DNA of 64,000 bases from Mesodorylaimus sp. YZB2_4 (lineage: Eukaryota; Nematoda; Enoplea; Dorylaimida; Dorylaimidae). The stretch lies in assembly GCA_030248295.1 (NCBI GenBank), contig JASANH010000389.1, positions 1-64,000 on the forward strand, in the 5' to 3' direction. Made by a program: the position numbers and the translations under genes. Below, one piece after another: positions 1 through 64,000 of this stretch (positions are counted from its first letter, which is position 1; every line of letters starts with the position of its first letter). The notes beneath the pieces were generated by a model. The model saw only the letters and a list, made by a program, of their open reading frames with translations, was not told where the DNA came from and did not search any database.

Positions 1-1470
1 CTGGCGCCAGCCAGGGACTTCGATTAGCATACTCTCAAAGGGCCTCGCGGTCGTCGTTTCCTTTGGTTCACACTGAAAGAGTCCAGGAGTTGACTCCAAG
101 GCAGGTACTTGGTTTGTCTGCGGGTAAGATCTAGGACTGTTGAAATATTGTTGTGCTTTGTAAAGGATTCTCTGGTGTTGGCTGAGTCTTTACTGCGCCA
201 TCGACAGTGGAACCGTTCGCCAGCGTGAGCATCTTAGGACTGGGTGCATTCGACCAGCAGCCAGGCTAGCGTATCATTGCACGGAGGAGTTGCAGGCAGC
301 ATGGAGGCGCGGCAAGCACGCCTGAGGGGTTTGTTGAGGAAGCGGAGCCTCAGTGATCGATACTCTGCAGGACTAAGCCTTTCCACCAGGCTTGGGCTAT
401 TAAAGACCTTGGACCGCTCGCTTATAAGATCAGCCCGAACCCGCCGGCACGTGAGCGAAGAAGATCTGTCGCACTCTCAAACTATGTAGAACATATAACA
501 CAGCATCTGACGTTGCGACAATTTCCTCTGAAGACCGAACCCACGCAAACTGTCATCTTTTGCCCGCGACCGCACGCTACAGCATTAGCAGGTACATATA
601 AGGGCTCACATTTTTTGAAACATCTGTCTCCAAGCGCACCACAATTCAAGCCATCTTTCTGCTATATCTAATTATAGCCAATGCACTTGCTGCTGCCCCT
701 CCGTGATGGATGCCCATGTGCTGCTGTGTGATAAAGGGTTACTCGACTCGATATGCATCGATGTGGGGAGCATGACCATGCACAGTCCATGGCAGCTAAT
801 CGTAAGATGCCTTCACAGACGACGTAACTGTCGTCTCCCTGTAAAAATCAGCCTGGCTGATGGCCACTGCACATTTGCTGGGTGAGCATAAAGTGCCCAA
901 AAACGGATTTGTCGCTCTACAAAGTAGTTGAATTTATTGGAAATCTAATAGCCGGGGACAAATCTGCACCTGCTAGGCTAGGTTAAAAATTTTATTTTCG
1001 TAGGCTCAAACAAAGAGCGAGAAAAGTTAAATATTTGAAGCTGCAGCGCCATTTGAAGAGATTCTTGAAAGGTTGAATTAAAAACACACTATCAGCGCTT
1101 ATTGTCTAGATAATTGACTTTACATCTCGCTAATTAGACATTTGCAAAAAAAATTTGACGTGCTCTACAGCGCCAGCAAGACGTGACAAATGTGTAAAAC
1201 AAATTTTATTGTGATCGGGTGTATTATTGGAAATAAATTATTGAATACTGTATAACCTGTTTTCTTTAGGAATATACAGGCCCTCCACGTTACCGCACAG
1301 GCCGCGTGTACATTCCGAAAGAAAACAGATAGTGCATTTATTGTTATTTCAACAAAATTTTAATTTTAATATTGATTGATTGCTAAACAATTATTTTTAT
1401 TTTTATTTTTTTTTAAAATTTTTGTGAGCCGGAGCCCTTTTTTGCCTGTAGCCGGCAAGCAGTCAAACCT
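1..1470. other. Left flank, no gene recognised
   Basis: No homology that I recognise. A plus-strand reading frame of 81 codons at 244..489 (Arg/Leu/Ser-rich) is the longest near the edge, but it has no recognisable domain or splice partner. The stretch 900..1420 is AT-rich and stop-dense on both strands. It lies downstream (3') of gene A. Confidence 0.5.
825..925 (+). repeat. Dispersed repeat fragment (second copy at 19309..19400)
   Basis: The segment starting GTCGTCTCCCTG and running through a CGGATTTRTCGCYCTA core is found again at 19309..19400 in the same orientation with scattered mismatches. No coding potential is seen. It is probably part of a larger dispersed repeat, since the neighbourhood of the second copy (19400..19520) also resembles 24690..24770. 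Confidence 0.5.
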
Positions 1471-1474
1471 TCTA

Positions 1475-1640
1475 AGCAAGGTTGTGCGGACCAGCGCACA
1501 CAGCAGCTTCCCTCTGCGTGTCTTCACTATGAGCACCTCCACGCAAGGGCATCCTGGACTAGACACCGACTTCCTCGGACGATGGCGGGTGGGTTTTGAA
1601 CGCTGTCGGTGTTGGACAGCCGACACTTTCAAAGAAAGAA
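1475..1640 (-). repeat. SINE-like fragment
   Basis: On the minus strand this segment carries CAGGATGCCCT followed by AGAGGGAAGCTGC, which also occur in the SINE copy at 6990..7225. The plus-strand GCAAGGYTGTGCG start and the GACAGCCGA end recur at 7300..7475, and the end recurs near 27590. It therefore belongs to an interspersed family present at several places in this window. Confidence 0.5.
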
Positions 1641-1704
1641 GACACCAGACAGCGATAGGCTGCCTATTGAGTTCTATGTCATGCTGCTCTCAGAGTTGAG
1701 TGCC

Positions 1705-1920
1705 TATCTTATTATTTCCAAAAAAGTCTGTTATGACAGACTCAAACATTTTAGACTAGCTAATGCACACAGTGGGATGACCAGAGCTTAGAATGGCTGG
1801 TCTACTCGGCCACTAGAAACCGCAACCATGGTCGATTAGGAAACACACTCAAGCAGAGGCTGGTTTTTTTCTTCATGAATATCATCAGCACAACTGATCG
1901 TGGGCAACGAGCTGAGGGTC
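1705..1920 (+). repeat. Dispersed repeat (second copy 24430..24620)
   Basis: Both copies share a 12-nt hairpin arm pair (GTCTGT / ACAGAC around TATG), then the phrase GGCTGGTCTACTCGGCCACT, then an ACTGATCGTGG motif. The orientation is the same and divergence is moderate. No reading frame is conserved, so this looks like a non-coding interspersed element. Confidence 0.55.
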
Positions 1921-1929
1921 ATTGAAAGA

Positions 1930-2022
1930 TCGAGCTCGTGGTCTACCTAGTGGGCTAGGAGTGTCTGCCTCTCGGGCTGGGTGTTGCACTACTGGCGATT
2001 GTTCGACTCCCGCCCTTTTCTT
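1930..2022 (+). repeat. tRNA-like SINE head
   Basis: A GTGGTCTACCTAGTGGGC stretch resembles a pol III A box, and TTCGACTCCC 60 nt later resembles a B box. It is followed by a T-rich tail. The arms do not fold into a full cloverleaf, so I call it a tRNA-derived repeat and not a tRNA gene. A related head is at 35395..35480. Confidence 0.5.
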
Positions 2023-2268
2023 ATCTTTGTCCTTATTTTTTATTTTTCCCTTTACCTCTCTTATTCTGAACAGAAAAGAGGACTTTAAAAAGATCTCGTC
2101 AAAAAGATGCAGTGTCAAGGTATAACTAGCTCTTTAAACAGAAGTCGAAGGCACTTTAAACCGTACATTTAAAATTTTTTAAGGCAAATGTACCAAATAG
2201 GGGAATAGGCATGTAGACGGAATTCAATGAGTAATTTTTTTTAACGAGCAAATACGCTATGTCTGAAT

Positions 2269-2274
2269 TTTATT
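2269..2274 (-). terminator. Candidate poly(A) signal of gene A
   Basis: AATAAA on the minus strand, about 510 nt downstream of the gene A stop codon. It would place the conserved block 2331..2470 inside the 3' UTR. Confidence 0.4.
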
Positions 2275-2330
2275 TCCCCATCGAAATCAATGTGAGAGCA
2301 CAGAACCCTTGGTGAAGATTTTCTCCATAA

Positions 2331-2470
2331 AAGACAATGACGATGTGAGACTAGTTCACACTCTTGAGAACAGCACAAGCAGTCATCTACATTGCACAAA
2401 CATGTTTTGCATACACCAGACAGTATTTGGTGTAGGTGACCGGAGCCCACGGTGAACAGAGTGCCAGCAC
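2331..2470 (-). other. Conserved 3' block of gene A, duplicated at 21090..21229
   Basis: About 140 nt is over 90% identical to 21090..21229 in the same orientation. On the minus strand it reads as a Cys-rich peptide (CKTCLCN...DCLCCSQEC) in both copies, with no start or splice acceptor that I trust. Its position 3' of the gene A stop, before an AATAAA, suggests 3' UTR. In the second copy it abuts exon 3 of the collapsed paralogue. Confidence 0.55.
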
Positions 2471-2782
2471 GTGAAAGGATATACTAACGTTACACCACTA
2501 CTGTTTTTCCCATCGAAAACTCTTCCGTGCAGGACCTGAAGCTTTCTACAGTGCAGTACAGTAGATAAAACTGAAGCAAAAATAATGATGGCGCTTCCAC
2601 CTGAAATATCATTAAGTCATAAGCATGTACACCTTCATTGGTTATTCCAGGTGCTATAAGATACGTTCACTGTAAGTTTAGAAAAACCTTACCGCATGGT
2701 GAAAAAGCTCTAGTTCAAAGGCAAACTCTCGCTATGATATTATGATTGACAGAAAAGTTGTTTGGCAACTTAATTCTTGAAT

Positions 2783-2911
2783 TCATGCAATTCTAAATTT
2801 CTTCCCACAAAAAGCGAATAGAGGCAGGAAAATTATTTCGAAAACTGATATGGCACATAGGCTAAGCCAGGTACCACTGTTGGCGAAAGCATCAGAAACC
2901 AGTTGCGACAT
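2783..2911 (-). CDS. Gene A last exon: TM2 and short C-terminus
   Basis: The exon codes for 42 residues after a TTATTTCAG acceptor. It holds the pre-TM2 stretch SQLVSDAFANSG, then TWLSLCAISVFE, aligned with the canonical G-L-W-x-G-x-S-x-L-S-x-x-E of DEG/ENaC TM2, and a C-terminal tail of about 10 residues. The selectivity-filter G-x-S is replaced by S-L-C; the Ser after the filter and the Glu of TM2 are kept. Confidence 0.85.
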   Translation of the reverse strand: MSQLVSDAFANSGTWLSLCAISVFEIIFLPLFAFCGKKFRIA

Positions 2912-5900
2912 CTGAAATAAGAGGACGTGACTGAATTAAAGAAAACCCACTGAATGCTAGTCATTTACTGAATACTGAGCATATGCCTCCATTTCCGTGG
3001 TGGTCACTGACCCGTAGTATACATCGACGCGGCTGTAATTATCTCTGAAAAAAGCCACAGCTCAAGCAGAGGAATGTGTTCAGCCAATGCAATTTGCATT
3101 GTAATCTTCTGTATAACATGTATGAACTGGAAAGACCCACCTGAAGTCATTGATACATTGGCTCCGGTTGGTGCCTCGGTCCTTTTCACATTTTGGTGGC
3201 TAAAAATACAGTATTCCCTAATGTTACCGTACTAGAAAGCGAAGCTATTCTTACAGTCCATTGTTTCGATGGCCAAATGGCTTTGGTCTGCACGAAGTTG
3301 AATGTCGCAGCCCTGCGTCAACAGAACCTTTGGCTCTCTGAATTTAATGTTATTAAAACAACTGTAATTCCCAATTTGGGTTGCCAGGCTGGATAAACCA
3401 GCAAATCTGTTTTATTCGTGAGTGTGCACGCCCGGCCTAGAGTATTATCAGTCCCTGTTGCCACTGTTTAGTATCTTGCTTTGGTCTGCATGAAGATTTG
3501 TCGCAGCCGTGCGCGAACAGAAACTTTGATTACATTAAATTCAATGGCCACTCAAAGTCCAAATTCTGGCGTCCAGGATGGATCTTAATTCTGACTTTTA
3601 CGACCACCCAACAGACTTGGGTATCCACGTTTGAGGTGCAGATGTCACGGCACGTTTACCTGCATGGAGGCTGGCATTTGCAATTGGCCATCGTGATAGT
3701 ATTCAGCGACTTGGATGATGCTGTGTCGACACACTGCTCTGGAAAATGAGAGCAGTGATAGAGAGACAGTAGATTCACACTTTGTGTGCTGTAACATGTT
3801 CAGAACCTGATCCTTAGCTCTACTGAACAATCCGTGCCTGTTTATTGTCTCAGATATTCTGTACTATTGTGTTGCGATAGCAGCAATGGAAAACTGATAT
3901 ACTGTAGCGTACGTAAGGCGAAAAGACGTGGCTGCATACTTTCAGTCAACTTGCAGTAAACATTGCCAGGTGGCAACGGGTGACGCGGATCGCCGCAATT
4001 GCAAGTATCCAACACGAAACGCTGATAACAACTTCCCATGCAAGTCTAAAAAGGGTCGAACTTTCAGCAGAAAAGATGCTTGTTGCTTGGGCAACCATAC
4101 CCAGCCCGTGCCCCGTGAGAAAACCCGCATTCGAAAGCCTCCCGCCCCATAAGACCTCTCCTCGTTTGTCGACTCCGGATGGATGAAGGGTGAGTCACCC
4201 ACCACTAGGCGTGCAAGTCGCAGAAAGAACTTCACCTAGTTCTCAGATGGTCAGAGTTGAACTCTGCCATTGACTGCTATAGGTCATTGTGGTCTGATGA
4301 GGCTCGCTTGAAGTTCGCTGTGGCCGTACCTTATCCGTATTTCATCGAGGTCTTCCAACAGTGCACATCCTGAAACGTACCTCAAGCGTGTACGACTTGT
4401 TGGTATAATAGGCGGGTGCCTTTGTTGTAGTGTTGGTGTCGCAGGGTGTATATGGCTCACCCAAACGAGTGCTAGTAATCTGCGACATAAAAAATACTGT
4501 ACGGCTTGTCTAATTATGTAGATTCAGGATGTAGTACTGTACCTTCTTGACATCCAATGTGTAATGCTGGCCAGGTGAACAAGTTATTCCGGAAATGGAC
4601 ATCAGCGGATGCTCGTCAGGTTCGTGTAAGAGGATTTTATAACCAGATGGCAAGACGAATGGCAAGTAGTCATTGGACGGTGTGTGGAATATGACCCGCA
4701 GTCCGAGTTTCCGGCCACCACGACGTGTGAAGTGAGTGTTCGCTATGGGATTGAACATAAAGCAATTCCCATAACTTGGATCGAGGAATGTCGAGATTTC
4801 TCTGAAACAGAGGCACCAAATGGTAAGTAGTTAGGCACCTACTGTAAACATTTAGTGCACGGATACCGAAATTTGCCAGAATTTCCTATCGACAGTAAAC
4901 AGCTGCTACGAGATCACAGGTGCACAAATATCACTTGGAGATTTCTCTGTCTTTATGTCACAGCAGCACGCCGGATACGGACATGTGGCTTGCTGATTCA
5001 ATGAGTCCTAAGCAGGAGGATCTAGCGAAGAGGCTAATATCGGAGGTTACATTGCCCCAAAATTCGGCACGTTTACAGAGCTCATATAAAGTGAACTAGC
5101 CTGCCTTCGCCAAGGCGTCCTCGTGACATAGTAAAATTATTCAGATACAATTGCGCAGCAAACTTTGACTAGTAATGGGTGCCCAGCTTACACGTACAGT
5201 GTGTATTTCCCGCGTGAGATTTTGTGGTCTGCTAAAATGTGTCAAGTCATCCTTTTTTAATTGTTAAACAAGATGTGTGACCTGTCTTGGGACGCGCCTA
5301 AATCTACGGATAAGGCACCTCTAGGACAGATATTGTGACACGTTCTAAATTGGTGTCTCAGCGTTGTCCCAAGCTGCTGTCCTAAAAAGTGCTCTGAATT
5401 CGTACCCGTCGTGAAGGATCGCATTGTGAAACTGGCCCCTGCTGATTGTGAGTCTTGTGCTATACCTGCTATTGTGTATCTTACTCGCCCAGTAACCTAC
5501 CAGCCCAGCTGCATAGACTACTATGCGCCAGCGTTGTGCTCGCTCGCGTATGCCATCCATCTGTGGCATAGCCTCTCTCTCTTCCCATTTGTTCATATCC
5601 AAAGCTGGTTTCATCGGCACAAGATATTCTGGCTGTACCAGCCACTCCCAGCCTGGTAAGGCGCCTTTTCTAGGATTGGTGGGGAAAGAAATCGATCATG
5701 CGGCCAATTGGAACAGGATGTTATTGCGCATAAGATCTATTTTCCATTTTCAATGGGTGTCAGCTTCTGTAGTTTTCCCAAAGCCATCAAAAACAGCTTT
5801 ACATATCGTTTTGAGCTTGATAAAGATTCAGCTTCTTGGGCTGCACGTTGAATCACGTAATGCTAGGAAATTGTGAGCTGTAGTAAAATTTCTTAGTAAA

Positions 5901-8900
5901 ATTGCAAACACAGAGAAGCTTTGTTGCTGGTGCCGATTGTAAGCAAAATTATTTGTCCAATCAATGTCAAAGTCAGAGCCAGAAAATTTACAATTCCTCG
6001 CAGGTCAACGGTCAGGTCAGAAAGTGTTTTAGTGGCCGGTCAAGGTCAAGGTCGGGTTGGAAAATTTTTTGAAGGGTCAGTCAAGGTCAGGGTCAGGTCA
6101 GAAAGTTTTTGAAGGGTCGGTCAGGGTCAGGGTCAGGTCAGACAGTGAAAAACCCAGATAACTGGAACACTAATAGTAAACAACCGCTAGGATTTCACCA
6201 AATACGCGCATATCACTTGAAGATTCTCGTCCTCATGGCACGTAGCTGCATTCCCAATGCAGTCATGGGAGATGATTGTTTAAGGAGCGTTCAGCAAATA
6301 GATCGGACAAAGAGGTTTTTTTAGAGATTACATTCTTACAAAACATGCGTAAAGTGTGTCCCTGCGCGCATTTAGCCGCCTAACACAAGGGTCAGTATTC
6401 TTTGAATGGCGAGAAATAAAGTAGGCGACTGCAGAGGCACAAAACTGCAGAGTCAACTCGCAGCTCCTCGGCCAAGAGCATCGAGCCCAGCGCAACGAGG
6501 CCACAACTGGACTGCGACTACTATACCATGCACCATATCGTGCTATGGCATTCCATAGCGCAAACTAGTGCCTAGGTAAAAATCGGTTTGGCGATCAAAT
6601 GGCCAACTAAATGAGTAAGGGTTGTCGCTCCGAAATTTCCAATCACAATATCGAACGAGTTGCGTGCCAGTTACAATCATAGTTCAAGACAAGGAGGAAC
6701 CACGAAATCTTGAATTTCCAAGCGAACCTCGTGGGACGTCTGCTGTATATATGAAGTCTGCATTGGCTTCTGTGCGAGTATGTCTGCGGCAAAAGATGCC
6801 AAATATTCAAAAAATTGACGGAAATATAGAAAAGGGGCAGTAAGTTATTCGGGTAAGGATTCTGAATTTTTGGAAGACAGTGGATCGTACGAACAGTTAG
6901 ATCGATGGTTTTTTAAGCCCCGAATCGTCGAATTTTTTTCAAATAAAGTTTTGTGGGTTGGGCTTTGTACCGGCCCAGTTCCCCACGGGACCTCCAAACC
7001 GTTTTCTCTCTCACGGCAGCTTCCCTCTGTGTCTCCACTAGGAGCACGTGCACACGAGGGCATCCTGTGCCAGCACCAGCGTGACCGGTTCCCACTCTGA
7101 GAACAGGCTTACTAAACTTGCCGTCCACCACAGCCGGAACAGAACTGTGGCCTCCCGGTCAGGGTTGCTGGCCCAAGCAATGCGGGACCAACGCCTTCAC
7201 CAACTGAGCCACGGCGGCTCGATACTGTCTTATGCTTTCGTTTTTTGAACCCACAATCTGTCCTGTTCCGCTTGTAAGTTGCCACCAGTCACACCTTACA
7301 ATATATGCAAGGCTGTGCGTAGACCAGCAAACACAAAGCAGCATCCTTTGTGCGGTTCCGCAAGAGAACCTCCCACGAGAACATTCTGGAGCAAGCACCG
7401 ACTGCATTTGGACGATGACGGATGGGCTGTGTGCCTTGCCGTATTCGACAGCCGAGACAGTGAGCGACACAACCCATTGGAACGCCAAAAAATGAGCAAG
7501 GACTTTTTCAGACAATCATCGATTTTGACAGAGGATGGTTCTTGTAGCCTTTAACTTGGGTAGCTGTTTTGAGCTAACCAATCGATCGATCAATTGGAAT
7601 TTTACTAGCACATCTTCATCTATCGACCTATTAACTGCATCTGTATTGTGATTACCTGTGCACGACAAAGCGCCTTGCCAAGGCAGTAAAAAGTAGACAA
7701 ATGGCAAATAATTTTTGAGAGAGATCACCAGATACGAATTTGATTGGGAAAATCTGGGATTATATGGCTCGACATTCTTAAGAAAAAAAGATTAACTAAT
7801 ACTCTTAAATTCGAGGACTTATTCTGACAACACACATTAAGGGTACGTCGGACAATTTAATTCAATCATTTGAAGCGCTTGTCAACGCTGTCAAGGATAG
7901 GGTCTGCAAGGGCGCACCCTTGTCGAATTGATGTACAGTACATGAAAATTATGAGGCGAAGTTGCAAGTGTTTTAGTTGGTCGCAATATTAAGTTGATCG
8001 CGATCCGTCAGCATTTTTAAAGGAATAACTGACATAAAATTAAGCGTCGGTGCATTTTAAGCCTGACCATGTCAGCAAGTCAGACATCCCAGCTTGAACA
8101 TAACGGATCACTGTGACACCGCGGGCCGTCGCCAGCGTGCTGAGAACAAATGCCAAACAAATGCTTGACGGAGGGTATTGAACGTGTGATAGCTTACCTT
8201 TTGAAATCGCATGGCCGACCAGCGTAGTTACACCAGAATATTATATCATTCACTTGATATCCAAGGGGGCTGGTTGGCGTCCACTTTTGATTATAAGAGC
8301 TCATTATGAATGGCAACGCATCTTCCATTTGGCTGGCCCAATGAAGCCAGCCTGATAAAGCTTGTGGCTTAAAAAGGAAATCTGTATGGTGCACGCGTTC
8401 ATTTGCTACGTACTGCGAGCCGCTCGAGGAATCTAAGTCGTATTTCGTAGGGGAGAGCAGCCAAGCTTACCTGCGGGGTGGATTTGAAATACTTATTGCC
8501 ACGGGAGGCTGACACGGTAAAGTTCGTGACTGTCAATTCTGAAGTATTTCTTGTCTCTTCGCTACGTATGGTTGGCTGAAGTTTCGAATCCACTGAAGAA
8601 ACAGTCGAAATATATGGCGCGGCTTCACTCAAATTGGTCTGCTTTGAGGATGTGCTAAAGGGAAAATTATTGAACTCTGTACGTTCTGAAGCAAATATGG
8701 CATTGAAGGAATTGCGACTAACTTTAAAGCAAAATGATCGGTTTGTGGTCTCTTGAAGGTGATGATGTCATTTCCAGCCTGCTCTAGTTGTGGATTGAAG
8801 GTGGAATGAGACTCTCCATGGTTTAGAGACGCCGGCGAGCCGGAAATAGCGTCAGAATTTAAAGAGTCCGACAGTGGCGGGCTAGGGATGTTGTATGGAT

Positions 8901-11900
8901 TCTTAAGAATTGCCGAAAGCCGTTCTCCGAGCGAAAACGAAGAAATCATGGGGCCGCCCGATGCAAAAAAGCTGTATGGGCCTTTGGGTATTGTTGTTAT
9001 AGTAGCTTTTGTTGACTGTGTTCTCAAACCTCGAGGAGATGAAGCACTACTAACTTTCGCATCTGAAATCAATGCGTTGACTGAAATATCTTGAACATCC
9101 TGACCTGTTGCAACTGTGTCGTCTATTCTGGATATTTGCCTTGCTGCAGCTGTTGTGTACCCTCGCAACGGCGAAAGCGCTCCCAGAGAAGAATCGTCAC
9201 TTTCTGAGGTACGCTGAGGTGTGTTTCCCCAGTCGGAGGTGTCCGTAATTCTATTGCCTGTTTGCGTCAAAGTTACGCTGCTTTTAGCGTTAGGCATTGG
9301 CGCATTCGTGCGGCGCCGCAAAGCTCGAGGTCTCGTCGACGCATCGATTTTGTAAGACGCGATTGAAACCACCCTCGATGGAAAATCGGGAGAAAACGCA
9401 GCTGGGATTAATTCACCACCACGTTGCATCTCAGAAACGGCTGAACTGGCCTTTGTTGGCTTATTGTAAGACAGAGGTTGGGACAGAGCTTTTGGCGCGC
9501 CGAAGCCAGAGGCAGGCGACTGCACCATTGTTTCTGTAGTATTCCTGGAATTCTTTTCTAAATTAGGGTCTATGGACCTATTCGGGAGTTCAGGTATTGT
9601 TGATACCACTTCAATCGGGTTGCCTTCAAACAATACACTCTCTATTTTTATATTCGTAGTAGCCGATGGGTCGTGATCTGATGATGGCACAGGCTCTTGC
9701 GGAAGAGAATGGCTGGTATGCGAAGTCGGCTCAGATCTAGGCCACTTGTTGTACATGTCTGACTCGACTATCGGCGGTGTACTTGCTGGATGTTCGGCAT
9801 TGTTCATCACATCAGAAGGAGGAAGAGTCCTTTGTGCACCGGTTTGCTTTCTAGTTGTACCTACGAATGGTGGGGTCAGCGATAAGTGAGGGATAGTAAG
9901 ATATGATGCAACTAGACCAGCAGATGGTATGATACTTGTTGTATCAGCCCGACCACTTGTTTGGTCCATACCCAATCCCTCCTTTGCAAATGTTGCTGGG
10001 GCTTGGATGGGTGCTCCAAGCGTATCAGTACTTGAAGACAACTCAGCTGTATGAAATGGCGGCGTTGGATTTGGTGTTTGTACCAGTTGGGTAAGAGTCC
10101 CAAGCTCCACTAGCATGGAGGTTGTTGGGATGAATGCTGTGATTTCGTCCATGTTGGGATCTATACCTTCCGAAATTGCATTGTTTGATTTAGTAGAGAG
10201 CACGGTGGTAAGTCCAGGAGGGACTCTTTCAAGCATCAAGCCGATCGCTTCATTTTCTGATGGCGCTGCCTGGAGGGTAATTGTGCTTGTTGAAGCTTGT
10301 GAACTCTGCTGGCTATCGGCAGCAGTTGCACTCGCGCTCATTGGAAATCTTCCATTTTCAGCTATACTTACAGGCGGCCTAGTCCTTTTTCTTTTCACGC
10401 CAGACATGCTGGCTGGAGCCAAGGGCAAAGTCAAGCTAGTCTTGACATTTTCTGATACAGTTCCTTCGAGCGGTGTATTCATCTGGTAGGTTGATTCAAA
10501 AGCCGATGACGAGTATACTTTCGCAAACATTGCAACTTTTTCCTGCTGCACTGAGGGCAATCGCAGATCCGATGTCACAGGGCTAGTGAGCACTGCGAGA
10601 GTATTCGACGAAGATAGCTGTGCTGATGGATATGCTGGGGGCATCGCTGAATTATCTGCCGCTGTAACCGAGGGCGATGTGTCTGCAAAAGACGTCGATA
10701 CTGAAGACAATGTTTCAGATACAGAGCCGACAGGTATGGCGTTGAGTGAGCCGCTAGTGAAACTTTTCGATGTTGATACAGCAGGAGTTGCAGATGCCGA
10801 TACGTTATTTGCCAAAGATACAGTCTCCAGCGGAATGAGCGGAGTTTTAACAGCCGGAGCATTGGTCACTCTGTCACTGTTTGCGAGCATGCTCGTTGTC
10901 ACACTTTCAAAGGGCAAAGAGTAACCTGAACTTGCTAGAGAGGTAAAATTTGGGAATTCTGAGACCGCTGTGCCGCTGTCTGTGGGGCCAATTAAACGGG
11001 CCCTAGGCATGGCCTGTGACACAGCTGTGCTGGCTGGAGTTGTCTGAAACAGGCCACTGACTGCCGACAGCACTACGGTGGAGTGAATCACGGCTTGCGA
11101 TGAGCTGCTCACTCTGGCATTTTGAAGGGCTGTGCTTGACAATTGAGGCGAAGGATTCATAGCCGAGCTTGAAGACAAAAGTTGTATTATGGAAGCTGTC
11201 GAGACGAAATCCTGAGATCCAGTTGAAGCGACGGTGGTTGCAGAGGACACAGAAGTCTTAGCTGCCGCTGTCGGGCTCTGTGTTGCATTTTGCATGGAAG
11301 CAATAGAAGGTGGCTGGAACTGGGATGCAGTGCCTATTACCGCTGTCGACTGCTTCATGCCGCTTGAATAAAGTAAAGCGAGAGTGCCTCTCGGGGAGGA
11401 TGCTATAAACGTTGATGCGGCTGTAGCTGTACTCAGAGATGTTGCGAGTGGTGACATTGAGGCATCTGCTGATGGACTGGTAGGGGGAGTTGTGGTGGCA
11501 GAAATAAGTCGTCCTGATGTTATGCTAAGTGTTGTTGGCCATCCAGTTGCCTCTTGTTTAAGTGTAGTTGGCACTGTCAAAGTTGAAGGTATTGTTGCTG
11601 CTGTCCACGTCGCATTATAAACTGGTGACGTGAGCGGTGGTGTTGCATTAGTCAACAAGACATCGCTTGTTGCGGCAGAGGCCGCCGATGAGCTGCTTGT
11701 AGGACCCACGACAGTAGCCACGTTTGAATTTGTGGCCGCAGGCGTGCTTGTTGGATTTGAAGGATCGGTGATCGCAGTTGACACCTCACTGGCGGGGACT
11801 ATCAATGTAGGATTGGGGGCTGGAGTTGTCACGAAAACAGGCATCTCTGATGTCGAAATGCCAGCCGTGAGTTTTGGCGATATTATCGATGAGGGTTGGA

Positions 11901-14900
11901 CACTTGATGCGACGGCAAATAAAACAGACAGTGCGGTTGACATTTTAGATGTACTTGCAAAAGAGGTAAGTGTTGACGGAGGCACAGCTGGCGTTTGCAT
12001 CAATGATGCTGATGGTGAATGTGTCGTTGTCGGAATAGAAGCTGGTGCAGTCTTGGACGCCATGCTTGATGCACCTTGCACTTTGGTTGATATGCCTATT
12101 GTGGTGGGCGACTGAGCTAGCATTGCTGATGTATCTGCAGATGCCATATATGGAGAGGCGAGTGAAATAATGCTGACTGTGGCAGCAGGCAAAGACGTGG
12201 ATGGTGAAGCGGAAGACAATGCAGGAGATGTGGAGGAAACTGTCGATTCTGGCTGGACGATTGCTGTGGCTGTGGAGGTGATGAGCGGTGAAGGCGTGGT
12301 CGAAGATGATGGTGAGGATACGGACCTGACTGAAGATGCCGCTGTAGTTGTTACCACTGCCGTTGTAAGTGGAGAAACGGATTTTGTGGTTGTGCGACTT
12401 GTAGTCACTGCGCTAGTTGTTGGGGTTGGCACTGACGGAATTTCGCCAGGTGTAGTTGTTGTCGATGAAGCTGTACCAGATGTGGGACTTGGCGCTGTGG
12501 GAAACGCTGTGCTTGCCGCCATTGTGGCTGCATTTGTCGTCGGGACCATGGATGTTGGAAGTGTGCTTGTTGTTAGAATGATTGCCGTTTGTACTCTGGT
12601 TGTTGTGATACTATTGCGAGTAGTTGTTGATGCCATAGTAGTCTCTGTTTGACTTGTACTTGTTGGGGTGACACTTGCAGCTGGCACGGTGGAAACAGCC
12701 TTTCCTGTAGTTACTTTTTCAGTGCTCGTTGTTGCAAGAAGTGTAGCAGTTGGCGAAGTGGTGATTGCCATGGCTGCAGTTGTTGACAAAGTTGAGATTG
12801 TGGTTAGAACGATGGTTGCTAAGGAGGATACGGGATTTGATGCAGTTGTGGCCGATTCTGCAATTGTGGTAATCGTTGATTTGACCGTTGCTCCCAAGGA
12901 TGTAGTTGCAGTGGTATTGGCGTCCTCATTCGAAGCTGTTGGTGTGGTTGTTAGATTGGTTTCTGCTGTGATAGTTGTTCGAGTGGTTGTGAGTGGCCCT
13001 GTAAAAGCATTTCCAAGTCTATAAACGAGTACTTGTATTCTTATGCCATTGGTTTTTATATCCTTCTGGATGCTACAGTCACCATGCGGACAGTACGACG
13101 GCAACTTTCAGGAATTTATTTTACCAATTCTTCCAGTAGATGTGATCCCCGTTGAAGACGTGGTTGTTGAAGTGGTGCTAGTCCTTTGAGTTGTGGCTGT
13201 TGAACTTGTGATGGTTGTTGGAATGGAGGGCAACGTTGAACTTGCGGGTTTTGGAGAGGTGCTAGTCGCTGGAGTGGGGGCCGTCATTGGAAGGGTGGTG
13301 GTTGTTGAAGTTGTGGTGGTCGTGGGAGCAGTGGTGGTCTTCGAAATGGTGGTGGTTGAGGGTGTGGTGGCCGTTGGAGTTATGATCGGCATTGAAGTGA
13401 TGGTCGTCGTCGGCGTGATGGTTGTCGTTGGAGTGGTGGTGGTTGAGGGTGTGATGGTTGTTGAAGTGGCGATCGTCGTTGGAGTGATGGTTGTCGTTGG
13501 GGTGGTGGCGGTTAAGGGTGCAGTGGTCGTCGTCGAAAGTGTGGTAGCTGTAGCAGCAGTGGTGGTTGTGGTTTGAGTAGTTGCCGATATAGTAGTTGAT
13601 GTTGTCGTCGTTGTAGTGGTTGTAAACAGCTCTGCAAATGCAATAGTGTGATGTTGACTCTGTGATGTTGATGTACAACTAATTCACATCTTCATATCTT
13701 CATATCTGCATATCATACATGCATGGGCCAATGGCATTCCAGCCTTTCATGGAAACAATACTGTTCAAAAGAATCGAGCGAAATCTTTTTTCCACAATGG
13801 CTAGTCGGCAGCCTGATGCGCCATGACTACTTAGGAGCTCACGGGTACACTGCTATAATCAAGAATACCCCACAAAAATAGTGCTGTTGCTAGTAAAGCA
13901 TGAAAGAAGAAAAAAGGTCTAGCATGCCATGAGAAGAGGTCAAAAGGTTAAAAACTAACCTCTATTGAGAAGCCTCCCAGCATTGTATGCGTACGTCGTG
14001 CGAGTCTTTCGACCATATACGAATACTGTGTACACAGCGCCAGCATCAGGATGTGTTATTTTGAATGATGCCGCCTCAGATCCGCAAGGAACTTGGTAAT
14101 AGTAGGCGCTGAAGGTAGTTCCAGGAATCGCATTCGCGGTCAGGGCGCCCAGAAACGTTTGTCCATTCAGCAACAATCCAGCCGCCTTTGCTGGATCGAT
14201 AAGAACAGTGAGCCAATGCTTGCTGAATGGACCCATGCAGGAGAGGACAAAATAGTCTTTTGTGTATGCATCGATGGGAGGAATGATTAGCAATGAGGGG
14301 TCTGAGCTCTCCTCTAAATAAGAAAATGTAAGTTAGTAGTGTGATGCTGCCCTGATCAAACGATCAAGGCTTAGGGACTTACGTGAGTAGTCATGCGAGT
14401 TCATAATTTGCAAGACAATGACTGGGTTGTCAGCAGTCAACAAAGAATACTCATTCTGCCGTGTGAGTACATGCCGAGACTGGCTTTTGTCGAGTGTGAA
14501 TGATTCACTGGAAATGCTGCCTGTCCTTGTGATTGTCGTCCCATTGACAAGCGCAACCACCTTGAAAAATTCGTATGACTTGGTGCAAAAAGTAGCATCG
14601 ATGCAACAGTTGGACCATGGCATGTCGTCGTAGATATGTTGGAATGGCACCAAGGCGTGTTCGAGACCCCAGGATACGATTGGCGGAAGCTTAAAAAGAT
14701 TGACTGTATAAAATTACCTAAGAAGAGTTGTGAGCGCATACACATTTTGACTGGTAAAATTTGTCAATACACTTATGAAAGTCAAATCTGGCTTGTAATA
14801 TGTGTGCATGGTTACAGTATGCTTATGGTATATTATAAGATTACCGATGACAGAAGCCAACCCCAGCAATTGGTGTCCTCGAATTCTTGGGGTTCCAGAC

Positions 14901-17346
14901 TTACAAATTCAGCTAATCACCATCCTTCAATCAGTCTATGAGTACAGCTTTTCAAGCGATAATCCTGGCCTTGACTATTTGCTCTTTGTGCCACGCAAGA
15001 TATTATCAGACCTGTAGAAGTGGCATATCGATCCATGCCTCCGCACTGCTGGAGACAACTTGGCCGACCTCAGCAGAAACTCCAACTCAACTTTCTGCAG
15101 TCGCATGGCATAATTTAGACGCACACCTGTTTGCACATAAACGCAGTCCTGGTTGCATAACTGGTACACTTAAAAACCATTTGCTCTCCGTCAGTTTCTG
15201 ATTAAGGAAGGCTCAAGTAAGTCAGGTTGCATGCTGTAAAAATGCAAGCAAAGAAGGAATAACATACAGTACCGTACCTGTTCGTAAACCTGGTCGCATC
15301 CTGTACATCCTGCTGGAAATCGTAAGCAGTCATTGCCTGACGTGACTGCGATTGCATAGTTGGACTGTATCTGTGTTCCACTATAATCTTTGAAGCCACT
15401 CACTGGGACCACGTCTAATTCATTAGCGTTGTAAACTTGGCTCGTTCCGTCTGGCGCCGTGACTGTGATGATGGTTCCATTTGCTGTAGCCACGATGTAG
15501 ACATACGCAGGATATGAGAACCCGTAGTAGGCGTTGACGACCATGTAATTCGTGCCCAGGACATCCAGTGGAAGAATCATCGTCGCGTCCGCAGTATTAA
15601 GTGCTTGTTGAAGATTGTACGCCGTAAAATCGACCGCTGCCTCGAGCTTGAATCCAGTGGTCCATATGGTAGCGGAGATATTAATTGTGTACACTTTGCT
15701 ACTGTCGATATTCACTATAGTTGTGGGATAACCACCGCCTTTGTTTGTGATAGTGACTGGGAAAGGAGTGGCTGAAGTGGTGGCCAGTAGGATCTGTGGA
15801 TATGTGACTGAGGAGGTTGAGTCAGGAAGAAATGTCGTATAGAAGATCTGGCCAACATTATCAGCGATACCTGGAAGAGCAGAGGGTTGAAAGCTTTCAT
15901 TACAAGAATCACATAACTTTGCTACAATTGCATCGTACGCTTGATACGCAATATACGTAATTAAGATAGAACTGTAATGAAAACACGCGGCAAACGGACT
16001 TTTTGATTTCATCACGGAGTCGTTATCAGCAAAACGCCATGTGCAGTGTGCAACCCGCGCCCACCACCTACGTCTAGGAGCTGCGGTGGCTCAGTTTGTT
16101 AAGGCGTTGGCCCCGCATTGACTGGACTCGCAGCCTAAACTGGGCGGCCGCAGTTCCGTTCCTGCTGAGCATGGCAGCTTAGTAGGCCCGCTTACGATCA
16201 GAGTGGGAACTCATCTTCGACGGCGATTTCGTAAGTCCGTCCCTGACCTTGCATACTTCCCGTTAGCTGTGGGCGACTCACTGTTACGGTTAAAACCCGG
16301 ATGCCAAACGAGTAGCAAATCAGGAAACGTCCCCGAATACCCGTCCTTTCTCGCCCAGTATGATTCTGGGTCGCTGGTGCCGGCACCAGGATGCCCTAGT
16401 AGATACTACTGCTACTACTGTAATGTTGACATTTTAACATCATACTCGTATTCTGGGGTGGCTCGTTAGTCACTGCTGCACAATCTTTCAAATTATTGAT
16501 TATTCGAATCGCTTCAGGTCTGCAGCTAGCGCGACATGAATATGATTAGTCTTGGCGGCTTGTCGATCGATACTCGCCGCTTACACGCGGGTTTTCAGCG
16601 CTGAGCTTTATAAGCTGTGTTATGCGTGCACATACCCCTGGGGCGAATCAGTCCAGGGCGACGCGGTGAGGGCGAAGTGTCTGAATGCCTCATACAGTGC
16701 AGCAGGGAAGGTCTTTTAGGAAGTATAGCACTGAAGGTACTGTTTTCTGTACGCTTTGGCAACGACTTACCCAATGCTGCGTTCCTGCGATTTCTATGCT
16801 TAACTGTTTCCTCCGACTGGCCGCCGTTTTGTTCCGCTGTCGATTCAAAAACTGGATTCCGTTTTGATTTTTCTCTTTCAAGCACACCTTCACTATACTT
16901 GGTTATCTGAAAAGAAATCCGATTGTAACTTGCTTGCATGTTGGAAAAATCCTGAAAGGAAGCCATTTCCTTTCCAGTTTTTGTTCTTGTGACAGTTCTT
17001 ACCTGGTCATAAATTTCAGGCGCCTCTTTTTGAATAGCCGACGCTTTGTACGGATTCAAACTACAGACTGAAACTGCCGGAAATTCCAAGGGGGCGGTGT
17101 TGATCTATAAAGAAGCCAGCTTGAAGCATGTTTCGCCTTTTACAAATACGCTCTTACCGAAACAGTGGTACCGACTGGATATTGGAAAAAGAAAATCAAA
17201 GACTGGGCGAAAAATGCGAAAAAAACGGCTAGTAAAACCAAAGCCACTGCGGTCCAAGCTATTCTGAGTACAGCTTTCTCAGCTGTTAGAATGAAAGCGA
17301 TGATTCGAATAGTCGAGTAGTTTGAAGCATCTTTTAGACTTTGCAT
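2783..17346 (-). CDS. Gene A: DEG/ENaC-like subunit with IgGFc-binding and giant mucin-like ectodomain
   Basis: Eighteen exons with consistent phases, about 2560 aa: 17158..17346, 17003..17104, 16771..16906, 15278..15870, 14383..14689, 13960..14313, 13125..13631, 8723..12998, 8471..8654, 8198..8367, 4543..4801, 4381..4479, 3940..4045, 3660..3738, 3255..3312, 3141..3199, 2969..3044, 2783..2911. Order in the protein: TM1 (about 27-54), FPAVSVCSLNPYK (about 71-83), RNRR furin-like site (135-138), IgGFc-binding domain (143-560), Ser/Thr-rich region (561-2216), YGNCF block (about 2283), Cys-rich channel ectodomain, TM2 (2519-2560). DEG/ENaC subunits are normally trimeric plasma-membrane cation channels of 500-900 aa; here some 2000 residues are inserted after the first ectodomain strand. 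The His-Gly motif is Arg-Ile and the G-x-S filter is S-L-C, so conductance is uncertain. Confident about family and exon chain; function is inferred. Confidence 0.85.
2969..4801 (-). CDS. Gene A distal channel ectodomain (7 exons)
   Basis: Exons 11-17 carry the typical second half of a DEG/ENaC ectodomain: DPSYGNCFMFN, the block DYLPFVLPSGYKILLHEPDE, a CSPGQ motif, GEPYTPC, the Cys-rich CYQRFVLDTCNCGDP exon, CVDTASSKSLN with NCKCQPPC, then QTKAIWPSKQW, a small two-Cys exon, and YSRVDVYYG just before TM2. Exon lengths 259, 99, 106, 79, 58, 59, 76 are nearly invariant in genes B, C and D, which supports the splice choices. Confidence 0.85.
6002..6155 (+). repeat. GGTCAGG-rich minisatellite
   Basis: About four degenerate units of 35-40 nt, each built from GGTCA / GGTCAGG steps followed by AGAAAGTTTTTGAAG. 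The last two units are the most alike. It lies in the long gene A intron. Confidence 0.65.
6990..7225 (-). repeat. tRNA-derived SINE copy
   Basis: On the minus strand it starts with a pol III A-box-like head, CCGTGGCTCAGTTGGTGAAG, then GCGTTGGTCCCGCATTG, a B-box-like TTCTGTTCC region, GAGTGGGAAC and a CTGGTGCTGGCAC / AGGATGCCC tail. The same ordered blocks occur at 16075..16430 on the plus strand, so this is an interspersed family and not a tRNA gene. Confidence 0.65.
7300..7475 (+). repeat. Dispersed repeat related to 1475..1640
   Basis: It shares, in order, a GCAAGGCTGTGCG start, an ACCGACT / GGACGATG centre and a TTCGACAGCCGA end with 1479..1640. There is no coding signal. It sits beside the SINE copy at 6990..7225. 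Confidence 0.5.
8198..8654 (-). CDS. Gene A exons 9-10, mucin-to-channel junction
   Basis: Exon 9 (8471..8654) is still Ser/Thr-rich and has no counterpart in gene B, where the mucin exon splices directly to the exon 10 equivalent. Exon 10 (8198..8367) begins the channel fold again with LHWASQMEDALPFIMSSYNQ and FWCNYAGRPC; it is conserved as WASQMEDALPYIM in gene B and WASQMQEALPYLV in gene D. Confidence 0.8.
8723..13631 (-). CDS. Gene A mucin-like exons 7 and 8
   Basis: Exon 7 (13125..13631, 507 nt) is almost pure Thr with Pro/Ser. Exon 8 (8723..12998, 4276 nt) is one uninterrupted Thr/Ser/Pro/Ala-rich frame, consistent with dense O-glycosylation. Short basic motifs (VKRKRTR, ALRRRTN) near the exon 8 3' end are possible protease sites. 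Exon 8 aligns with the gene B mucin exon in places (TSPTATLLAT, TLPTSMVPTTNA), so these two are the closest paralogues. The Val-rich plus-strand frames here are antisense shadows. Confidence 0.8.
13960..15870 (-). CDS. Gene A IgGFc-binding domain (3 exons)
   Basis: Exons 4-6 encode about 418 residues typical of the IgGFc-binding protein N-terminal domain family (as in FCGBP). It opens with ADNVGQIFYTTFLPD, continues through TPFPVTITNKGGGYPTTI, the LPLDVLGTNYMVVNAYYG block and SGNDCLRFPAGCTGCD, then LPPIVSWG, LTRQNEYSLLTADNPVIV, LLIIPPIDAYTKDYF and TYAYNAGRLLNR. It is bounded by phase-1 introns on both sides. These domains occur in secreted mucus and adhesion proteins; binding of IgG itself is not implied in an invertebrate. 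Confidence 0.85.
16075..16430 (+). repeat. tRNA-derived SINE copy with TACTACTGC-type tail
   Basis: The head GCGGTGGCTCAGTTTGTTAAG with GCGTTGGCCCCGCATTG matches the copy at 6990..7225 (opposite strand), followed by GAGTGGGAAC and the GGTGCCGGCACCAGGATGCCC-like block. It ends in a short TACTACTGC-type simple tail. It lies in gene A intron 3 (15871..16770), antisense to the gene. Confidence 0.65.
16771..17346 (-). CDS. Gene A exons 1-3: N-terminus, TM1, FPAVS motif, basic linker
   Basis: The ATG at 17346 starts a 63-codon exon (MQSLKDASNYSTIRIIAF...). TM1 is AWTAVALVLLAVFFAFF. Exon 2 (34 codons) holds EFPAVSVCSLNPYK, the diagnostic start of a DEG/ENaC ectodomain. Exon 3 is charged and ends KHRNRRNAALG with an R-x-R-R furin-type site. 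Where channels have T-x-H-G-I before TM1, this protein reads S-T-I-R-I-I. The start is supported by the identical 63-codon first exons of B and C. Confidence 0.85.
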
Positions 17347-19090
17347 GTTGTTGTTGGGAGAGTGTAATCAGCAGAGCCCGAGTTTCGTAGATGCTCCGCT
17401 ACAATACCACAGAGGAGTCAGTGAGCTGGTTAGATCCCCAGATGGATCGTTCGCAGCCTGGGAAAAACAGACAAGGGCGTTAGAGTGTCACAACTACGGG
17501 ATCAATTTTTCGCAAGCTTCTACATAATACAAATTTAGTTACCTCCGACCCAACGATTATTCAAAGATTTTTCAAGTGTCAAGGTCCGTCTAATGTGTAA
17601 CAAAGGAATAACAAACGCACAAAGGCTTCAGCACTGTAGCCTTTCAGCCGTTCAGACTATTCTTTGCCGTCATGAAAGATTCATACGTCTTCGACCTTAG
17701 AATAGGTCAGTATTCTTCCAAGCGACGTAGACCTCGTTTCGTGGTCACGCTCTGATAATCAACTAGAGGTTGGCCAGACAATGCTAGTCTACATTCTTTT
17801 CCAATTCAAAGTTGAACGCCAGGAGTATTCGATCCAGCACCCTAGACACACGTCATTCATTGTAGAACCTTCGAGCTCTAACCCAAGTGACAAATGGCAG
17901 ACAAAGGTCAGACAGAGCGTGTAGAAGATCTTAAGGGTTTAGAGCCAACCTATCTTTGTCTGATGAAGCTAACGCAAGACCTGTTCAGGATTCCCGAGTG
18001 TGGAGTTGCCCTAATGCAGCTCTCAGGAAGCATGTTGAAGCTTCTTCTGCAATAAACTGAATTCAAAAAGAAGAGCAATGCTTTTTACCAGACACGAATC
18101 GGGACCAAGAACTCTGTAGCTGGCAAATAGCAAAGCATTAAGCTAAGCTGTTTGCAAAGCAAAAGGCTCCATCAGTGCAACAGCATCCATCAGCGCGGCT
18201 TTATGATGGGTGTACTGTTGCTGTGCGTACCATTCATGTTAGACTAGACACCCCTCCATTTTTCTGATGATAGCTCTATACCTCTTTGCCTTGGCTGCGT
18301 GTCGCTCCGAGGGCCCACCCCAGTCGACCTGTCTAGCTCGCTCCCTGTCTGCCAGGTGCCTTGCCGTCTCGTGTGACTGGAAGAAGTTCCAAAAGTCTAT
18401 GAAATCTCTTCCAGTGTGAAAGATCGCGTCTTGTCCAACGTGAGTATCTGAACCCGACATCGACAGACCTTTCCTGCCTGACGATTACCGTAGCTTGCGT
18501 CAGCTTAAAGGTGCTGAGAAAATAATCGATTTCGCAAAAAAGGAACGACGTCAAACTGGTTCTCTATAAAAAATTGAGAACGCTCAATTTATGTCTTACA
18601 TGTTGTTGTCTTTTGTTAAGTGTCCAACCAGCCATAATGGCAGACAAAAGCAGTTCGAAGGTGAAGTAAGCATGACGCACCTTTTGACAAGAGCGAAGAA
18701 ACCAATTATGGAATATTCCTAGCCCAAGCAATGCAGCTGACAAAATCGATACGAGAATGCATACCGTAATCGCTCTTTATTAGTTCCCTCATGCATGGCT
18801 GGACTCCCACAGGCCGGTTGAGGTATGCGCACATCAGTTATGGTTTACTAAGGTTATTTTATAATCGTGCGCCGTGTCAAGGTGAAAGTGTCGAAACGGA
18901 AACCAGCTTATGCACGAAAAACAAAAATGCAAAAAACTGGAATATGTGCTCACGCGGTGGGATTAACCGATTTGTAGAGTTTATTTAAGCAGCACTACCT
19001 TTAGGGCAGCTGGCAGAGGAAAAGAGTGAAGTGGATGTTAAGTCAGTCAGTGGTTTAAGTTTCGTGATAGTGTAGTCAGTCTAGAGAAGA
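17347..19090 (-). other. 5' flank of gene A, segmentally duplicated
   Basis: This 1.7-kb upstream region aligns end to end, with many small indels, to 21779..23300 upstream of the collapsed paralogue. Shared phrases include ACCTTCGAGC, GACGCACCTTTTGAC and AGAGTGAAGTGGA. It presumably contains the gene A promoter; I see no convincing TATA element. No coding frame is conserved between the two copies. Confidence 0.55.
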
Positions 19091-19167
19091 AGGATGTACA
19101 TAGAGCTTCTGAGGCATTCAGAAACAGCTACAGTACATGAATAATACCCATAGCCTCTCTGTTCGGG

Positions 19168-19292
19168 CAAGTTGGATAACTGAATGAAAATGACCCTGTT
19201 TGGGTATTGATTGGACTAGGCATTGTACTTTTATCAAAGTTTGTTTTCGTAATATGAAACACGGTTCTGGTTGATCCAGTTGAGCGCACAGG
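19168..19292 (-). pseudogene. Mucin-exon fragment outside any gene
   Basis: The plus-strand phrase CATTGTACTTTTATCAAAG with its flanks matches 31247..31365 inside the gene B mucin exon (GGCAAGTTGGATAACTGAA and CACGGTTCTGGTTGATCCAG on either side). The frame is broken. It is a relic of a lost or rearranged paralogue between genes A and B. Confidence 0.55.
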
Positions 19293-19308
19293 TCTCTTAC
19301 AGTAGAAA

Positions 19309-19520
19309 TGTCGTCTCCCTGCAAAAATAGGTCCCGCTGATTGACTGGTGCACACTCAAGGCGAGTGGAAATACGGATTTATCGCCCTATAAATCATTGA
19401 ATGTTGGCGTCGATGCTCCTTGCACAGGCAGACATATCATCGATGTGATTTTCCATTTCCAGCCTTTCAGGCACACAGAGGGAACAAAAAAATTCACTTC
19501 GATAAAAATAATTTTTGAGA
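19309..19520 (+). repeat. Dispersed repeat patches
   Basis: 19309..19400 matches 825..925. 19400..19470 (TGGCGTCGATG...TTCCATTTCCA) matches 24692..24745. These appear to be pieces of interspersed elements assembled next to the mucin fragment. Confidence 0.45.
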
Positions 19521-20219
19521 ACGATCAACACGATGCCATTACCGCAAAGCTAGTCATCGAATAATAGGCTACTGTTGATACAACCGAAACTAAAACTGTA
19601 TCTCTTCGCCAAAACAGAATTTAAGTGCTCCCTGAAACTTTTCAGAATCAGTTAGACTCAGTTACAAATTTGCCGCGGTTTCAGTAATTTTACTGATCTG
19701 TTCTCGGCTGTTCGTGAAAAACGAAACGCAGCTCACGATCAGACGATTGCTATCTACTGTACTTCGAGTGCTGTTGATCGTGAGTAGGAGGCACATTTTG
19801 TTTGTTTTTAAAGCCTTCAACGACTTTAAACGAAATAAGATGTCCACTATAAATGTTCACTAAATGTACACTTCAAACCCTTTCACAAAGTGCGCTTGGT
19901 GTTCAAGGAATGAACCAAGGTCCAAGTAAGCTTAATTGAATTTCGTGCACGAGCACAGGGTGGGGAACACGATCAGCTTGCCCTGATCTTGGCATATGTG
20001 TTCGAAACTATTCCCAACGTCCCATCGCCAATAACGTATTCTGACCTTTTCAGAGCTCGCAAGTCAGTCTTCAAAGACCGCAGCAGGATGACCATTTTGT
20101 AAAATCACGCGAGCTGTTAGTTCTCGATTATGATTGCTCTTGGCATTTTGATCATAGTTGACCAAGTCATGAATGTGGGTGCGGGCATCCCTAGAGATGC
20201 AATCACTACTCACCATGTG

Positions 20220-20312
20220 AGCTGGCCGTGAAGGGACTCTGGCTGAATTGGGACTGGCCGAAAGCGACACTGGCTCCAAAAGGATCACTGGCCAGAAAGG
20301 GATTCTGGCCAC
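20220..20312 (+). repeat. 15-18-nt minisatellite within the dispersed repeat
   Basis: Five or six degenerate units built on CTGGCCGAAAGGGA (for example TGGCCGAAAGCGACAC). Related units occur at 59470..59540 and 59970..60045. Confidence 0.6.
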
Positions 20313-20517
20313 AACGAGTCGCTTGTTCAACCGGGATTATTCCCTGAGAGATATAACCCATGATCAGAAATTTTTCCCCACAAGCGACAGCGACAAGCTG
20401 TGCAATAATAACTGCTCTGTGGCAATGTTGTGGGGCTGACATTGCAGTTATGGACATGCAGTTACAGTAGTTGTAGTATGGGACTAGATCTTACTGAATT
20501 AGCTACATACAGTAGGA

Positions 20518-20590
20518 AAAATACGCAATACGCAAACTTGTGCGCATTGAAGATACTTTGCGTATATGCATACGCATGCGCATTCAAATC
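20518..20590. repeat. TGCGTA/TACGCA-rich tract
   Basis: AATACGCAATACGCAAAC followed by alternating GCATACGCATGCGC steps. This is the core of the dispersed repeat, equivalent to 59160..59270 and to the tract split by the Harbinger element at 60735..60850 and 62383..62436. Confidence 0.65.
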
Positions 20591-21089
20591 GAGTATTTTT
20601 TATCAACCATAAGTCGAACCTGACATAGCCAATGGTTGTATTGTGTTCCTAGGGTGCGATAGAAAGCTTCCTGCAAAATGTTATAGGCGTCCGGCCAATT
20701 GGCCCGCCAATTGGTCTGCGCCCAAAGTCCTGCGGGTTTTTTGAATTCTTACTGTAGCGGGACCGCATTGTGAGGACTTGTGAGGTTCGACGAGGACTTG
20801 CACCACTATGGATGGCTCTAAGGTCCGTGACGCTAATGAAACCCAGGCAGGCGTAGGAGGCAGGTGGGGACAAGAACCGACTGGAGCAGGTAAGCCTTGC
20901 GACTATACCTACATCTGAAACACCAATCCGAGAGGGTGACTTTCTACAAAAATTCGATTTTCGCATTTTTTAAAATAATGATGCGGATCTGAGCAAAATG
21001 AAGTATGCCAACCTTATTTTACATTGGGACTGCAAATCGCAGCACTCTCACCTTTTTCAAGGTTACCCCCCGTGCTACTATAGCTTTGA

Positions 21090-21229
21090 AAGACAATGAC
21101 GATGTGAGACTAGTTTACACTCTTGAGAACAGCACAAGCAGTCATTTACATTGCACAAACATGTTTTGCATACACCACACAGTATTTGGTGTAGGTGATA
21201 AAAGCCCACTGTGAACAGACTGCCAGCAC
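21090..21229 (-). pseudogene. 3'-flank remnant of the collapsed paralogue
   Basis: It is a copy of 2331..2470, the block 3' of gene A, in the same orientation. It joins exon 3 of the collapsed paralogue at a GTGCTGGCA breakpoint that is also present at 2462..2470. Everything that should lie between exon 3 and the 3' flank is missing. Confidence 0.6.
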
Positions 21230-21778
21230 TTTCGTTTCGTTTCGACTGGACGCCGTTTCGTTCCGTCTTTGGTTCAGAGACTAGAGACTCCCGTTTTATT
21301 CGTTCGGATTCTTCTTTTTCAAGCACACCTTCACTATACTTGGTTATCTAAAAATAGATCCGAATGCTCCATGCTTCCGTATTTCAAAAAGTGTGGAAAG
21401 GAAGCCATCCTTTCCGATTTTGTTGTCTCGACAGTTTATACCTGATCATAAATATCAGGCGGCTCTTTTTGAATAGATGACGCTTTGTTCGGGTTCAAAC
21501 TACATACTGAAACTGCTGGAAATTCCAGGGGGTCTGTATTTATCTATGAAACAGCAAGCTTGATTTGTGTTGTCTCTTACAAACACGTTCTTACTGAAAC
21601 AGTGGTACCGACTGGATATTGGAAAAAGAAAATCAAAGACTGGGCGAAAAATGCGAAAAAAACGGCGAGTAAAACCACAGCCACTGCGGTCCAAGCTATT
21701 TTGAGCACAGCTTTTTCAGCTGTTAGAATAAAAGCAATGATTCGAATAGTTTAGTAGTTTGAAGCATCGACTTTGCAT
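21230..21778 (-). pseudogene. Collapsed gene A paralogue: exons 1-3 only
   Basis: Exon 1 (ATG 21778) lacks five bases after the third codon relative to gene A and has TAA at 21751..21753 where gene A has TCG. Downstream the TM1 code is still readable. Exon 2 keeps EFPAVSVCSLNPNK with its splice sites, and exon 3 begins ITKYSEGVLEKEESERIKR. Exons 4 onward are absent. It is clearly non-functional as a channel, and upstream it carries a duplicated copy of the gene A 5' flank. Confidence 0.8.
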
Positions 21779-23300
21779 TTTGTTGCCAGAGGAATGTAAT
21801 TAGCCGAGCCGAGTTTCATAGACCGCTTCATACAATAACACAGAAGGAGCCAGTAAACTGCTTAGATGAGATGGATGCTCTGTTAGCGGCCTTGCGAAGT
21901 CAGGCGTGGTCGCCATAGCGGTATAGGTACAGTATGTGCTCTATCCGCATCCTAAATGCGCATGCTCCTAGTTACGTGCGATGCAAGGAATATTCAAAGA
22001 TTTCTTGAACGCCAAGTTTCGTCTTATAACAAAGAAATAAGAAGTGCATAAAGGCGTGAGCTCTCTGTCGTTTCTTCTATCTGGCTTCATTAAAGTTTCT
22101 GGCATGTCTCAGAAGACTAGGAGCTCCCTTCGTAGAGACCTTGACCAAGTTTCTTGGTCACGCTTCGATAAATTATCTAAGGTCAATGCGTTGTGAGACA
22201 ATGCACGTAGCTTTCTTCCCAAATCCAGTGTTGGACGTCAGGAATATTAGGGCTAGCAATCCTGACCACTCACGCAGAACCTTCGAGCACTCCGAGAGGG
22301 GAGAGACGGCAGACAAACATCAATATCAGACAGAGCATATCGAGCACCGACTGAGTGCAGAGCCAGCCTATCACTGTCAAAGGAAGCCAGCGTTCGGAAT
22401 TCCCAGGGGTGGAGTTGCCATAGGGGAGCCGCACAGATCGATGGTGCACACACAGAGTCACCATTCCGATCTCTCGATCGATCACAGTCTTCTGAACATT
22501 CTGCAAAGATTTTGTGGGATGACTTGCCAGAAGATATTGCTATCTCATCATTACATGTTTTTGCGACAACTATTTCGTTTAAGACTTTCGCTAAATGAAA
22601 TCCGTTTTTCTATTTTTGTTGTCTGCCATGTGTGTCCCGTCAGTACGCACTGGCTGCTTGGGCTTGCAGTAAGATAAGATGCTGCGCTGTGCGTGCCCTC
22701 AAACAGCTTTGCTTAGTGAATATTACTACTGATTTTTTAGAAAAACTGGACTTCGCTGAAGTAGGATAAGCCCAAAAAGTTTATAAAATATCTTTTTGTG
22801 TGTCACATCACATCCGTCTATGACGAGCATCACACCAAAGCATCGGCAAACCTTTCCTGCCTGGCGGATACCGTTGCTAGCGGAAAAGACCGCGTAAATG
22901 CGCTGAAAAAATTATCAATTTTGCACGCAATAGGAAAACGATGTCAAACTAGCTTTATTTGAACCATTTTAAACCCTTAATTTTTTTACATTATTGTTGG
23001 TTATAAGGTATCCAATTGGTCATAGTGGCAGACAATGGCAGTTCGAACATGAAGCAGGGATGACGCACCTTTTGACTTATTTACAAAGAGTGAAAAGAAC
23101 TCTTTGATGGAATATTTGAACCCTAACCTACCCAGTTGACAAGATCGTCACGAAAATACGCACTGTAACCTCTCTTTCTCAATTAGTTCCCTCACTCACA
23201 GCTGGGCTCACACAGGCCTGTTGAGGTACAGTATGAGCAAGAGAGTGAAGTGGAGGATGCTTCAGTGGTTGGGTTTCGCGCTAGTTGGAAGGTTAGTATC
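21779..23300 (-). repeat. Duplicated copy of the gene A 5' flank
   Basis: It aligns with 17347..19090 in the same orientation. A 178-codon plus-strand frame at 22141..22677 lies inside but is not kept in the other copy, so I do not treat it as a gene. Confidence 0.6.
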
Positions 23301-24429
23301 GTGACTGCTTGGACCAGTCAACCAGACGCCCAATGCTAAAGGACGGTTTTCGCCGGCTAATTACTCAAGAACGGTTGGACGAAAATCTTTGATTTTTTCC
23401 ATACTTAAATATCGGCCGAATCTACAATCGTGCCAATTTTTATCAAAATCCACGCGGCCGTCGTCGAATTCCAGAATACGGGATTTTTTGTTCATGGGGA
23501 GAAGACGAGGAGGAGGAGAAGACAGCGCGCCAAGATCAGCAACCAGAGGTCGTACAGTTGTGAATTTTAATTTTTCTGAAAGCTGAAACTTTCCGGCTCT
23601 GCCTTTTGACGGCTATTTGTTTGAAGCTTATATTTCTGAAAAGTTATTCCTAAAAATAGCCACTGGTTTGGCATTTTTAATCCGGCGCTCGTCAGGTAAT
23701 GAACGGATTTCCATAAAAATTGACTTGGTTGCAGACCTGACCCATCTTGCAAAGCTTGCAAAAAACCTACTGTTTTGGTCAAATCATTCTTGAGTTATCT
23801 ACTATCAAAAGTAGCTGGTACTTGTGCTTGTTTTCCATTTTCGGCAGGGAACTTAGAAACATCGACTGAACGGGTTGAGTCCGGCGCCATTCACTGCTAA
23901 GCGAGCTCTCACAAATAAGTTTGTTGTACCACCGAATAAAGTTGTCGATAGAATATGTGATCAAATATAAATAGATGTGGACACAGTTGCCATGGGCAGG
24001 ATTGTGTCAGAGAGTGGCTTTCCGACAGCATGTTAGTTTTGCGACTATGAGGCTTTCAGTTCGACTTCTTCACGGGTTAGAATTTTTGGTTTTTGTTTCT
24101 CATCTTTCCATGGGACAGAGGAACGATATGAGGGTAGTCTTACGATAAGAATTTTTTGCGCAGTCGAAGATAAAGTATCGGGTATGATAGAGGCATAAAA
24201 GAAATACTTTTGATGTTTTTCCTGCCGCCTGTATATCTGCTGTAAGTTCATTTTCGAAAAATCTGTGCAGAATATCGGTAAGAGTTAGGGTTCACCTTCC
24301 GTTTTACAGTAGGTTTATGGATCTCAGAGGTTTGGAAGAAGGCGTATGGTAGTCGCTCAATTCTCTCACTTGAACTAGTATGTAGGGCCAGGTGGTTTGG
24401 GCCAAACTAGTTCGTAGCAAAAAACGAAA
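23301..24429. other. Intergenic, nothing recognised
   Basis: No domain, RNA gene or repeat partner was seen. Small frames (for example 23389..23586, with a short Arg/Gly stretch) lack support. Confidence 0.4.
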
Positions 24430-24770
24430 AACGGTCTAATTACTTCCAAAAAAGTCTGTTATGACAGACTCAAAACTTTTAGACCAGCGAATGCACACAG
24501 TGGAACCAGGGCTGGGGACGGCTGGTCTACTCGGCCACTGCTAAATACAACTTCAATTTGGATAAATGTCTGAGCAGAAGCTGAATGAATATCCAAAGCA
24601 CGACTGATCGTGGCAACGAGCAGAGGATCGTGTAATTCTGTGCTCGGTTACTCGCAGCGCTGAGCCAACGCATGCAAGAAGGGGTGCAATGTTGGCGTCG
24701 ATGTTCCTTGGATTTCATCATGTGATATTCCATTTCCAACCTTTCGCGTCGAGGAGCTGACATAAGTTTA
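24430..24770 (+). repeat. Dispersed repeat copies
   Basis: 24430..24620 matches 1705..1920, including the AAAAAAGTCTGTTATGACAG hairpin. 24692..24745 matches 19400..19470. Both are in the 3' flank of gene B. Confidence 0.55.
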
Positions 24771-24945
24771 GATGCATTTTTTGAGAAGGATCGAAGAGGC
24801 CATTACCGCAAAATCTAGCCAGCTAATAATAGGGGGAAAAACAAACACACATAGGCAAAAAAAAGATAAGATATACTCTAGAACGTTTCACGGATCAAAA
24901 ACGACTAAGCGAATCCCCAGCATCAAAGCTAACCGTAAATATTTT

Positions 24946-24951
24946 TTTATT
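24946..24951 (-). terminator. Candidate poly(A) signal of gene B
   Basis: AATAAA on the minus strand, about 100 nt downstream of the gene B stop codon in a T/A-rich context. Confidence 0.5.
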
Positions 24952-25051
24952 ATTTCAATTCCTCCCCATCTAGCTTTCCCTTCCGTGAAGCCACTTTAAA
25001 TCATGATTTTCAGAGTATGCATCGTAAAAATGTTGTTCCATCTGTTGGAGT

Positions 25052-25321
25052 TCATGCGACGCTGAATTTCTTCTCAACAAAAGCAAGTAGCGGCAGGAAA
25101 ATGATTTCAAAAATTGACATGGCACATACGCTAAGCCACATACCACTGATGGCAAATGCGTCCGAAACCAGCTGTGACAACTGAAACAAAAGGCATCACT
25201 GAAACAGTATGTCAGAAAGACTCAAAGAAAATGTCAGCAGCGTACCGAGTACTGAGCGTAGGCTTCCATATCTGTAGTAGTCATGCTGCTATAATAAACA
25301 TCGACACGGCTGTAGCTCTCC
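25052..25321 (-). CDS. Gene B last two exons: YSRVDVYYS motif and TM2
   Basis: 25246..25321 encodes ESYSRVDVYYSSMTTTDMEA, the membrane-proximal ectodomain segment. 25052..25180 encodes SQLVSDAFAISGMWLSVCAM and the rest of TM2, ending FSVA. The filter position reads S-V-C where channels have G-x-S. Confidence 0.85.
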
Positions 25322-28300
25322 CTAAAATACAGTCTTTCGAAGGTTAGCTTTTCCAGGGATGGAATACCCACTTGAAATCGTCTCTACAATGATTCAGGTT
25401 GAAGCCTTTGTCCGTTTCGCATTTTGGTGGCTAAAGAACAGCATCTCTGCTCAAAAATGTCAGCGCTAGAAAGGAATACAATGCAATGCTTACAGTCCAG
25501 TGCTTTGATGGCCAAATGGCCTTGGATTGTGTGAGGCCGAATATTGCAGCTCTGCATAGAAGGCACATTTGCATGACACGTTTTGAGGTTTTGCTACAGA
25601 GTAAAACCGTTGCTGTATGCTTCTGCGCAAGGTTATGATAAGAATAGTCCTCTATAGCTCCCAACCCTTGCCGTCAGCATCAGTGTAAAAATTTACCTTA
25701 CTGTAGAGCACAGTCTGTGTGCATTTTCAGGGCCTTGATAGAACGCTCTATAAAAGTATGACATTCGTAAGGTTTACCTGCAAGGCGGCAGGCATTTACA
25801 ACTGACCATCGTTATCGTATTCAGCGACTGTACAGATACCATGTCGACGCAATCCTCTGGAAATAGAGTGCTTATGGTAAACAATGTGCGTTCTAACTTA
25901 GAAAACCAGGTGCCTACTTTTAGTCAAATTGCAGTACACACTACCAGGTGGCAACGGGTAGCGGGGATCGCCGCAATGGCATGTATCGAGAACGAGACGC
26001 TGATAACAGCTTCCCATGCAAGTCTGAAAGGGGATGTACTGAAGGTTTTATGCAGTGCCTTCGTGTCTATGGACAAGCAAAGACCGTTGCAGCGTTGCCA
26101 GACGCTAAAAATAAAAAGCTGCCATCGACAGAAAAAAATTCCGAAAATTGTGCCATATGCTGGCGCTGTACTCCCAAAATTTTCAACATAAAATCTCAAT
26201 ATAAAATGCGTTTCATCATACACACATATGAGCTGACACAGATGAAAAATATTACTTCCATGAATTATTACTGATCTGAATTTGTGCAAAGTACTTTTTT
26301 ATCCTCCATATCATGGTGTAAGTACCTTGTAGCTTAGTGTTCGGCCGAGGACTCGACCTCGGCCGAGATCCAACCGGATGGCCATTGGCGGATGGTCCCG
26401 GCGGATGGTCGAGGACCGGGCCATTTTTCCTCGAGGATCGAGGAAAAACGGCCGAGGGTCGAGGTTCACAATCAAAATGCAACCAATAAGCTGTTTCTCA
26501 GTTTGGAGACCAGGCGCGCAAGTGTGCCTGCTCCTTGCACGTAAAAAACTGCGCAATTTTTCTTCTTGCGTAATTAAAATCACCGTGTTAGGCCTGCTCC
26601 GCCCAAATTGCTTGCCTTTTTATCCCTGTGGGTGATTTTTCTCTTCAAAATACAGTCAGAGAAGCATGAAAATAGACTTGAACTTGCAGGACACATCACG
26701 AAATAAGTTAGGGGCTGTTAGCAAAACCCTCGACACCCGACCTCGACTACCAACCCCGACCACGACAAAAATCACCCACGCCGAACACCAATTGCAACTT
26801 TAAAAGTTGTTCAAACGCATCTAAAGCTTGAAAAGCCCGAAATTTCGTAATTGCTTCGCGCGCAAATACAAGAATTCTCTTTGATATAGGTAGGCCTAAT
26901 CAGAAAAGGATTACTCTAATTAGCACAAAGCACGGATGCGTGGCGCACCACGCAAAGCGGCAACACAAGATGGCAATTACAAGGGTTCAACGGTAAGGTG
27001 CCAAAACCTGCCAAAATTTCTCTAAAATGCCATAAATTGTGCCAAGAATTGTGCCAAGATCCGATGATGCTATGACCCACTGCCACACCGTTAAAATTCT
27101 GCCAAATTGGCATAATTATGCCACGTCTGGCAACGCTGGACCGTTGAGCGACAGCACTAAAGATGTTTGCTACAAGACACTTTGACCAGCCATTACACTG
27201 CCCTATTCAGGCTCTTGTAGTCCAGAGCAGGGTATCTCAAAACATGGGACATCTCTTGGAAGCTGAGGTCGGCTCAATACGTTGCAAAGTCCCGTTTGCA
27301 TTGGAGAATTTCAAGGTTTACAGTAACTATTCGGAACATAGATAACGGCTCCTACCATCACAAAGACTGATTTGATTATAAGCAAAGTAGCACAGTCCCT
27401 TGTGTTGGGTTTTAATTGCGGGGTCACCCAGGAAAACACGGCAGTACAAGTAGGGCTTTACAGTATACTGTACGGAAGGCTTGTGATTTCACCTCTTTGA
27501 CCCGCGACCAAGAAGTAGTAGGCGAGCACATACAGTAGCAGGCTAATACAGTAGGCTACATTTAAAATTTCTTGGTGGGCCGTGAGCCCTGTCGGTGTTT
27601 CGACAGCCAAGAGTGTTTCCTCGTTTGGCTTCCGTCTCGACTCGGAGCACCCCCAGGGTACCAGGTGAGTCCCTCGGTCTGGCGTGCAAGGTCAGCGGGA
27701 ATTTATGGTTCGCAAACCGACCTCTGTCACCGGGATTGAACCTGGGACGAGTCAGCCACTCGCTCCCAAGCAATACGCTGAACCGCACCGACCCACCCAA
27801 CATTCACCTTTGTACTGTATCGTTTTGGAATTGGTTTGTAATCTGCTCTTTTTGGCTGATATCACTGGTAAAACTGAAATTTGAAACTAAAACTATTCAG
27901 AGGCATACGGTGTGTGTACTGCAGTAGAGCTTTTAAGCTGTTAGCTGTAAAAACCTTGCAACAGTTTTTATTGGTAGGACATTGATAGAGTAGCAATGAC
28001 GTCCTCCGTACCCCATGACTATAGCAGTCCTGAAATCTGGCATTCAGACAATCTGGCCAGCAGGATCAGCAAGATACGATTGCAGTGGACTATGCATCTA
28101 ATCTGGGCAAAGAAACTGACTATAAATAAAACTTACCTCGAGCGTGTACGACTTATTGGTATAATAGGCGGGTGCCTTCGAAGAAGTGTTCGTGTCGCAC
28201 GGTGTATATGGTTCGCCCAGAAGAACATTTGTCATCTGCATCACAATGCATGTTTGAAGTCAGACCGACAGCCTTAGGTTTTCTAGGCCGGGGCTTTTTA

Positions 28301-31300
28301 AAATGAGTCTTTGTTTTCCTCTTACCATGCCTCTAGTACTCTTAGTTACGGTGCAGTAGGCAGTCTCCAGAACACACCCCAGGGGCAAAACTACAGATGC
28401 GACATCCTCAAGTTCGATTATAGTGCCGAGCTTCTTAACTTATGACGTATCGACCATGTCAGAGCAGAGAAAACATGTACCGCGCGGCTAACATAAGAAC
28501 ACAGGTCAAGGCTTGTGTTCTTCTGTTAGCCGTGCGGCATTACCTTCTTGATGGCGAATGTGTAATACTGACCAGGCGAGCAGGTTACCCCAGAAGTAGA
28601 CATCATCGGCTGTTCGTCGGGTTCGTGCAAGACGACTTTATAGCCTGATGGTAGCACGAATGGCAAGTAATCGTTTGAAGGAGTGTGGAAAATGACCCGC
28701 AGCCCAAGTTTCTGACCACCTCGCCGGGAAAAGTGCGTGCTGGCAACGGGATTGAACGTGAAGCAATTCCCATAACTTGGATCAAGGTAGGTCAAGACTT
28801 CTCTGAAACAGGAAGAAGGCCTGCAACAGAGCACAGATAGTAAGGAAAACAGCTAGTCCCACATAGTCATGTACAGTGCGGGATTTATGTCAAGCCCCCA
28901 GTAAGTATTGTTATTTGTGAGCGAGCCATTTAGAGGCACGATATGGAAGATCAGCCTGAAACTTTTAGGGTATGCTTCTCTCCAGATATTCCATATGCGC
29001 AGCATGGTGAGGCCAACCGCACTGATTATTGTGCTGTGCAACTTGAGCCATGGACCATGGACATCAGAACTAAGATCAATCAGAACTGCCTTAGGTAGAA
29101 CGGCCTTGGCCATGGCCTATAAAATTTTAACAGCCTTACCACGGCTAGGAATGGTGCTAGCCACTAAACACTGTTATAACAAGCTCATTCAAACCTGATC
29201 CCAGAGGAAGTACCAGTCCTACGAGCACATCCTCGATTTCTGCTGAGGATTTGTTAGAATGTAGGCCTCCATACTTTTTTAAATCGCAGGGCCGACCAGC
29301 ATAGCTACACCAGAATATAAAATCTTTAGCTTGATATCCAAACGGACTTGGTGGCGTTTGATTATAAGTACCCATAATGTACGGCAAAGCATCCTCCATT
29401 TGACTTGCCCAAAGAAGTGAGCCACTCAGAGCTGGCGACTGTAAGAGAAACTTCCGTGCCTAAGTGACTCTTTCTGTTGCTACAGTTCCTTACTTGTGAT
29501 ATGCTTTTTGAATCGGTATTTTCATTGGTCCTCGGCTGGTCCGGATTCGTGTGCGTCGTATCAGAAGTATTCTTTGACCTTACTGTGGCCGACTGAAGCC
29601 TGAAATCGATTGGGGTTGTCTCATAATCAGATAACTCTGTTCTTAAGGAATCAGCCCGCATTATAGATGGGTTTTCTGCTCTTGAATCAGCCAGTCCTGC
29701 AGGGTTCTGAAGCGAATACAGCATCAAAGTCGTCATTGCTAGGTTCGTAGGCGTACTCGTAGATGTGGCGTGTGAAGAAACGCTGTTTGGAGTTATGATC
29801 ACACTTGCTAGTAGCTTGGTCTGCAGTAGGTCTTTATACTCGTTGGAAACCATCAAAGCGGGTACATAAGACTGCATTGCAGGATTAACGTACGGCATCC
29901 GGGTCCGTGTAGTAATAGGAGCTGTACTTGATCGCTTTCGCAAGCCTTCTGGTGAGCCAGGTGACGAGACTGTAGTTACTGGAACAGGAACAGCAGTTTC
30001 CACCATCTGGTGACCCATATCATGCTTTTCCATTTCACTCCTTTTGCTTTTAGTGGGTTCTGTTTCTGAGATGTTTGATGGCGCTGAGGTTGGGCTGCCT
30101 CGAGAATTATGGACAGGTGGGACAAATGGTTTGCTGAAGCCTTGACTCATTGAAGCAATTGAATTATGCTGATCGATGGTTGTGTATCTTTGTGGTATCC
30201 GGGGGCTTTTCAACAAAGGATCTTTGTCTTCAGAAATTCTGTGCTGGACAATTTTTTCTGTAAATATCGTGCTTGTTTGAAGCAGATTCACAAAATCTGT
30301 GATACTTGGTATTGGAGCAAAAATACGTCGTCTCAAAACATGGGCAGGAAAAGGCTCTTTTAAGTCATCGCTTTTGTGAGAGACGGTTGAAGACGTCTTA
30401 GGCATATTCGTTTTCAAAGAAGCAGAGTCAGAAACTGATGAATCGATATCATCTAGCGTTTCTGCTCTACTTTCAGGCCTTGGTGGACTGGACTGCTCTC
30501 CTTCAATAGTGACTTCATGCTGAGTGTGCAACACTTCTGTGGTGCCATTGGAATTATCGGTTTCTAAAGCATGGCGTGTTGATTGATCTGAGTGGTCAGG
30601 CGTTGTCGAAACCTGTTGGATCAATCCGGCTTTAGGCTGTGCATTTACTTTTGCAATCGTAGTAGCTGATGGATCTTTAGGATTTGAGGATAGAATAGGT
30701 TCATGGAGATCTGTTTCTGGGTTATAATGCGTTGGCCACTTTGAGTGTTCAAGTGGTGGCGAAACTGGTTCGATTGGCTTACCTTCAGGCTGCGTGCCTT
30801 CTTTCATATGAGTCGTAGAAGGTGATGGATGACTGTCAGAATTTAATAGTGTAGACTCTTCCAACAGTGAGTGGCTTTCTGCAGTAGTAGGCCGCAAGTC
30901 AAGCCGAGGCTCCTGGTAGTATGTTCCTGTATTTGCATCATACTTGCCATTCCCAAAAAAGTCTGCGGGAGAAAGCGTTCTTCTCCTTAGACTCTTTGCT
31001 GTCGTGGTCAGCATTAAGTTGGGGGTAGTGTGATCTTGTGTAACTGGATTGGTCGCTGTTTTAGCTGACTTATCTGCACTTTCTAGTTGTGTCGAACTGC
31101 TTGAGTATTCCTTGGTCACTGCCTCTGCTGTTAGGATGCGTGCGGCTGGTATGACTGTCTGAAATATATCAGTTGTGGAAAGAATTGTTAGTTCAGGTGG
31201 ACCTGTCGATGACATGGGATTCTCTATTGATGAAAGTCGCTCTGTTTTGGCAAGTTGGCTAACTGAAGGAGTTTGGGGTAGTGGGCTGGACATTGTACTT

Positions 31301-34300
31301 TTATCAAAGTTTGTGGCCATCGTTGGAGGCACGGTTGCGGTTGATCTAGTTGAGGGCATAGTGGTGAAATCAAAAGGCGACGGTCCGTCATTAACTGTTA
31401 GGGACATACCGACAGCTTCACTGGGCGACAGTGTTGGAGTATTAGCATGGGTCGAAAAAGCTAGCAAAGTCGGATGACCACCAGCAATATTGTAGTCGGG
31501 ACTTGTATCCGCAGCGGCTGCCCGCGTACTAAGACAGTTTTTTCCATTTTGTGCGGTAGCTGATAGCATTGTGCTCCTCTTTTTTACAGCCTGAAACTTA
31601 TTGCGGTACTGCGTGCTAGAAAATGGCGATGTGGTTTGGGAGAAGAGGCTCTGTGGAAGAGGTGAGCTCCCAGGGAGAAGCTGCAAACTGGATGGCGCAG
31701 CATGCAGGTCTGAACTTGGCGTGGGTAATGTGACGTCACCTGAAGTTGATTCGACTAAAACATGAATAGGTCTTGTGGAGAAAACCGATGATGAGTATGC
31801 CTTAGCTGCCATGGCAGCTGTTTCCTGCGGCACTGAAGGAACTCCCGGATCAGATGTCCAAGAGGTAGTATGCAGAGAGGGGGTTTGTGATAATAATGCT
31901 GCGTGGGGCTTCTCTGTTGAAGAGCCTACATCTGCAGCCGAATCGGTTGACAGAGTCCACTCGCTGGGAGGCGTATCCGCGGACGGTGATGTGCTGTAAT
32001 AATCAACAGGCCTCTCTGCTGAGAAAGTTGTTGAAGACTCGCCATTAACTAGGGTACTAAAGAGCGCATACGATGCCATCATAGGAGGTGTGGTGGCTGA
32101 TAATATTTCAGTTGCTAACGACAACGTTTCGATTAGGCCAGACGAAATCATCTGGGAGGATGTCTGAGTATTTGTCACGTCCTCTCTGGGCGGATTTACA
32201 GCAGGGTTTTTTGGGATGATGCTGGATGCTGTACTATCCAAGGAGGAATAAAAATAATCTGCACTCTGTGGTGAAGCAGATTTCATTGTGGAAGGAATCG
32301 AGCTTGTTGCACTGGGCGGAACAGAGGCGGCTGTCCCACTCTCATCATCAGTAGAGCCAATTGCAAAATCGCGAGGGGTCGTCTGTGCAGCAGGTGTGCT
32401 AGCTGGTAAAGGTGTTGTCTGAAACAGACTGGTCCCTGCCGATACCACTAAAGTGGAGTAAATTACGGCTTGCCATGACCTACTCATGCTGACATTTTGA
32501 AGGGCAGTGCTTGCTGAATGAGTTGAAGGATTCATAGCCGAACTTACAGACGAAGGTTGTGCTATGGAAGCTGTCGAGTCAAAATCTTTAGATGCAGTTG
32601 TAGCGAAGGTGGCTGCAGAGGACGCATCAGTCTTATCTTTCGCTGCCGATGTCGAGATCTGTGAGAGGGTTGCATTTGGTGCGAATGCAGTGGGGGGTGG
32701 CTGGGCCTGGGATACAGTTCCCGCTACTGCTGTCGACTGGTTCATGCCGCTTGTATGAAGTGAAGCGAGAATCATCCTCGTGGAGGATGCCACAAATGTT
32801 GGTGCGACTGTGGACGTGGCTAGAGATGCTGCGAGTAGTGACATTGAGGCCAAAGAGATATCTGGCGATGGACTCGTAGGGGCAGTTGTGGTGACAGACG
32901 TAAGTGGTGATATGCTAGGTGTCGTTAGAGTTGTTGGCACAGAATTCATTACAGTTGCTGCTTGTCCAGGAGTAGTTGGTATAGTCTTATCGTTAGTTGG
33001 AAGTGCTGTTGATTCAGTCCAAGTCGCATTATAGGCGCTGACAGTTGGTGGCGTAAAAGTTGCTGTTGTTGTAGTAGTAGTAAACAAGACATTGCGTATT
33101 GTGGCTGCATCTGGGGATAAGCTGCTTACAGGACTCGCGACACTGACACCAAGTGTACTTCCCGCTTTTGAAGGAGTTTGGATAGTTGCTGGCCCCTCAC
33201 TAGCAGGTGTTGTCGATGTCGGACTGGTAGCTGAAGCTGTCATGAAATTAGGCATCTGTGATGTCGAGGTGCCAGCCGCAGGTTTTGTCGACACTAACGA
33301 CGTTATCAGCGCCGTTTCAACACTTAATGTGGGAGCTAATGGAGTAGATGGGTCTTTTAGGGTTTGAATCGTGGTTAGTATGGTCGGAGGCGCAGTTGTT
33401 TTTTCCGTTGATGATATTAGAGTTGAGTGTGCCATTGGAGCGTTGGCGGCAGGCGCGGTATCAGGCGCTGTACTCGAAGTGACTAATGTGGAAGACGATG
33501 GAGTTATAATTGCTAGTAGGACAGGTGTGGTAGCTGTAGCTGAGGCGGTTGAATCAGTTTTGCTTGATATGGTAGTCTGCGAAGAAACGGATGACAGGTC
33601 AGGAGCAGCTGGAGATGTGGTGGACAAAAGATGGATGTCTGTCGTGAATTCAGTACTTTTTGACTCAGATGTCGATACTGGCGAAACTGTTTCCGTAACT
33701 GTAGAAGTGTTTCGTGTGATAGACGGTGACGTTGTTGAAGATGTTGAGGAAGTATCTATGACTGTAGATGGTGCTGTATTTGTTGTCACTGCCATCCGAG
33801 CAGGAGGAACCGATTTCGTGGTTGTGCGATTTGTAGGAGCAGCCACTGAGGTGGTTGCTGGCATAGGCAGTGATGGAGTTTGCGCAGGTTTAGTTGCCAT
33901 CACCGAAGTTGCAGCAGGTGTTGGGCTCGAAGAATTTGCGGGAGACGCTGTGCTTGGTGTTGTTGTGGTTGCATTTGTCGTTGGGACAATCGATGTTGGA
34001 AGTGTGCTTGCAGTGGGAACAATTGTCACTAGTACACTGGTCGTTGTGATGCCATTGCGAGTAGTTGTTGATGCTGCAGTAGTTTGAACAGGAGTTGTAG
34101 GATAAACACTTGCTGCGGGGGTGGTGGATATTGTCGTAGTCTTTCCTGTGCTCGATGTTGCAAGGAGTGTTGCTGTTGGTGAAGTGGCGATTGCCATGAC
34201 TGGAGTTGTTGGTGCGGCTGTTGTTGGAACAGTGGTTGCTGTGGACGAGGTTGAAGTTGATGCAGTGGAGGTCGATATAGGGACTGTGGTTGTCCCTGGA

Positions 34301-37300
34301 CTAATCGTTGTTCCAGATGACGTTGCTACAGAGAAGGTGGCTGCACTGGTACTCGAATCGACTCCTGAAATTGTAGTTGTTGGCATCGTTATGGTCGTTG
34401 GAGTCGTTGTTAATGTAGTTGTTAGAATTGTTGTCAAAGGAATGCTTGTTGGTATGGTAGCTGTTGGCGTGGTTGTGGTTACTGGAGTCGTTGTTGTGGT
34501 TGTCGAAGCAATGGTCTTGTTTGAGGTGATTGTAACCGTTTCTGTGAAAGCATTCACAAGTTTAAGACAAGTATTCATCTATTGCTAAGATTGATTTGTG
34601 CATTTGGTGCCAGAAGTGTGACATTCATCTAGCGGACATTAGTACAACGCCTTCTTTACACTGTACTAGAAGCTTCTTCATACAGTATTACCAGTTGTTG
34701 CTGGACTTGTGGTCATTGCTGAAGTGGCAGTTGTCGAAGTTGTTGAAGTGACAGTAGTTGTAGTCTTTATAGGACTGGTGGTCGTGGTAGTCGATAACGT
34801 CGTTGCTTTAGTGGTTGAAACCAGCTCTGAAAAAATTTTTTTCATGGATCCATGTTGCACGCAGAGAGAAGAATATTTATGCATGCATTTGGATGGTTTA
34901 TTCGGGTTATGCTCCCGAAGGACACGACACTATGAAGGTCCATGATGTGGCATTCTTTAAAAAGAAGCAAGTCGGACCTTGACTGCTGCTCATTCATGGG
35001 GTGTCGCCGCCTGTTGTGATCTTATACTCTACAATTTTCAGTCGTTTGGGTTTGTTCTTATTTGGCACACTAGTCCTGTTTATGAAAACCATACAGTAGG
35101 ATACAGTCGAAACGCCCCTTTTGCACTGATTCTGCGTCGGTTCGAGTAAACTTCTATGGCTATGAATACAAAACAAGTCTGCTATCGCATTAAAATATGC
35201 AACCAGCGCGCGACAAGGTGAGCGGCTGGCAACTGTTTACTGCTACAAAAAGGTCTTGCAGCAAATGTAAACGCGACCGCGATGAGACGCAAAAAATATA
35301 TTCGCAGTGTTTCATTATAGCTGATTGCTGTAGAGAAGCAGCAAATGAAATGACAAAAATATCTGAATTTGTTGAGAGATACAGAGAAAAGAGCAGGTCT
35401 GTGGCCTAGAAGCGGTTTAGGCGTCCGCCTCTCACCCAAGGAGCGCATTTTCAGGGAAGGGTTCGACTCCCGCCTGGGTAAAGAATGATTGTCAAATACG
35501 TGTTCCTTAGCCCTCGAGTGCGCTGTATGGTGCTGGGCTGTGAATAAAGTATGACATGAGACTGACCTCTATTCAATAGCCTCCCAGCGTTGTAGGCGTA
35601 CGTTTGGTAACTCTTCCGACCATATATGACCACTGTGTACACAACACTGGCGTCGGGATGAGTTATTTTGAACGATGCCGCCGCAGGTCCACAAGGAACT
35701 TGGTAATAGTAGGCGCTGAAGGTGGTTCCAGGAATCGCATTCGCGGTCAGGGCGCCCAGAAACGTTTGTCCATTTAGCAGCAATCCAGCCGCCTTTGCTG
35801 GATTGATGATAACAGTGAGCCAGTGAATGGTGAATGGGCCCATGCAGGACAGGACAAAATAATCTTTTGTGTATGCATCGATTGGAGGTACGATCAACAT
35901 TACAGGGTCTGAGCTTTCGACTAGAAGGGGCAACAATTGCACTTACAGCACAAAGCGTTCGATGAGACTGTAAATTCTGGACTTACGTGAATATGAATTT
36001 GCGTTCATAAATTGCAAAACGAGAAGTGGGTTGTTTGCAGTGAGCAAAGAATATTCATTCTGTCGTGTGAGCACATGTCGAGACTGGCCTTGGTCGAGTG
36101 TGAACGATTCGCTGGAAATGCTGCCTGTTCTTGTGACTGTTGTCCCATTGACAAGCGAAACCACTTTGAAAAATTCGTATGGCGCGGAGCAAAAAGTTCT
36201 GTTCTTGCAGCAGTTGAAACTTGGCTTGGTACCATATACATGTTGGAAAGGTACCAAGGCGTGCTGGAGACCGCATGATACAATTGGAGGCATCTAATCA
36301 GATGCAATAGAGTTAGTTCATTGAGGACACTGATAACTACACTGTGGCCAGTGATAATTACCTGCTCAAAAACTAAGTCGCACCCACCACAACCCGCAGG
36401 GAATTCGAGGCAGTCATTGCCTGACGTGACTGCGATCGGATAGTTGGACTGTATTCGTGTTCCAGTATAATCTTTGAAACCGCTCACTTTGATCACATCT
36501 AATTCATCGGCGTTGAAAACTTGACTCGTGCCATCTGTCGCCGTGACTGTAACGCTGGTTCCGTTTGCTGTAGGTATGATGTAGACGTACGCAGGATATG
36601 TATAGCCGTAGTAGGCGTTGACGATCACGTAACTGGTGCCCAGGACATCCAGCGGAAGAATCATCGTTGCGTCCGCAGTATTATCTCCTGTTTGAAGATT
36701 GTACGCTGTAAAATCGACTGCTGCCTCGAGCTTGAATCCAGTGGTCCAAATGGTAGCGGAGATATTAATTGTGTACACTTTGCTACTGTCGATATTCACT
36801 ATAGTTGTGGGATAACCACCGCCTTTGTTTGTTATAGTGACTGGGAAAGGAGTGACTGAAGTGGTGGCCAGTAGGATCTGTGGATATGTCGGGTGGGAGT
36901 CGATGTCCGGGAAAAACGTTGTGTAGAATACTTGGCCGATGTTATCAGCAACCCCTGGACAAGGCATTCGCTAGCGAGCTATACCACCTCACACATTCAG
37001 TAACTTACCCAGCGTTGCGGCCCTCCGTTTCCTCTCTACCACTTCACCCTGCAAGCTCCCTTTAACTTTTGATTTAGTGACCTCATGGTTCCATTCAGAT
37101 GCGTTCCGTCTGCGCTCGGATTTTTGTTTTTCAAGCACAAGCTTACTGTAGTCGATTATCTACAGAAAAGCAAAGTTGTATCTGGATGTCACATGGCGGA
37201 ATGACCTCCTGGTGTAATAATCTCTACATTCAGTATCACGAATAAGGCTAGGCAGTTACTTGTTTATAAAGTTCAGGCGCCTCTTTTTGAATCACTGACG

Positions 37301-37608
37301 CCTTGTACGGATTCAAATTGCAGACTGAAACCGCTGGAAATTCCAATGGGTTATTGTTGATCTGGGAAAGAGCAGCTGTTAAAGGAAGTATCTAAGCATT
37401 TTATGTCCCATATGCTTACTAAAATGGTTGTGCCAACAGGATATTGGAAAAAGAATGCCAGGGACTGAGCGAAAAATGCGAAAAAGATAATCAGTAATAG
37501 AAGAGCTACAACAGTCCAGACTATTTTGAGTGCGGCTTTCTCAGCTGTTAGAATGAATCCTATGATTCGAATAGTTGAGAAGTTTGAAGCGTCTTTTAGA
37601 CTTTGCAT
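25052..37608 (-). CDS. Gene B: DEG/ENaC-like subunit with IgGFc-binding and giant mucin-like ectodomain
   Basis: Seventeen exons, phases consistent, about 2635 aa: 37420..37608, 37260..37361, 37009..37159, 36362..36954, 35987..36293, 35567..35920, 34692..34826, 29494..34541, 29275..29438, 28544..28802, 28137..28235, 25918..26023, 25778..25856, 25494..25551, 25372..25430, 25246..25321, 25052..25180. TM1 is near residues 27-54, EFPAVSVCNLNPYK near 70-83, RKRR at 140-143, IgGFc-binding domain 148-565, mucin-like region 566-2293, YGNCF block about 2357, TM2 2594-2635. It is the closest relative of gene A (same exon lengths in the IgGFc and channel parts) but has a shorter exon 7 (135 nt against 507) and lacks the exon 9 equivalent. 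His-Gly reads Arg-Ile and the filter reads S-V-C. No frame break was seen, so it is probably functional; ion conduction is unproven. Confidence 0.85.
25372..28802 (-). CDS. Gene B distal channel ectodomain exons
   Basis: It includes DPSYGNCFTFN and DYLPFVLPSGYKVVLHEPDE (28544..28802), GEPYTPCDTN (28137..28235), CYQRLVLDTCHCGDPRYPLP (25918..26023), CVDMVSVQSLN...CKCLPPC (25778..25856), LTQSKAIWPSKHW (25494..25551) and a two-Cys exon PPKCETDKGFNLNHC (25372..25430). Exon sizes match gene A exactly. Confidence 0.85.
26335..26470. repeat. GC-rich GGTCGAGG palindromic cluster
   Basis: It contains CTCGGCCGAG, CCTCGAGG and repeated GGTCGAGG steps on both strands, so it can form several hairpins. A shorter inverted relative (CCTCGACACCCGACCTCGAC) lies at 26725..26790. 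GC content is far above the surrounding intron. Confidence 0.5.
27570..27800 (-). repeat. tRNA-derived repeat
   Basis: On the minus strand GGTCGGTGCGGTTCAGCGTA resembles a tRNA 5' half and CCCAGGTTCAATCCCGG a B box. The left end (CTGTCGGTGTTTCGACAGCC) resembles the end of the 1475..1640 element. It does not fold as a full tRNA. Confidence 0.5.
29275..29438 (-). CDS. Gene B exon 9: start of the post-mucin channel fold
   Basis: The acceptor TCTCTTACAG joins the mucin exon (phase 0) to SPALSGSLLWASQMEDALPY, followed by FIFWCSYAGRPC. The 164-nt exon ends in phase 2 like its gene C equivalent. Confidence 0.8.
29494..34826 (-). CDS. Gene B mucin-like exons 7 and 8
   Basis: Exon 7 (34692..34826) is short and Thr-rich. 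Exon 8 (29494..34541, 5048 nt) is a single open Thr/Ser/Pro/Ala-rich frame of about 1683 residues. Its second half gains acidic and basic residues and holds dibasic or tribasic motifs (KKRSTM, LRRRTLS, LRRRIFAP, LRKRSST) that could be processing sites. Parts align with gene A exon 8. Confidence 0.8.
35395..35480 (+). repeat. tRNA-like SINE head
   Basis: GTGGCCTAGAAGCGGTTTAG and GCGTCCGCCTCTCACCC resemble the 5' half of a tRNA, and GGTTCGACTCCCGCC is a good B box. The anticodon arm does not pair, so I call it a pol III-derived repeat. It lies antisense in gene B intron 6 (34827..35566). Confidence 0.5.
35567..36954 (-). CDS. Gene B IgGFc-binding domain (3 exons)
   Basis: Exons 36362..36954, 35987..36293 and 35567..35920 have exactly the lengths of gene A (593, 307, 354 nt). 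Motifs: ADNIGQVFYTTFFPD, LPLDVLGTSYVIVNAYYG, SGNDCLEFPAGCGGCD, LTRQNEYSLLTANNPLLV, IVPPIDAYTKDYFVLSC, TYAYNAGRLLNR. The central part of the first exon is about 97% identical in DNA to gene A while neighbouring exons are less alike. Confidence 0.85.
37009..37608 (-). CDS. Gene B exons 1-3: N-terminus, TM1, FPAVS motif, basic linker
   Basis: The ATG at 37608 opens a 63-codon exon (MQSLKDASNFSTIRIIGF), with TM1 VWTVVALLLLIIFFAFF. Exon 2 holds EFPAVSVCNLNPYK. Exon 3 ends VERKRRAATLG, giving an R-K-R-R furin-type site just before the IgGFc domain. Confidence 0.85.
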
Positions 37609-39196
37609 TTTGTTGGCAGAAGCAAGCAGACCATAAGATGAAAGGACAACCAGTTGTTCGACAACTCTTCCTCTGCTATAAGAGCAGTACAAATTGCTGT
37701 GGGCTGATCTTTATATTTTGTTCCTGATTGCATGATATGTATTTGTCGCGTCATGGCAACTGCCTCATCTTGCCTCCATTCAAAAGGTATTATGGCATCT
37801 TTATAGAATGTTCGCACCAGATAAGCAAGAAACCCCAACAAAGCTTCGGCATTATTGATGGTTGTTCGTCGCTCGAACGTCAGCGTTCCGTTTTCATAAC
37901 AGCGGAATAATAAATGAACAGCATCAGAAATTTCCATCAGTTTGATAAACTGAATGTAGAATGTTGTTCCTCCTCATAAGGATTACGGTAGGTAAGACGA
38001 CTCAACGACGTGTTCAACACGATGGAGGAACATGACCAGATCATCTCAGAGCTAAGCACAGTGGGCAACAGCAGAAAACCGTCAAATGCTACGAGACAGG
38101 TATTGGATACATTGGTACACTCCATGGGGATTCGTAAACAACTTGGTGAGTCAGTTGAAGGACCTATGGATTTGCTAAGTCTGTTTCGCAGTTACGATTT
38201 TGGCCGTGGTAAAATGGTTTCGTCCTCGTACAGGTTGGAGGTATGCGAAGGCGAGAGGTGCTGTGGTCTGGGAAAGGATGCATCATCGTTTGCGAAGTTC
38301 GACAGAACAAGCGGCAGTGGAAATGGGTCAGCCAGCGGGAGAACGTGTTGATCATCGGGATGCAAATGTTAATCAACGGAGCCGCGTGTTTCGAAGAAGA
38401 TGTTCGAGAGAGCGGAAGCTGAAGGCATATTTTGTTGGGGGAGATATGTTATATATTTAGGCTTCAACTATATGCATATGAGTACACTGTTAGCCATGCT
38501 TTTGCACCGTGCATTGTTTAGTCTCCTGTCAGTAGTTGGAAGACTGAATCATAGGCCAGCTTGGCAGGGGAGCTTTGGTAGGAGGCTCATTCACTCATAA
38601 TGTAGCGGGCTAGTAAAACGGTCGCTTATACCGAGAGTCCGAGTACAGTACAGGCAAGTAGATCAGAAGTAACCTTCTCGGAGACTTTCCATTGCCGCCG
38701 AAGTCAATAGCAACTAACTGAGCCTGCCCACGCATTGTAACCCCGCATGAATAACTTTTGAAGTCATAGAAGAGAGTCGCAAGTGCCTACTAATACCAGA
38801 GTCCTTATTCGCGAAGTAAATACAAGTTTCGCGCCATGACAACAAATTAGAAAATGATTTTTTTGCATAATGCTCGATAAACTGGAGAGCCTGTAAGTTT
38901 GGGATAAAAGTTCTCTAGACGCAGTGTGCAAACGTAGAAGTGTTTAAAGCAGACGTCGAAAACGGGGAGAAACTCACATGGTTGAGGATAATCCTCAAGA
39001 CCGTAAAGGTCACACTAGCTGTGCTCAATCAAAGGCCAAAACCCTGTCTCCCTCCTCACGTTACTTTCTTTAAGTGACAGAAAATAGTAGTGCTAGGGTT
39101 TATTACATTGTGTCAGGAATATACACACAAAATATAGAACGTGGTGTCAGAAGAGACACAAATCGATGCAAGACGCACGTAGACTCATGATATCGT
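37609..39196. other. Spacer between genes B and C
   Basis: It holds the gene B promoter side and the gene C 3' end. Overlapping frames on both strands (37596..37937 minus, 38010..38460 plus) are open for about 110 codons but show no domain that I know. A degraded unrelated gene is possible. Confidence 0.4.
39099..39104 (-). terminator. Candidate poly(A) signal of gene C
   Basis: AATAAA on the minus strand, about 93 nt past the gene C stop codon. Confidence 0.5.
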
Positions 39197-41544
39197 TCAT
39201 TTTGTGCAAGCGAGCTGCAACGGCAAGACAATCACTTCGATCACTGAAACTATGCATAAGCTTAACCAAAGACCGAAATTGGCGAACCAGTCGGAAATTA
39301 AATCTGATACCTAAAATATAGTAAACTGAGAGAACATTTTTTCGCATTTGAACGGTGACTTATTGACGCACTGCGTATTGGGCGTATCCCTCTGTATTAA
39401 TACTAGTCATCAGGCCGTAATACACGTCTACTCGGCTGTATGTTTTCCTGAAGCAAAAACACTAAAATTGATTGAAACAATTCCCGTTATTTCAATCGCC
39501 TCTTATCCAAAGCTAAAATTAGGACTGAATGTGGTGCACACGGCATCTCAAAAGTCTTCGCTCAGGCGCTGAGCTGAATTTCAGCGCAAATGCTAACATG
39601 AAAGTGAGATACCTAGTGAAGGGGCAAGGACAGTACTACAGTTTTATTGGTGTTCGTGCCTGCAATTGTCCGCAGGGTTCCTTCGGCACGCCGCACGGTT
39701 CTGGCCAGAGGGTCACTAGCGGAGACAATTGACACAGGCCTCACGAATCCGATAGTCCCAAACGGGAGATGTTTAAGAGGAAGCAATGAGATTTTTAGCA
39801 ATCATTGAATATTGTTTCTACCTGACTGCCATCAGAAAGCTTTACTGAGCTACAATGTTCCACCGTGTATGACAGTTGAAAATCTTGAGCGAGGATTTTT
39901 GGGACTCTCCATGAACAGTATAGTGGAAGCTTACCGAAAACTTTCTTTACAAGCGCTGAGCTGTGCTTCGTTTTTACCACGACACGAGGACGGCTAAAGC
40001 AGAAAAAACCCTGTTGAAAAGAGATACAGTACGCGTGTTGTTCGTCTGCCGAAAATGACCACAGCATCTTCGGTAATGACACGAAAGTTGCTACTTCAAA
40101 ATCAGTTTTCACCATGTATCGAAATCCAGGTTTTCTCACTCTCAATAGACGCATCATAGTTACTATTAAGTCAATGGGAGCGTTATACTGTATTCAAAAA
40201 CTGATCTGCCCAGCCCCGAGTCGAATATTCATTGGAAAATGCATATCTGGGGTCGAAGAAAAACACCTAACCCACTGGTCCACTGGCCAGGTATTTCTAG
40301 CCTTAACCAACGCATAATTTGAAATTCAGTCAACTCACTTTAGAAATTTCTCCTATTTACTCGATGATGAATTACCTAGCCGTAGATTTTCGTTATTTTT
40401 AAAGCAACAGGACTGAGGCGGCTGCGCTGGACTGAATTCTTGATTCGCATGTCAAGATCGAAGGAAACTGTTGCATACTTACAAAAAATCCAGGCGTTGG
40501 CCAAACCGCTTTTGTCTGGACAGCGTTAAACAAAGTAGTTCTAAAGAGAACAGCTCGAGAGATCTGATTTGATGTCTTATTGCGCCAGTCATACCGACAG
40601 GACGGCAAGCAGTTACAAGTTGACACGGAAACGAATTCGGCTGCTAATTTGGCAGCTTCATCCACACAGGTTTCTAAAGTGAAACCATATTATACATACA
40701 TAAAACCCCTCTTGCAAACCTTTGTCACACTTGCGGTCAAATTACAATGCTGGTGATTGGTATTGGGCGGTAATGGATAACGTGGATCACCGCATGCGCA
40801 CATGCTCAGTATCATTCGTTGATAACAGCTCAGCAAACACGCCTGAAGTGCCACAAAACTCAAACTTCAAACTTGATTGAATATTTACGCGTGTACCTCG
40901 ACTGAATACGATTTATTAGAATAGTACATCGGCGAATCGCTAGTTGTATTTGTCGCGCATGGTTTGTACGGCTCACCTGGCAATGTGCTTTTGACCTGAA
41001 GCAGCATCGTAAGACCAGGTTCGTCGTCGTTGTGACTACTCCCTACCTTGCTCATGGAGAAACTGTAGTATACTCCAGCCGAACAGGTGTAACCAGATGT
41101 GGCCATAATTGGAGCCTCGCTTGGCTCATGCAGCAGTATTTTATAGCCCGGTGATAAGACAAATGGTAAGTAGTCAGACGTTGGCGTGTGGAAAATGACT
41201 TTCAAACCGAGGCTTTGCCCCCCTCTTTTTGAATAGTGGGTGCCTGGAATGGCATTGAACGTGAAACAATTACCATAGCTTGGGTCGTGGTAAGTTTTAA
41301 GCTCCCTGAAAGCAAACAATTTTTCAGGTTGGCACTGATTGTGGAAAAATTGCGAGGAAGTTGACGCCTCTGGAACACACTTTTCGATTAAACATGGACG
41401 ACCAGCATATCTGCACGAAAATATGACCTCGCTCATTTGATAGCCAATCCGCTGCAAGGTGGACTCGTTCAGATTGGCGAGTAAGTATGGCAGGGAAGCT
41501 TCCATGGCGCCTGCCCACGACAACTGGTCCGTTTCATTGGTCGG
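39197..41544 (-). CDS. Gene C distal channel ectodomain and TM2 (9 exons)
   Basis: In order: SWAGAMEASLPYLLANLNE with FSCRYAGRPC, DPSYGNCFTFNAIPGTHYS, GEPYKPCATNTTSD, CYQRMILSMCACGDPRYPLP, CVDEAAKLAAEFVSVSTCNC, QTKAVWPTPGFF, a 59-nt two-Cys exon (PSSCRGKNEAQLSACKESF), YSRVDVYYGLMTSINTEG and TM2 ending CTK. The Cys-rich exon is 112 nt against 106 in A, B and D. The filter reads S-L-C. Confidence 0.85.
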
Positions 41545-44500
41545 CTGAGAAAGAATGATAACTTGAGATGTGTGATATTGACTTGTAGTCCAACACTTAC
41601 CGTTGGAATGAGCTCACTTATTTCATCCAAACCAGGATACGAACTCGTAGAATCTGATGCCACTGATGTTTTATCTGCTTTTGCCATCGTTGTTTGTGTC
41701 TCGGTACTTAAATGACTCGCAGTACCTCTTGGAGGGGTTGACGAATGCTCAGGAAGTTGCGAGGTGTCAGGAGCTAATTGTTGTTCTGTGTGCTTGCCCG
41801 AATATTCGTCAGATGGCGCAGGAACAGAGGCAGGGACAGATTGTTTGATAGTACTCTGTGAACCTTCAGTAATTATTCGATCTGATTTGCTGGCCTGATA
41901 AATACTATCACTTGAAGTTCGCAAGTTTGATTCGTGACCAAGAGCAACTTTGGTCAGCATGGCTTCAGTCTCCGTCGGCTGCTCCAGTGTTATAAGATCA
42001 TTCTCTGTAATCTCTTCATCCAGCTCACTCATTGTCATGACCTCTTCAGAAGATAGCCAATGGGGGCCGTGAGATTGATGCTTCTGATCATGGCTACTTG
42101 TTGGCACCTGTACTTTCTCTGTTATCAGCTTATGAGTAGTAGGTGTCTGGCCAGGACTCGATACTCTACGAAAGTCTGTAGTTTTGTTGCTTTGAGTAGT
42201 GGTCGTTTTCAGTGTTTCTTGAGAGACTTCGCTCTGAATCTTTGATTTTTTGTCCGAATGAGCAGGCCAGTCGGTTGACTGTGATGATAACTCACGGTCA
42301 GTCGATGGTTCAGCTTGTGTAGTCGATAGGTCACTAAATGTCTTTGATGCTCTGATCTTTGAACTGTCAGCACTCACTGCATTCTCTGTGGACCGCTCTT
42401 TCAGAGGGTCATCGGTATATGCAGTTAAATTTTCCGTTTTTGCTTTCATGATGCTTCGTGTTCCTTCTTCAAATCGGCTGGTTATTACAGGTGAAATATC
42501 ATAAGGTTTAGTCGATGGATAAGATGATGGAATCAAGCGTGCACTGGTGCTAGTTTCAGGTTTATTTGAGGAGGAAATGCCAGCAGGCCAAGCAGAGCTT
42601 GTTTCTACTGCGGCTTCTGCCTCTTCGCGAAGCGCATTTTCTAACACCGATTGGAAAAACCCGACAAAGCGAGTAGTACCTGAAATGTGGTTTGTAATCT
42701 CATTTTCAGTTTCCACTGTTTTTGATTGCAGGGTTCCCAGTTTAGAGAAGGGTAGTCTGGTGCGAAGCTGTGCTGTTGTTTTGATTTGTTTATCTGATGT
42801 AATTATGGCAACTTTTTTGATCTCAAAGACTTTATCAGGAAGCGTTGTTTCAGTGGCGGTAGCAAGTTTGCCTTCCGAGCTTGGCAGGCTTGTGTGATTC
42901 ACTTTGCCACTGACTGAATGATTATTCGCCCAGCTGCTGCTTGGCATATTACCGTTGTTTGGGACAGGAGTAACTTTCGTCAAACCGTTTGTTGCAGTAG
43001 CTTGTTTAGAGTTTTTCTGGCGGCTTGTTTCTATGTCCATTGATGTTATGATAGTGCCTTCAGCGTTTGAAGTTGGGGAATCAGGTGATCCTGGGTTTAA
43101 AAGTGCTAAAAATAATGCTGCAGATGGACCAGTTGGCGAATGTGTCACAGCATAGGGCGTTGAGACAGTTTGCATGTGTTCTAGCTCTGAGATTTCAGTG
43201 AAAACATGTGGCTCATTGTGAGTCGTACCCATCCTACCATCCATGGTTATCTTATGATGTGATTGTGTTGTTTGAGGTTGTGCTTGGCTGCCATATGATT
43301 TTTTGTTGGTCTTAAAATCGATTGCATGTGTTTCAGAAGTGACAGAGAATAACTCCCCAGTAGATCGACCAGGATATACAGTGGAATTATATTGTGCTGA
43401 TGTGATTCCATTTGTGTGTTTGCGAGAAGCTGACAAACTGGACAGCTCTATTTCTGTCAGGTTTGAGCTCAGGCTCGAAGCTGTCATTCTTTTAGGCACT
43501 GGGACATATTCATTGGTACTGCTAGAGTATCTCAAATTAGTGCTTTCCGAAGCAAGCTCGCTACTAGATATATCATTTCTACCTGGCGTAAAATGACCAC
43601 TCAAACTGATATAAATACTCGTAGCATCAGTTTCTGAGACCCCGATCTTTGTTATCGTGGCGCGAGAACCAATAGCAGCATCTGACTTAATCTTGACGTT
43701 GCTGGTGCTTGGGACGTTCACGCTGTTGGCAGAAGGAGAACCCCATAGTCTCGCATTCAGAGTACGAGCCTTATCAGTAGAAGTGCTGGTGGTATTTGAT
43801 GTAGTGCTGGTGCTAACTCTAAATCCCACCGCCTGGCTACTGCTAATATTCTGCGTCTTAGACGAATGGTGATTACTGGTGCTGAGAGAAAAGTTCGATA
43901 GTCGACAAAAAGTGATTTTTTTTTCTACGAATGAAATACTGCTGAGGGAATCGGAAGCTTCGGTGGTAGCGTTTTCTGTTTTCCTCAAGATCGCTGTCTG
44001 TAAACTCCATATTTGACTTTCAGTAGTTTCAAAGTTCCCAGAAGCAATGCGAGTGGTCATTGGTACTTGCTCATTAGCCATGTATTGCTCGGCTCTTAGT
44101 TGACTCGTAGGAATATTGTCTAGTCTACCTAAAAAGATGCGAGCTGTATAATATGGTGTCCATGTTTGCATTCTTGTTGCTTTTGCTTTATCAGACACAA
44201 AGAGAGTGGCCCTTGGTGGAGAGAGAGTGGTCCTTGGTACATACCCGCCAGCAATGTGCGGTTCAATTTTTGCTTGACTCAAAACAATATTCTGGAGTCC
44301 ACCTGAGGACATGCCAGTTGAGGAATAAGGTGTTAATACTTTATTTTCAGTGGTTTTCCCTTTATCAGAAGCAAAGAGTGCGGTATGCCGAGTAGCAAAG
44401 TATGGCGTAGTTTTTTGTTCACTTAGAACAACATTTTCTAGCCCATCTGAAAAGATGCGAGTTGTGTAATATGGTCTCCATGTTTGATTTCCTATTGTTC

Positions 44501-47500
44501 CAGCTTTGCTGGAAGCAAAGCGCGTGGTTATTTTTAGAAGCTCAATAGCATTGTATGGTACAGTTTTCAGCCCACTCGAAGCAGCACTTTGTGGTCGTTG
44601 AGCGATGCTTTGTAAGCTGTTAATTGTGAAATGCGGTACCCAAATTTCAGATCTAGTGGTTTTAGCTTCCTCAAAAGCAAAGCCAGTAGTCTTTGGGCCA
44701 AGCTTACTGGAACTCTGTTGTTTTGTTGTTGGCTGGCTCGAAACAACATTTTGTGTTCCATCTGAAGAAATGCTGGTTGTGACATGTGGTGCCCTCGTCT
44801 CCAATTCGGTGGTTTTGGCATCCTCAGAAGGATGAGTGGTTTTTGGCACTAACTTGCTAGAACTTTGCTCTTTTGGTTTTGGTTGATGAAAAGCAATAAT
44901 TTGTGTTCTATATGATGGGGGGCTGGTTGAGAGATGTGATCCCCACATTTCATGTCCAGTGGTTTCAGCATTCCTTGGGGGATAATGAGTGGTTTTTGAA
45001 ACAAGCTTGGTGTTTTGTGCTCCATCTGAGGGGATGCTGGCTGTTAAATACGACGCCCACGTTTCACCTCCAGTGGTTTTAGCCACCTCAGAGGCAAAAC
45101 CAGTTGTCTTTGGTACAACGTCTTTGGTACTGGAACTTTGTTTTGTCTTTTGCTGGCTCGAAACAATATTTTGTGTTCTATCTGAAGAAATGCTGGTTGT
45201 GACATATGGTGTCCTCGTTTCACCTCTGGTGGTTCTGGCATCCTCAGGAGGATAATGAGTGGTTTTTGGCACAAGCTCACTTGACCTTTGTTGTTTTGTT
45301 TTTGGTTGATGAGAAGCAATATGTTGTGTTCCACCTGATGGGGTGCTGGTTGGGAGATGTGGTCCCCACATTTCATGACCAGTGGTTTCATCTTTCCCAG
45401 CACCTGCACCTGTGCTCTTCAGCACAAGCTTACTGGAGCTTTGTTGTTTTGTGCTCAGTTGGCTTGAAACAATATTTTGTGTTCCATCTGAGAGGGTGCT
45501 GGTTGTGAAATGTGGTGCCCAGGTTTCAACCAATTTGGTTTCATATTCCTCAGTTGCAAAGCCAGCAGGCTTCGGAACAAGTTTACTCGAACTATGTTTT
45601 TTTGTCTTTGGTTGACTGGAAGCAATACTTTGGGCTTTATCTAAAGGGATAGTAGTTACGTAATGTGTTCCCCATGTTTCATGGACAGCGGTTTCATCTT
45701 TCTTAGTATCAAATCCAGCGGTCGCTGGTACAAACTTACTAGAACTTTCCTGTTTAATCTTTGTCTGAGTGGAAGTAGTATTTTGTGGTCCATCCTTCAC
45801 AATGCTGGTTGTGACATGTGGTGTCCACATTTCACGTCTAGTCATTCCAGTATTCTCAGGATAATGAGTGGTTTTAGGCACTAACTTGCTAGAACTTTGC
45901 TGTTTTGTTTCTGATTGATGAGAAGCAATAATACTAGTTGTGTAATGTGATCTCCATATTTCAGGTTCAGTGTTTTCATCTTTCTCAGTACTGAAGCGTG
46001 TACTCTTCAGTGAAAACTTACTGGAGCTTTCTTGTTTTGTGCTTAGTTTGCTTGAAACACTATTTTGTGATCTATCTGAAGAAATGCTGGTTGTGACATG
46101 TGGTGCCCTCGTTTCCTGTCTAGTGGTTTCGGCATCCTCAGGAGGATGAGTGGTTTTTGGCACTAACTTGCTAGAGCTTTTGTGTTTTGACGTTGTTTGA
46201 GTGTAAGCAGTGTTTTGTGCCTTATCTGAAGTTATGCTTCTTGTGTATTGTGGAGTCCATGATTTACGTCCAATGGTTTCACCACTATCAGGTGCATAAT
46301 GACTGGTTTTTGGTACAAGCTTACTGGTAGTTTGTTGTTTTGTGGTTGGTTGACTAAAAGAAGTATGCAGTGCTCTATCTGCGGGTGTGCTGTTTGTGTA
46401 ATGCGGTTCCCACGTTTCATGTACAATGGTTTCGTTTTTCCCAGTAGCAAAGCCAGTGGTCTTTGGTTCTAGCTTATTAGAACCTTGGTGTTTCGGTTCT
46501 GTTTGAGTCGAAGTAGTGTTTTGAGCTTCATCTGAAGCGATGCCATTTGTGTGATTTGGTGTCCATGATTCATGTCTAGTCGTTTTATGCTCCTCAGTTG
46601 CAAATCCAGTGGTCTTTGGTACAAGCTTACTGGAACTTTGCAGTTTTGTTATTAGTTGCCCAGAAGGAATATTTCGTGTTTCATCTGACAAGATTCTGTT
46701 TGTGTAATGTGGTGTCCACACTTTGCGTTTAGGGATTTCATGTTCTTCAGTAGCAAATTTTGTTATCTTTTGTGCAATCATTCTAGAACTTTGTTGTTTT
46801 GTTATTGGTTGCCTAGAAGCATAGTTTTGTGCTCTATCTGAAGGTGTTATGGTTGTGAAATCTGGTGTCCACGTTTTACGTCCAGTGTTTCCAGCATCCA
46901 TAGGTGGATAATGAATGGTTTTTGATATAAACTTATTTGACGTTTGCGGAAGCTCTGTTTTTGCTGAACTAATTGCTAATGTCGTTGTTGCCTTCTTCAA
47001 GTTCGTTAATTCTTCTATGGTCAATGTAGTTCGGAGTCTTTTAGAAGGTTTCTGGCCAACTGTAAGAGATCCATCATCATGAGTAGTTTTAATGAGTGCT
47101 TCGCCAGATGCTCCCTTGGTCTCTGATTTAGGTTTTATTCTGCTGCTTTTGTCAGTCATCATGAGACCAGTAAATAATTCTGTATTTGGCGTTGACATCG
47201 GGATGTCAGTTGCCTGAGATGCATAATGGCTGGTGCTTATTAAAGCTCTGCTTATAGACATGTTGCTCCGTGTACTAGTTGCTTTTGTTTTGCGAGAAGT
47301 TCTTGTCGTCATTGTGAAAGTGTGACCTAGAGACAGATTTTGTGTGCTGAAACATAAGCATTTTAAAGTTATTCCAGCTTCACTCGAAGATTCTTCAGTG
47401 CTTGTACCAAGTACGGGAAACTGTGGGGTGATGGACAAAACTGTGTTAAGTGGCGACATTGCTGCATTCAAAGTGTTCTGATCCTTTAGTCTATCAGTTT

Positions 47501-47734
47501 TCGACAGCAATTCCATGTTCGTGGTTTCAAGATGTTCAGTGGGTTCTTCACTAGGTGTTCCAGTGGTTGCGCTAAGTTCAGTTTCTGATTCCACATCATC
47601 ATAAAGCCATAGGGCCTCTCTGAACCGTCTGCTCTTCTCTTCTCGGAACATTTTTTTTTTTTTAATTTTTTTTTTTTTTTTTTTTTTTTTTTTCCCCCCC
47701 TCCCCGATTTCCCCTTTTTTTTTTTTGTTTTTTT

Positions 47735-47772
<38 letters not shown>

Positions 47773-49687
47773 TGCTGGGATTGGCCAGTGTTTTAGAAAA
47801 GGGATGGAATGAAACGTTCTCATTGAAATTGTCATTTCGGTCTATAGTTTGTGTTTCTGGATAGAAAGCAAGCGAAGACAATGGAACTGAGCTCGATATA
47901 GGACTTTCTGATTGCTGGGGATCTCTTTTTAAAACGCCCTTTGTGGCTCATTTTTTTTTTTTTTTTTTCTATATGTCAGGGTTTTACGTACATGGATCGC
48001 TTGGGCTACTGATGACACGACAGTATCTAATGTGTTATGTAATAAGTGGTGATCATTGGCTAACAAGTCCATATTCGTGGTTTCAGCATTTGCAGTGGGT
48101 TCTTCACTAGGTGTTACAGTGGTTGCGCTATATTCAGTGTCTGATTCAAGATCATCATAAAGCCAATCCGAGGTTTCCTCTGAATCCATCTGATCTTCTA
48201 CCTCGCTGGGTGTTTGCCTCACTAACCAAGCATTCATGTTACTCGCCATAGTGTTTGCGATAAACAGATCTTCGAGTTCTGTGTGTATTTCGTACACATC
48301 TGATGTCTCAGTTTGCTCTAGTGTATTCGTCATGGTGATGTTGGTGACCATCTGGAAGCTGCCTGAACTGGCCATTGCTGATGGTGTGGCGCTGAATATG
48401 CTATCGTTTTCACCGGCAAATAAAGCTATAGTGCTGATAGGAACTTGAGTGTCTTGGGCCATGGTGTCACTTTCGGTCATTGATTGTGAAACAAGGGCAT
48501 TATCAGTCATTTGGTGTTCTGCAGAAAGAGCCATCGAACTGTACCCGTGGGATGAGTGAGGAATAAATGTGGTTTTGTTTTCAGGGACTGATATGTTCAA
48601 AGCATCGTCCATTAACGTACTCGTATGCTGCATATTGACATTTTTCACTGGGCTGTTCACAATATTTTGCGTTCTTGGTAGGGCGCTTCCGGTATTTTGT
48701 GCAAGAACGCGACACGCTGTCAATCGAAACGTTTCCACATTTGGCTCCAATGTATAGCTGCTAGTGGAGACTTGCTCATCTGACGCTGGACGTGTACCTA
48801 ATCGTAAGTAGAACGTCATTATACTGTACATATGTAGGGGTAGAGCAGCGAAGGTTTATTTTTGACTTAACGCCCGACTAGTCACTCCGACACCTTGAAG
48901 AGGGAGTACGGAAAACACTGTCGATAATCCTATTTATGAGCAGCCTACATACTTACCACGAGGATGTTTCTCTCGACGTTTCCTTGCTCTGGGTTGGCTG
49001 TTCACATCTTTCAGACTTTCAGTATACATGGATTGTTTCGGTCCGCTGGAGCTTCTCTCTTGGTTAGCTTTAACTCCTGCTCTCGCCAGTTTGCTTGCGT
49101 GCAAAATCTCTTTGCTGTAATCGCCCATCTGCATCATGCATCGATATCAAAATACACAATTCATGAAAAAGAATTTGCGAAAGGGATGTTACTCACATCA
49201 TGAAGCAGCTGTGGAGCATGCTCCAAAATTGCCGAAACTTTGTAGGGGTTCAAATTGCAGATGGAGACTGCAGGAAACTCTTGTGTTTCAGAGTCGATCT
49301 AAAAAATCTTTTATGGCTCCACTGGAACTTTTTTAAATTATTTATTGCACGAGTCATGAAAACAAGTGCAATCAGCTTTGTCCTAACCAGTTGGCCTAAA
49401 CTGGAATTGTATTCGTGCTGTACTGTAAATACTGTGATGAGTAAACGACCTAACAGACAACAGAAAGAGGCCATGTCTGTGTATTCAATTGCACTTACAG
49501 TTATAGAAATCCCGATTGGATATTGCAGAAAAAAGACGACTGATTGAACACTAAATGCCAAAAATACAGCCAGACATACTATGCCAACCAATGACCAGAA
49601 TACTTTCAAGAATATCCTTTCAGCAGATAAAGTAACCGATACAATGCGAATACTCGATTTTATAAACGATTCTTTCAGATTCGTCAT
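39197..49687 (-). CDS. Gene C: DEG/ENaC-like subunit with repeat-bearing mucin ectodomain, no IgGFc domain
   Basis: Exons: 49499..49687, 49197..49298, 48957..49128, a mucin exon from 48797 into the disturbed zone near 47990, a mucin exon from about 47640 to 41601, then 41381..41544, 41047..41305, 40897..40995, 40731..40842, 40595..40673, 40483..40540, 39935..39993, 39372..39447, 39197..39310. TM1 is VFWSLVGIVCLAVFLAF, followed by EFPAVSICNLNPYK. Exon 3 ends RARKRREKHPR (furin-type). The next exon goes straight into Ser/Thr-rich sequence, so the three IgGFc exons are absent; phase is kept because that cassette is phase 1-1. TM2 is FANFGLWLSLCIVSVIE. All exons outside the disturbed zone join in frame; the two mucin exon parts lie in different frames, so that junction is unresolved. 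Confidence 0.8.
41601..47640 (-). CDS. Gene C mucin-like exon
   Basis: About 2000 codons of Ser/Thr-rich sequence without a stop. The N-terminal part has unique Ser/Thr sequence, the centre is a 52-residue repeat array (43990..46930), and the C-terminal 700 residues are more varied with acidic clusters (SELDEEITENDL). It splices at ACG|GTAAGT into the channel exons. The 5' boundary (about 47640) is uncertain because of poly-A/T tracts. Confidence 0.75.
43990..46930 (-). repeat. About 20 tandem 52-residue (about 156-bp) coding repeats
   Basis: The unit consensus reads roughly SSSKLVPKTTGFATEE, then xTTxHETWxPHYTTSISSD, then xxQNIxSSQxxTKQQ. I count about 20 copies by the E-[TSIM]-[WR] anchor, with the left (C-terminal) units most diverged. 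The units stay in frame and contain one aromatic anchor in a Ser/Thr/Lys background. Confidence 0.8.
47640..47990. repeat. Poly-T/poly-C low-complexity zone inside gene C
   Basis: Two long T runs (about 47651..47770, broken by C-rich pieces, and 47952..47968) flank about 180 nt that still read as Ser-rich coding sequence on the minus strand (QQSESPISSSVPLSSLAFYP). The pattern looks like poor consensus at a collapsed or gapped assembly point, though a real insertion cannot be excluded. Confidence 0.6.
47990..48797 (-). CDS. Gene C first mucin exon part
   Basis: The acceptor TTACGATTAG joins exon 3 (phase 1) to GTRPASDEQVSTSSYTLEPN. The segment near its end, WLYDDLESDTEYSATTVTP, is a near-duplicate of WLYDDVESETELSATTGTP at 47540..47625 beyond the low-complexity zone. 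Confidence 0.7.
48957..49687 (-). CDS. Gene C exons 1-3: N-terminus, TM1, FPAVS motif, basic linker
   Basis: The ATG at 49687 gives a 63-codon exon (MTNLKESFIKSSIRIVSV). Exon 2 has QEFPAVSICNLNPYKVSAIL. Exon 3 (57 codons) ends in RARKRREKHPR. The His-Gly position before TM1 reads Arg-Ile. Confidence 0.85.
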
Positions 49688-50315
49688 CGCAGCTACGATG
49701 CGTGTACTTTCTTCTGTCTTGGATTCTGTGCACTAACGGCAAAGTCGATACTGCTTGTAACTAAACCAGCGCGGTCTAATAACTGGTATGTAAACGGTGC
49801 AAATTACTCTGGCCTAAGAATAGTGATTATCTTTTCGGCCCCTCATTTTATATGCGGCAAAATTTATTGCAAGATAGCCTTAAATCTTGAAACTAGGAAA
49901 TGATGGGGACTCCAAGGATATAAAAAAAAACATTGGAGCGCGTGGCATTATTACCATAGAGTATATCTACGCGCACTGTCAATCAGGCAGCCAGAAATTA
50001 GATGAATCTCGCAACTAAGCACTTATATCTAGAGCTCCCTGCGTTTGCCTCGCCCACAGATTACTGTTTTCAACTTTTGTGTAGTTAATAAGGCGTTTTT
50101 GGGTATAAGACTAAGCTGAAGGCAGAAGGCAATGGAAAATCCGTGCGTGGTTAAATCGTAGTATCTCCTTCATTCAGATGCAACAACGCAGATTTCAGAA
50201 ACGAGGGAAAGAATGCATATGCGTTTTGTGTCAGACTATGAAGCGAAGCGAAGATGAGAGCCGAATCGATATGCTGCAGTACTTATATTTATGTTCTGGT
50301 CATAAGCCGCAATTT
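49688..50315. other. Spacer between genes C and D
   Basis: A 628-nt gap holding the gene C 5' flank and the gene D 3' end. No RNA gene or repeat was recognised. This is the shortest spacer of the cluster. Confidence 0.5.
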
Positions 50316-52948
50316 TCATGGCGTAGCTCTTTCACAAAAAACCAAAATTGGCAACAGAAGCAATTCTAACACAGATATCAGACATACGCTGAGCCACAGA
50401 CCGACATTTGCGAACAGATCACATATCACATTCATTATCTAGAAAACGGATATACATTATTTTAAAACAATGCTTGTGCACGACACACTTACCGTGTACT
50501 GCCCATAAGCTTCAATATTCATAGTTGCCATGTTACCATAGTATATGTCGACACGGCTGTAAGTTTTCCTGCAAAAGATTTCACACACCTTACGGAAGAT
50601 ATGATGTAATAATTAACAGAGCATATCATCCAGCATTTGAAATTTTGAGCCCAAATGACGAGTTCCAGTGCGATAATCTGACACTATGCAAAGCTTACAT
50701 GATATTTTTAGCGCAATGCTCGGTATTAGCAGTTTCAGCGTTCTTGCATAATGTGGGCTAAAAAAACAAGATGGGGTCAGTTTTATTATTTGTTTGGACC
50801 TATTGCGGAGTCTTCATCTCTTGGCTACTTCAAATTACAACTGGTGTTCATTATTATAGGGCGCATCCATTCGGAGTACAGGCGCCCTATATATCGTCAC
50901 CAAGAAGTCTATCCACGCGCACCATCATCAGGCAGTGCACATTGGCATCAGGCGGATTATGAGCACCCCTTTAGGTTAATGTGGAGATCACAGTACGGAC
51001 CATGCTTCTCCAGAAGAGGTACCATTCTACTGTACAACATGCCAAACACTGGCGCATAGTAGCAGCATCAAAGAAGCTGACGCTTAGGAGAAAAAAATGG
51101 AAAGTTTGCATCGAGAGTGCATGGATATCATGCCGTGCTCTTGTAACCAGCGCACCCAGGCGGCGGGAGATAGTCGAGACCGAAGTCTCTAAGCAAAAAA
51201 CTCCGATTGGAGATAGGCAAGTCTCGCGACTATACCTGCTCTAGAAACATAAACCGAAGAGGTTGACGTCCCAGCCAGGGGAGCGTATCGATTACTCCCG
51301 ACCGCCAGGCGTGCTGGTCACACTCTGCTCTGACAGGGGTGCGCCGCACTCTATCTGATGGCACTATGCTCTCTGTTGTAAGAAAAAATTTCCGACAGCT
51401 AGTTCAGAACTCTGTGTGTATGAGCTGCATTCTCCAAATGTCGCCTTTGGTCAGTGGATAGAAATGGGATATCCCTGGCTTCTCTTGTCCCGCCCAGAAA
51501 GAACAATTTTTTGGAGGAAAAGTAAGAGTAGGACGCTTGATGTGACAGATACAGTAAAATAAGCATGCACGAGAACAGCATGGCTAGAGGCTGCCAGTCG
51601 TTTTGACCTATGTTTATCGTCAGAGCTCACAGTGTAGTTGTTTTGGATCTCCCATCAGGCTGCTAGTGACAACGGTGCTAAGCCAAGCACCGCTTGTATA
51701 TAAAAATACAAAACAATTGCTCCAAGTTTAGTTCCAAAGACCTATACCATTCCGTCCCGAATTTGTCCATTGTCATCCGTACAAATTACCTACAGTGTTC
51801 CGAAAACAGAGAGACAGGTACACTTACAATCAAAACTTCTCGAGGCCAACCAGCCTTCGTTTGCACAGAAGTGAAAATTGTAGATCTGAAAAAACGGGTA
51901 TTCTGAATCGACAATCCTGGTTGACAATGTAGACCGACTTACTGACAAGGAGGCAAGCATTGACAATGAGACATGGACACGAAGTCTAATGCCAACTGCG
52001 CCGCATTGTCGACACAGGCTTCTGCAAGATTTGCTCAGTAAAATGCAGCCATTGTTTTGCTTCGCATCTTACTTTGTGTAATATTGCAATAATAAGCGCC
52101 TTGGGGTAAAGGACCGCGAGGATCGCCACAACCACATTGCTCTAAGGTCACGCGTTGATGACAGCTCGTAAGACAAGCCTGAGGCAACATGCAGAAAGTT
52201 TACAGTGCTTTTTTTAGCTATCGCACTTTTGACACCTCAGTTGTGTATGACCAATTGGAATACCAAGCACCGTTTACTGTTTCTTTCGTAGAGCATGGCA
52301 CGTATGGGGCGCCTGGCAACATATTCCTCGTCTAGAAAAAAATCATTGCAGAAGGCGTTCAAGAGAGTGTCGCAATGTGACGTACCTTGCCGACAGAGAA
52401 CGTATAATATTGCCCAGCCGAGCATGTTATACCCGACGTGATCACAGTCGGCTCCTCATTGGCATCATGCAACAGAATCTTGTAACCGGCGGATAATATG
52501 AAGGGTAAGTAGTCCGAAGAAGCCTCTTGGAACACCATCTGGAGACCTAATCGTTGACCTGCTCTTTGGGAATAAAGTGTATTAGGCGTTGGATTGAACG
52601 TGAAACAATTTCCATATTTGATATCGGTATGAATTTTTAGCTCTCTGAAAACCCATTCATTCTCAACTGATTTGGACGCAACACAATAAATGCTATGACT
52701 TTGGGCTCATGGTCAAACAGAACCTGTAGCCTGTCGAATGGAGCTTTTCATACTGGCAACTGCTGATGACTCACAGCTTACTTTTCCAAATTGCATGGTC
52801 TTCCAGCAAACTGGCACCAGAACACAAAATCATTTAGCTGATAACTCAAGGCTTTGACAGTCGATTGATTCAAACCAGCCGAGTTGACCAGGTAAGGTAA
52901 CGCTTCTTGCATTTGGCTAGCCCATGGAAGTAAATCTTCAATATTTGG
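50316..52948 (-). CDS. Gene D distal channel ectodomain and TM2 (9 exons)
   Basis: Motifs in order: PWASQMQEALPYLVN and FWCQFAGRPC, KYGNCFTFNPTPNTLYS, GAPYVPCSTK, CHQRVTLEQCGCGDPRGPLP, CVDNAAQLALDFVSMSHCQC, VQTKAGWPREVL, a 59-nt two-Cys exon (PTLCKNAETANTEHCAKNI), YSRVDIYYGNMATMNIEAYG, then TM2 FANVGLWLSVCLISVLELLL. A 1.07-kb intron (50758..51827) holds a short repeat shared with 20880..20940. Confidence 0.85.
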
Positions 52949-55900
52949 CTTTAATTGAAGGCATCGCCAAAGTTTAATCTTTAATGCGCAGATCGCGTGG
53001 TCATACTTACAATACGCATCATTGACCTTAGAGATGTTCTGAGGGTGGATATCGATGCAGCAGATCTTTGATCCCTCGTGATAGGAATTTTGCTAAAACC
53101 TGTACCAAAGCTAGTAGAATGGTTGGATATTGCCTTCTCTGTGACATTATTTTCTTTGTAATTAGAGGACTTTGCAGCAACTGGTGACGAGGCCTGTGTA
53201 AACTTATTAGTGGTTGTATAAGAGCGATGTGACTCGTGCAGAGAAGTTGGAGCAGCCGGATTTCTTGCTGTTGTTGGTGCCCGAGGAAGCGAAGTCAACG
53301 TTGGCGATGGCTGGTCCTTTTCCGTTTCTATTAAAACAAGAACCTTTGTTCAGATGATATCACCGCTATCTATTAGAGAGAGCTTTTTTAAACTCGAAAG
53401 CTATATTGCCCGAAATCAATCAATCGCTAAACAATTTTCGTTGCTCGCGATCAAAACACTCGTGCTCATTCACATTCTAAATTCTACTGACACCAGGCTA
53501 GCATTTTGTTCGAACATATAAATACAAACAAATTATATTTTCGGTAAATTAAATTTCTTCATTTAAAGAGAGCATACCTTCGGAATCTGTGATCGCTGAC
53601 GTGAAATTAATTGTTAGATCTTCCTTTATCGTTGTAGCCAATGTCACCCGTTTTTCGACTCTTGTAGATTTCGTTGCAGTCATTCCGAATGCCCTCAACA
53701 TCTTCGAGGTCTTTATAGAAAAAATATTGTTGTGCGAAGTTGAGTTTGACGCCGATTCAACTAGAATGCGATGACCCTGTACATGTGGTACCTGATATTC
53801 ATACCTACAGGAGCTTCCGCATTGTTGTGACTGATTTGATCAGTTTTTACAGTGGCCATTAAAATGTGAGTTGAAGACACAGTCGGTGTTTTACACTGTT
53901 TCATTAGTTATATCGTACACACTCTCTTACCTGCAGCAATTGGGGTTACTCCGCCGTCGCTAAATCCATCAGAAGACGCTACTAGATCAGGAACTGAATA
54001 TGCTGCAGGCAATGTACTTCTCCTCACTATCTCACGATGACTTTGAGAGGACGCTGTCAATGGTGTCCGTTGGACTGTCACTGTGTTTGGTGTTAGAGAT
54101 GCCTTGAGATGTGTTCGTGCGGTTACAGTTCTTCCAAGCCAGGTGGGTGTTGTTCGTGGCGTCATATGAATTGTATAGGGTGCAGAAAATAAAATACGCG
54201 AAGTAATTTGTGTCGTTTTTGCTGAGTTAGCGTTAGAAGATGATTTTGGTGATCTCCAATAAAATGTTGTATTTGTATGTCTTTCCATTGCACTAGATTC
54301 AGAAAACTCTTTGTGTGATGTCCGATGATCACCAGCTGAAGCCGGTTGAATACTTTCAGCTGCGTGTGACCGAAAAGAAATTGCGGCTGAAACACTCCCA
54401 TTGTCAGACTTGCTGGAGTCATACGCTGATGCGACAGTAGTAAAATATTTTGTCATCGCTTTGTTTGTAACTTTTGTTGCACCTACAGTCCTGCTGGATG
54501 CACTCGCTGATTGTGATCTTGATGAAGTCCATGGTGTGAAGCTACCTGCTGATGCTTGGTACAATACTTTTGCAGTAATTGATGGGCTATGAGTGAATGG
54601 ATGTAGCGACGTCAATGAGATATTGCGGTCTATGGTAAAGTTAAGGGCAGCTTCTTCATCTGCGTTGTCTCCATTGACATCTGTTTGATTGCTTTTCTCC
54701 ATACCCACTTGTCCATAGCAGCCATCTGGTGGATCAGCATCATCTTTCTTGCAAAAGTACGTCGATGGACTCAATAATCGTCCCGCAATGTAGGCATACG
54801 ATGTGTAGTCTCCCATCCCATACACGGTTAATCCGAATGCTACTGTTGGATCTGGATGAGTGACGCTGAATGACACAGCCTTGCCAGCACAAGGAAGTCG
54901 ATACTGATAAGCACCTAAGGAAGTTTGGGGGATAACGTTGACTGGGATGCCTTTCAGGAAAGCGACGCTGTTGAGGAGAAGTTCAGATGATGCGTTAGGT
55001 TGAATCAGGACTGTAATGAAATGTCGATTGAAAAATGGATTGCAGGATGTGAATGAGTAGTGACTAAGAAACGAGTCAATGGGCGGGATAATCAGCAATG
55101 CAGGATCAGATATTTCTCCTGAATATACTCCTGGATATGCTTCATATTATCACAAAATAATCCCATGACACAAACCTGTGTATTTCGAGCTGGCCATGAT
55201 ATGCGCCACAATAATAGGTTTCGACGAGTACAAGAAAGAATATTCGTTTTGAAACGCCAAAACCTCCACTGCTTGACCAGCGTTTAAATTCCATGTCACA
55301 GCGCTCATAACATCCTGGTAATACTTCTGCAAAAATCGTTTCTCAAGGCGTCTGCCTACTCTGTCCACCTTTGTCCCGTCCATCAAAGCAACCACTTTAA
55401 AAAATTCCAGCGGGCTATCGTCATATATTCTGTTACCAGAACATTTGTTTATTTGTTTGGTATTATCTTGATAGAACGGGGTGAGAGCATACTCGGTTCC
55501 GAGGGTTTTGATCGGTGGCAGCTGCGACAGATATGTAAATTATTAGGTATTATTGCTGTGAATTCAATCTCTTACTTGTTCTATGACGATGTCGCAGCCT
55601 CTGCATGTCCCTGGGTACGTGACACAGTCATGGCCAGTTAGAACGGCAACAGCCTTACTCGAGATGATTTTCGTTCCAGATGATTCAGTATTGTAAAATT
55701 CTAATTTTATCACCTCCGTCTCATTAGCGTGATACACGTGTTTCGTGCCATTGATGAAATGAATATTGACCAGTGTATCATTGTTTGTAGCCACCATATA
55801 GACATAGCCTCTGCGATTTTTGCCTCCGCTTTGAACGCCTATGACCATGTACTCCGTGCCCAGCATATCCACTGGGAACAGCAGCGTGCCGTCGGCGGTT

Positions 55901-57003
55901 TGAGGGGCCATGTGCATGCTGTAGACAATAAATTCATTAGAACCTTCAATTTTAAAGCCTGTTGACGCATTTTCTGCAGGCAGCATAACATCGACAGCGA
56001 ACACTTGAGTGTTGTCAATTGTAATAGAGGTTGTTGGCCAGACTCCCTCCGGGTTGGTTATGGTAACTGGAAAGGGAGTGCTTGAAACTGTAGCGAGCAT
56101 CAGTTGCCGTGTTGTCTGCTGACCACCGGTTTTTGATTCAATATCAGGAAAAAATGTTGTATAGAATAATTGCCCCACAGTGTCAGGTAAACCTAAAAAG
56201 AGTACGTTACCGATACTGTAATTCTACAACCCACATTGCGCAAGCTGCCTGTTCTGTGTGTTGGTATCGATCGGCGCCTCCTTCCACGTTCGAATTTATC
56301 CTTGGTCTCGTCAAAGCTATCCAACTCTCCAAGGTTAGCTACGGTATCTGAAATAATGGGGGTTTGTGGTCGAAACGATGGGGATATTTTGTGGTTGGTT
56401 TTGACGTTGTCCTTTTTCAAATTAGCCTTGTCTCTCTCCAGTTTTCCAAGAAGATCATCACTGTACTCTTGTATCTAGAAAATGCAATAATTTCAGCTGG
56501 TTCATACTTACGTTAAAATTTTCATACATGGGCTTACAGTTCTATAAAGCTGGGGCGTATTTTTCAAAATAGATGACACCTTGTACGGATTTAAGTTGCA
56601 AATGGACACTGCTGGAAATTCTTGGGGCCCTGTTTCAACCTAGACAAAAATATTACTGTAACATGGAGCTCTTTACTGTGTTTTGGACAATGAGCATTGA
56701 ATTACACGATACCAAGTCACTCAATGAGTGCTGAGGTTTGGGGCCACCGGTGCAGGTCACCGATTACAGTGGGCTGGAGCACAGTCGAATAGAGCCACTA
56801 GGATACCAACTTACAGTAATGATGCTGCTAGTGGGATATTCAAGGAAATGAAATATCGATTGGCTGAGAAACAAAACAAATAACGCAAAACATATGAGTC
56901 CTATAGCTGACCAAAATAACCTCAAGCAAATTCTCTCAGCAGATAAGATGATTGCTATAATGCGAATGCTGGAGCTCATAAAAGCATCTTTTAGAAGCTT
57001 CAT
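50316..57003 (-). CDS. Gene D: DEG/ENaC-like subunit with IgGFc-binding and short mucin ectodomain
   Basis: Seventeen exons, all phases consistent, about 1402 aa: 56815..57003, 56538..56639, 56231..56474, 55576..56192, 55176..55521, 53931..55118, 53578..53760, 53011..53327, 52782..52948, 52386..52644, 52236..52331, 52073..52178, 51943..52021, 51828..51885, 50699..50757, 50493..50568, 50316..50438. I prefer the ATG at 57003 because it gives the same 63-codon first exon as A-C; an in-frame ATG at 57021 would add six residues. Order: TM1, EFPAVSICNLNPYK, RGRRRR (160-165), IgGFc-binding domain (about 179-618), Ser/Thr-rich region (about 619-1062, spread over three exons), channel fold, TM2 (1363-1402) with filter S-V-C. 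It has the shortest mucin region, and just after the IgGFc domain a degenerate D-x-N-x-D motif. Probably functional; ligand unknown. Confidence 0.85.
53011..54763 (-). CDS. Gene D mucin-like region
   Basis: It spans the 3' part of exon 6 plus exons 7 (53578..53760) and 8 (53011..53327). The sequence is Ser/Thr-rich but less repetitive than in A-C. Right after the IgGFc end comes FCKKDDADPPDG and DVNGDNADEE, which lines up with the intact DCDG/DGDG calcium-binding-like stretch of gene E. Confidence 0.7.
54764..56192 (-). CDS. Gene D IgGFc-binding domain
   Basis: Exons 4, 5 and the 5' part of 6. Motifs: DTVGQLFYTTFFPDIES, TPFPVTITNPEGVWPTTS, LFPVDMLGTEYMVIGVQSGG, GHDCVTYPGTCRGCDIVIEQ, FQNEYSFLYSSKPIIVAHIM, LLIIPPIDSFLSHYSFTSC, YTSYAYIAGRLLS. 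The domain is slightly longer than in A and B and clearly more diverged, yet the phase-1 flanking intron on its 5' side is the same. Confidence 0.8.
56231..57003 (-). CDS. Gene D exons 1-3: N-terminus, TM1, FPAVS motif, basic linker
   Basis: Exon 1 encodes SSSIRIIAIILSAERICLRL and TM1 FWSAIGLICFALFVLFL. Exon 2 has QEFPAVSICNLNPYKVSSIL. Exon 3 is longer than in A-C (244 nt) and ends with the strong basic cluster ERGRRRRSIPTHR, then LRNVG into the IgGFc domain. The exon 3 donor GTTGTA is non-standard but is the only one in the right phase. Confidence 0.8.
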
Positions 57004-57477
57004 GCTTCTAGCATTCGGCATGTTTTAACACTGGTACGAAAATCCAGTTGCCACATTTCCAACTGTATATTTGCTGTCCTACGAATCTTTTCAAAGCTTT
57101 TCCGCAAGGAAACCTAGCACGTCCGCCAATGACCATAATTCATGGGCATTTACTGAAGAAAATAACAGTTTCGACGTTTGGTTAGGAGATGACGACGGCT
57201 ATGTTTCATTGCTTCCTGCTTCTGCTATATTTATGTTGGTGCCACGTCCAAGCGGAAGCCCATATTTACTAACTGCAGGAAAGCATGGAGACTAAAGTTT
57301 ATTGAAGCTTTTAGATTTCTGTCTCTGCCTAGTTGAACCTGTGATTTCTTGGTTTTGCGTAAAGTTAATACGCCCCCTCCTTTATCGATTCTAACATCTA
57401 TCAAGGTAATCTGAAGTATCCATATATTTTCTGTCGCCAGTCGCAGCACTGCACTTATTCCTCAGTCACTCATGGTC

Positions 57478-57927
57478 TCATGAAGTCGCCAACAACATTT
57501 TCCTAGAGTTTTGTCCCGCCGTGGGGAAGGATCCGCATTTCTGCGCTTCCCTCAATTTTTGTAGTCTGTTGCGTCTCGTGGATTCTTGTTCACTTTCTTC
57601 CTGTCTTCTCTGAGTGTCCAGCCATTGACTCCTTGGCCTGCGGCGTGGGCGTCTGCAGGACTTAATATGACACACACTTTGATACATTAGACACTCCAGC
57701 TGCACATAAAACTGAATTTTTCGCGCCTTGTATGTATGCCAGTTGCACTCATCGTAGGCACATGGTCTCAGGACCACCGTGAGACGGGTCAAGACCATGT
57801 ACAATCGAATGCCTTTTCCAGGTCCAGAAAGGCCATGTGCACTGTCATTTTCTTCTAAAGGTGCTGTTTCATCAGCAGGCGAGTGCTTGTTGCATCTGTG
57901 GTCCAACGCAGGATCTGCCAACCTCAC
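57478..57927 (-). pseudogene. 149-codon frame: RT remnant plus ZP-like Cys/Arg tail
   Basis: The frame ends with ARKIQFYVQLECLMYQSVC, HIKSC and a tribasic RRPRRRPR, an arrangement reminiscent of the C-terminal end of a ZP domain with its furin site; this is only a pattern match. The 5' part (about 57800..57850) reads in another frame HMAFLDLEKAFDCTW, a clear non-LTR reverse transcriptase motif (F-L-D-L-E-K-A-F-D). It lies between genes D and E. I take it as a chimeric relic, not a gene I can name. Confidence 0.35.
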
Positions 57928-58039
57928 TTATTCCTCCTCTTATAGTTGAACAGCCGACAAATCTTGCATATCATCGACTGACAGTTTATGCTCATATAAG
58001 CATCGCAGTATTTACAAAATATGTCCCGTCTAAACAGGA

Positions 58040-58292
58040 TCATGCATGATTTTTGCAATAAGCCAGAATCGGAAACACCAGCAATTCCACGATTGAGATA
58101 GCACACATGCTTAACCAAAGACCAATATTGACGAATGTATCGGAGACCAAATTTGAAAACTGGAAAACGGAGAGCACGCCGTTAGGTTTTCGGAGAGCAA
58201 CCAGTGCTAACTATACATTGTACTGCGGATAAGCTTCTCAAACAATGCTTGCCATCAAACCATAGTAGACGTCCACACGGCTATAAGACTTA
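58040..58292 (-). pseudogene. Gene E last exons: YSRVDVYYG segment with stop, and TM2
   Basis: 58217..58292 encodes KSYSRVDVYYGLMASIV, then TGA, then EAYPQYN, where the other paralogues read straight through (for example MNIEAYGQY). 58040..58159 encodes VSDTFVNIGLWLSMCAISIV and a tail ending CKNHA. Both exons keep the splice sites and the exon lengths of the intact genes. Confidence 0.8.
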
Positions 58293-58559
58293 CTAAAAAG
58301 AAAATATTCTTACTGTAATTTTCACAACGAAAACAAGCGGACAGGGTCTCACTTAAGGTTCATCGCACAAGCTGTCCGATTTTTCTCTGACTTTTTGTGA
58401 CATACAGGAACCTACACAGAAGCTATACTTTCATTTTATGTTCATGAACATAAAATCTTTGATATTGCTTACAAGCACGCTGCCCGTAGGGTTTTTGAGT
58501 CCATCCGCTCCCCGCGGTTTCTTCTCCAATGTAGGGCTATTCCGCCTATTACACTTGTT

Positions 58560-59060
58560 TCCACAACCAACCCACGGATCGTAGTCGCTGGCGACGTCGC
58601 CCATGTTGGATTCTTGTTAGAATTAGTAACCATGCTTTCTCGTTAGAAAACGGAGGATCCATCAGTTTCAGAACCATTTGAGGTTTGAGTTGTGTGATAA
58701 GACGACGTTGGTGAAACTGGCTTTTGTGCCTCTCTTGTATTGGATGCAACTATTTCTGTTCTTGAGATAGCATCCGCTCCCAGCTTCTGCTTATTGGATG
58801 CCTTTGATCACCCAAGAATTGGCCCCTCGTCTCGCCATAAGCTAAGGTTGAACTTGGCTTGCTATCTTCTGGCTTGTTTGCCGCCGCTGTCGAGTGGTCA
58901 ATGCTCTCATTTTGGGAGGCATGGCTTGCCGTTGCGGCATAACTAGGCGTTAGTGTGCTCTCATGCTGAATTCCGACCAATTTCTTGATTTCGCTTGGCA
59001 AATTGCGCTCGTTCTGACTGCGAACGGCCCCCTTTTTTTCCTCGTATATATCTTTCTCGA
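58560..59060 (-). pseudogene. Gene E Ser/Thr-rich remnant
   Basis: Two frames carry mucin-like text: STAAANKPEDSKPSSTLAYG in one and REAQKPVSPTSSYHTTQTSN in the other, with a frame change between them (about 58780) and a stop after GSETDGSSVF. It is consistent with a decayed mucin exon. Confidence 0.55.
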
Positions 59061-59137
59061 ATGCAGCACCAAGCGGAGCTATGCGACTGCTGGTAAAAGG
59101 ACCTGTCACTTGCGTGACGTTTATAAACGCCTTACTA

Positions 59138-59900
59138 CGGTTGGTAAAAATACTTGATTTGAATGCGTATGCGTATGCGTATGCGCAAAGTCTCTTGAAT
59201 GCGTATGCGTATTGCGTAATACGCAAATTGCGTACTCCTCAAAGTATGCATACAAGTTTGCGTATTGCGCATTTTTCCTACTATAGCTAATGATACATGT
59301 AGTCATAAACTGCAACTAACTGTATGTCCATAACTGAAACGCCAACCACCAAAACAGTACAACAGACATAAGACATCGCAGAACTTGTCGCTGCCGCTTA
59401 TGGTCAGTTCAAAAAAACGTCTTCGGGGAGAAATTTCTGTTAGGTTCGATCATGGATTATTTCTCAGGGCCCCATCCTGGTTCAGCCAGTAACCCGTTTG
59501 GGCCAGTTTCCCTTTCGAGCCAGTGTCGGTGGGGTTTATGCAAGTGTTCGTACACAGCCAGTCCCGATTCAGCCAAAATCTCTGCACAGCAAGTGCAGGG
59601 GGTGGTGTTCTTTGAGCATGCCCGCACCCGCATTCATGACGTGGTAAAAATGGTCAAAATTCCAACAGATCATAATCGAGAGCTAAAACTGTAGGTGATT
59701 CTACAAAACGGCCATGGTGCCATCCTGCTGTGTTCTTCGTACACTGATTTGTGAGCTCTCAAAAAAATCAGAATATGTTATCGATGTAGCGTTAGTTTGG
59801 TTCCATGCCAGATCATGTGCTCGCCATCCATGCTCCTCTCCATGTGCTGGTGCAAGAAATTCAAGCTTACTCGGATCCTTAGTTCACTAAGGGCATTTGA
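59138..59900 (+). repeat. 0.7-kb dispersed repeat, copy 2
   Basis: It matches 19905..20612 (opposite strand) over most of its length: GGTTGGTAAAAATACTTG start, TGCGTA-rich core with TTGCGTAATACGCAA palindrome (about 59210), TAGTAGGAAAAA-type arm, minisatellite, CCCGCACCCGCATTCATGA and a CATAATCGAGAGCTAAA block. It is inserted in the region where gene E exons are missing. Confidence 0.65.
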
Positions 59901-59969
59901 AGGGGGTTGAAGTAAACTTCCTTGTAAAGAATGCTTGGCTACCTTTTCAAAAAATATTTCTGAATCTGT

Positions 59970-60050
59970 TTTCTGGTTGAAACGGGACTGGCCAAAAGGG
60001 ATCTCTGGGAATTTTTCTGGCTGAAAGGGGACACTGGCCGAAATGTGTCA
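59970..60050 (+). repeat. CTGGCC minisatellite patch
   Basis: Units such as GGGACTGGCCAAAAGGGATC and GGGGACACTGGCCGAAAT, related to the minisatellite at 20220..20312. Confidence 0.55.
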
Positions 60051-60059
60051 CAATCGGCA

Positions 60060-60734
60060 CAGATACTTAAAACAGGATAATGCTCGGGGCACAAGTTGCC
60101 ATATATCCTGTTTATAAATCCAAGAACCTGGCACAGGATATGGCTTGGTGGCCGCAGAACCCACAATCAGGAAGCGACCGACTTTGAGCCTCTTCGACCT
60201 TGCTTCTAGTCTATCTTTGAGAAGCTACAGTTCTATGGTCCCTCACTCGCTGTATTGAAACAGCTCTTTTGCTGGCCGATTATTTTAAAAAACAGGTTTC
60301 ATAATTATGGGCATTTCCCTTGTATCCTGCATGCGCAGCTCGCTTTGGAAGGATCTTCATCGAGAATCTTGTGCAGTCATGTCAAGGTTAGTCACTTTGC
60401 GGAAACGAACGCAGATTCTTTTGTCCCTCCACAATGCATGTGTACATAAGAAATCCAAATCGAGAAATAATGAGACCAAGTAAATTAGCTGTAACTTATT
60501 GTATTTTGCTGCAAACTTCCAGCCTTACTGCGAGAGAACTCCATGGTAAACTTTCTAAAGTAACTCGACTACTTCCTCTAAAATAATTTGACTCGTATTC
60601 CCGATTACAAAGACGTGCAGTAAATAAAAAATATGGTACAAAAAAACTTATACTGTACGGTAGCCCTGCCTTGTACTACAACAAAGTCGGAAATCGCGCA
60701 ATAATTTTTGGTTTTGTTGAAGCCTCTAACATGA
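60060..60734. other. Nothing recognised within gene E remnant
   Basis: AT-rich sequence with no coding, repeat or RNA signal I can support. It lies between the minisatellite patch and the TGCGTA tract. Confidence 0.4.
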
Positions 60735-60850
60735 AAATACGCATTGTATGTATTGCGTACAACCCAGTTTGCGTATGCGTATATGCGTACACCAAGTCGA
60801 ATGCGTATGCGTATGCGTACGCGCATACGCATCCAAATTTCAATGCGTAA
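60735..60850. repeat. TGCGTA tract, left half (split by Harbinger)
   Basis: Alternating GCGTATGCGTATGCGTA steps ending CAATGCGTAA. Its continuation, TAATACGCAAACTTTGCGTA, is at 62383..62436, on the other side of the transposon. Confidence 0.7.
60848..60850. other. Harbinger target-site duplication (left)
   Basis: TAA, matching TAA at 62383..62385. A 3-bp TAA/TTA duplication is the standard signature of PIF/Harbinger insertion. Confidence 0.75.
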
Positions 60851-62382
60851 AGCGTGATTTATACTCTTCCGTTTCTACCGAGCGAGCAACTGCCGCGCCG
60901 GCGCCATTTTCCAAAGCAATGGTAATCGTTTTTTTCGTTTACGTCGATTTCGTAAGCGTCCGTTTTTCGGGCAAGTATACCGTTTTCTTCCCGAGACGAC
61001 CGCCGCCGCCGATTTTGCTGCCCGATTTCAGAATCGATACGACGATGAAGAGGTTCCAGCCAGAGAAGTTTGAGATTTTCGGGTGATTGGGTGAAGGGGA
61101 TGAAAATAAATGATGAAGACAATAAAGGAGACAAATTCTAGAACAGCATCAACAGATACACTAATCAACGACCAATCAATCATCACAGAACACTAAAGAG
61201 GCTAAAGCTAAAGATAACTAAATTCTCACTCAAACTCAAATTTTTGCATCTGCCAAGAACTGACCGGTTTCGGTGACAAAAACTCGCACATTTCCCTTAA
61301 AGCACCCGTTTCGCCTGCCACTTCTGAACCTTGCGTTCATTGTCATCAAAAATTATTTCCAATGCAGCCCCTCCACCCGTCCTCCATTCCATCGCTCGCC
61401 CCGGCGATCAGATCGTAACTTCCGATGAAATTGTGCAAGCACAACACGCTTTACACATTGATGGCTTTCGATGGTGCATATGATCGTCTTCAATACGCCA
61501 CTTTGTTGCTAGAATGCCGAAAGCATTCTCCACAATGCGTCTTGCCCTAGATAGCCGATAGTTAAATACGCGATGACTGACTGATAATGCTGATTGTTGT
61601 CCCGAATACGGCTTTAATAGCCGATGGCCTGAAAATAGAATGCGGTTTCAAAACGCGTCAAAAACAGAAAGCAATCAGGAACTTACTTTGGCTAAACGCG
61701 TCGTCTGCCACAAATACATGATTGCTAATCTTGTCCGTTCCTGGGAGTCGAAACTGGCCTGGCAGACCTAACGAATTTGCTGGATCATAAACTGCTGCCG
61801 AAAATCTCGAACGGTTAAAAACCCCGCTGTCACTTTCGCGACCATACGCCCCAACATCGATGAAGATGAAATTGTAATCCTCATCCACAACTGCCATCAA
61901 CACTATCGAGTGGTCTTTCTTGTAGTTGAAGTACTGGCTGCCGGCTCGTGATGGTTTCTAGAACAAAAAGAGGTAAAGTTAGCAATGCACTGTATCACAA
62001 AGCAAACTTGCATTACTTACTTGCAATACGACGTGCTTCCCATCGATAGCACCTAAGCACCCTGGAAAGTTCCACCTTTCTTGGAACCGATAAGCAATTT
62101 GTTCCCACTGATCACGCGTGGGAGGAGTCAAGTAGCGATCCTTCAAGACCGTCCAGATCGCTAGGCATGTCTCGTGGAAAATCTTGACAGCCGTACAATA
62201 TCCGATGCGAAATCGTTTATGCTCGAATTTGATCAAGTGACCACTCGCCAACATCCTTCAAAAAACGAAAATTCTTATGTCACTGGTTGGCACAATGACA
62301 AAATTCCATCTAGCTAATTCTACCTTCAATATCCCAATCAACCAGCTCCGGTTTACGGACACCCAGGAGTATAAATCACGCT
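60851..62382 (-). mobile_element. PIF/Harbinger-type DNA transposon, 1532 bp
   Basis: It is bounded by 16-bp perfect terminal inverted repeats (AGCGTGATTTATACTC at 60851..60866 and its complement at 62367..62382) and TAA duplications. It carries a transposase on the minus strand (61408..62255). It sits in a TGCGTA-rich repeat within gene E. The other 550 bp (60867..61400) have no convincing second gene; Harbinger elements usually also encode a Myb-like protein, which I do not see. Confidence 0.85.
61408..62255 (-). CDS. Harbinger (HARBI1-like) transposase, 5' incomplete
   Basis: Three exons with good splice sites: 62021..62255, 61687..61957, 61408..61628. Motifs: YLTPPTRDQWEQIAYRFQER, FPGCLGAIDGKHV (first catalytic Asp), GRESDSGVFNRS, VFVADDAFSQ (second Asp), PYSGQQSALSVSHRVFNYRL, RARRIVENAFGILATKW (catalytic Glu). 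The DDE triad is intact. The usual N-terminal 100 or so residues are not found in the 127 nt left before the terminal repeat, and near the 3' end a one-base shift moves the expected LHNFIGSYDLIAG into another frame. So the element is probably no longer autonomous. Confidence 0.8.
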
Positions 62383-62385
62383 TAA

Positions 62386-62436
62386 TACGCAAACTTTGCG
62401 TATGCGTATTTTGTACGCAACCAACTGTACGCCTTA
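62386..62436. repeat. TGCGTA tract, right half
   Basis: TACGCAAACTTTGCGTATGC and more, ending near GTACGCC. Beyond it gene E Ser/Thr-rich sequence resumes. Confidence 0.6.
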
Positions 62437-62439
62437 CTA

Positions 62440-63130
62440 GGAGCAACCGCTGAGCTCAGCGATTCCGATCGAAGAATGACTGGTTCGTATTTTCCGGAAA
62501 AGGTTGATACGTATGGCTCGCTTTTCGTCAATGATTTTAAGTTGCTAGTGCTGGTAGTGGATGTCGCCGTGCTATCAAATGAATGCTCGATCCGTAGTTG
62601 AGTAAGCGGCATAAGGCGTCGGCGGCATCGACGATAGCTTTGTTGTCATGGAAGCGATTTGGTGCTGATGAAACACGGATGTTCCTGTTTCTCCATTTAC
62701 AGCTATTGACTGATCCACAACATCTACAACATGCGTATGATTGAATAACCAGTTGCTACTCTCTCTTGCTAATGCCCCAAACACAAAAATCGCAATGAAA
62801 GCCTAGCTCAGTGGGACTGACCTGACTTTTTAGTCACAAGAGAAGTCCAAACTTGATTCGCTCCGCTTCTGAAGATATGGCTGGTTGGCGGCATAGCCGT
62901 TGGGAAGCTACTTGAGACTTTTTGTGGCAGGCTGCTGATATGTGCAGGAGCGGTTTCCATGGGGTAATTCATGCTCGCAGTCGCTGACCCTCTAAAATAT
63001 GCTGGTGTTATATTAAATTCGGACCTTTACTGAGTTGGTCGAGTGTGAGCTACATGTTCGTCGATGTTTGATGTGACCGTTTTTATGGAATGCGTCGTAA
63101 ACAGTTCCTTCATTAATGGTGATGCCTCTA
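62440..63130 (-). pseudogene. Gene E Ser/Thr-rich remnant, 5' part
   Basis: Exon-like pieces: EASPLMKELFTTHSIKTVTS (63020..63130; compare ELFTTTTTTTS that opens the gene A mucin), GSATASMNYPMETAPAHISS (about 62820..62990) and HSFDSTATSTTSTSNLKSLT (62440..62600), the last in a shifted frame. Splice signals are visible between some of them. Confidence 0.5.
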
Positions 63131-63134
63131 AAAC

Positions 63135-63825
63135 TTAGCCACTGCTAACCAGGCTTATCACAAATACAGTGTCATTCTCACCTATGGTTATCACTTGCGG
63201 AAGCCTTACTGCAACTGTGTTGCACTGCTGCTCTATTCTCCACTCACGGTTAATCACATTCGGAGAAACATATTGGTCAACGTAGGTCCAGTTCCACTCA
63301 AGAGCCATTGGCGGGCACACCATCACCACAGATGGCACTCCTGTGGCTGTAATATTAGACATAAATTGGCTACTTGACAGATGAACGGCAGACGGAGCGA
63401 CATAGCTGTCTAGATTTTTGAGTATGGCAACAACCTGGGTGTGATTATTAATATTTCCACAGCTGTCGACCACAATCCACATGCGATTTACTCAGGGAAC
63501 AAACGCCTGCGTTCAAAACTTCGTCGTTGTAGGTCAACTGTTTGTATGGTGAACAAGGCTGATCCAAACTAATCGCAGCAGTTGGAGGATACGAGTCGTT
63601 ACTTGGAGCTGTAACTGCACTGAGATCGCAAGAATAGAACTGGCTATCAGCAGCATCGATTTTTGGGATGGCACTAGCTAAATCCTCATCGATTAGTCCA
63701 TCACCATCGTCATCGAGAAAATTTCTAACTTCTTCATCCACCCAGCCATCGCAATCATTCTCGAGACCGTCAGGCGGATTTGAATCAAGTGGCTGATTGC
63801 AGTAAAATGAAGATAAACCGACCAA
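63135..63825 (-). pseudogene. Gene E calcium-binding-like and hyalin-repeat-like segment
   Basis: 63448..63825 encodes NPPDGLENDCDGWVDEE and DDDGDGLIDEDLA, two Asp-rich loops of thrombospondin type 3 / EF-hand type, then CSPYKQLTYNDEVLNAGVCS. In the next frame (63135..63482) comes WIVVDSCGNINNHTQVVAI, which together with the preceding piece resembles a hyalin (HYR) repeat (Y-x-D ... W-x-x-x-D-x-C-G-N ... Q). The frame change near 63480 has no credible intron. Confidence 0.6.
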
Positions 63826-64000
63826 TCGGCCAGCTATGTAAGCGTATGACGTGTAATATCCAGTGCCGTAAACTGCAACACTAAACTGTGATGTCGATGT
63901 GAGTTATTTTGAATATTTCTGACATGTTCGAGCAGGTGATAGTGATAAGCACTAATGTTAATATCTGGTATAGGATGACCAGAAGATGCGTTTAGAAAGG
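63826..64000 (-). pseudogene. Gene E IgGFc-binding domain, C-terminal end (partial)
   Basis: Pieces LNASSGHPIPDINISAYHYH, CSNMSEIFKITHIDIT and SVAVYGTGYYTSYAYIAGRL read in three frames and line up with the gene D text SLGAYQYRLPC ... VYGMGDYTSYAYIAGRL. Two one-base shifts separate them. The domain continues beyond the right edge. Confidence 0.6.

Follow-up and report, generated by a model that had tools for sequence, protein, structure and literature searches.

A common model for touch neurons has extracellular tethers pulling DEG/ENaC channels open, and the finger participates in ENaC gating. In tethered mucins and adhesion GPCRs, a membrane protein bears a large ectodomain that is cut yet stays attached non-covalently. 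The C. elegans EGAS proteins take their name from a fusion of EGF with ASC (PMC10424705); DEG/ENaC proteins with foreign domains are thus already known, and an IgGFc domain plus a mucin would be a variant of that theme. In ENaC, alpha1 and alpha2 flank the GRIP domain, which contains furin sites (PMC6197857), and double cleavage activates the channel (PMC8791634); FCGBP has been termed a mucin joined to mucin-2 (PMC9354016). Among the listed titles and abstract beginnings from the open-licence PMC literature, we found no description of an IgGFc domain or a mucin inside a DEG/ENaC protein. An initial reading of the locus described here (the sequence-only reading) had called it 'not a described architecture'; within those listings this stands for the IgGFc and mucin parts, although EGAS is a precedent for a foreign domain as such.

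Our window, a stretch of 64,000 nucleotides from the dorylaimid nematode Mesodorylaimus sp. YZB2_4 (assembly GCA_030248295.1, contig JASANH010000389.1, positions 1 to 64,000), contains a minus-strand tandem array of a DEG/ENaC subfamily, comprising genes A, B, C and D, part of gene E and a relic, A'; all features below lie on the minus strand. The tandem family proposed in the sequence-only reading was largely confirmed and proved wider, running on along the contig with E starting at ~66.3 kb, F at 77.1 kb and G at 94.2 kb. TM1, FPAVS and TM2 exons are present in A to D, F, G and a further copy, C79, and are spliced in A and B, with the TM1-FPAVS junction in phase 0 in eight of eight copies. 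Separate searches gave 27 matches to TTR-52 (PF01060), a family found mostly in nematodes and thus in line with a nematode origin, one weak match to Srh chemoreceptors, below the cut-off, and none to the SL1 family RF00198, for which the controls likewise returned none.

Genes A and B yielded spliced models that are stop-free from ATG to TGA and encode TM1 with the first ectodomain strand, IgGFc_binding, a Ser/Thr-rich mucin, the remaining ectodomain and TM2. Gene A (2786..17346; ATG at 17346, TGA after 2786) has 17 coding exons and 2391 aa, with GT-AG at all chosen junctions. Its exon 1 (17158..17346) encodes the N-terminus and TM1, exon 2 (17003..17104) the FPAVS motif and first ectodomain strand, and exon 3 (16771..16906) a convertase-type site, RNRR/N, close to the exon end; these are followed by three IgGFc_binding exons (15870-15278, 14689-14383 and 14313-13960; span 13960..15870), two mucin exons (12998-8723 and 8654-8471; span 8471..12998) assigned by spliced model and composition, and nine exons for the remaining channel ectodomain and TM2 (2786..8367). 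A frame at 13683-13108 may represent an extra Ser/Thr-rich exon. Gene B (25055..37608; ATG at 37608, TGA after 25055) has 16 coding exons and 2590 aa, again with GT-AG at all chosen junctions: exons 1-3 (37009..37608) with TM1, FPAVS and RKRR/A in exon 3, three IgGFc_binding exons in the spliced model (36954-36362, 36293-35987 and 35920-35567; span 35567..36954), a mucin in a single exon (29494..34541) and, after a 55 bp intron, nine exons for the remaining ectodomain and TM2 (25055..29438). The 13 exons common to A and B are equal in length (189, 102, 593, 307, 354, 259, 99, 106, 79, 58, 59, 76 and 126 nt) and the phases are the same, apart from one additional intron in the mucin of A. Splice sites were ranked by a simple consensus score, and the top-scoring candidate was taken at 10 of the 16 junctions of A and at 7 of the 15 of B; at the other 14 of the 31, the choice followed the agreement of A with B and the meeting of homologous exons, which makes the exact exon edges models.

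Profile searches place both domains in one protein. The sequence-only reading had suggested looking for PF00858 and PF17517 in a single polypeptide, and Pfam found the two in the A model: ASC in two stretches (E 6.8e-58, best stretch 128-455) and IgGFc_binding in full (1-297/297, E 1.2e-43). The B channel exons alone, with the insert omitted, matched ASC over 7-455/455 (E 2.8e-66). Membership of the DEG/ENaC family thus follows from a full-length ASC profile together with two TMs around a Cys-containing ectodomain and an FPAV motif, and membership of the IgGFc-binding proteins from the full-length PF17517 profile in A. The order that had been read from the letters (TM1, FPAVS, IgGFc, mucin, channel, TM2, in a single frame) held in full for A and B. 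A PDB search with the IgGFc domain of B returned two matches, both at chance level.

The other units are less regular, and C and D do not splice cleanly, unlike A and B. Gene C (TM2 at 39200, TM1 at 49687) retains TM1, FPAVS, exon 3, mucin and later channel exons; no IgGFc match was found in it, and poly-A/poly-G stretches at ~47951-47968 and 47600-47770 disrupt the frame of its mucin. In gene D (50319..57003), TM1 and FPAVS are followed in order by IgGFc, a short Ser/Thr-rich stretch and then the later channel exons, and one exon (53931..55118) joins the 3' part of IgGFc (PF17517 203-297) to the Ser/Thr-rich part in one open frame; a small exon would lie between 51829 and 50568. Agreement of splice phases at every junction, which had been claimed for A, B and D, applies to A and B and fails for D, because no good donor was found for the junction from exon 3 to IgGFc. 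Gene E enters the window with its 3' part (58046..64000; IgGFc tail frame 63903-63451) and continues to TM1 at ~66313 on the contig; its middle channel exons are missing, and within the window only its last two channel exons (58321-58214 and 58147-58058) were found. A' (21439..21768) consists of isolated TM1 and FPAVS exons with one stop. We considered and rejected the idea that the whole insert is a cassette that can be skipped in frame, as exon 3 of A and B ends in phase 1 and the exon after the mucin begins in phase 0; IgGFc runs from phase 1 to phase 1, so only this domain can drop out in frame, which gene C would fit.

The mucin part conforms in length to the earlier estimate of up to about 2000 Ser/Thr-rich residues. 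The stretches measure 1487 aa in A (33.8% Ser+Thr, no Cys), 1683 aa in B (35.5%, one Cys) and 2011 aa in C (30.1%, three Cys), the main part of the last (41601..47560) being ~2000 aa with 30% Ser+Thr; F, G and C79 have open mucin frames of 1457-2199 aa. By composition, long Ser/Thr/Pro-rich and Cys-poor, A, B and C encode predicted mucins with putative O-glycosylation. A Pfam scan of the B and C mucin frames found no family. After IgGFc in E, F and G, a MopE-like motif scored weakly, under the cut-off.

Two rival readings fare poorly. The units could be separate adjacent genes that are merely clustered, two of them coding for half channels and the one between for a secreted IgGFc-mucin, and introns of up to 3396 bp within the units would suit this. 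Yet 15 places in the 145-Mb genome match the TM1 exon, and all seven off-contig matches have IgGFc and then a later channel (YGNCF) exon downstream on the same strand. The gap between mucin and channel, moreover, is 53-103 bp in six of the seven copies examined (B 55, C 56, G 94, C79 68 and A 103 bp, the A candidate being top-ranked; F 53 bp, a second-ranked candidate), D being the seventh; 54 bp separates exon 3 from IgGFc in B; D and C79 both hold the 3' part of IgGFc and the mucin in one open frame, and the spliced frames stay open. The repeated order and tiny introns led us to reject separate genes, to which we assign only a marginal probability. Decay of the whole array into pseudogenes is also very improbable. 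It would account for the A' relic, the missing middle exons of E, the D junction and the poly-A stretches of C, but A and B are open over 2391 and 2590 codons, the mucin frames of F, G and C79 are open, and dN/dS between A and B is below 0.6 in each of four segments (TM1-finger 0.25, IgGFc 0.24, mucin 0.56, palm-TM2 0.15), which shows selection on all segments at the level of coding sequence, most strongly on palm-TM2. The order at off-array loci, the joined IgGFc-mucin frames, the tiny mucin-channel introns and dN/dS <1 in every segment together support the earlier claim that each complete unit is one predicted gene for one polypeptide, rather than several neighbours.

The insert falls at a familiar place. 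The closest solved chain is human gamma-ENaC (E 1.6e-44), to which B aligns in two pieces (gamma 54-145 and 249-561) with the insert between them; by this alignment, the insert occupies the ENaC GRIP slot between alpha1 and alpha2. Ahead of it, in exon 3, a furin-type R-X-[K/R]-R occurs in 8 of 10 copies inspected, against a shuffled expectation of 1.2 in 10, the exon-3 limits having been set by eye in six of the ten; the copies are paralogues, so these are not eight independent events. The nearest that E and F come is RKER and RRPR, respectively, and R-X-[KR]-R occurs exactly once in the whole A protein and once in the whole B protein. Motif and slot together correspond to the convertase site between alpha1 and alpha2 that marks GRIP, with cleavage putative.

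The pore motifs are altered. The filter G/S-x-S reads [S/N/G]-x-C in all eight copies, with Asn in first position in F and G, and the pre-TM1 His-Gly is replaced (SSIR, SSLR, STIR) in all eight; both changes are evidence against an ordinary channel. At ten other DEG/ENaC loci of the genome, the filter was readable in six, five of them G-x-S, found with a pattern requiring that motif, and one (L008) G-A-G, found by neutral inspection, so the filter motif is not universal among them. Where pre-TM1 was readable (four loci), His-Gly occurs in two, L041 and L006, the latter with a pre-TM1 that we take to resemble a degenerin; L004 has HA and L040 neither residue pair. Judged by these predicted loci, neither motif is fixed elsewhere in the genome.

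Whether the subunit conducts, and what a cut would do, admits two further readings. The DEG/ENaC part could be a non-conducting scaffold with a dead pore that merely trimerises and anchors the IgGFc-mucin, a serious contender that we nevertheless rate below even. Cys at the third filter position and loss of His-Gly in every copy, with Asn first in F and G, agree with it, as does the inclusion of C. elegans EGAS proteins in the group that gave no significant current in oocytes (PMC10424705). Against it, palm-TM2 is the most constrained segment, the tabled permeability ratios for alpha-ENaC with Ser-to-Cys at the third filter position indicate that current persists with changed selectivity, and C. 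elegans DEGT-1d is reported to lack HG too (both PMC8536179). The balance tips slightly towards a subunit that still helps to form a modified pore, putatively as an accessory subunit, over no pore at all. Alternatively, cleavage could act as in GRIP, freeing a short inhibitory tract so that the channel opens, while the mucin only shields or positions. The basic tract SERRR of B does align with the furin region of gamma-ENaC and lies ahead of a second one, RKRR, in keeping with the double-cleavage route of ENaC activation (PMC8791634); however, A and B have a single strict R-X-[KR]-R per protein, and the exon-3 peptides, compared by eye, showed no tract sequence in common, which leaves this reading unlikely.

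We favour, with moderate confidence, a tethered mucin that is cut by a convertase and built on a DEG/ENaC scaffold, perhaps with gating through the mucin, and with one polypeptide per unit. This reading starts from features seen in the DNA itself, namely the exon order, spliced frames free of stops, selection acting on every segment, the furin-type motif and the altered pore motifs. Each subunit would comprise a short cytosolic N-terminus, TM1, a palm strand and the finger helix, then the furin-type site in the GRIP slot, the IgGFc_binding domain, a 1,500-2,000-residue mucin, the remainder of the ectodomain and TM2. A proprotein convertase would cut after exon 3, and the trimeric DEG/ENaC fold would hold together the TM1 fragment and the fragment starting with the IgGFc-mucin. 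The IgGFc head and mucin brush would project from the cell with TM2 as anchor, thus making the subunit a tethered mucin with a channel as its anchor, and any load or ligand that the mucin takes up would bear on the finger. Either role proposed in the sequence-only reading, a surface sensor or a channel scaffold that displays a mucin, may apply. More speculatively, the ENaC-type protease slot might have become, in a nematode clade, the docking place of a 2,000-residue mucin with an IgGFc head, creating 'adhesion channels', convertase-processed trimers whose gate would be pulled by a mucin tether to cuticle, mucus or host surface, with ~15 genes varying the tether around a conserved channel body; we offer this as a tentative possibility. 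A tether encoded within the channel polypeptide would make the tether-pulling idea directly testable. If true, the ENaC GRIP slot would be an insertion point for whole domains, its convertase processing would extend beyond vertebrate ENaC, and a surface-mucin family of a nematode would have a name.

Compared with known systems, the family shares features with each and coincides with none. EGAS proteins may also carry an IgGFc-like domain, and the A model, the only whole protein scanned, had no Pfam match to EGF at E up to 10. Like EGAS-1 to -4, these are nematode DEG/ENaC proteins with a foreign domain fused to ASC; EGAS proteins, however, are named for EGF, and the available portion of their description mentions neither IgGFc nor mucin (PMC10424705). 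Tethered mucins and adhesion GPCRs also have a large ectodomain, and a cut is likewise predicted here, but at a convertase site, and neither SEA nor GAIN gave a Pfam match in the A model. With FCGBP and other IgGFc-binding proteins, A has the complete IgGFc_binding domain in common, here inside a two-TM channel subunit. Vertebrate ENaC supplies the closest solved chains, and its alpha1-alpha2 slot, where furin processing has been reported (PMC6197857, PMC8791634), takes both the insert and the basic site by alignment; in contrast, GRIP is called unique to ENaC subunits in PMC8791634, whereas here the slot holds IgGFc and mucin, and the filter and His-Gly differ. Beyond the sequence-only reading, the analysis added the placing of the insert in the GRIP slot, the furin-type site preceding it and the [S/N/G]-x-C pore filter.

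When the open frames of the window were compared against its own sequence, at least five TM1-like exons and at least five exons of the FPAVS type that follows TM1 were recovered on the minus strand. Downstream of each TM1/FPAVS set except A′ lie IgGFc-like and/or Ser/Thr-rich frames and then a second set of channel exons, and the copies follow one another along this strand in the order E (part outside the window), D, C, B, A′ and A. In gene E (58046–64000, on to contig position 66313), TM1, IgGFc and the two final channel exons were recovered, but neither a long mucin frame nor the middle channel exons were found. The relic A′ (21439–21768) closely resembles A and B in its TM1 and FPAVS exons and contains one stop, and neither IgGFc nor later exons were found for it.

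Gene models for A and B rest on a simple scoring of donor and acceptor sites combined with a check of phase. Both run stop-free from ATG to TGA, with 17 coding exons and 2,391 aa in A and 16 exons and 2,590 aa in B. Thirteen shared exons are equal in length, exon 3 (the last before the insert), the mucin and the exon after the mucin differ, and phases are identical save for one extra intron within the A mucin. Among phase-consistent candidates, the one chosen scored highest for 10 of the 16 junctions of A and 7 of the 15 of B; elsewhere, candidates of ranks 2 to 23 were taken because A and B agree there. The phase agreement claimed for A, B and D holds for the A and B models but not for D, which is a partial model. 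As the sequence-only reading anticipated, Pfam matched both domains in the single A polypeptide, with two separate stretches assigned to ASC (E 6.8e-58) and a full-length hit to IgGFc_binding (1–297 of 297, E 1.2e-43); the B channel exons without the insert matched ASC over 7–455 of 455 (E 2.8e-66).

Whether each unit is one gene or several neighbours was addressed across the whole animal genome (145 Mb, 1,067 contigs), with search counts as lower bounds. The B TM1 exon had at least 15 matches, eight on the array contig (C233, whose bases 1–64000 form the window) and seven elsewhere (C1 twice, C11, C79, C90, C114 and C387); the later YGNCF exon (G copy as query) had at least 16, and the IgGFc profile at least 42 exon matches. 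All seven off-array TM1 matches are followed on the same strand by IgGFc and then the YGNCF exon, as judged from match positions and, for C79, also from the DNA. On the array contig, six of eight TM1 copies have IgGFc (not A′ or C), six have the YGNCF exon (not A′ or E) and five have both. Three YGNCF matches (C123, C9, C14) lack a TM1 match on their contig, as do IgGFc_binding matches on C14, C18, C41, C49, C151, C175 and C257, which apparently represent a second IgGFc gene class without channel fusion. The mucin-to-channel intron could be placed, always in phase 0, in six of the seven copies examined (all but D). It measures 55 bp in B, 56 in C, 94 in G, 68 in C79 and 103 in A; for F the second-ranked candidate gives 53 bp, where the top-ranked one would give 194 bp. 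In D and C79 a single open frame spans the 3′ part of IgGFc and the Ser/Thr-rich part. These short introns and shared frames leave no room for gene ends at the junctions concerned and, with the conserved off-array order, support one gene per unit. Skipping the mucin would break the frame in A and B.

In keeping with the proposed maximum of about 2,000 Ser/Thr-rich residues, the mucin has 1,487 aa in A (33.8% Ser+Thr, no Cys), 1,683 aa in B (35.5%, one Cys) and about 2,011 aa in C. Possible further processing sites in the A and B mucins are LRRR/LRKR tracts that precede Ser/Thr in the second half of each. Gene C had no IgGFc match, and its mucin frame is interrupted by poly-A/poly-G stretches in what looks like an assembly fault. 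Poly-A runs and a poly-G block lie at 47600–47770 and 47951–47968, between copies of a diverged ~100-bp direct repeat; a stretch beside the poly-G block is adapter-like. After the IgGFc domain of E, F and G, a DNDCDG...DDDxDGxIDEDL stretch (63451–63903; also L022:3184–3858 and L023:6945–7619) appears Ca-binding-like by eye, with a MopE match below the Pfam cut-off. Between A and B, NG86 dN/dS is 0.25 for TM1-finger (142 codons), 0.24 for IgGFc (418), 0.15 for palm-TM2 (342) and 0.56 for the mucin (1,414), the last being rough because dS is high (1.0; 1.9 in the second half).

Among solved structures, the best-matching chain is human ENaC gamma (E 1.6e-44); the beta, delta and alpha subunits come next, and FaNaC and ASIC follow them. 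B aligns to gamma-ENaC 54–145 and 249–561 with the insert between both pieces, and SERRRNASEWN (B) aligns with SRKRREAESWN (gamma). ENaC carries a GRIP domain with furin sites between alpha1 and alpha2, according to PMC6197857 and PMC8791634. Exon 3, which abuts the insert, has a furin-type site in eight of ten copies inspected, from at least 15 TM1 copies: RNRR (A), RKRR (B, C, G), RRRR (D), RHRR (C79), RLRR (C11) and RMRR (C90); E and F have RKER and RRPR instead. Exon limits were set by eye in E, F, G, C79, C11 and C90. Shuffling the ten peptides gave 1.18 expected and P 1e-6 for at least eight, a value that treats related copies as independent. Each of the whole A and B proteins contains the motif once; the peptides from C79 and C11 have a second, earlier match. 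At other DEG/ENaC loci of this genome (L006, L004 and L040), Pro/Gly/Ser/Thr-rich low-complexity stretches precede the YGxC block, that of L006 containing RPRR.

The selectivity filter reads SLC (A, C), SVC (B, D), SMC (E), NMC (F), NLC (G) and GIC (C79). It was readable in six of ten other DEG/ENaC loci, five being G-x-S under a pattern that itself requires G-x-S, and L008 G-A-G. The pre-TM1 His-Gly is replaced in all eight family copies and present in two of four readable other loci. A review table (PMC8536179) lists altered selectivity for a Ser-to-Cys filter change in alpha-ENaC.

Judged from sequence, the family is a DEG/ENaC subfamily with a predicted convertase-type site, IgGFc and a mucin in the GRIP slot. 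Its product is most likely a cut, trimer-held tethered mucin, which may conduct. IgGFc forms a phase 1-1 cassette that gene C has either lost or never acquired. The genome carries a large DEG/ENaC set: the ASC exon matches number at least 114, and several of them (for example, on C215, C223 and C617) fall in long frames in which the two channel parts are separated by a gap. EGAS channels may also have an IgGFc domain. For foreign domains in nematode DEG/ENaC channels, EGAS provides a precedent (PMC10424705).
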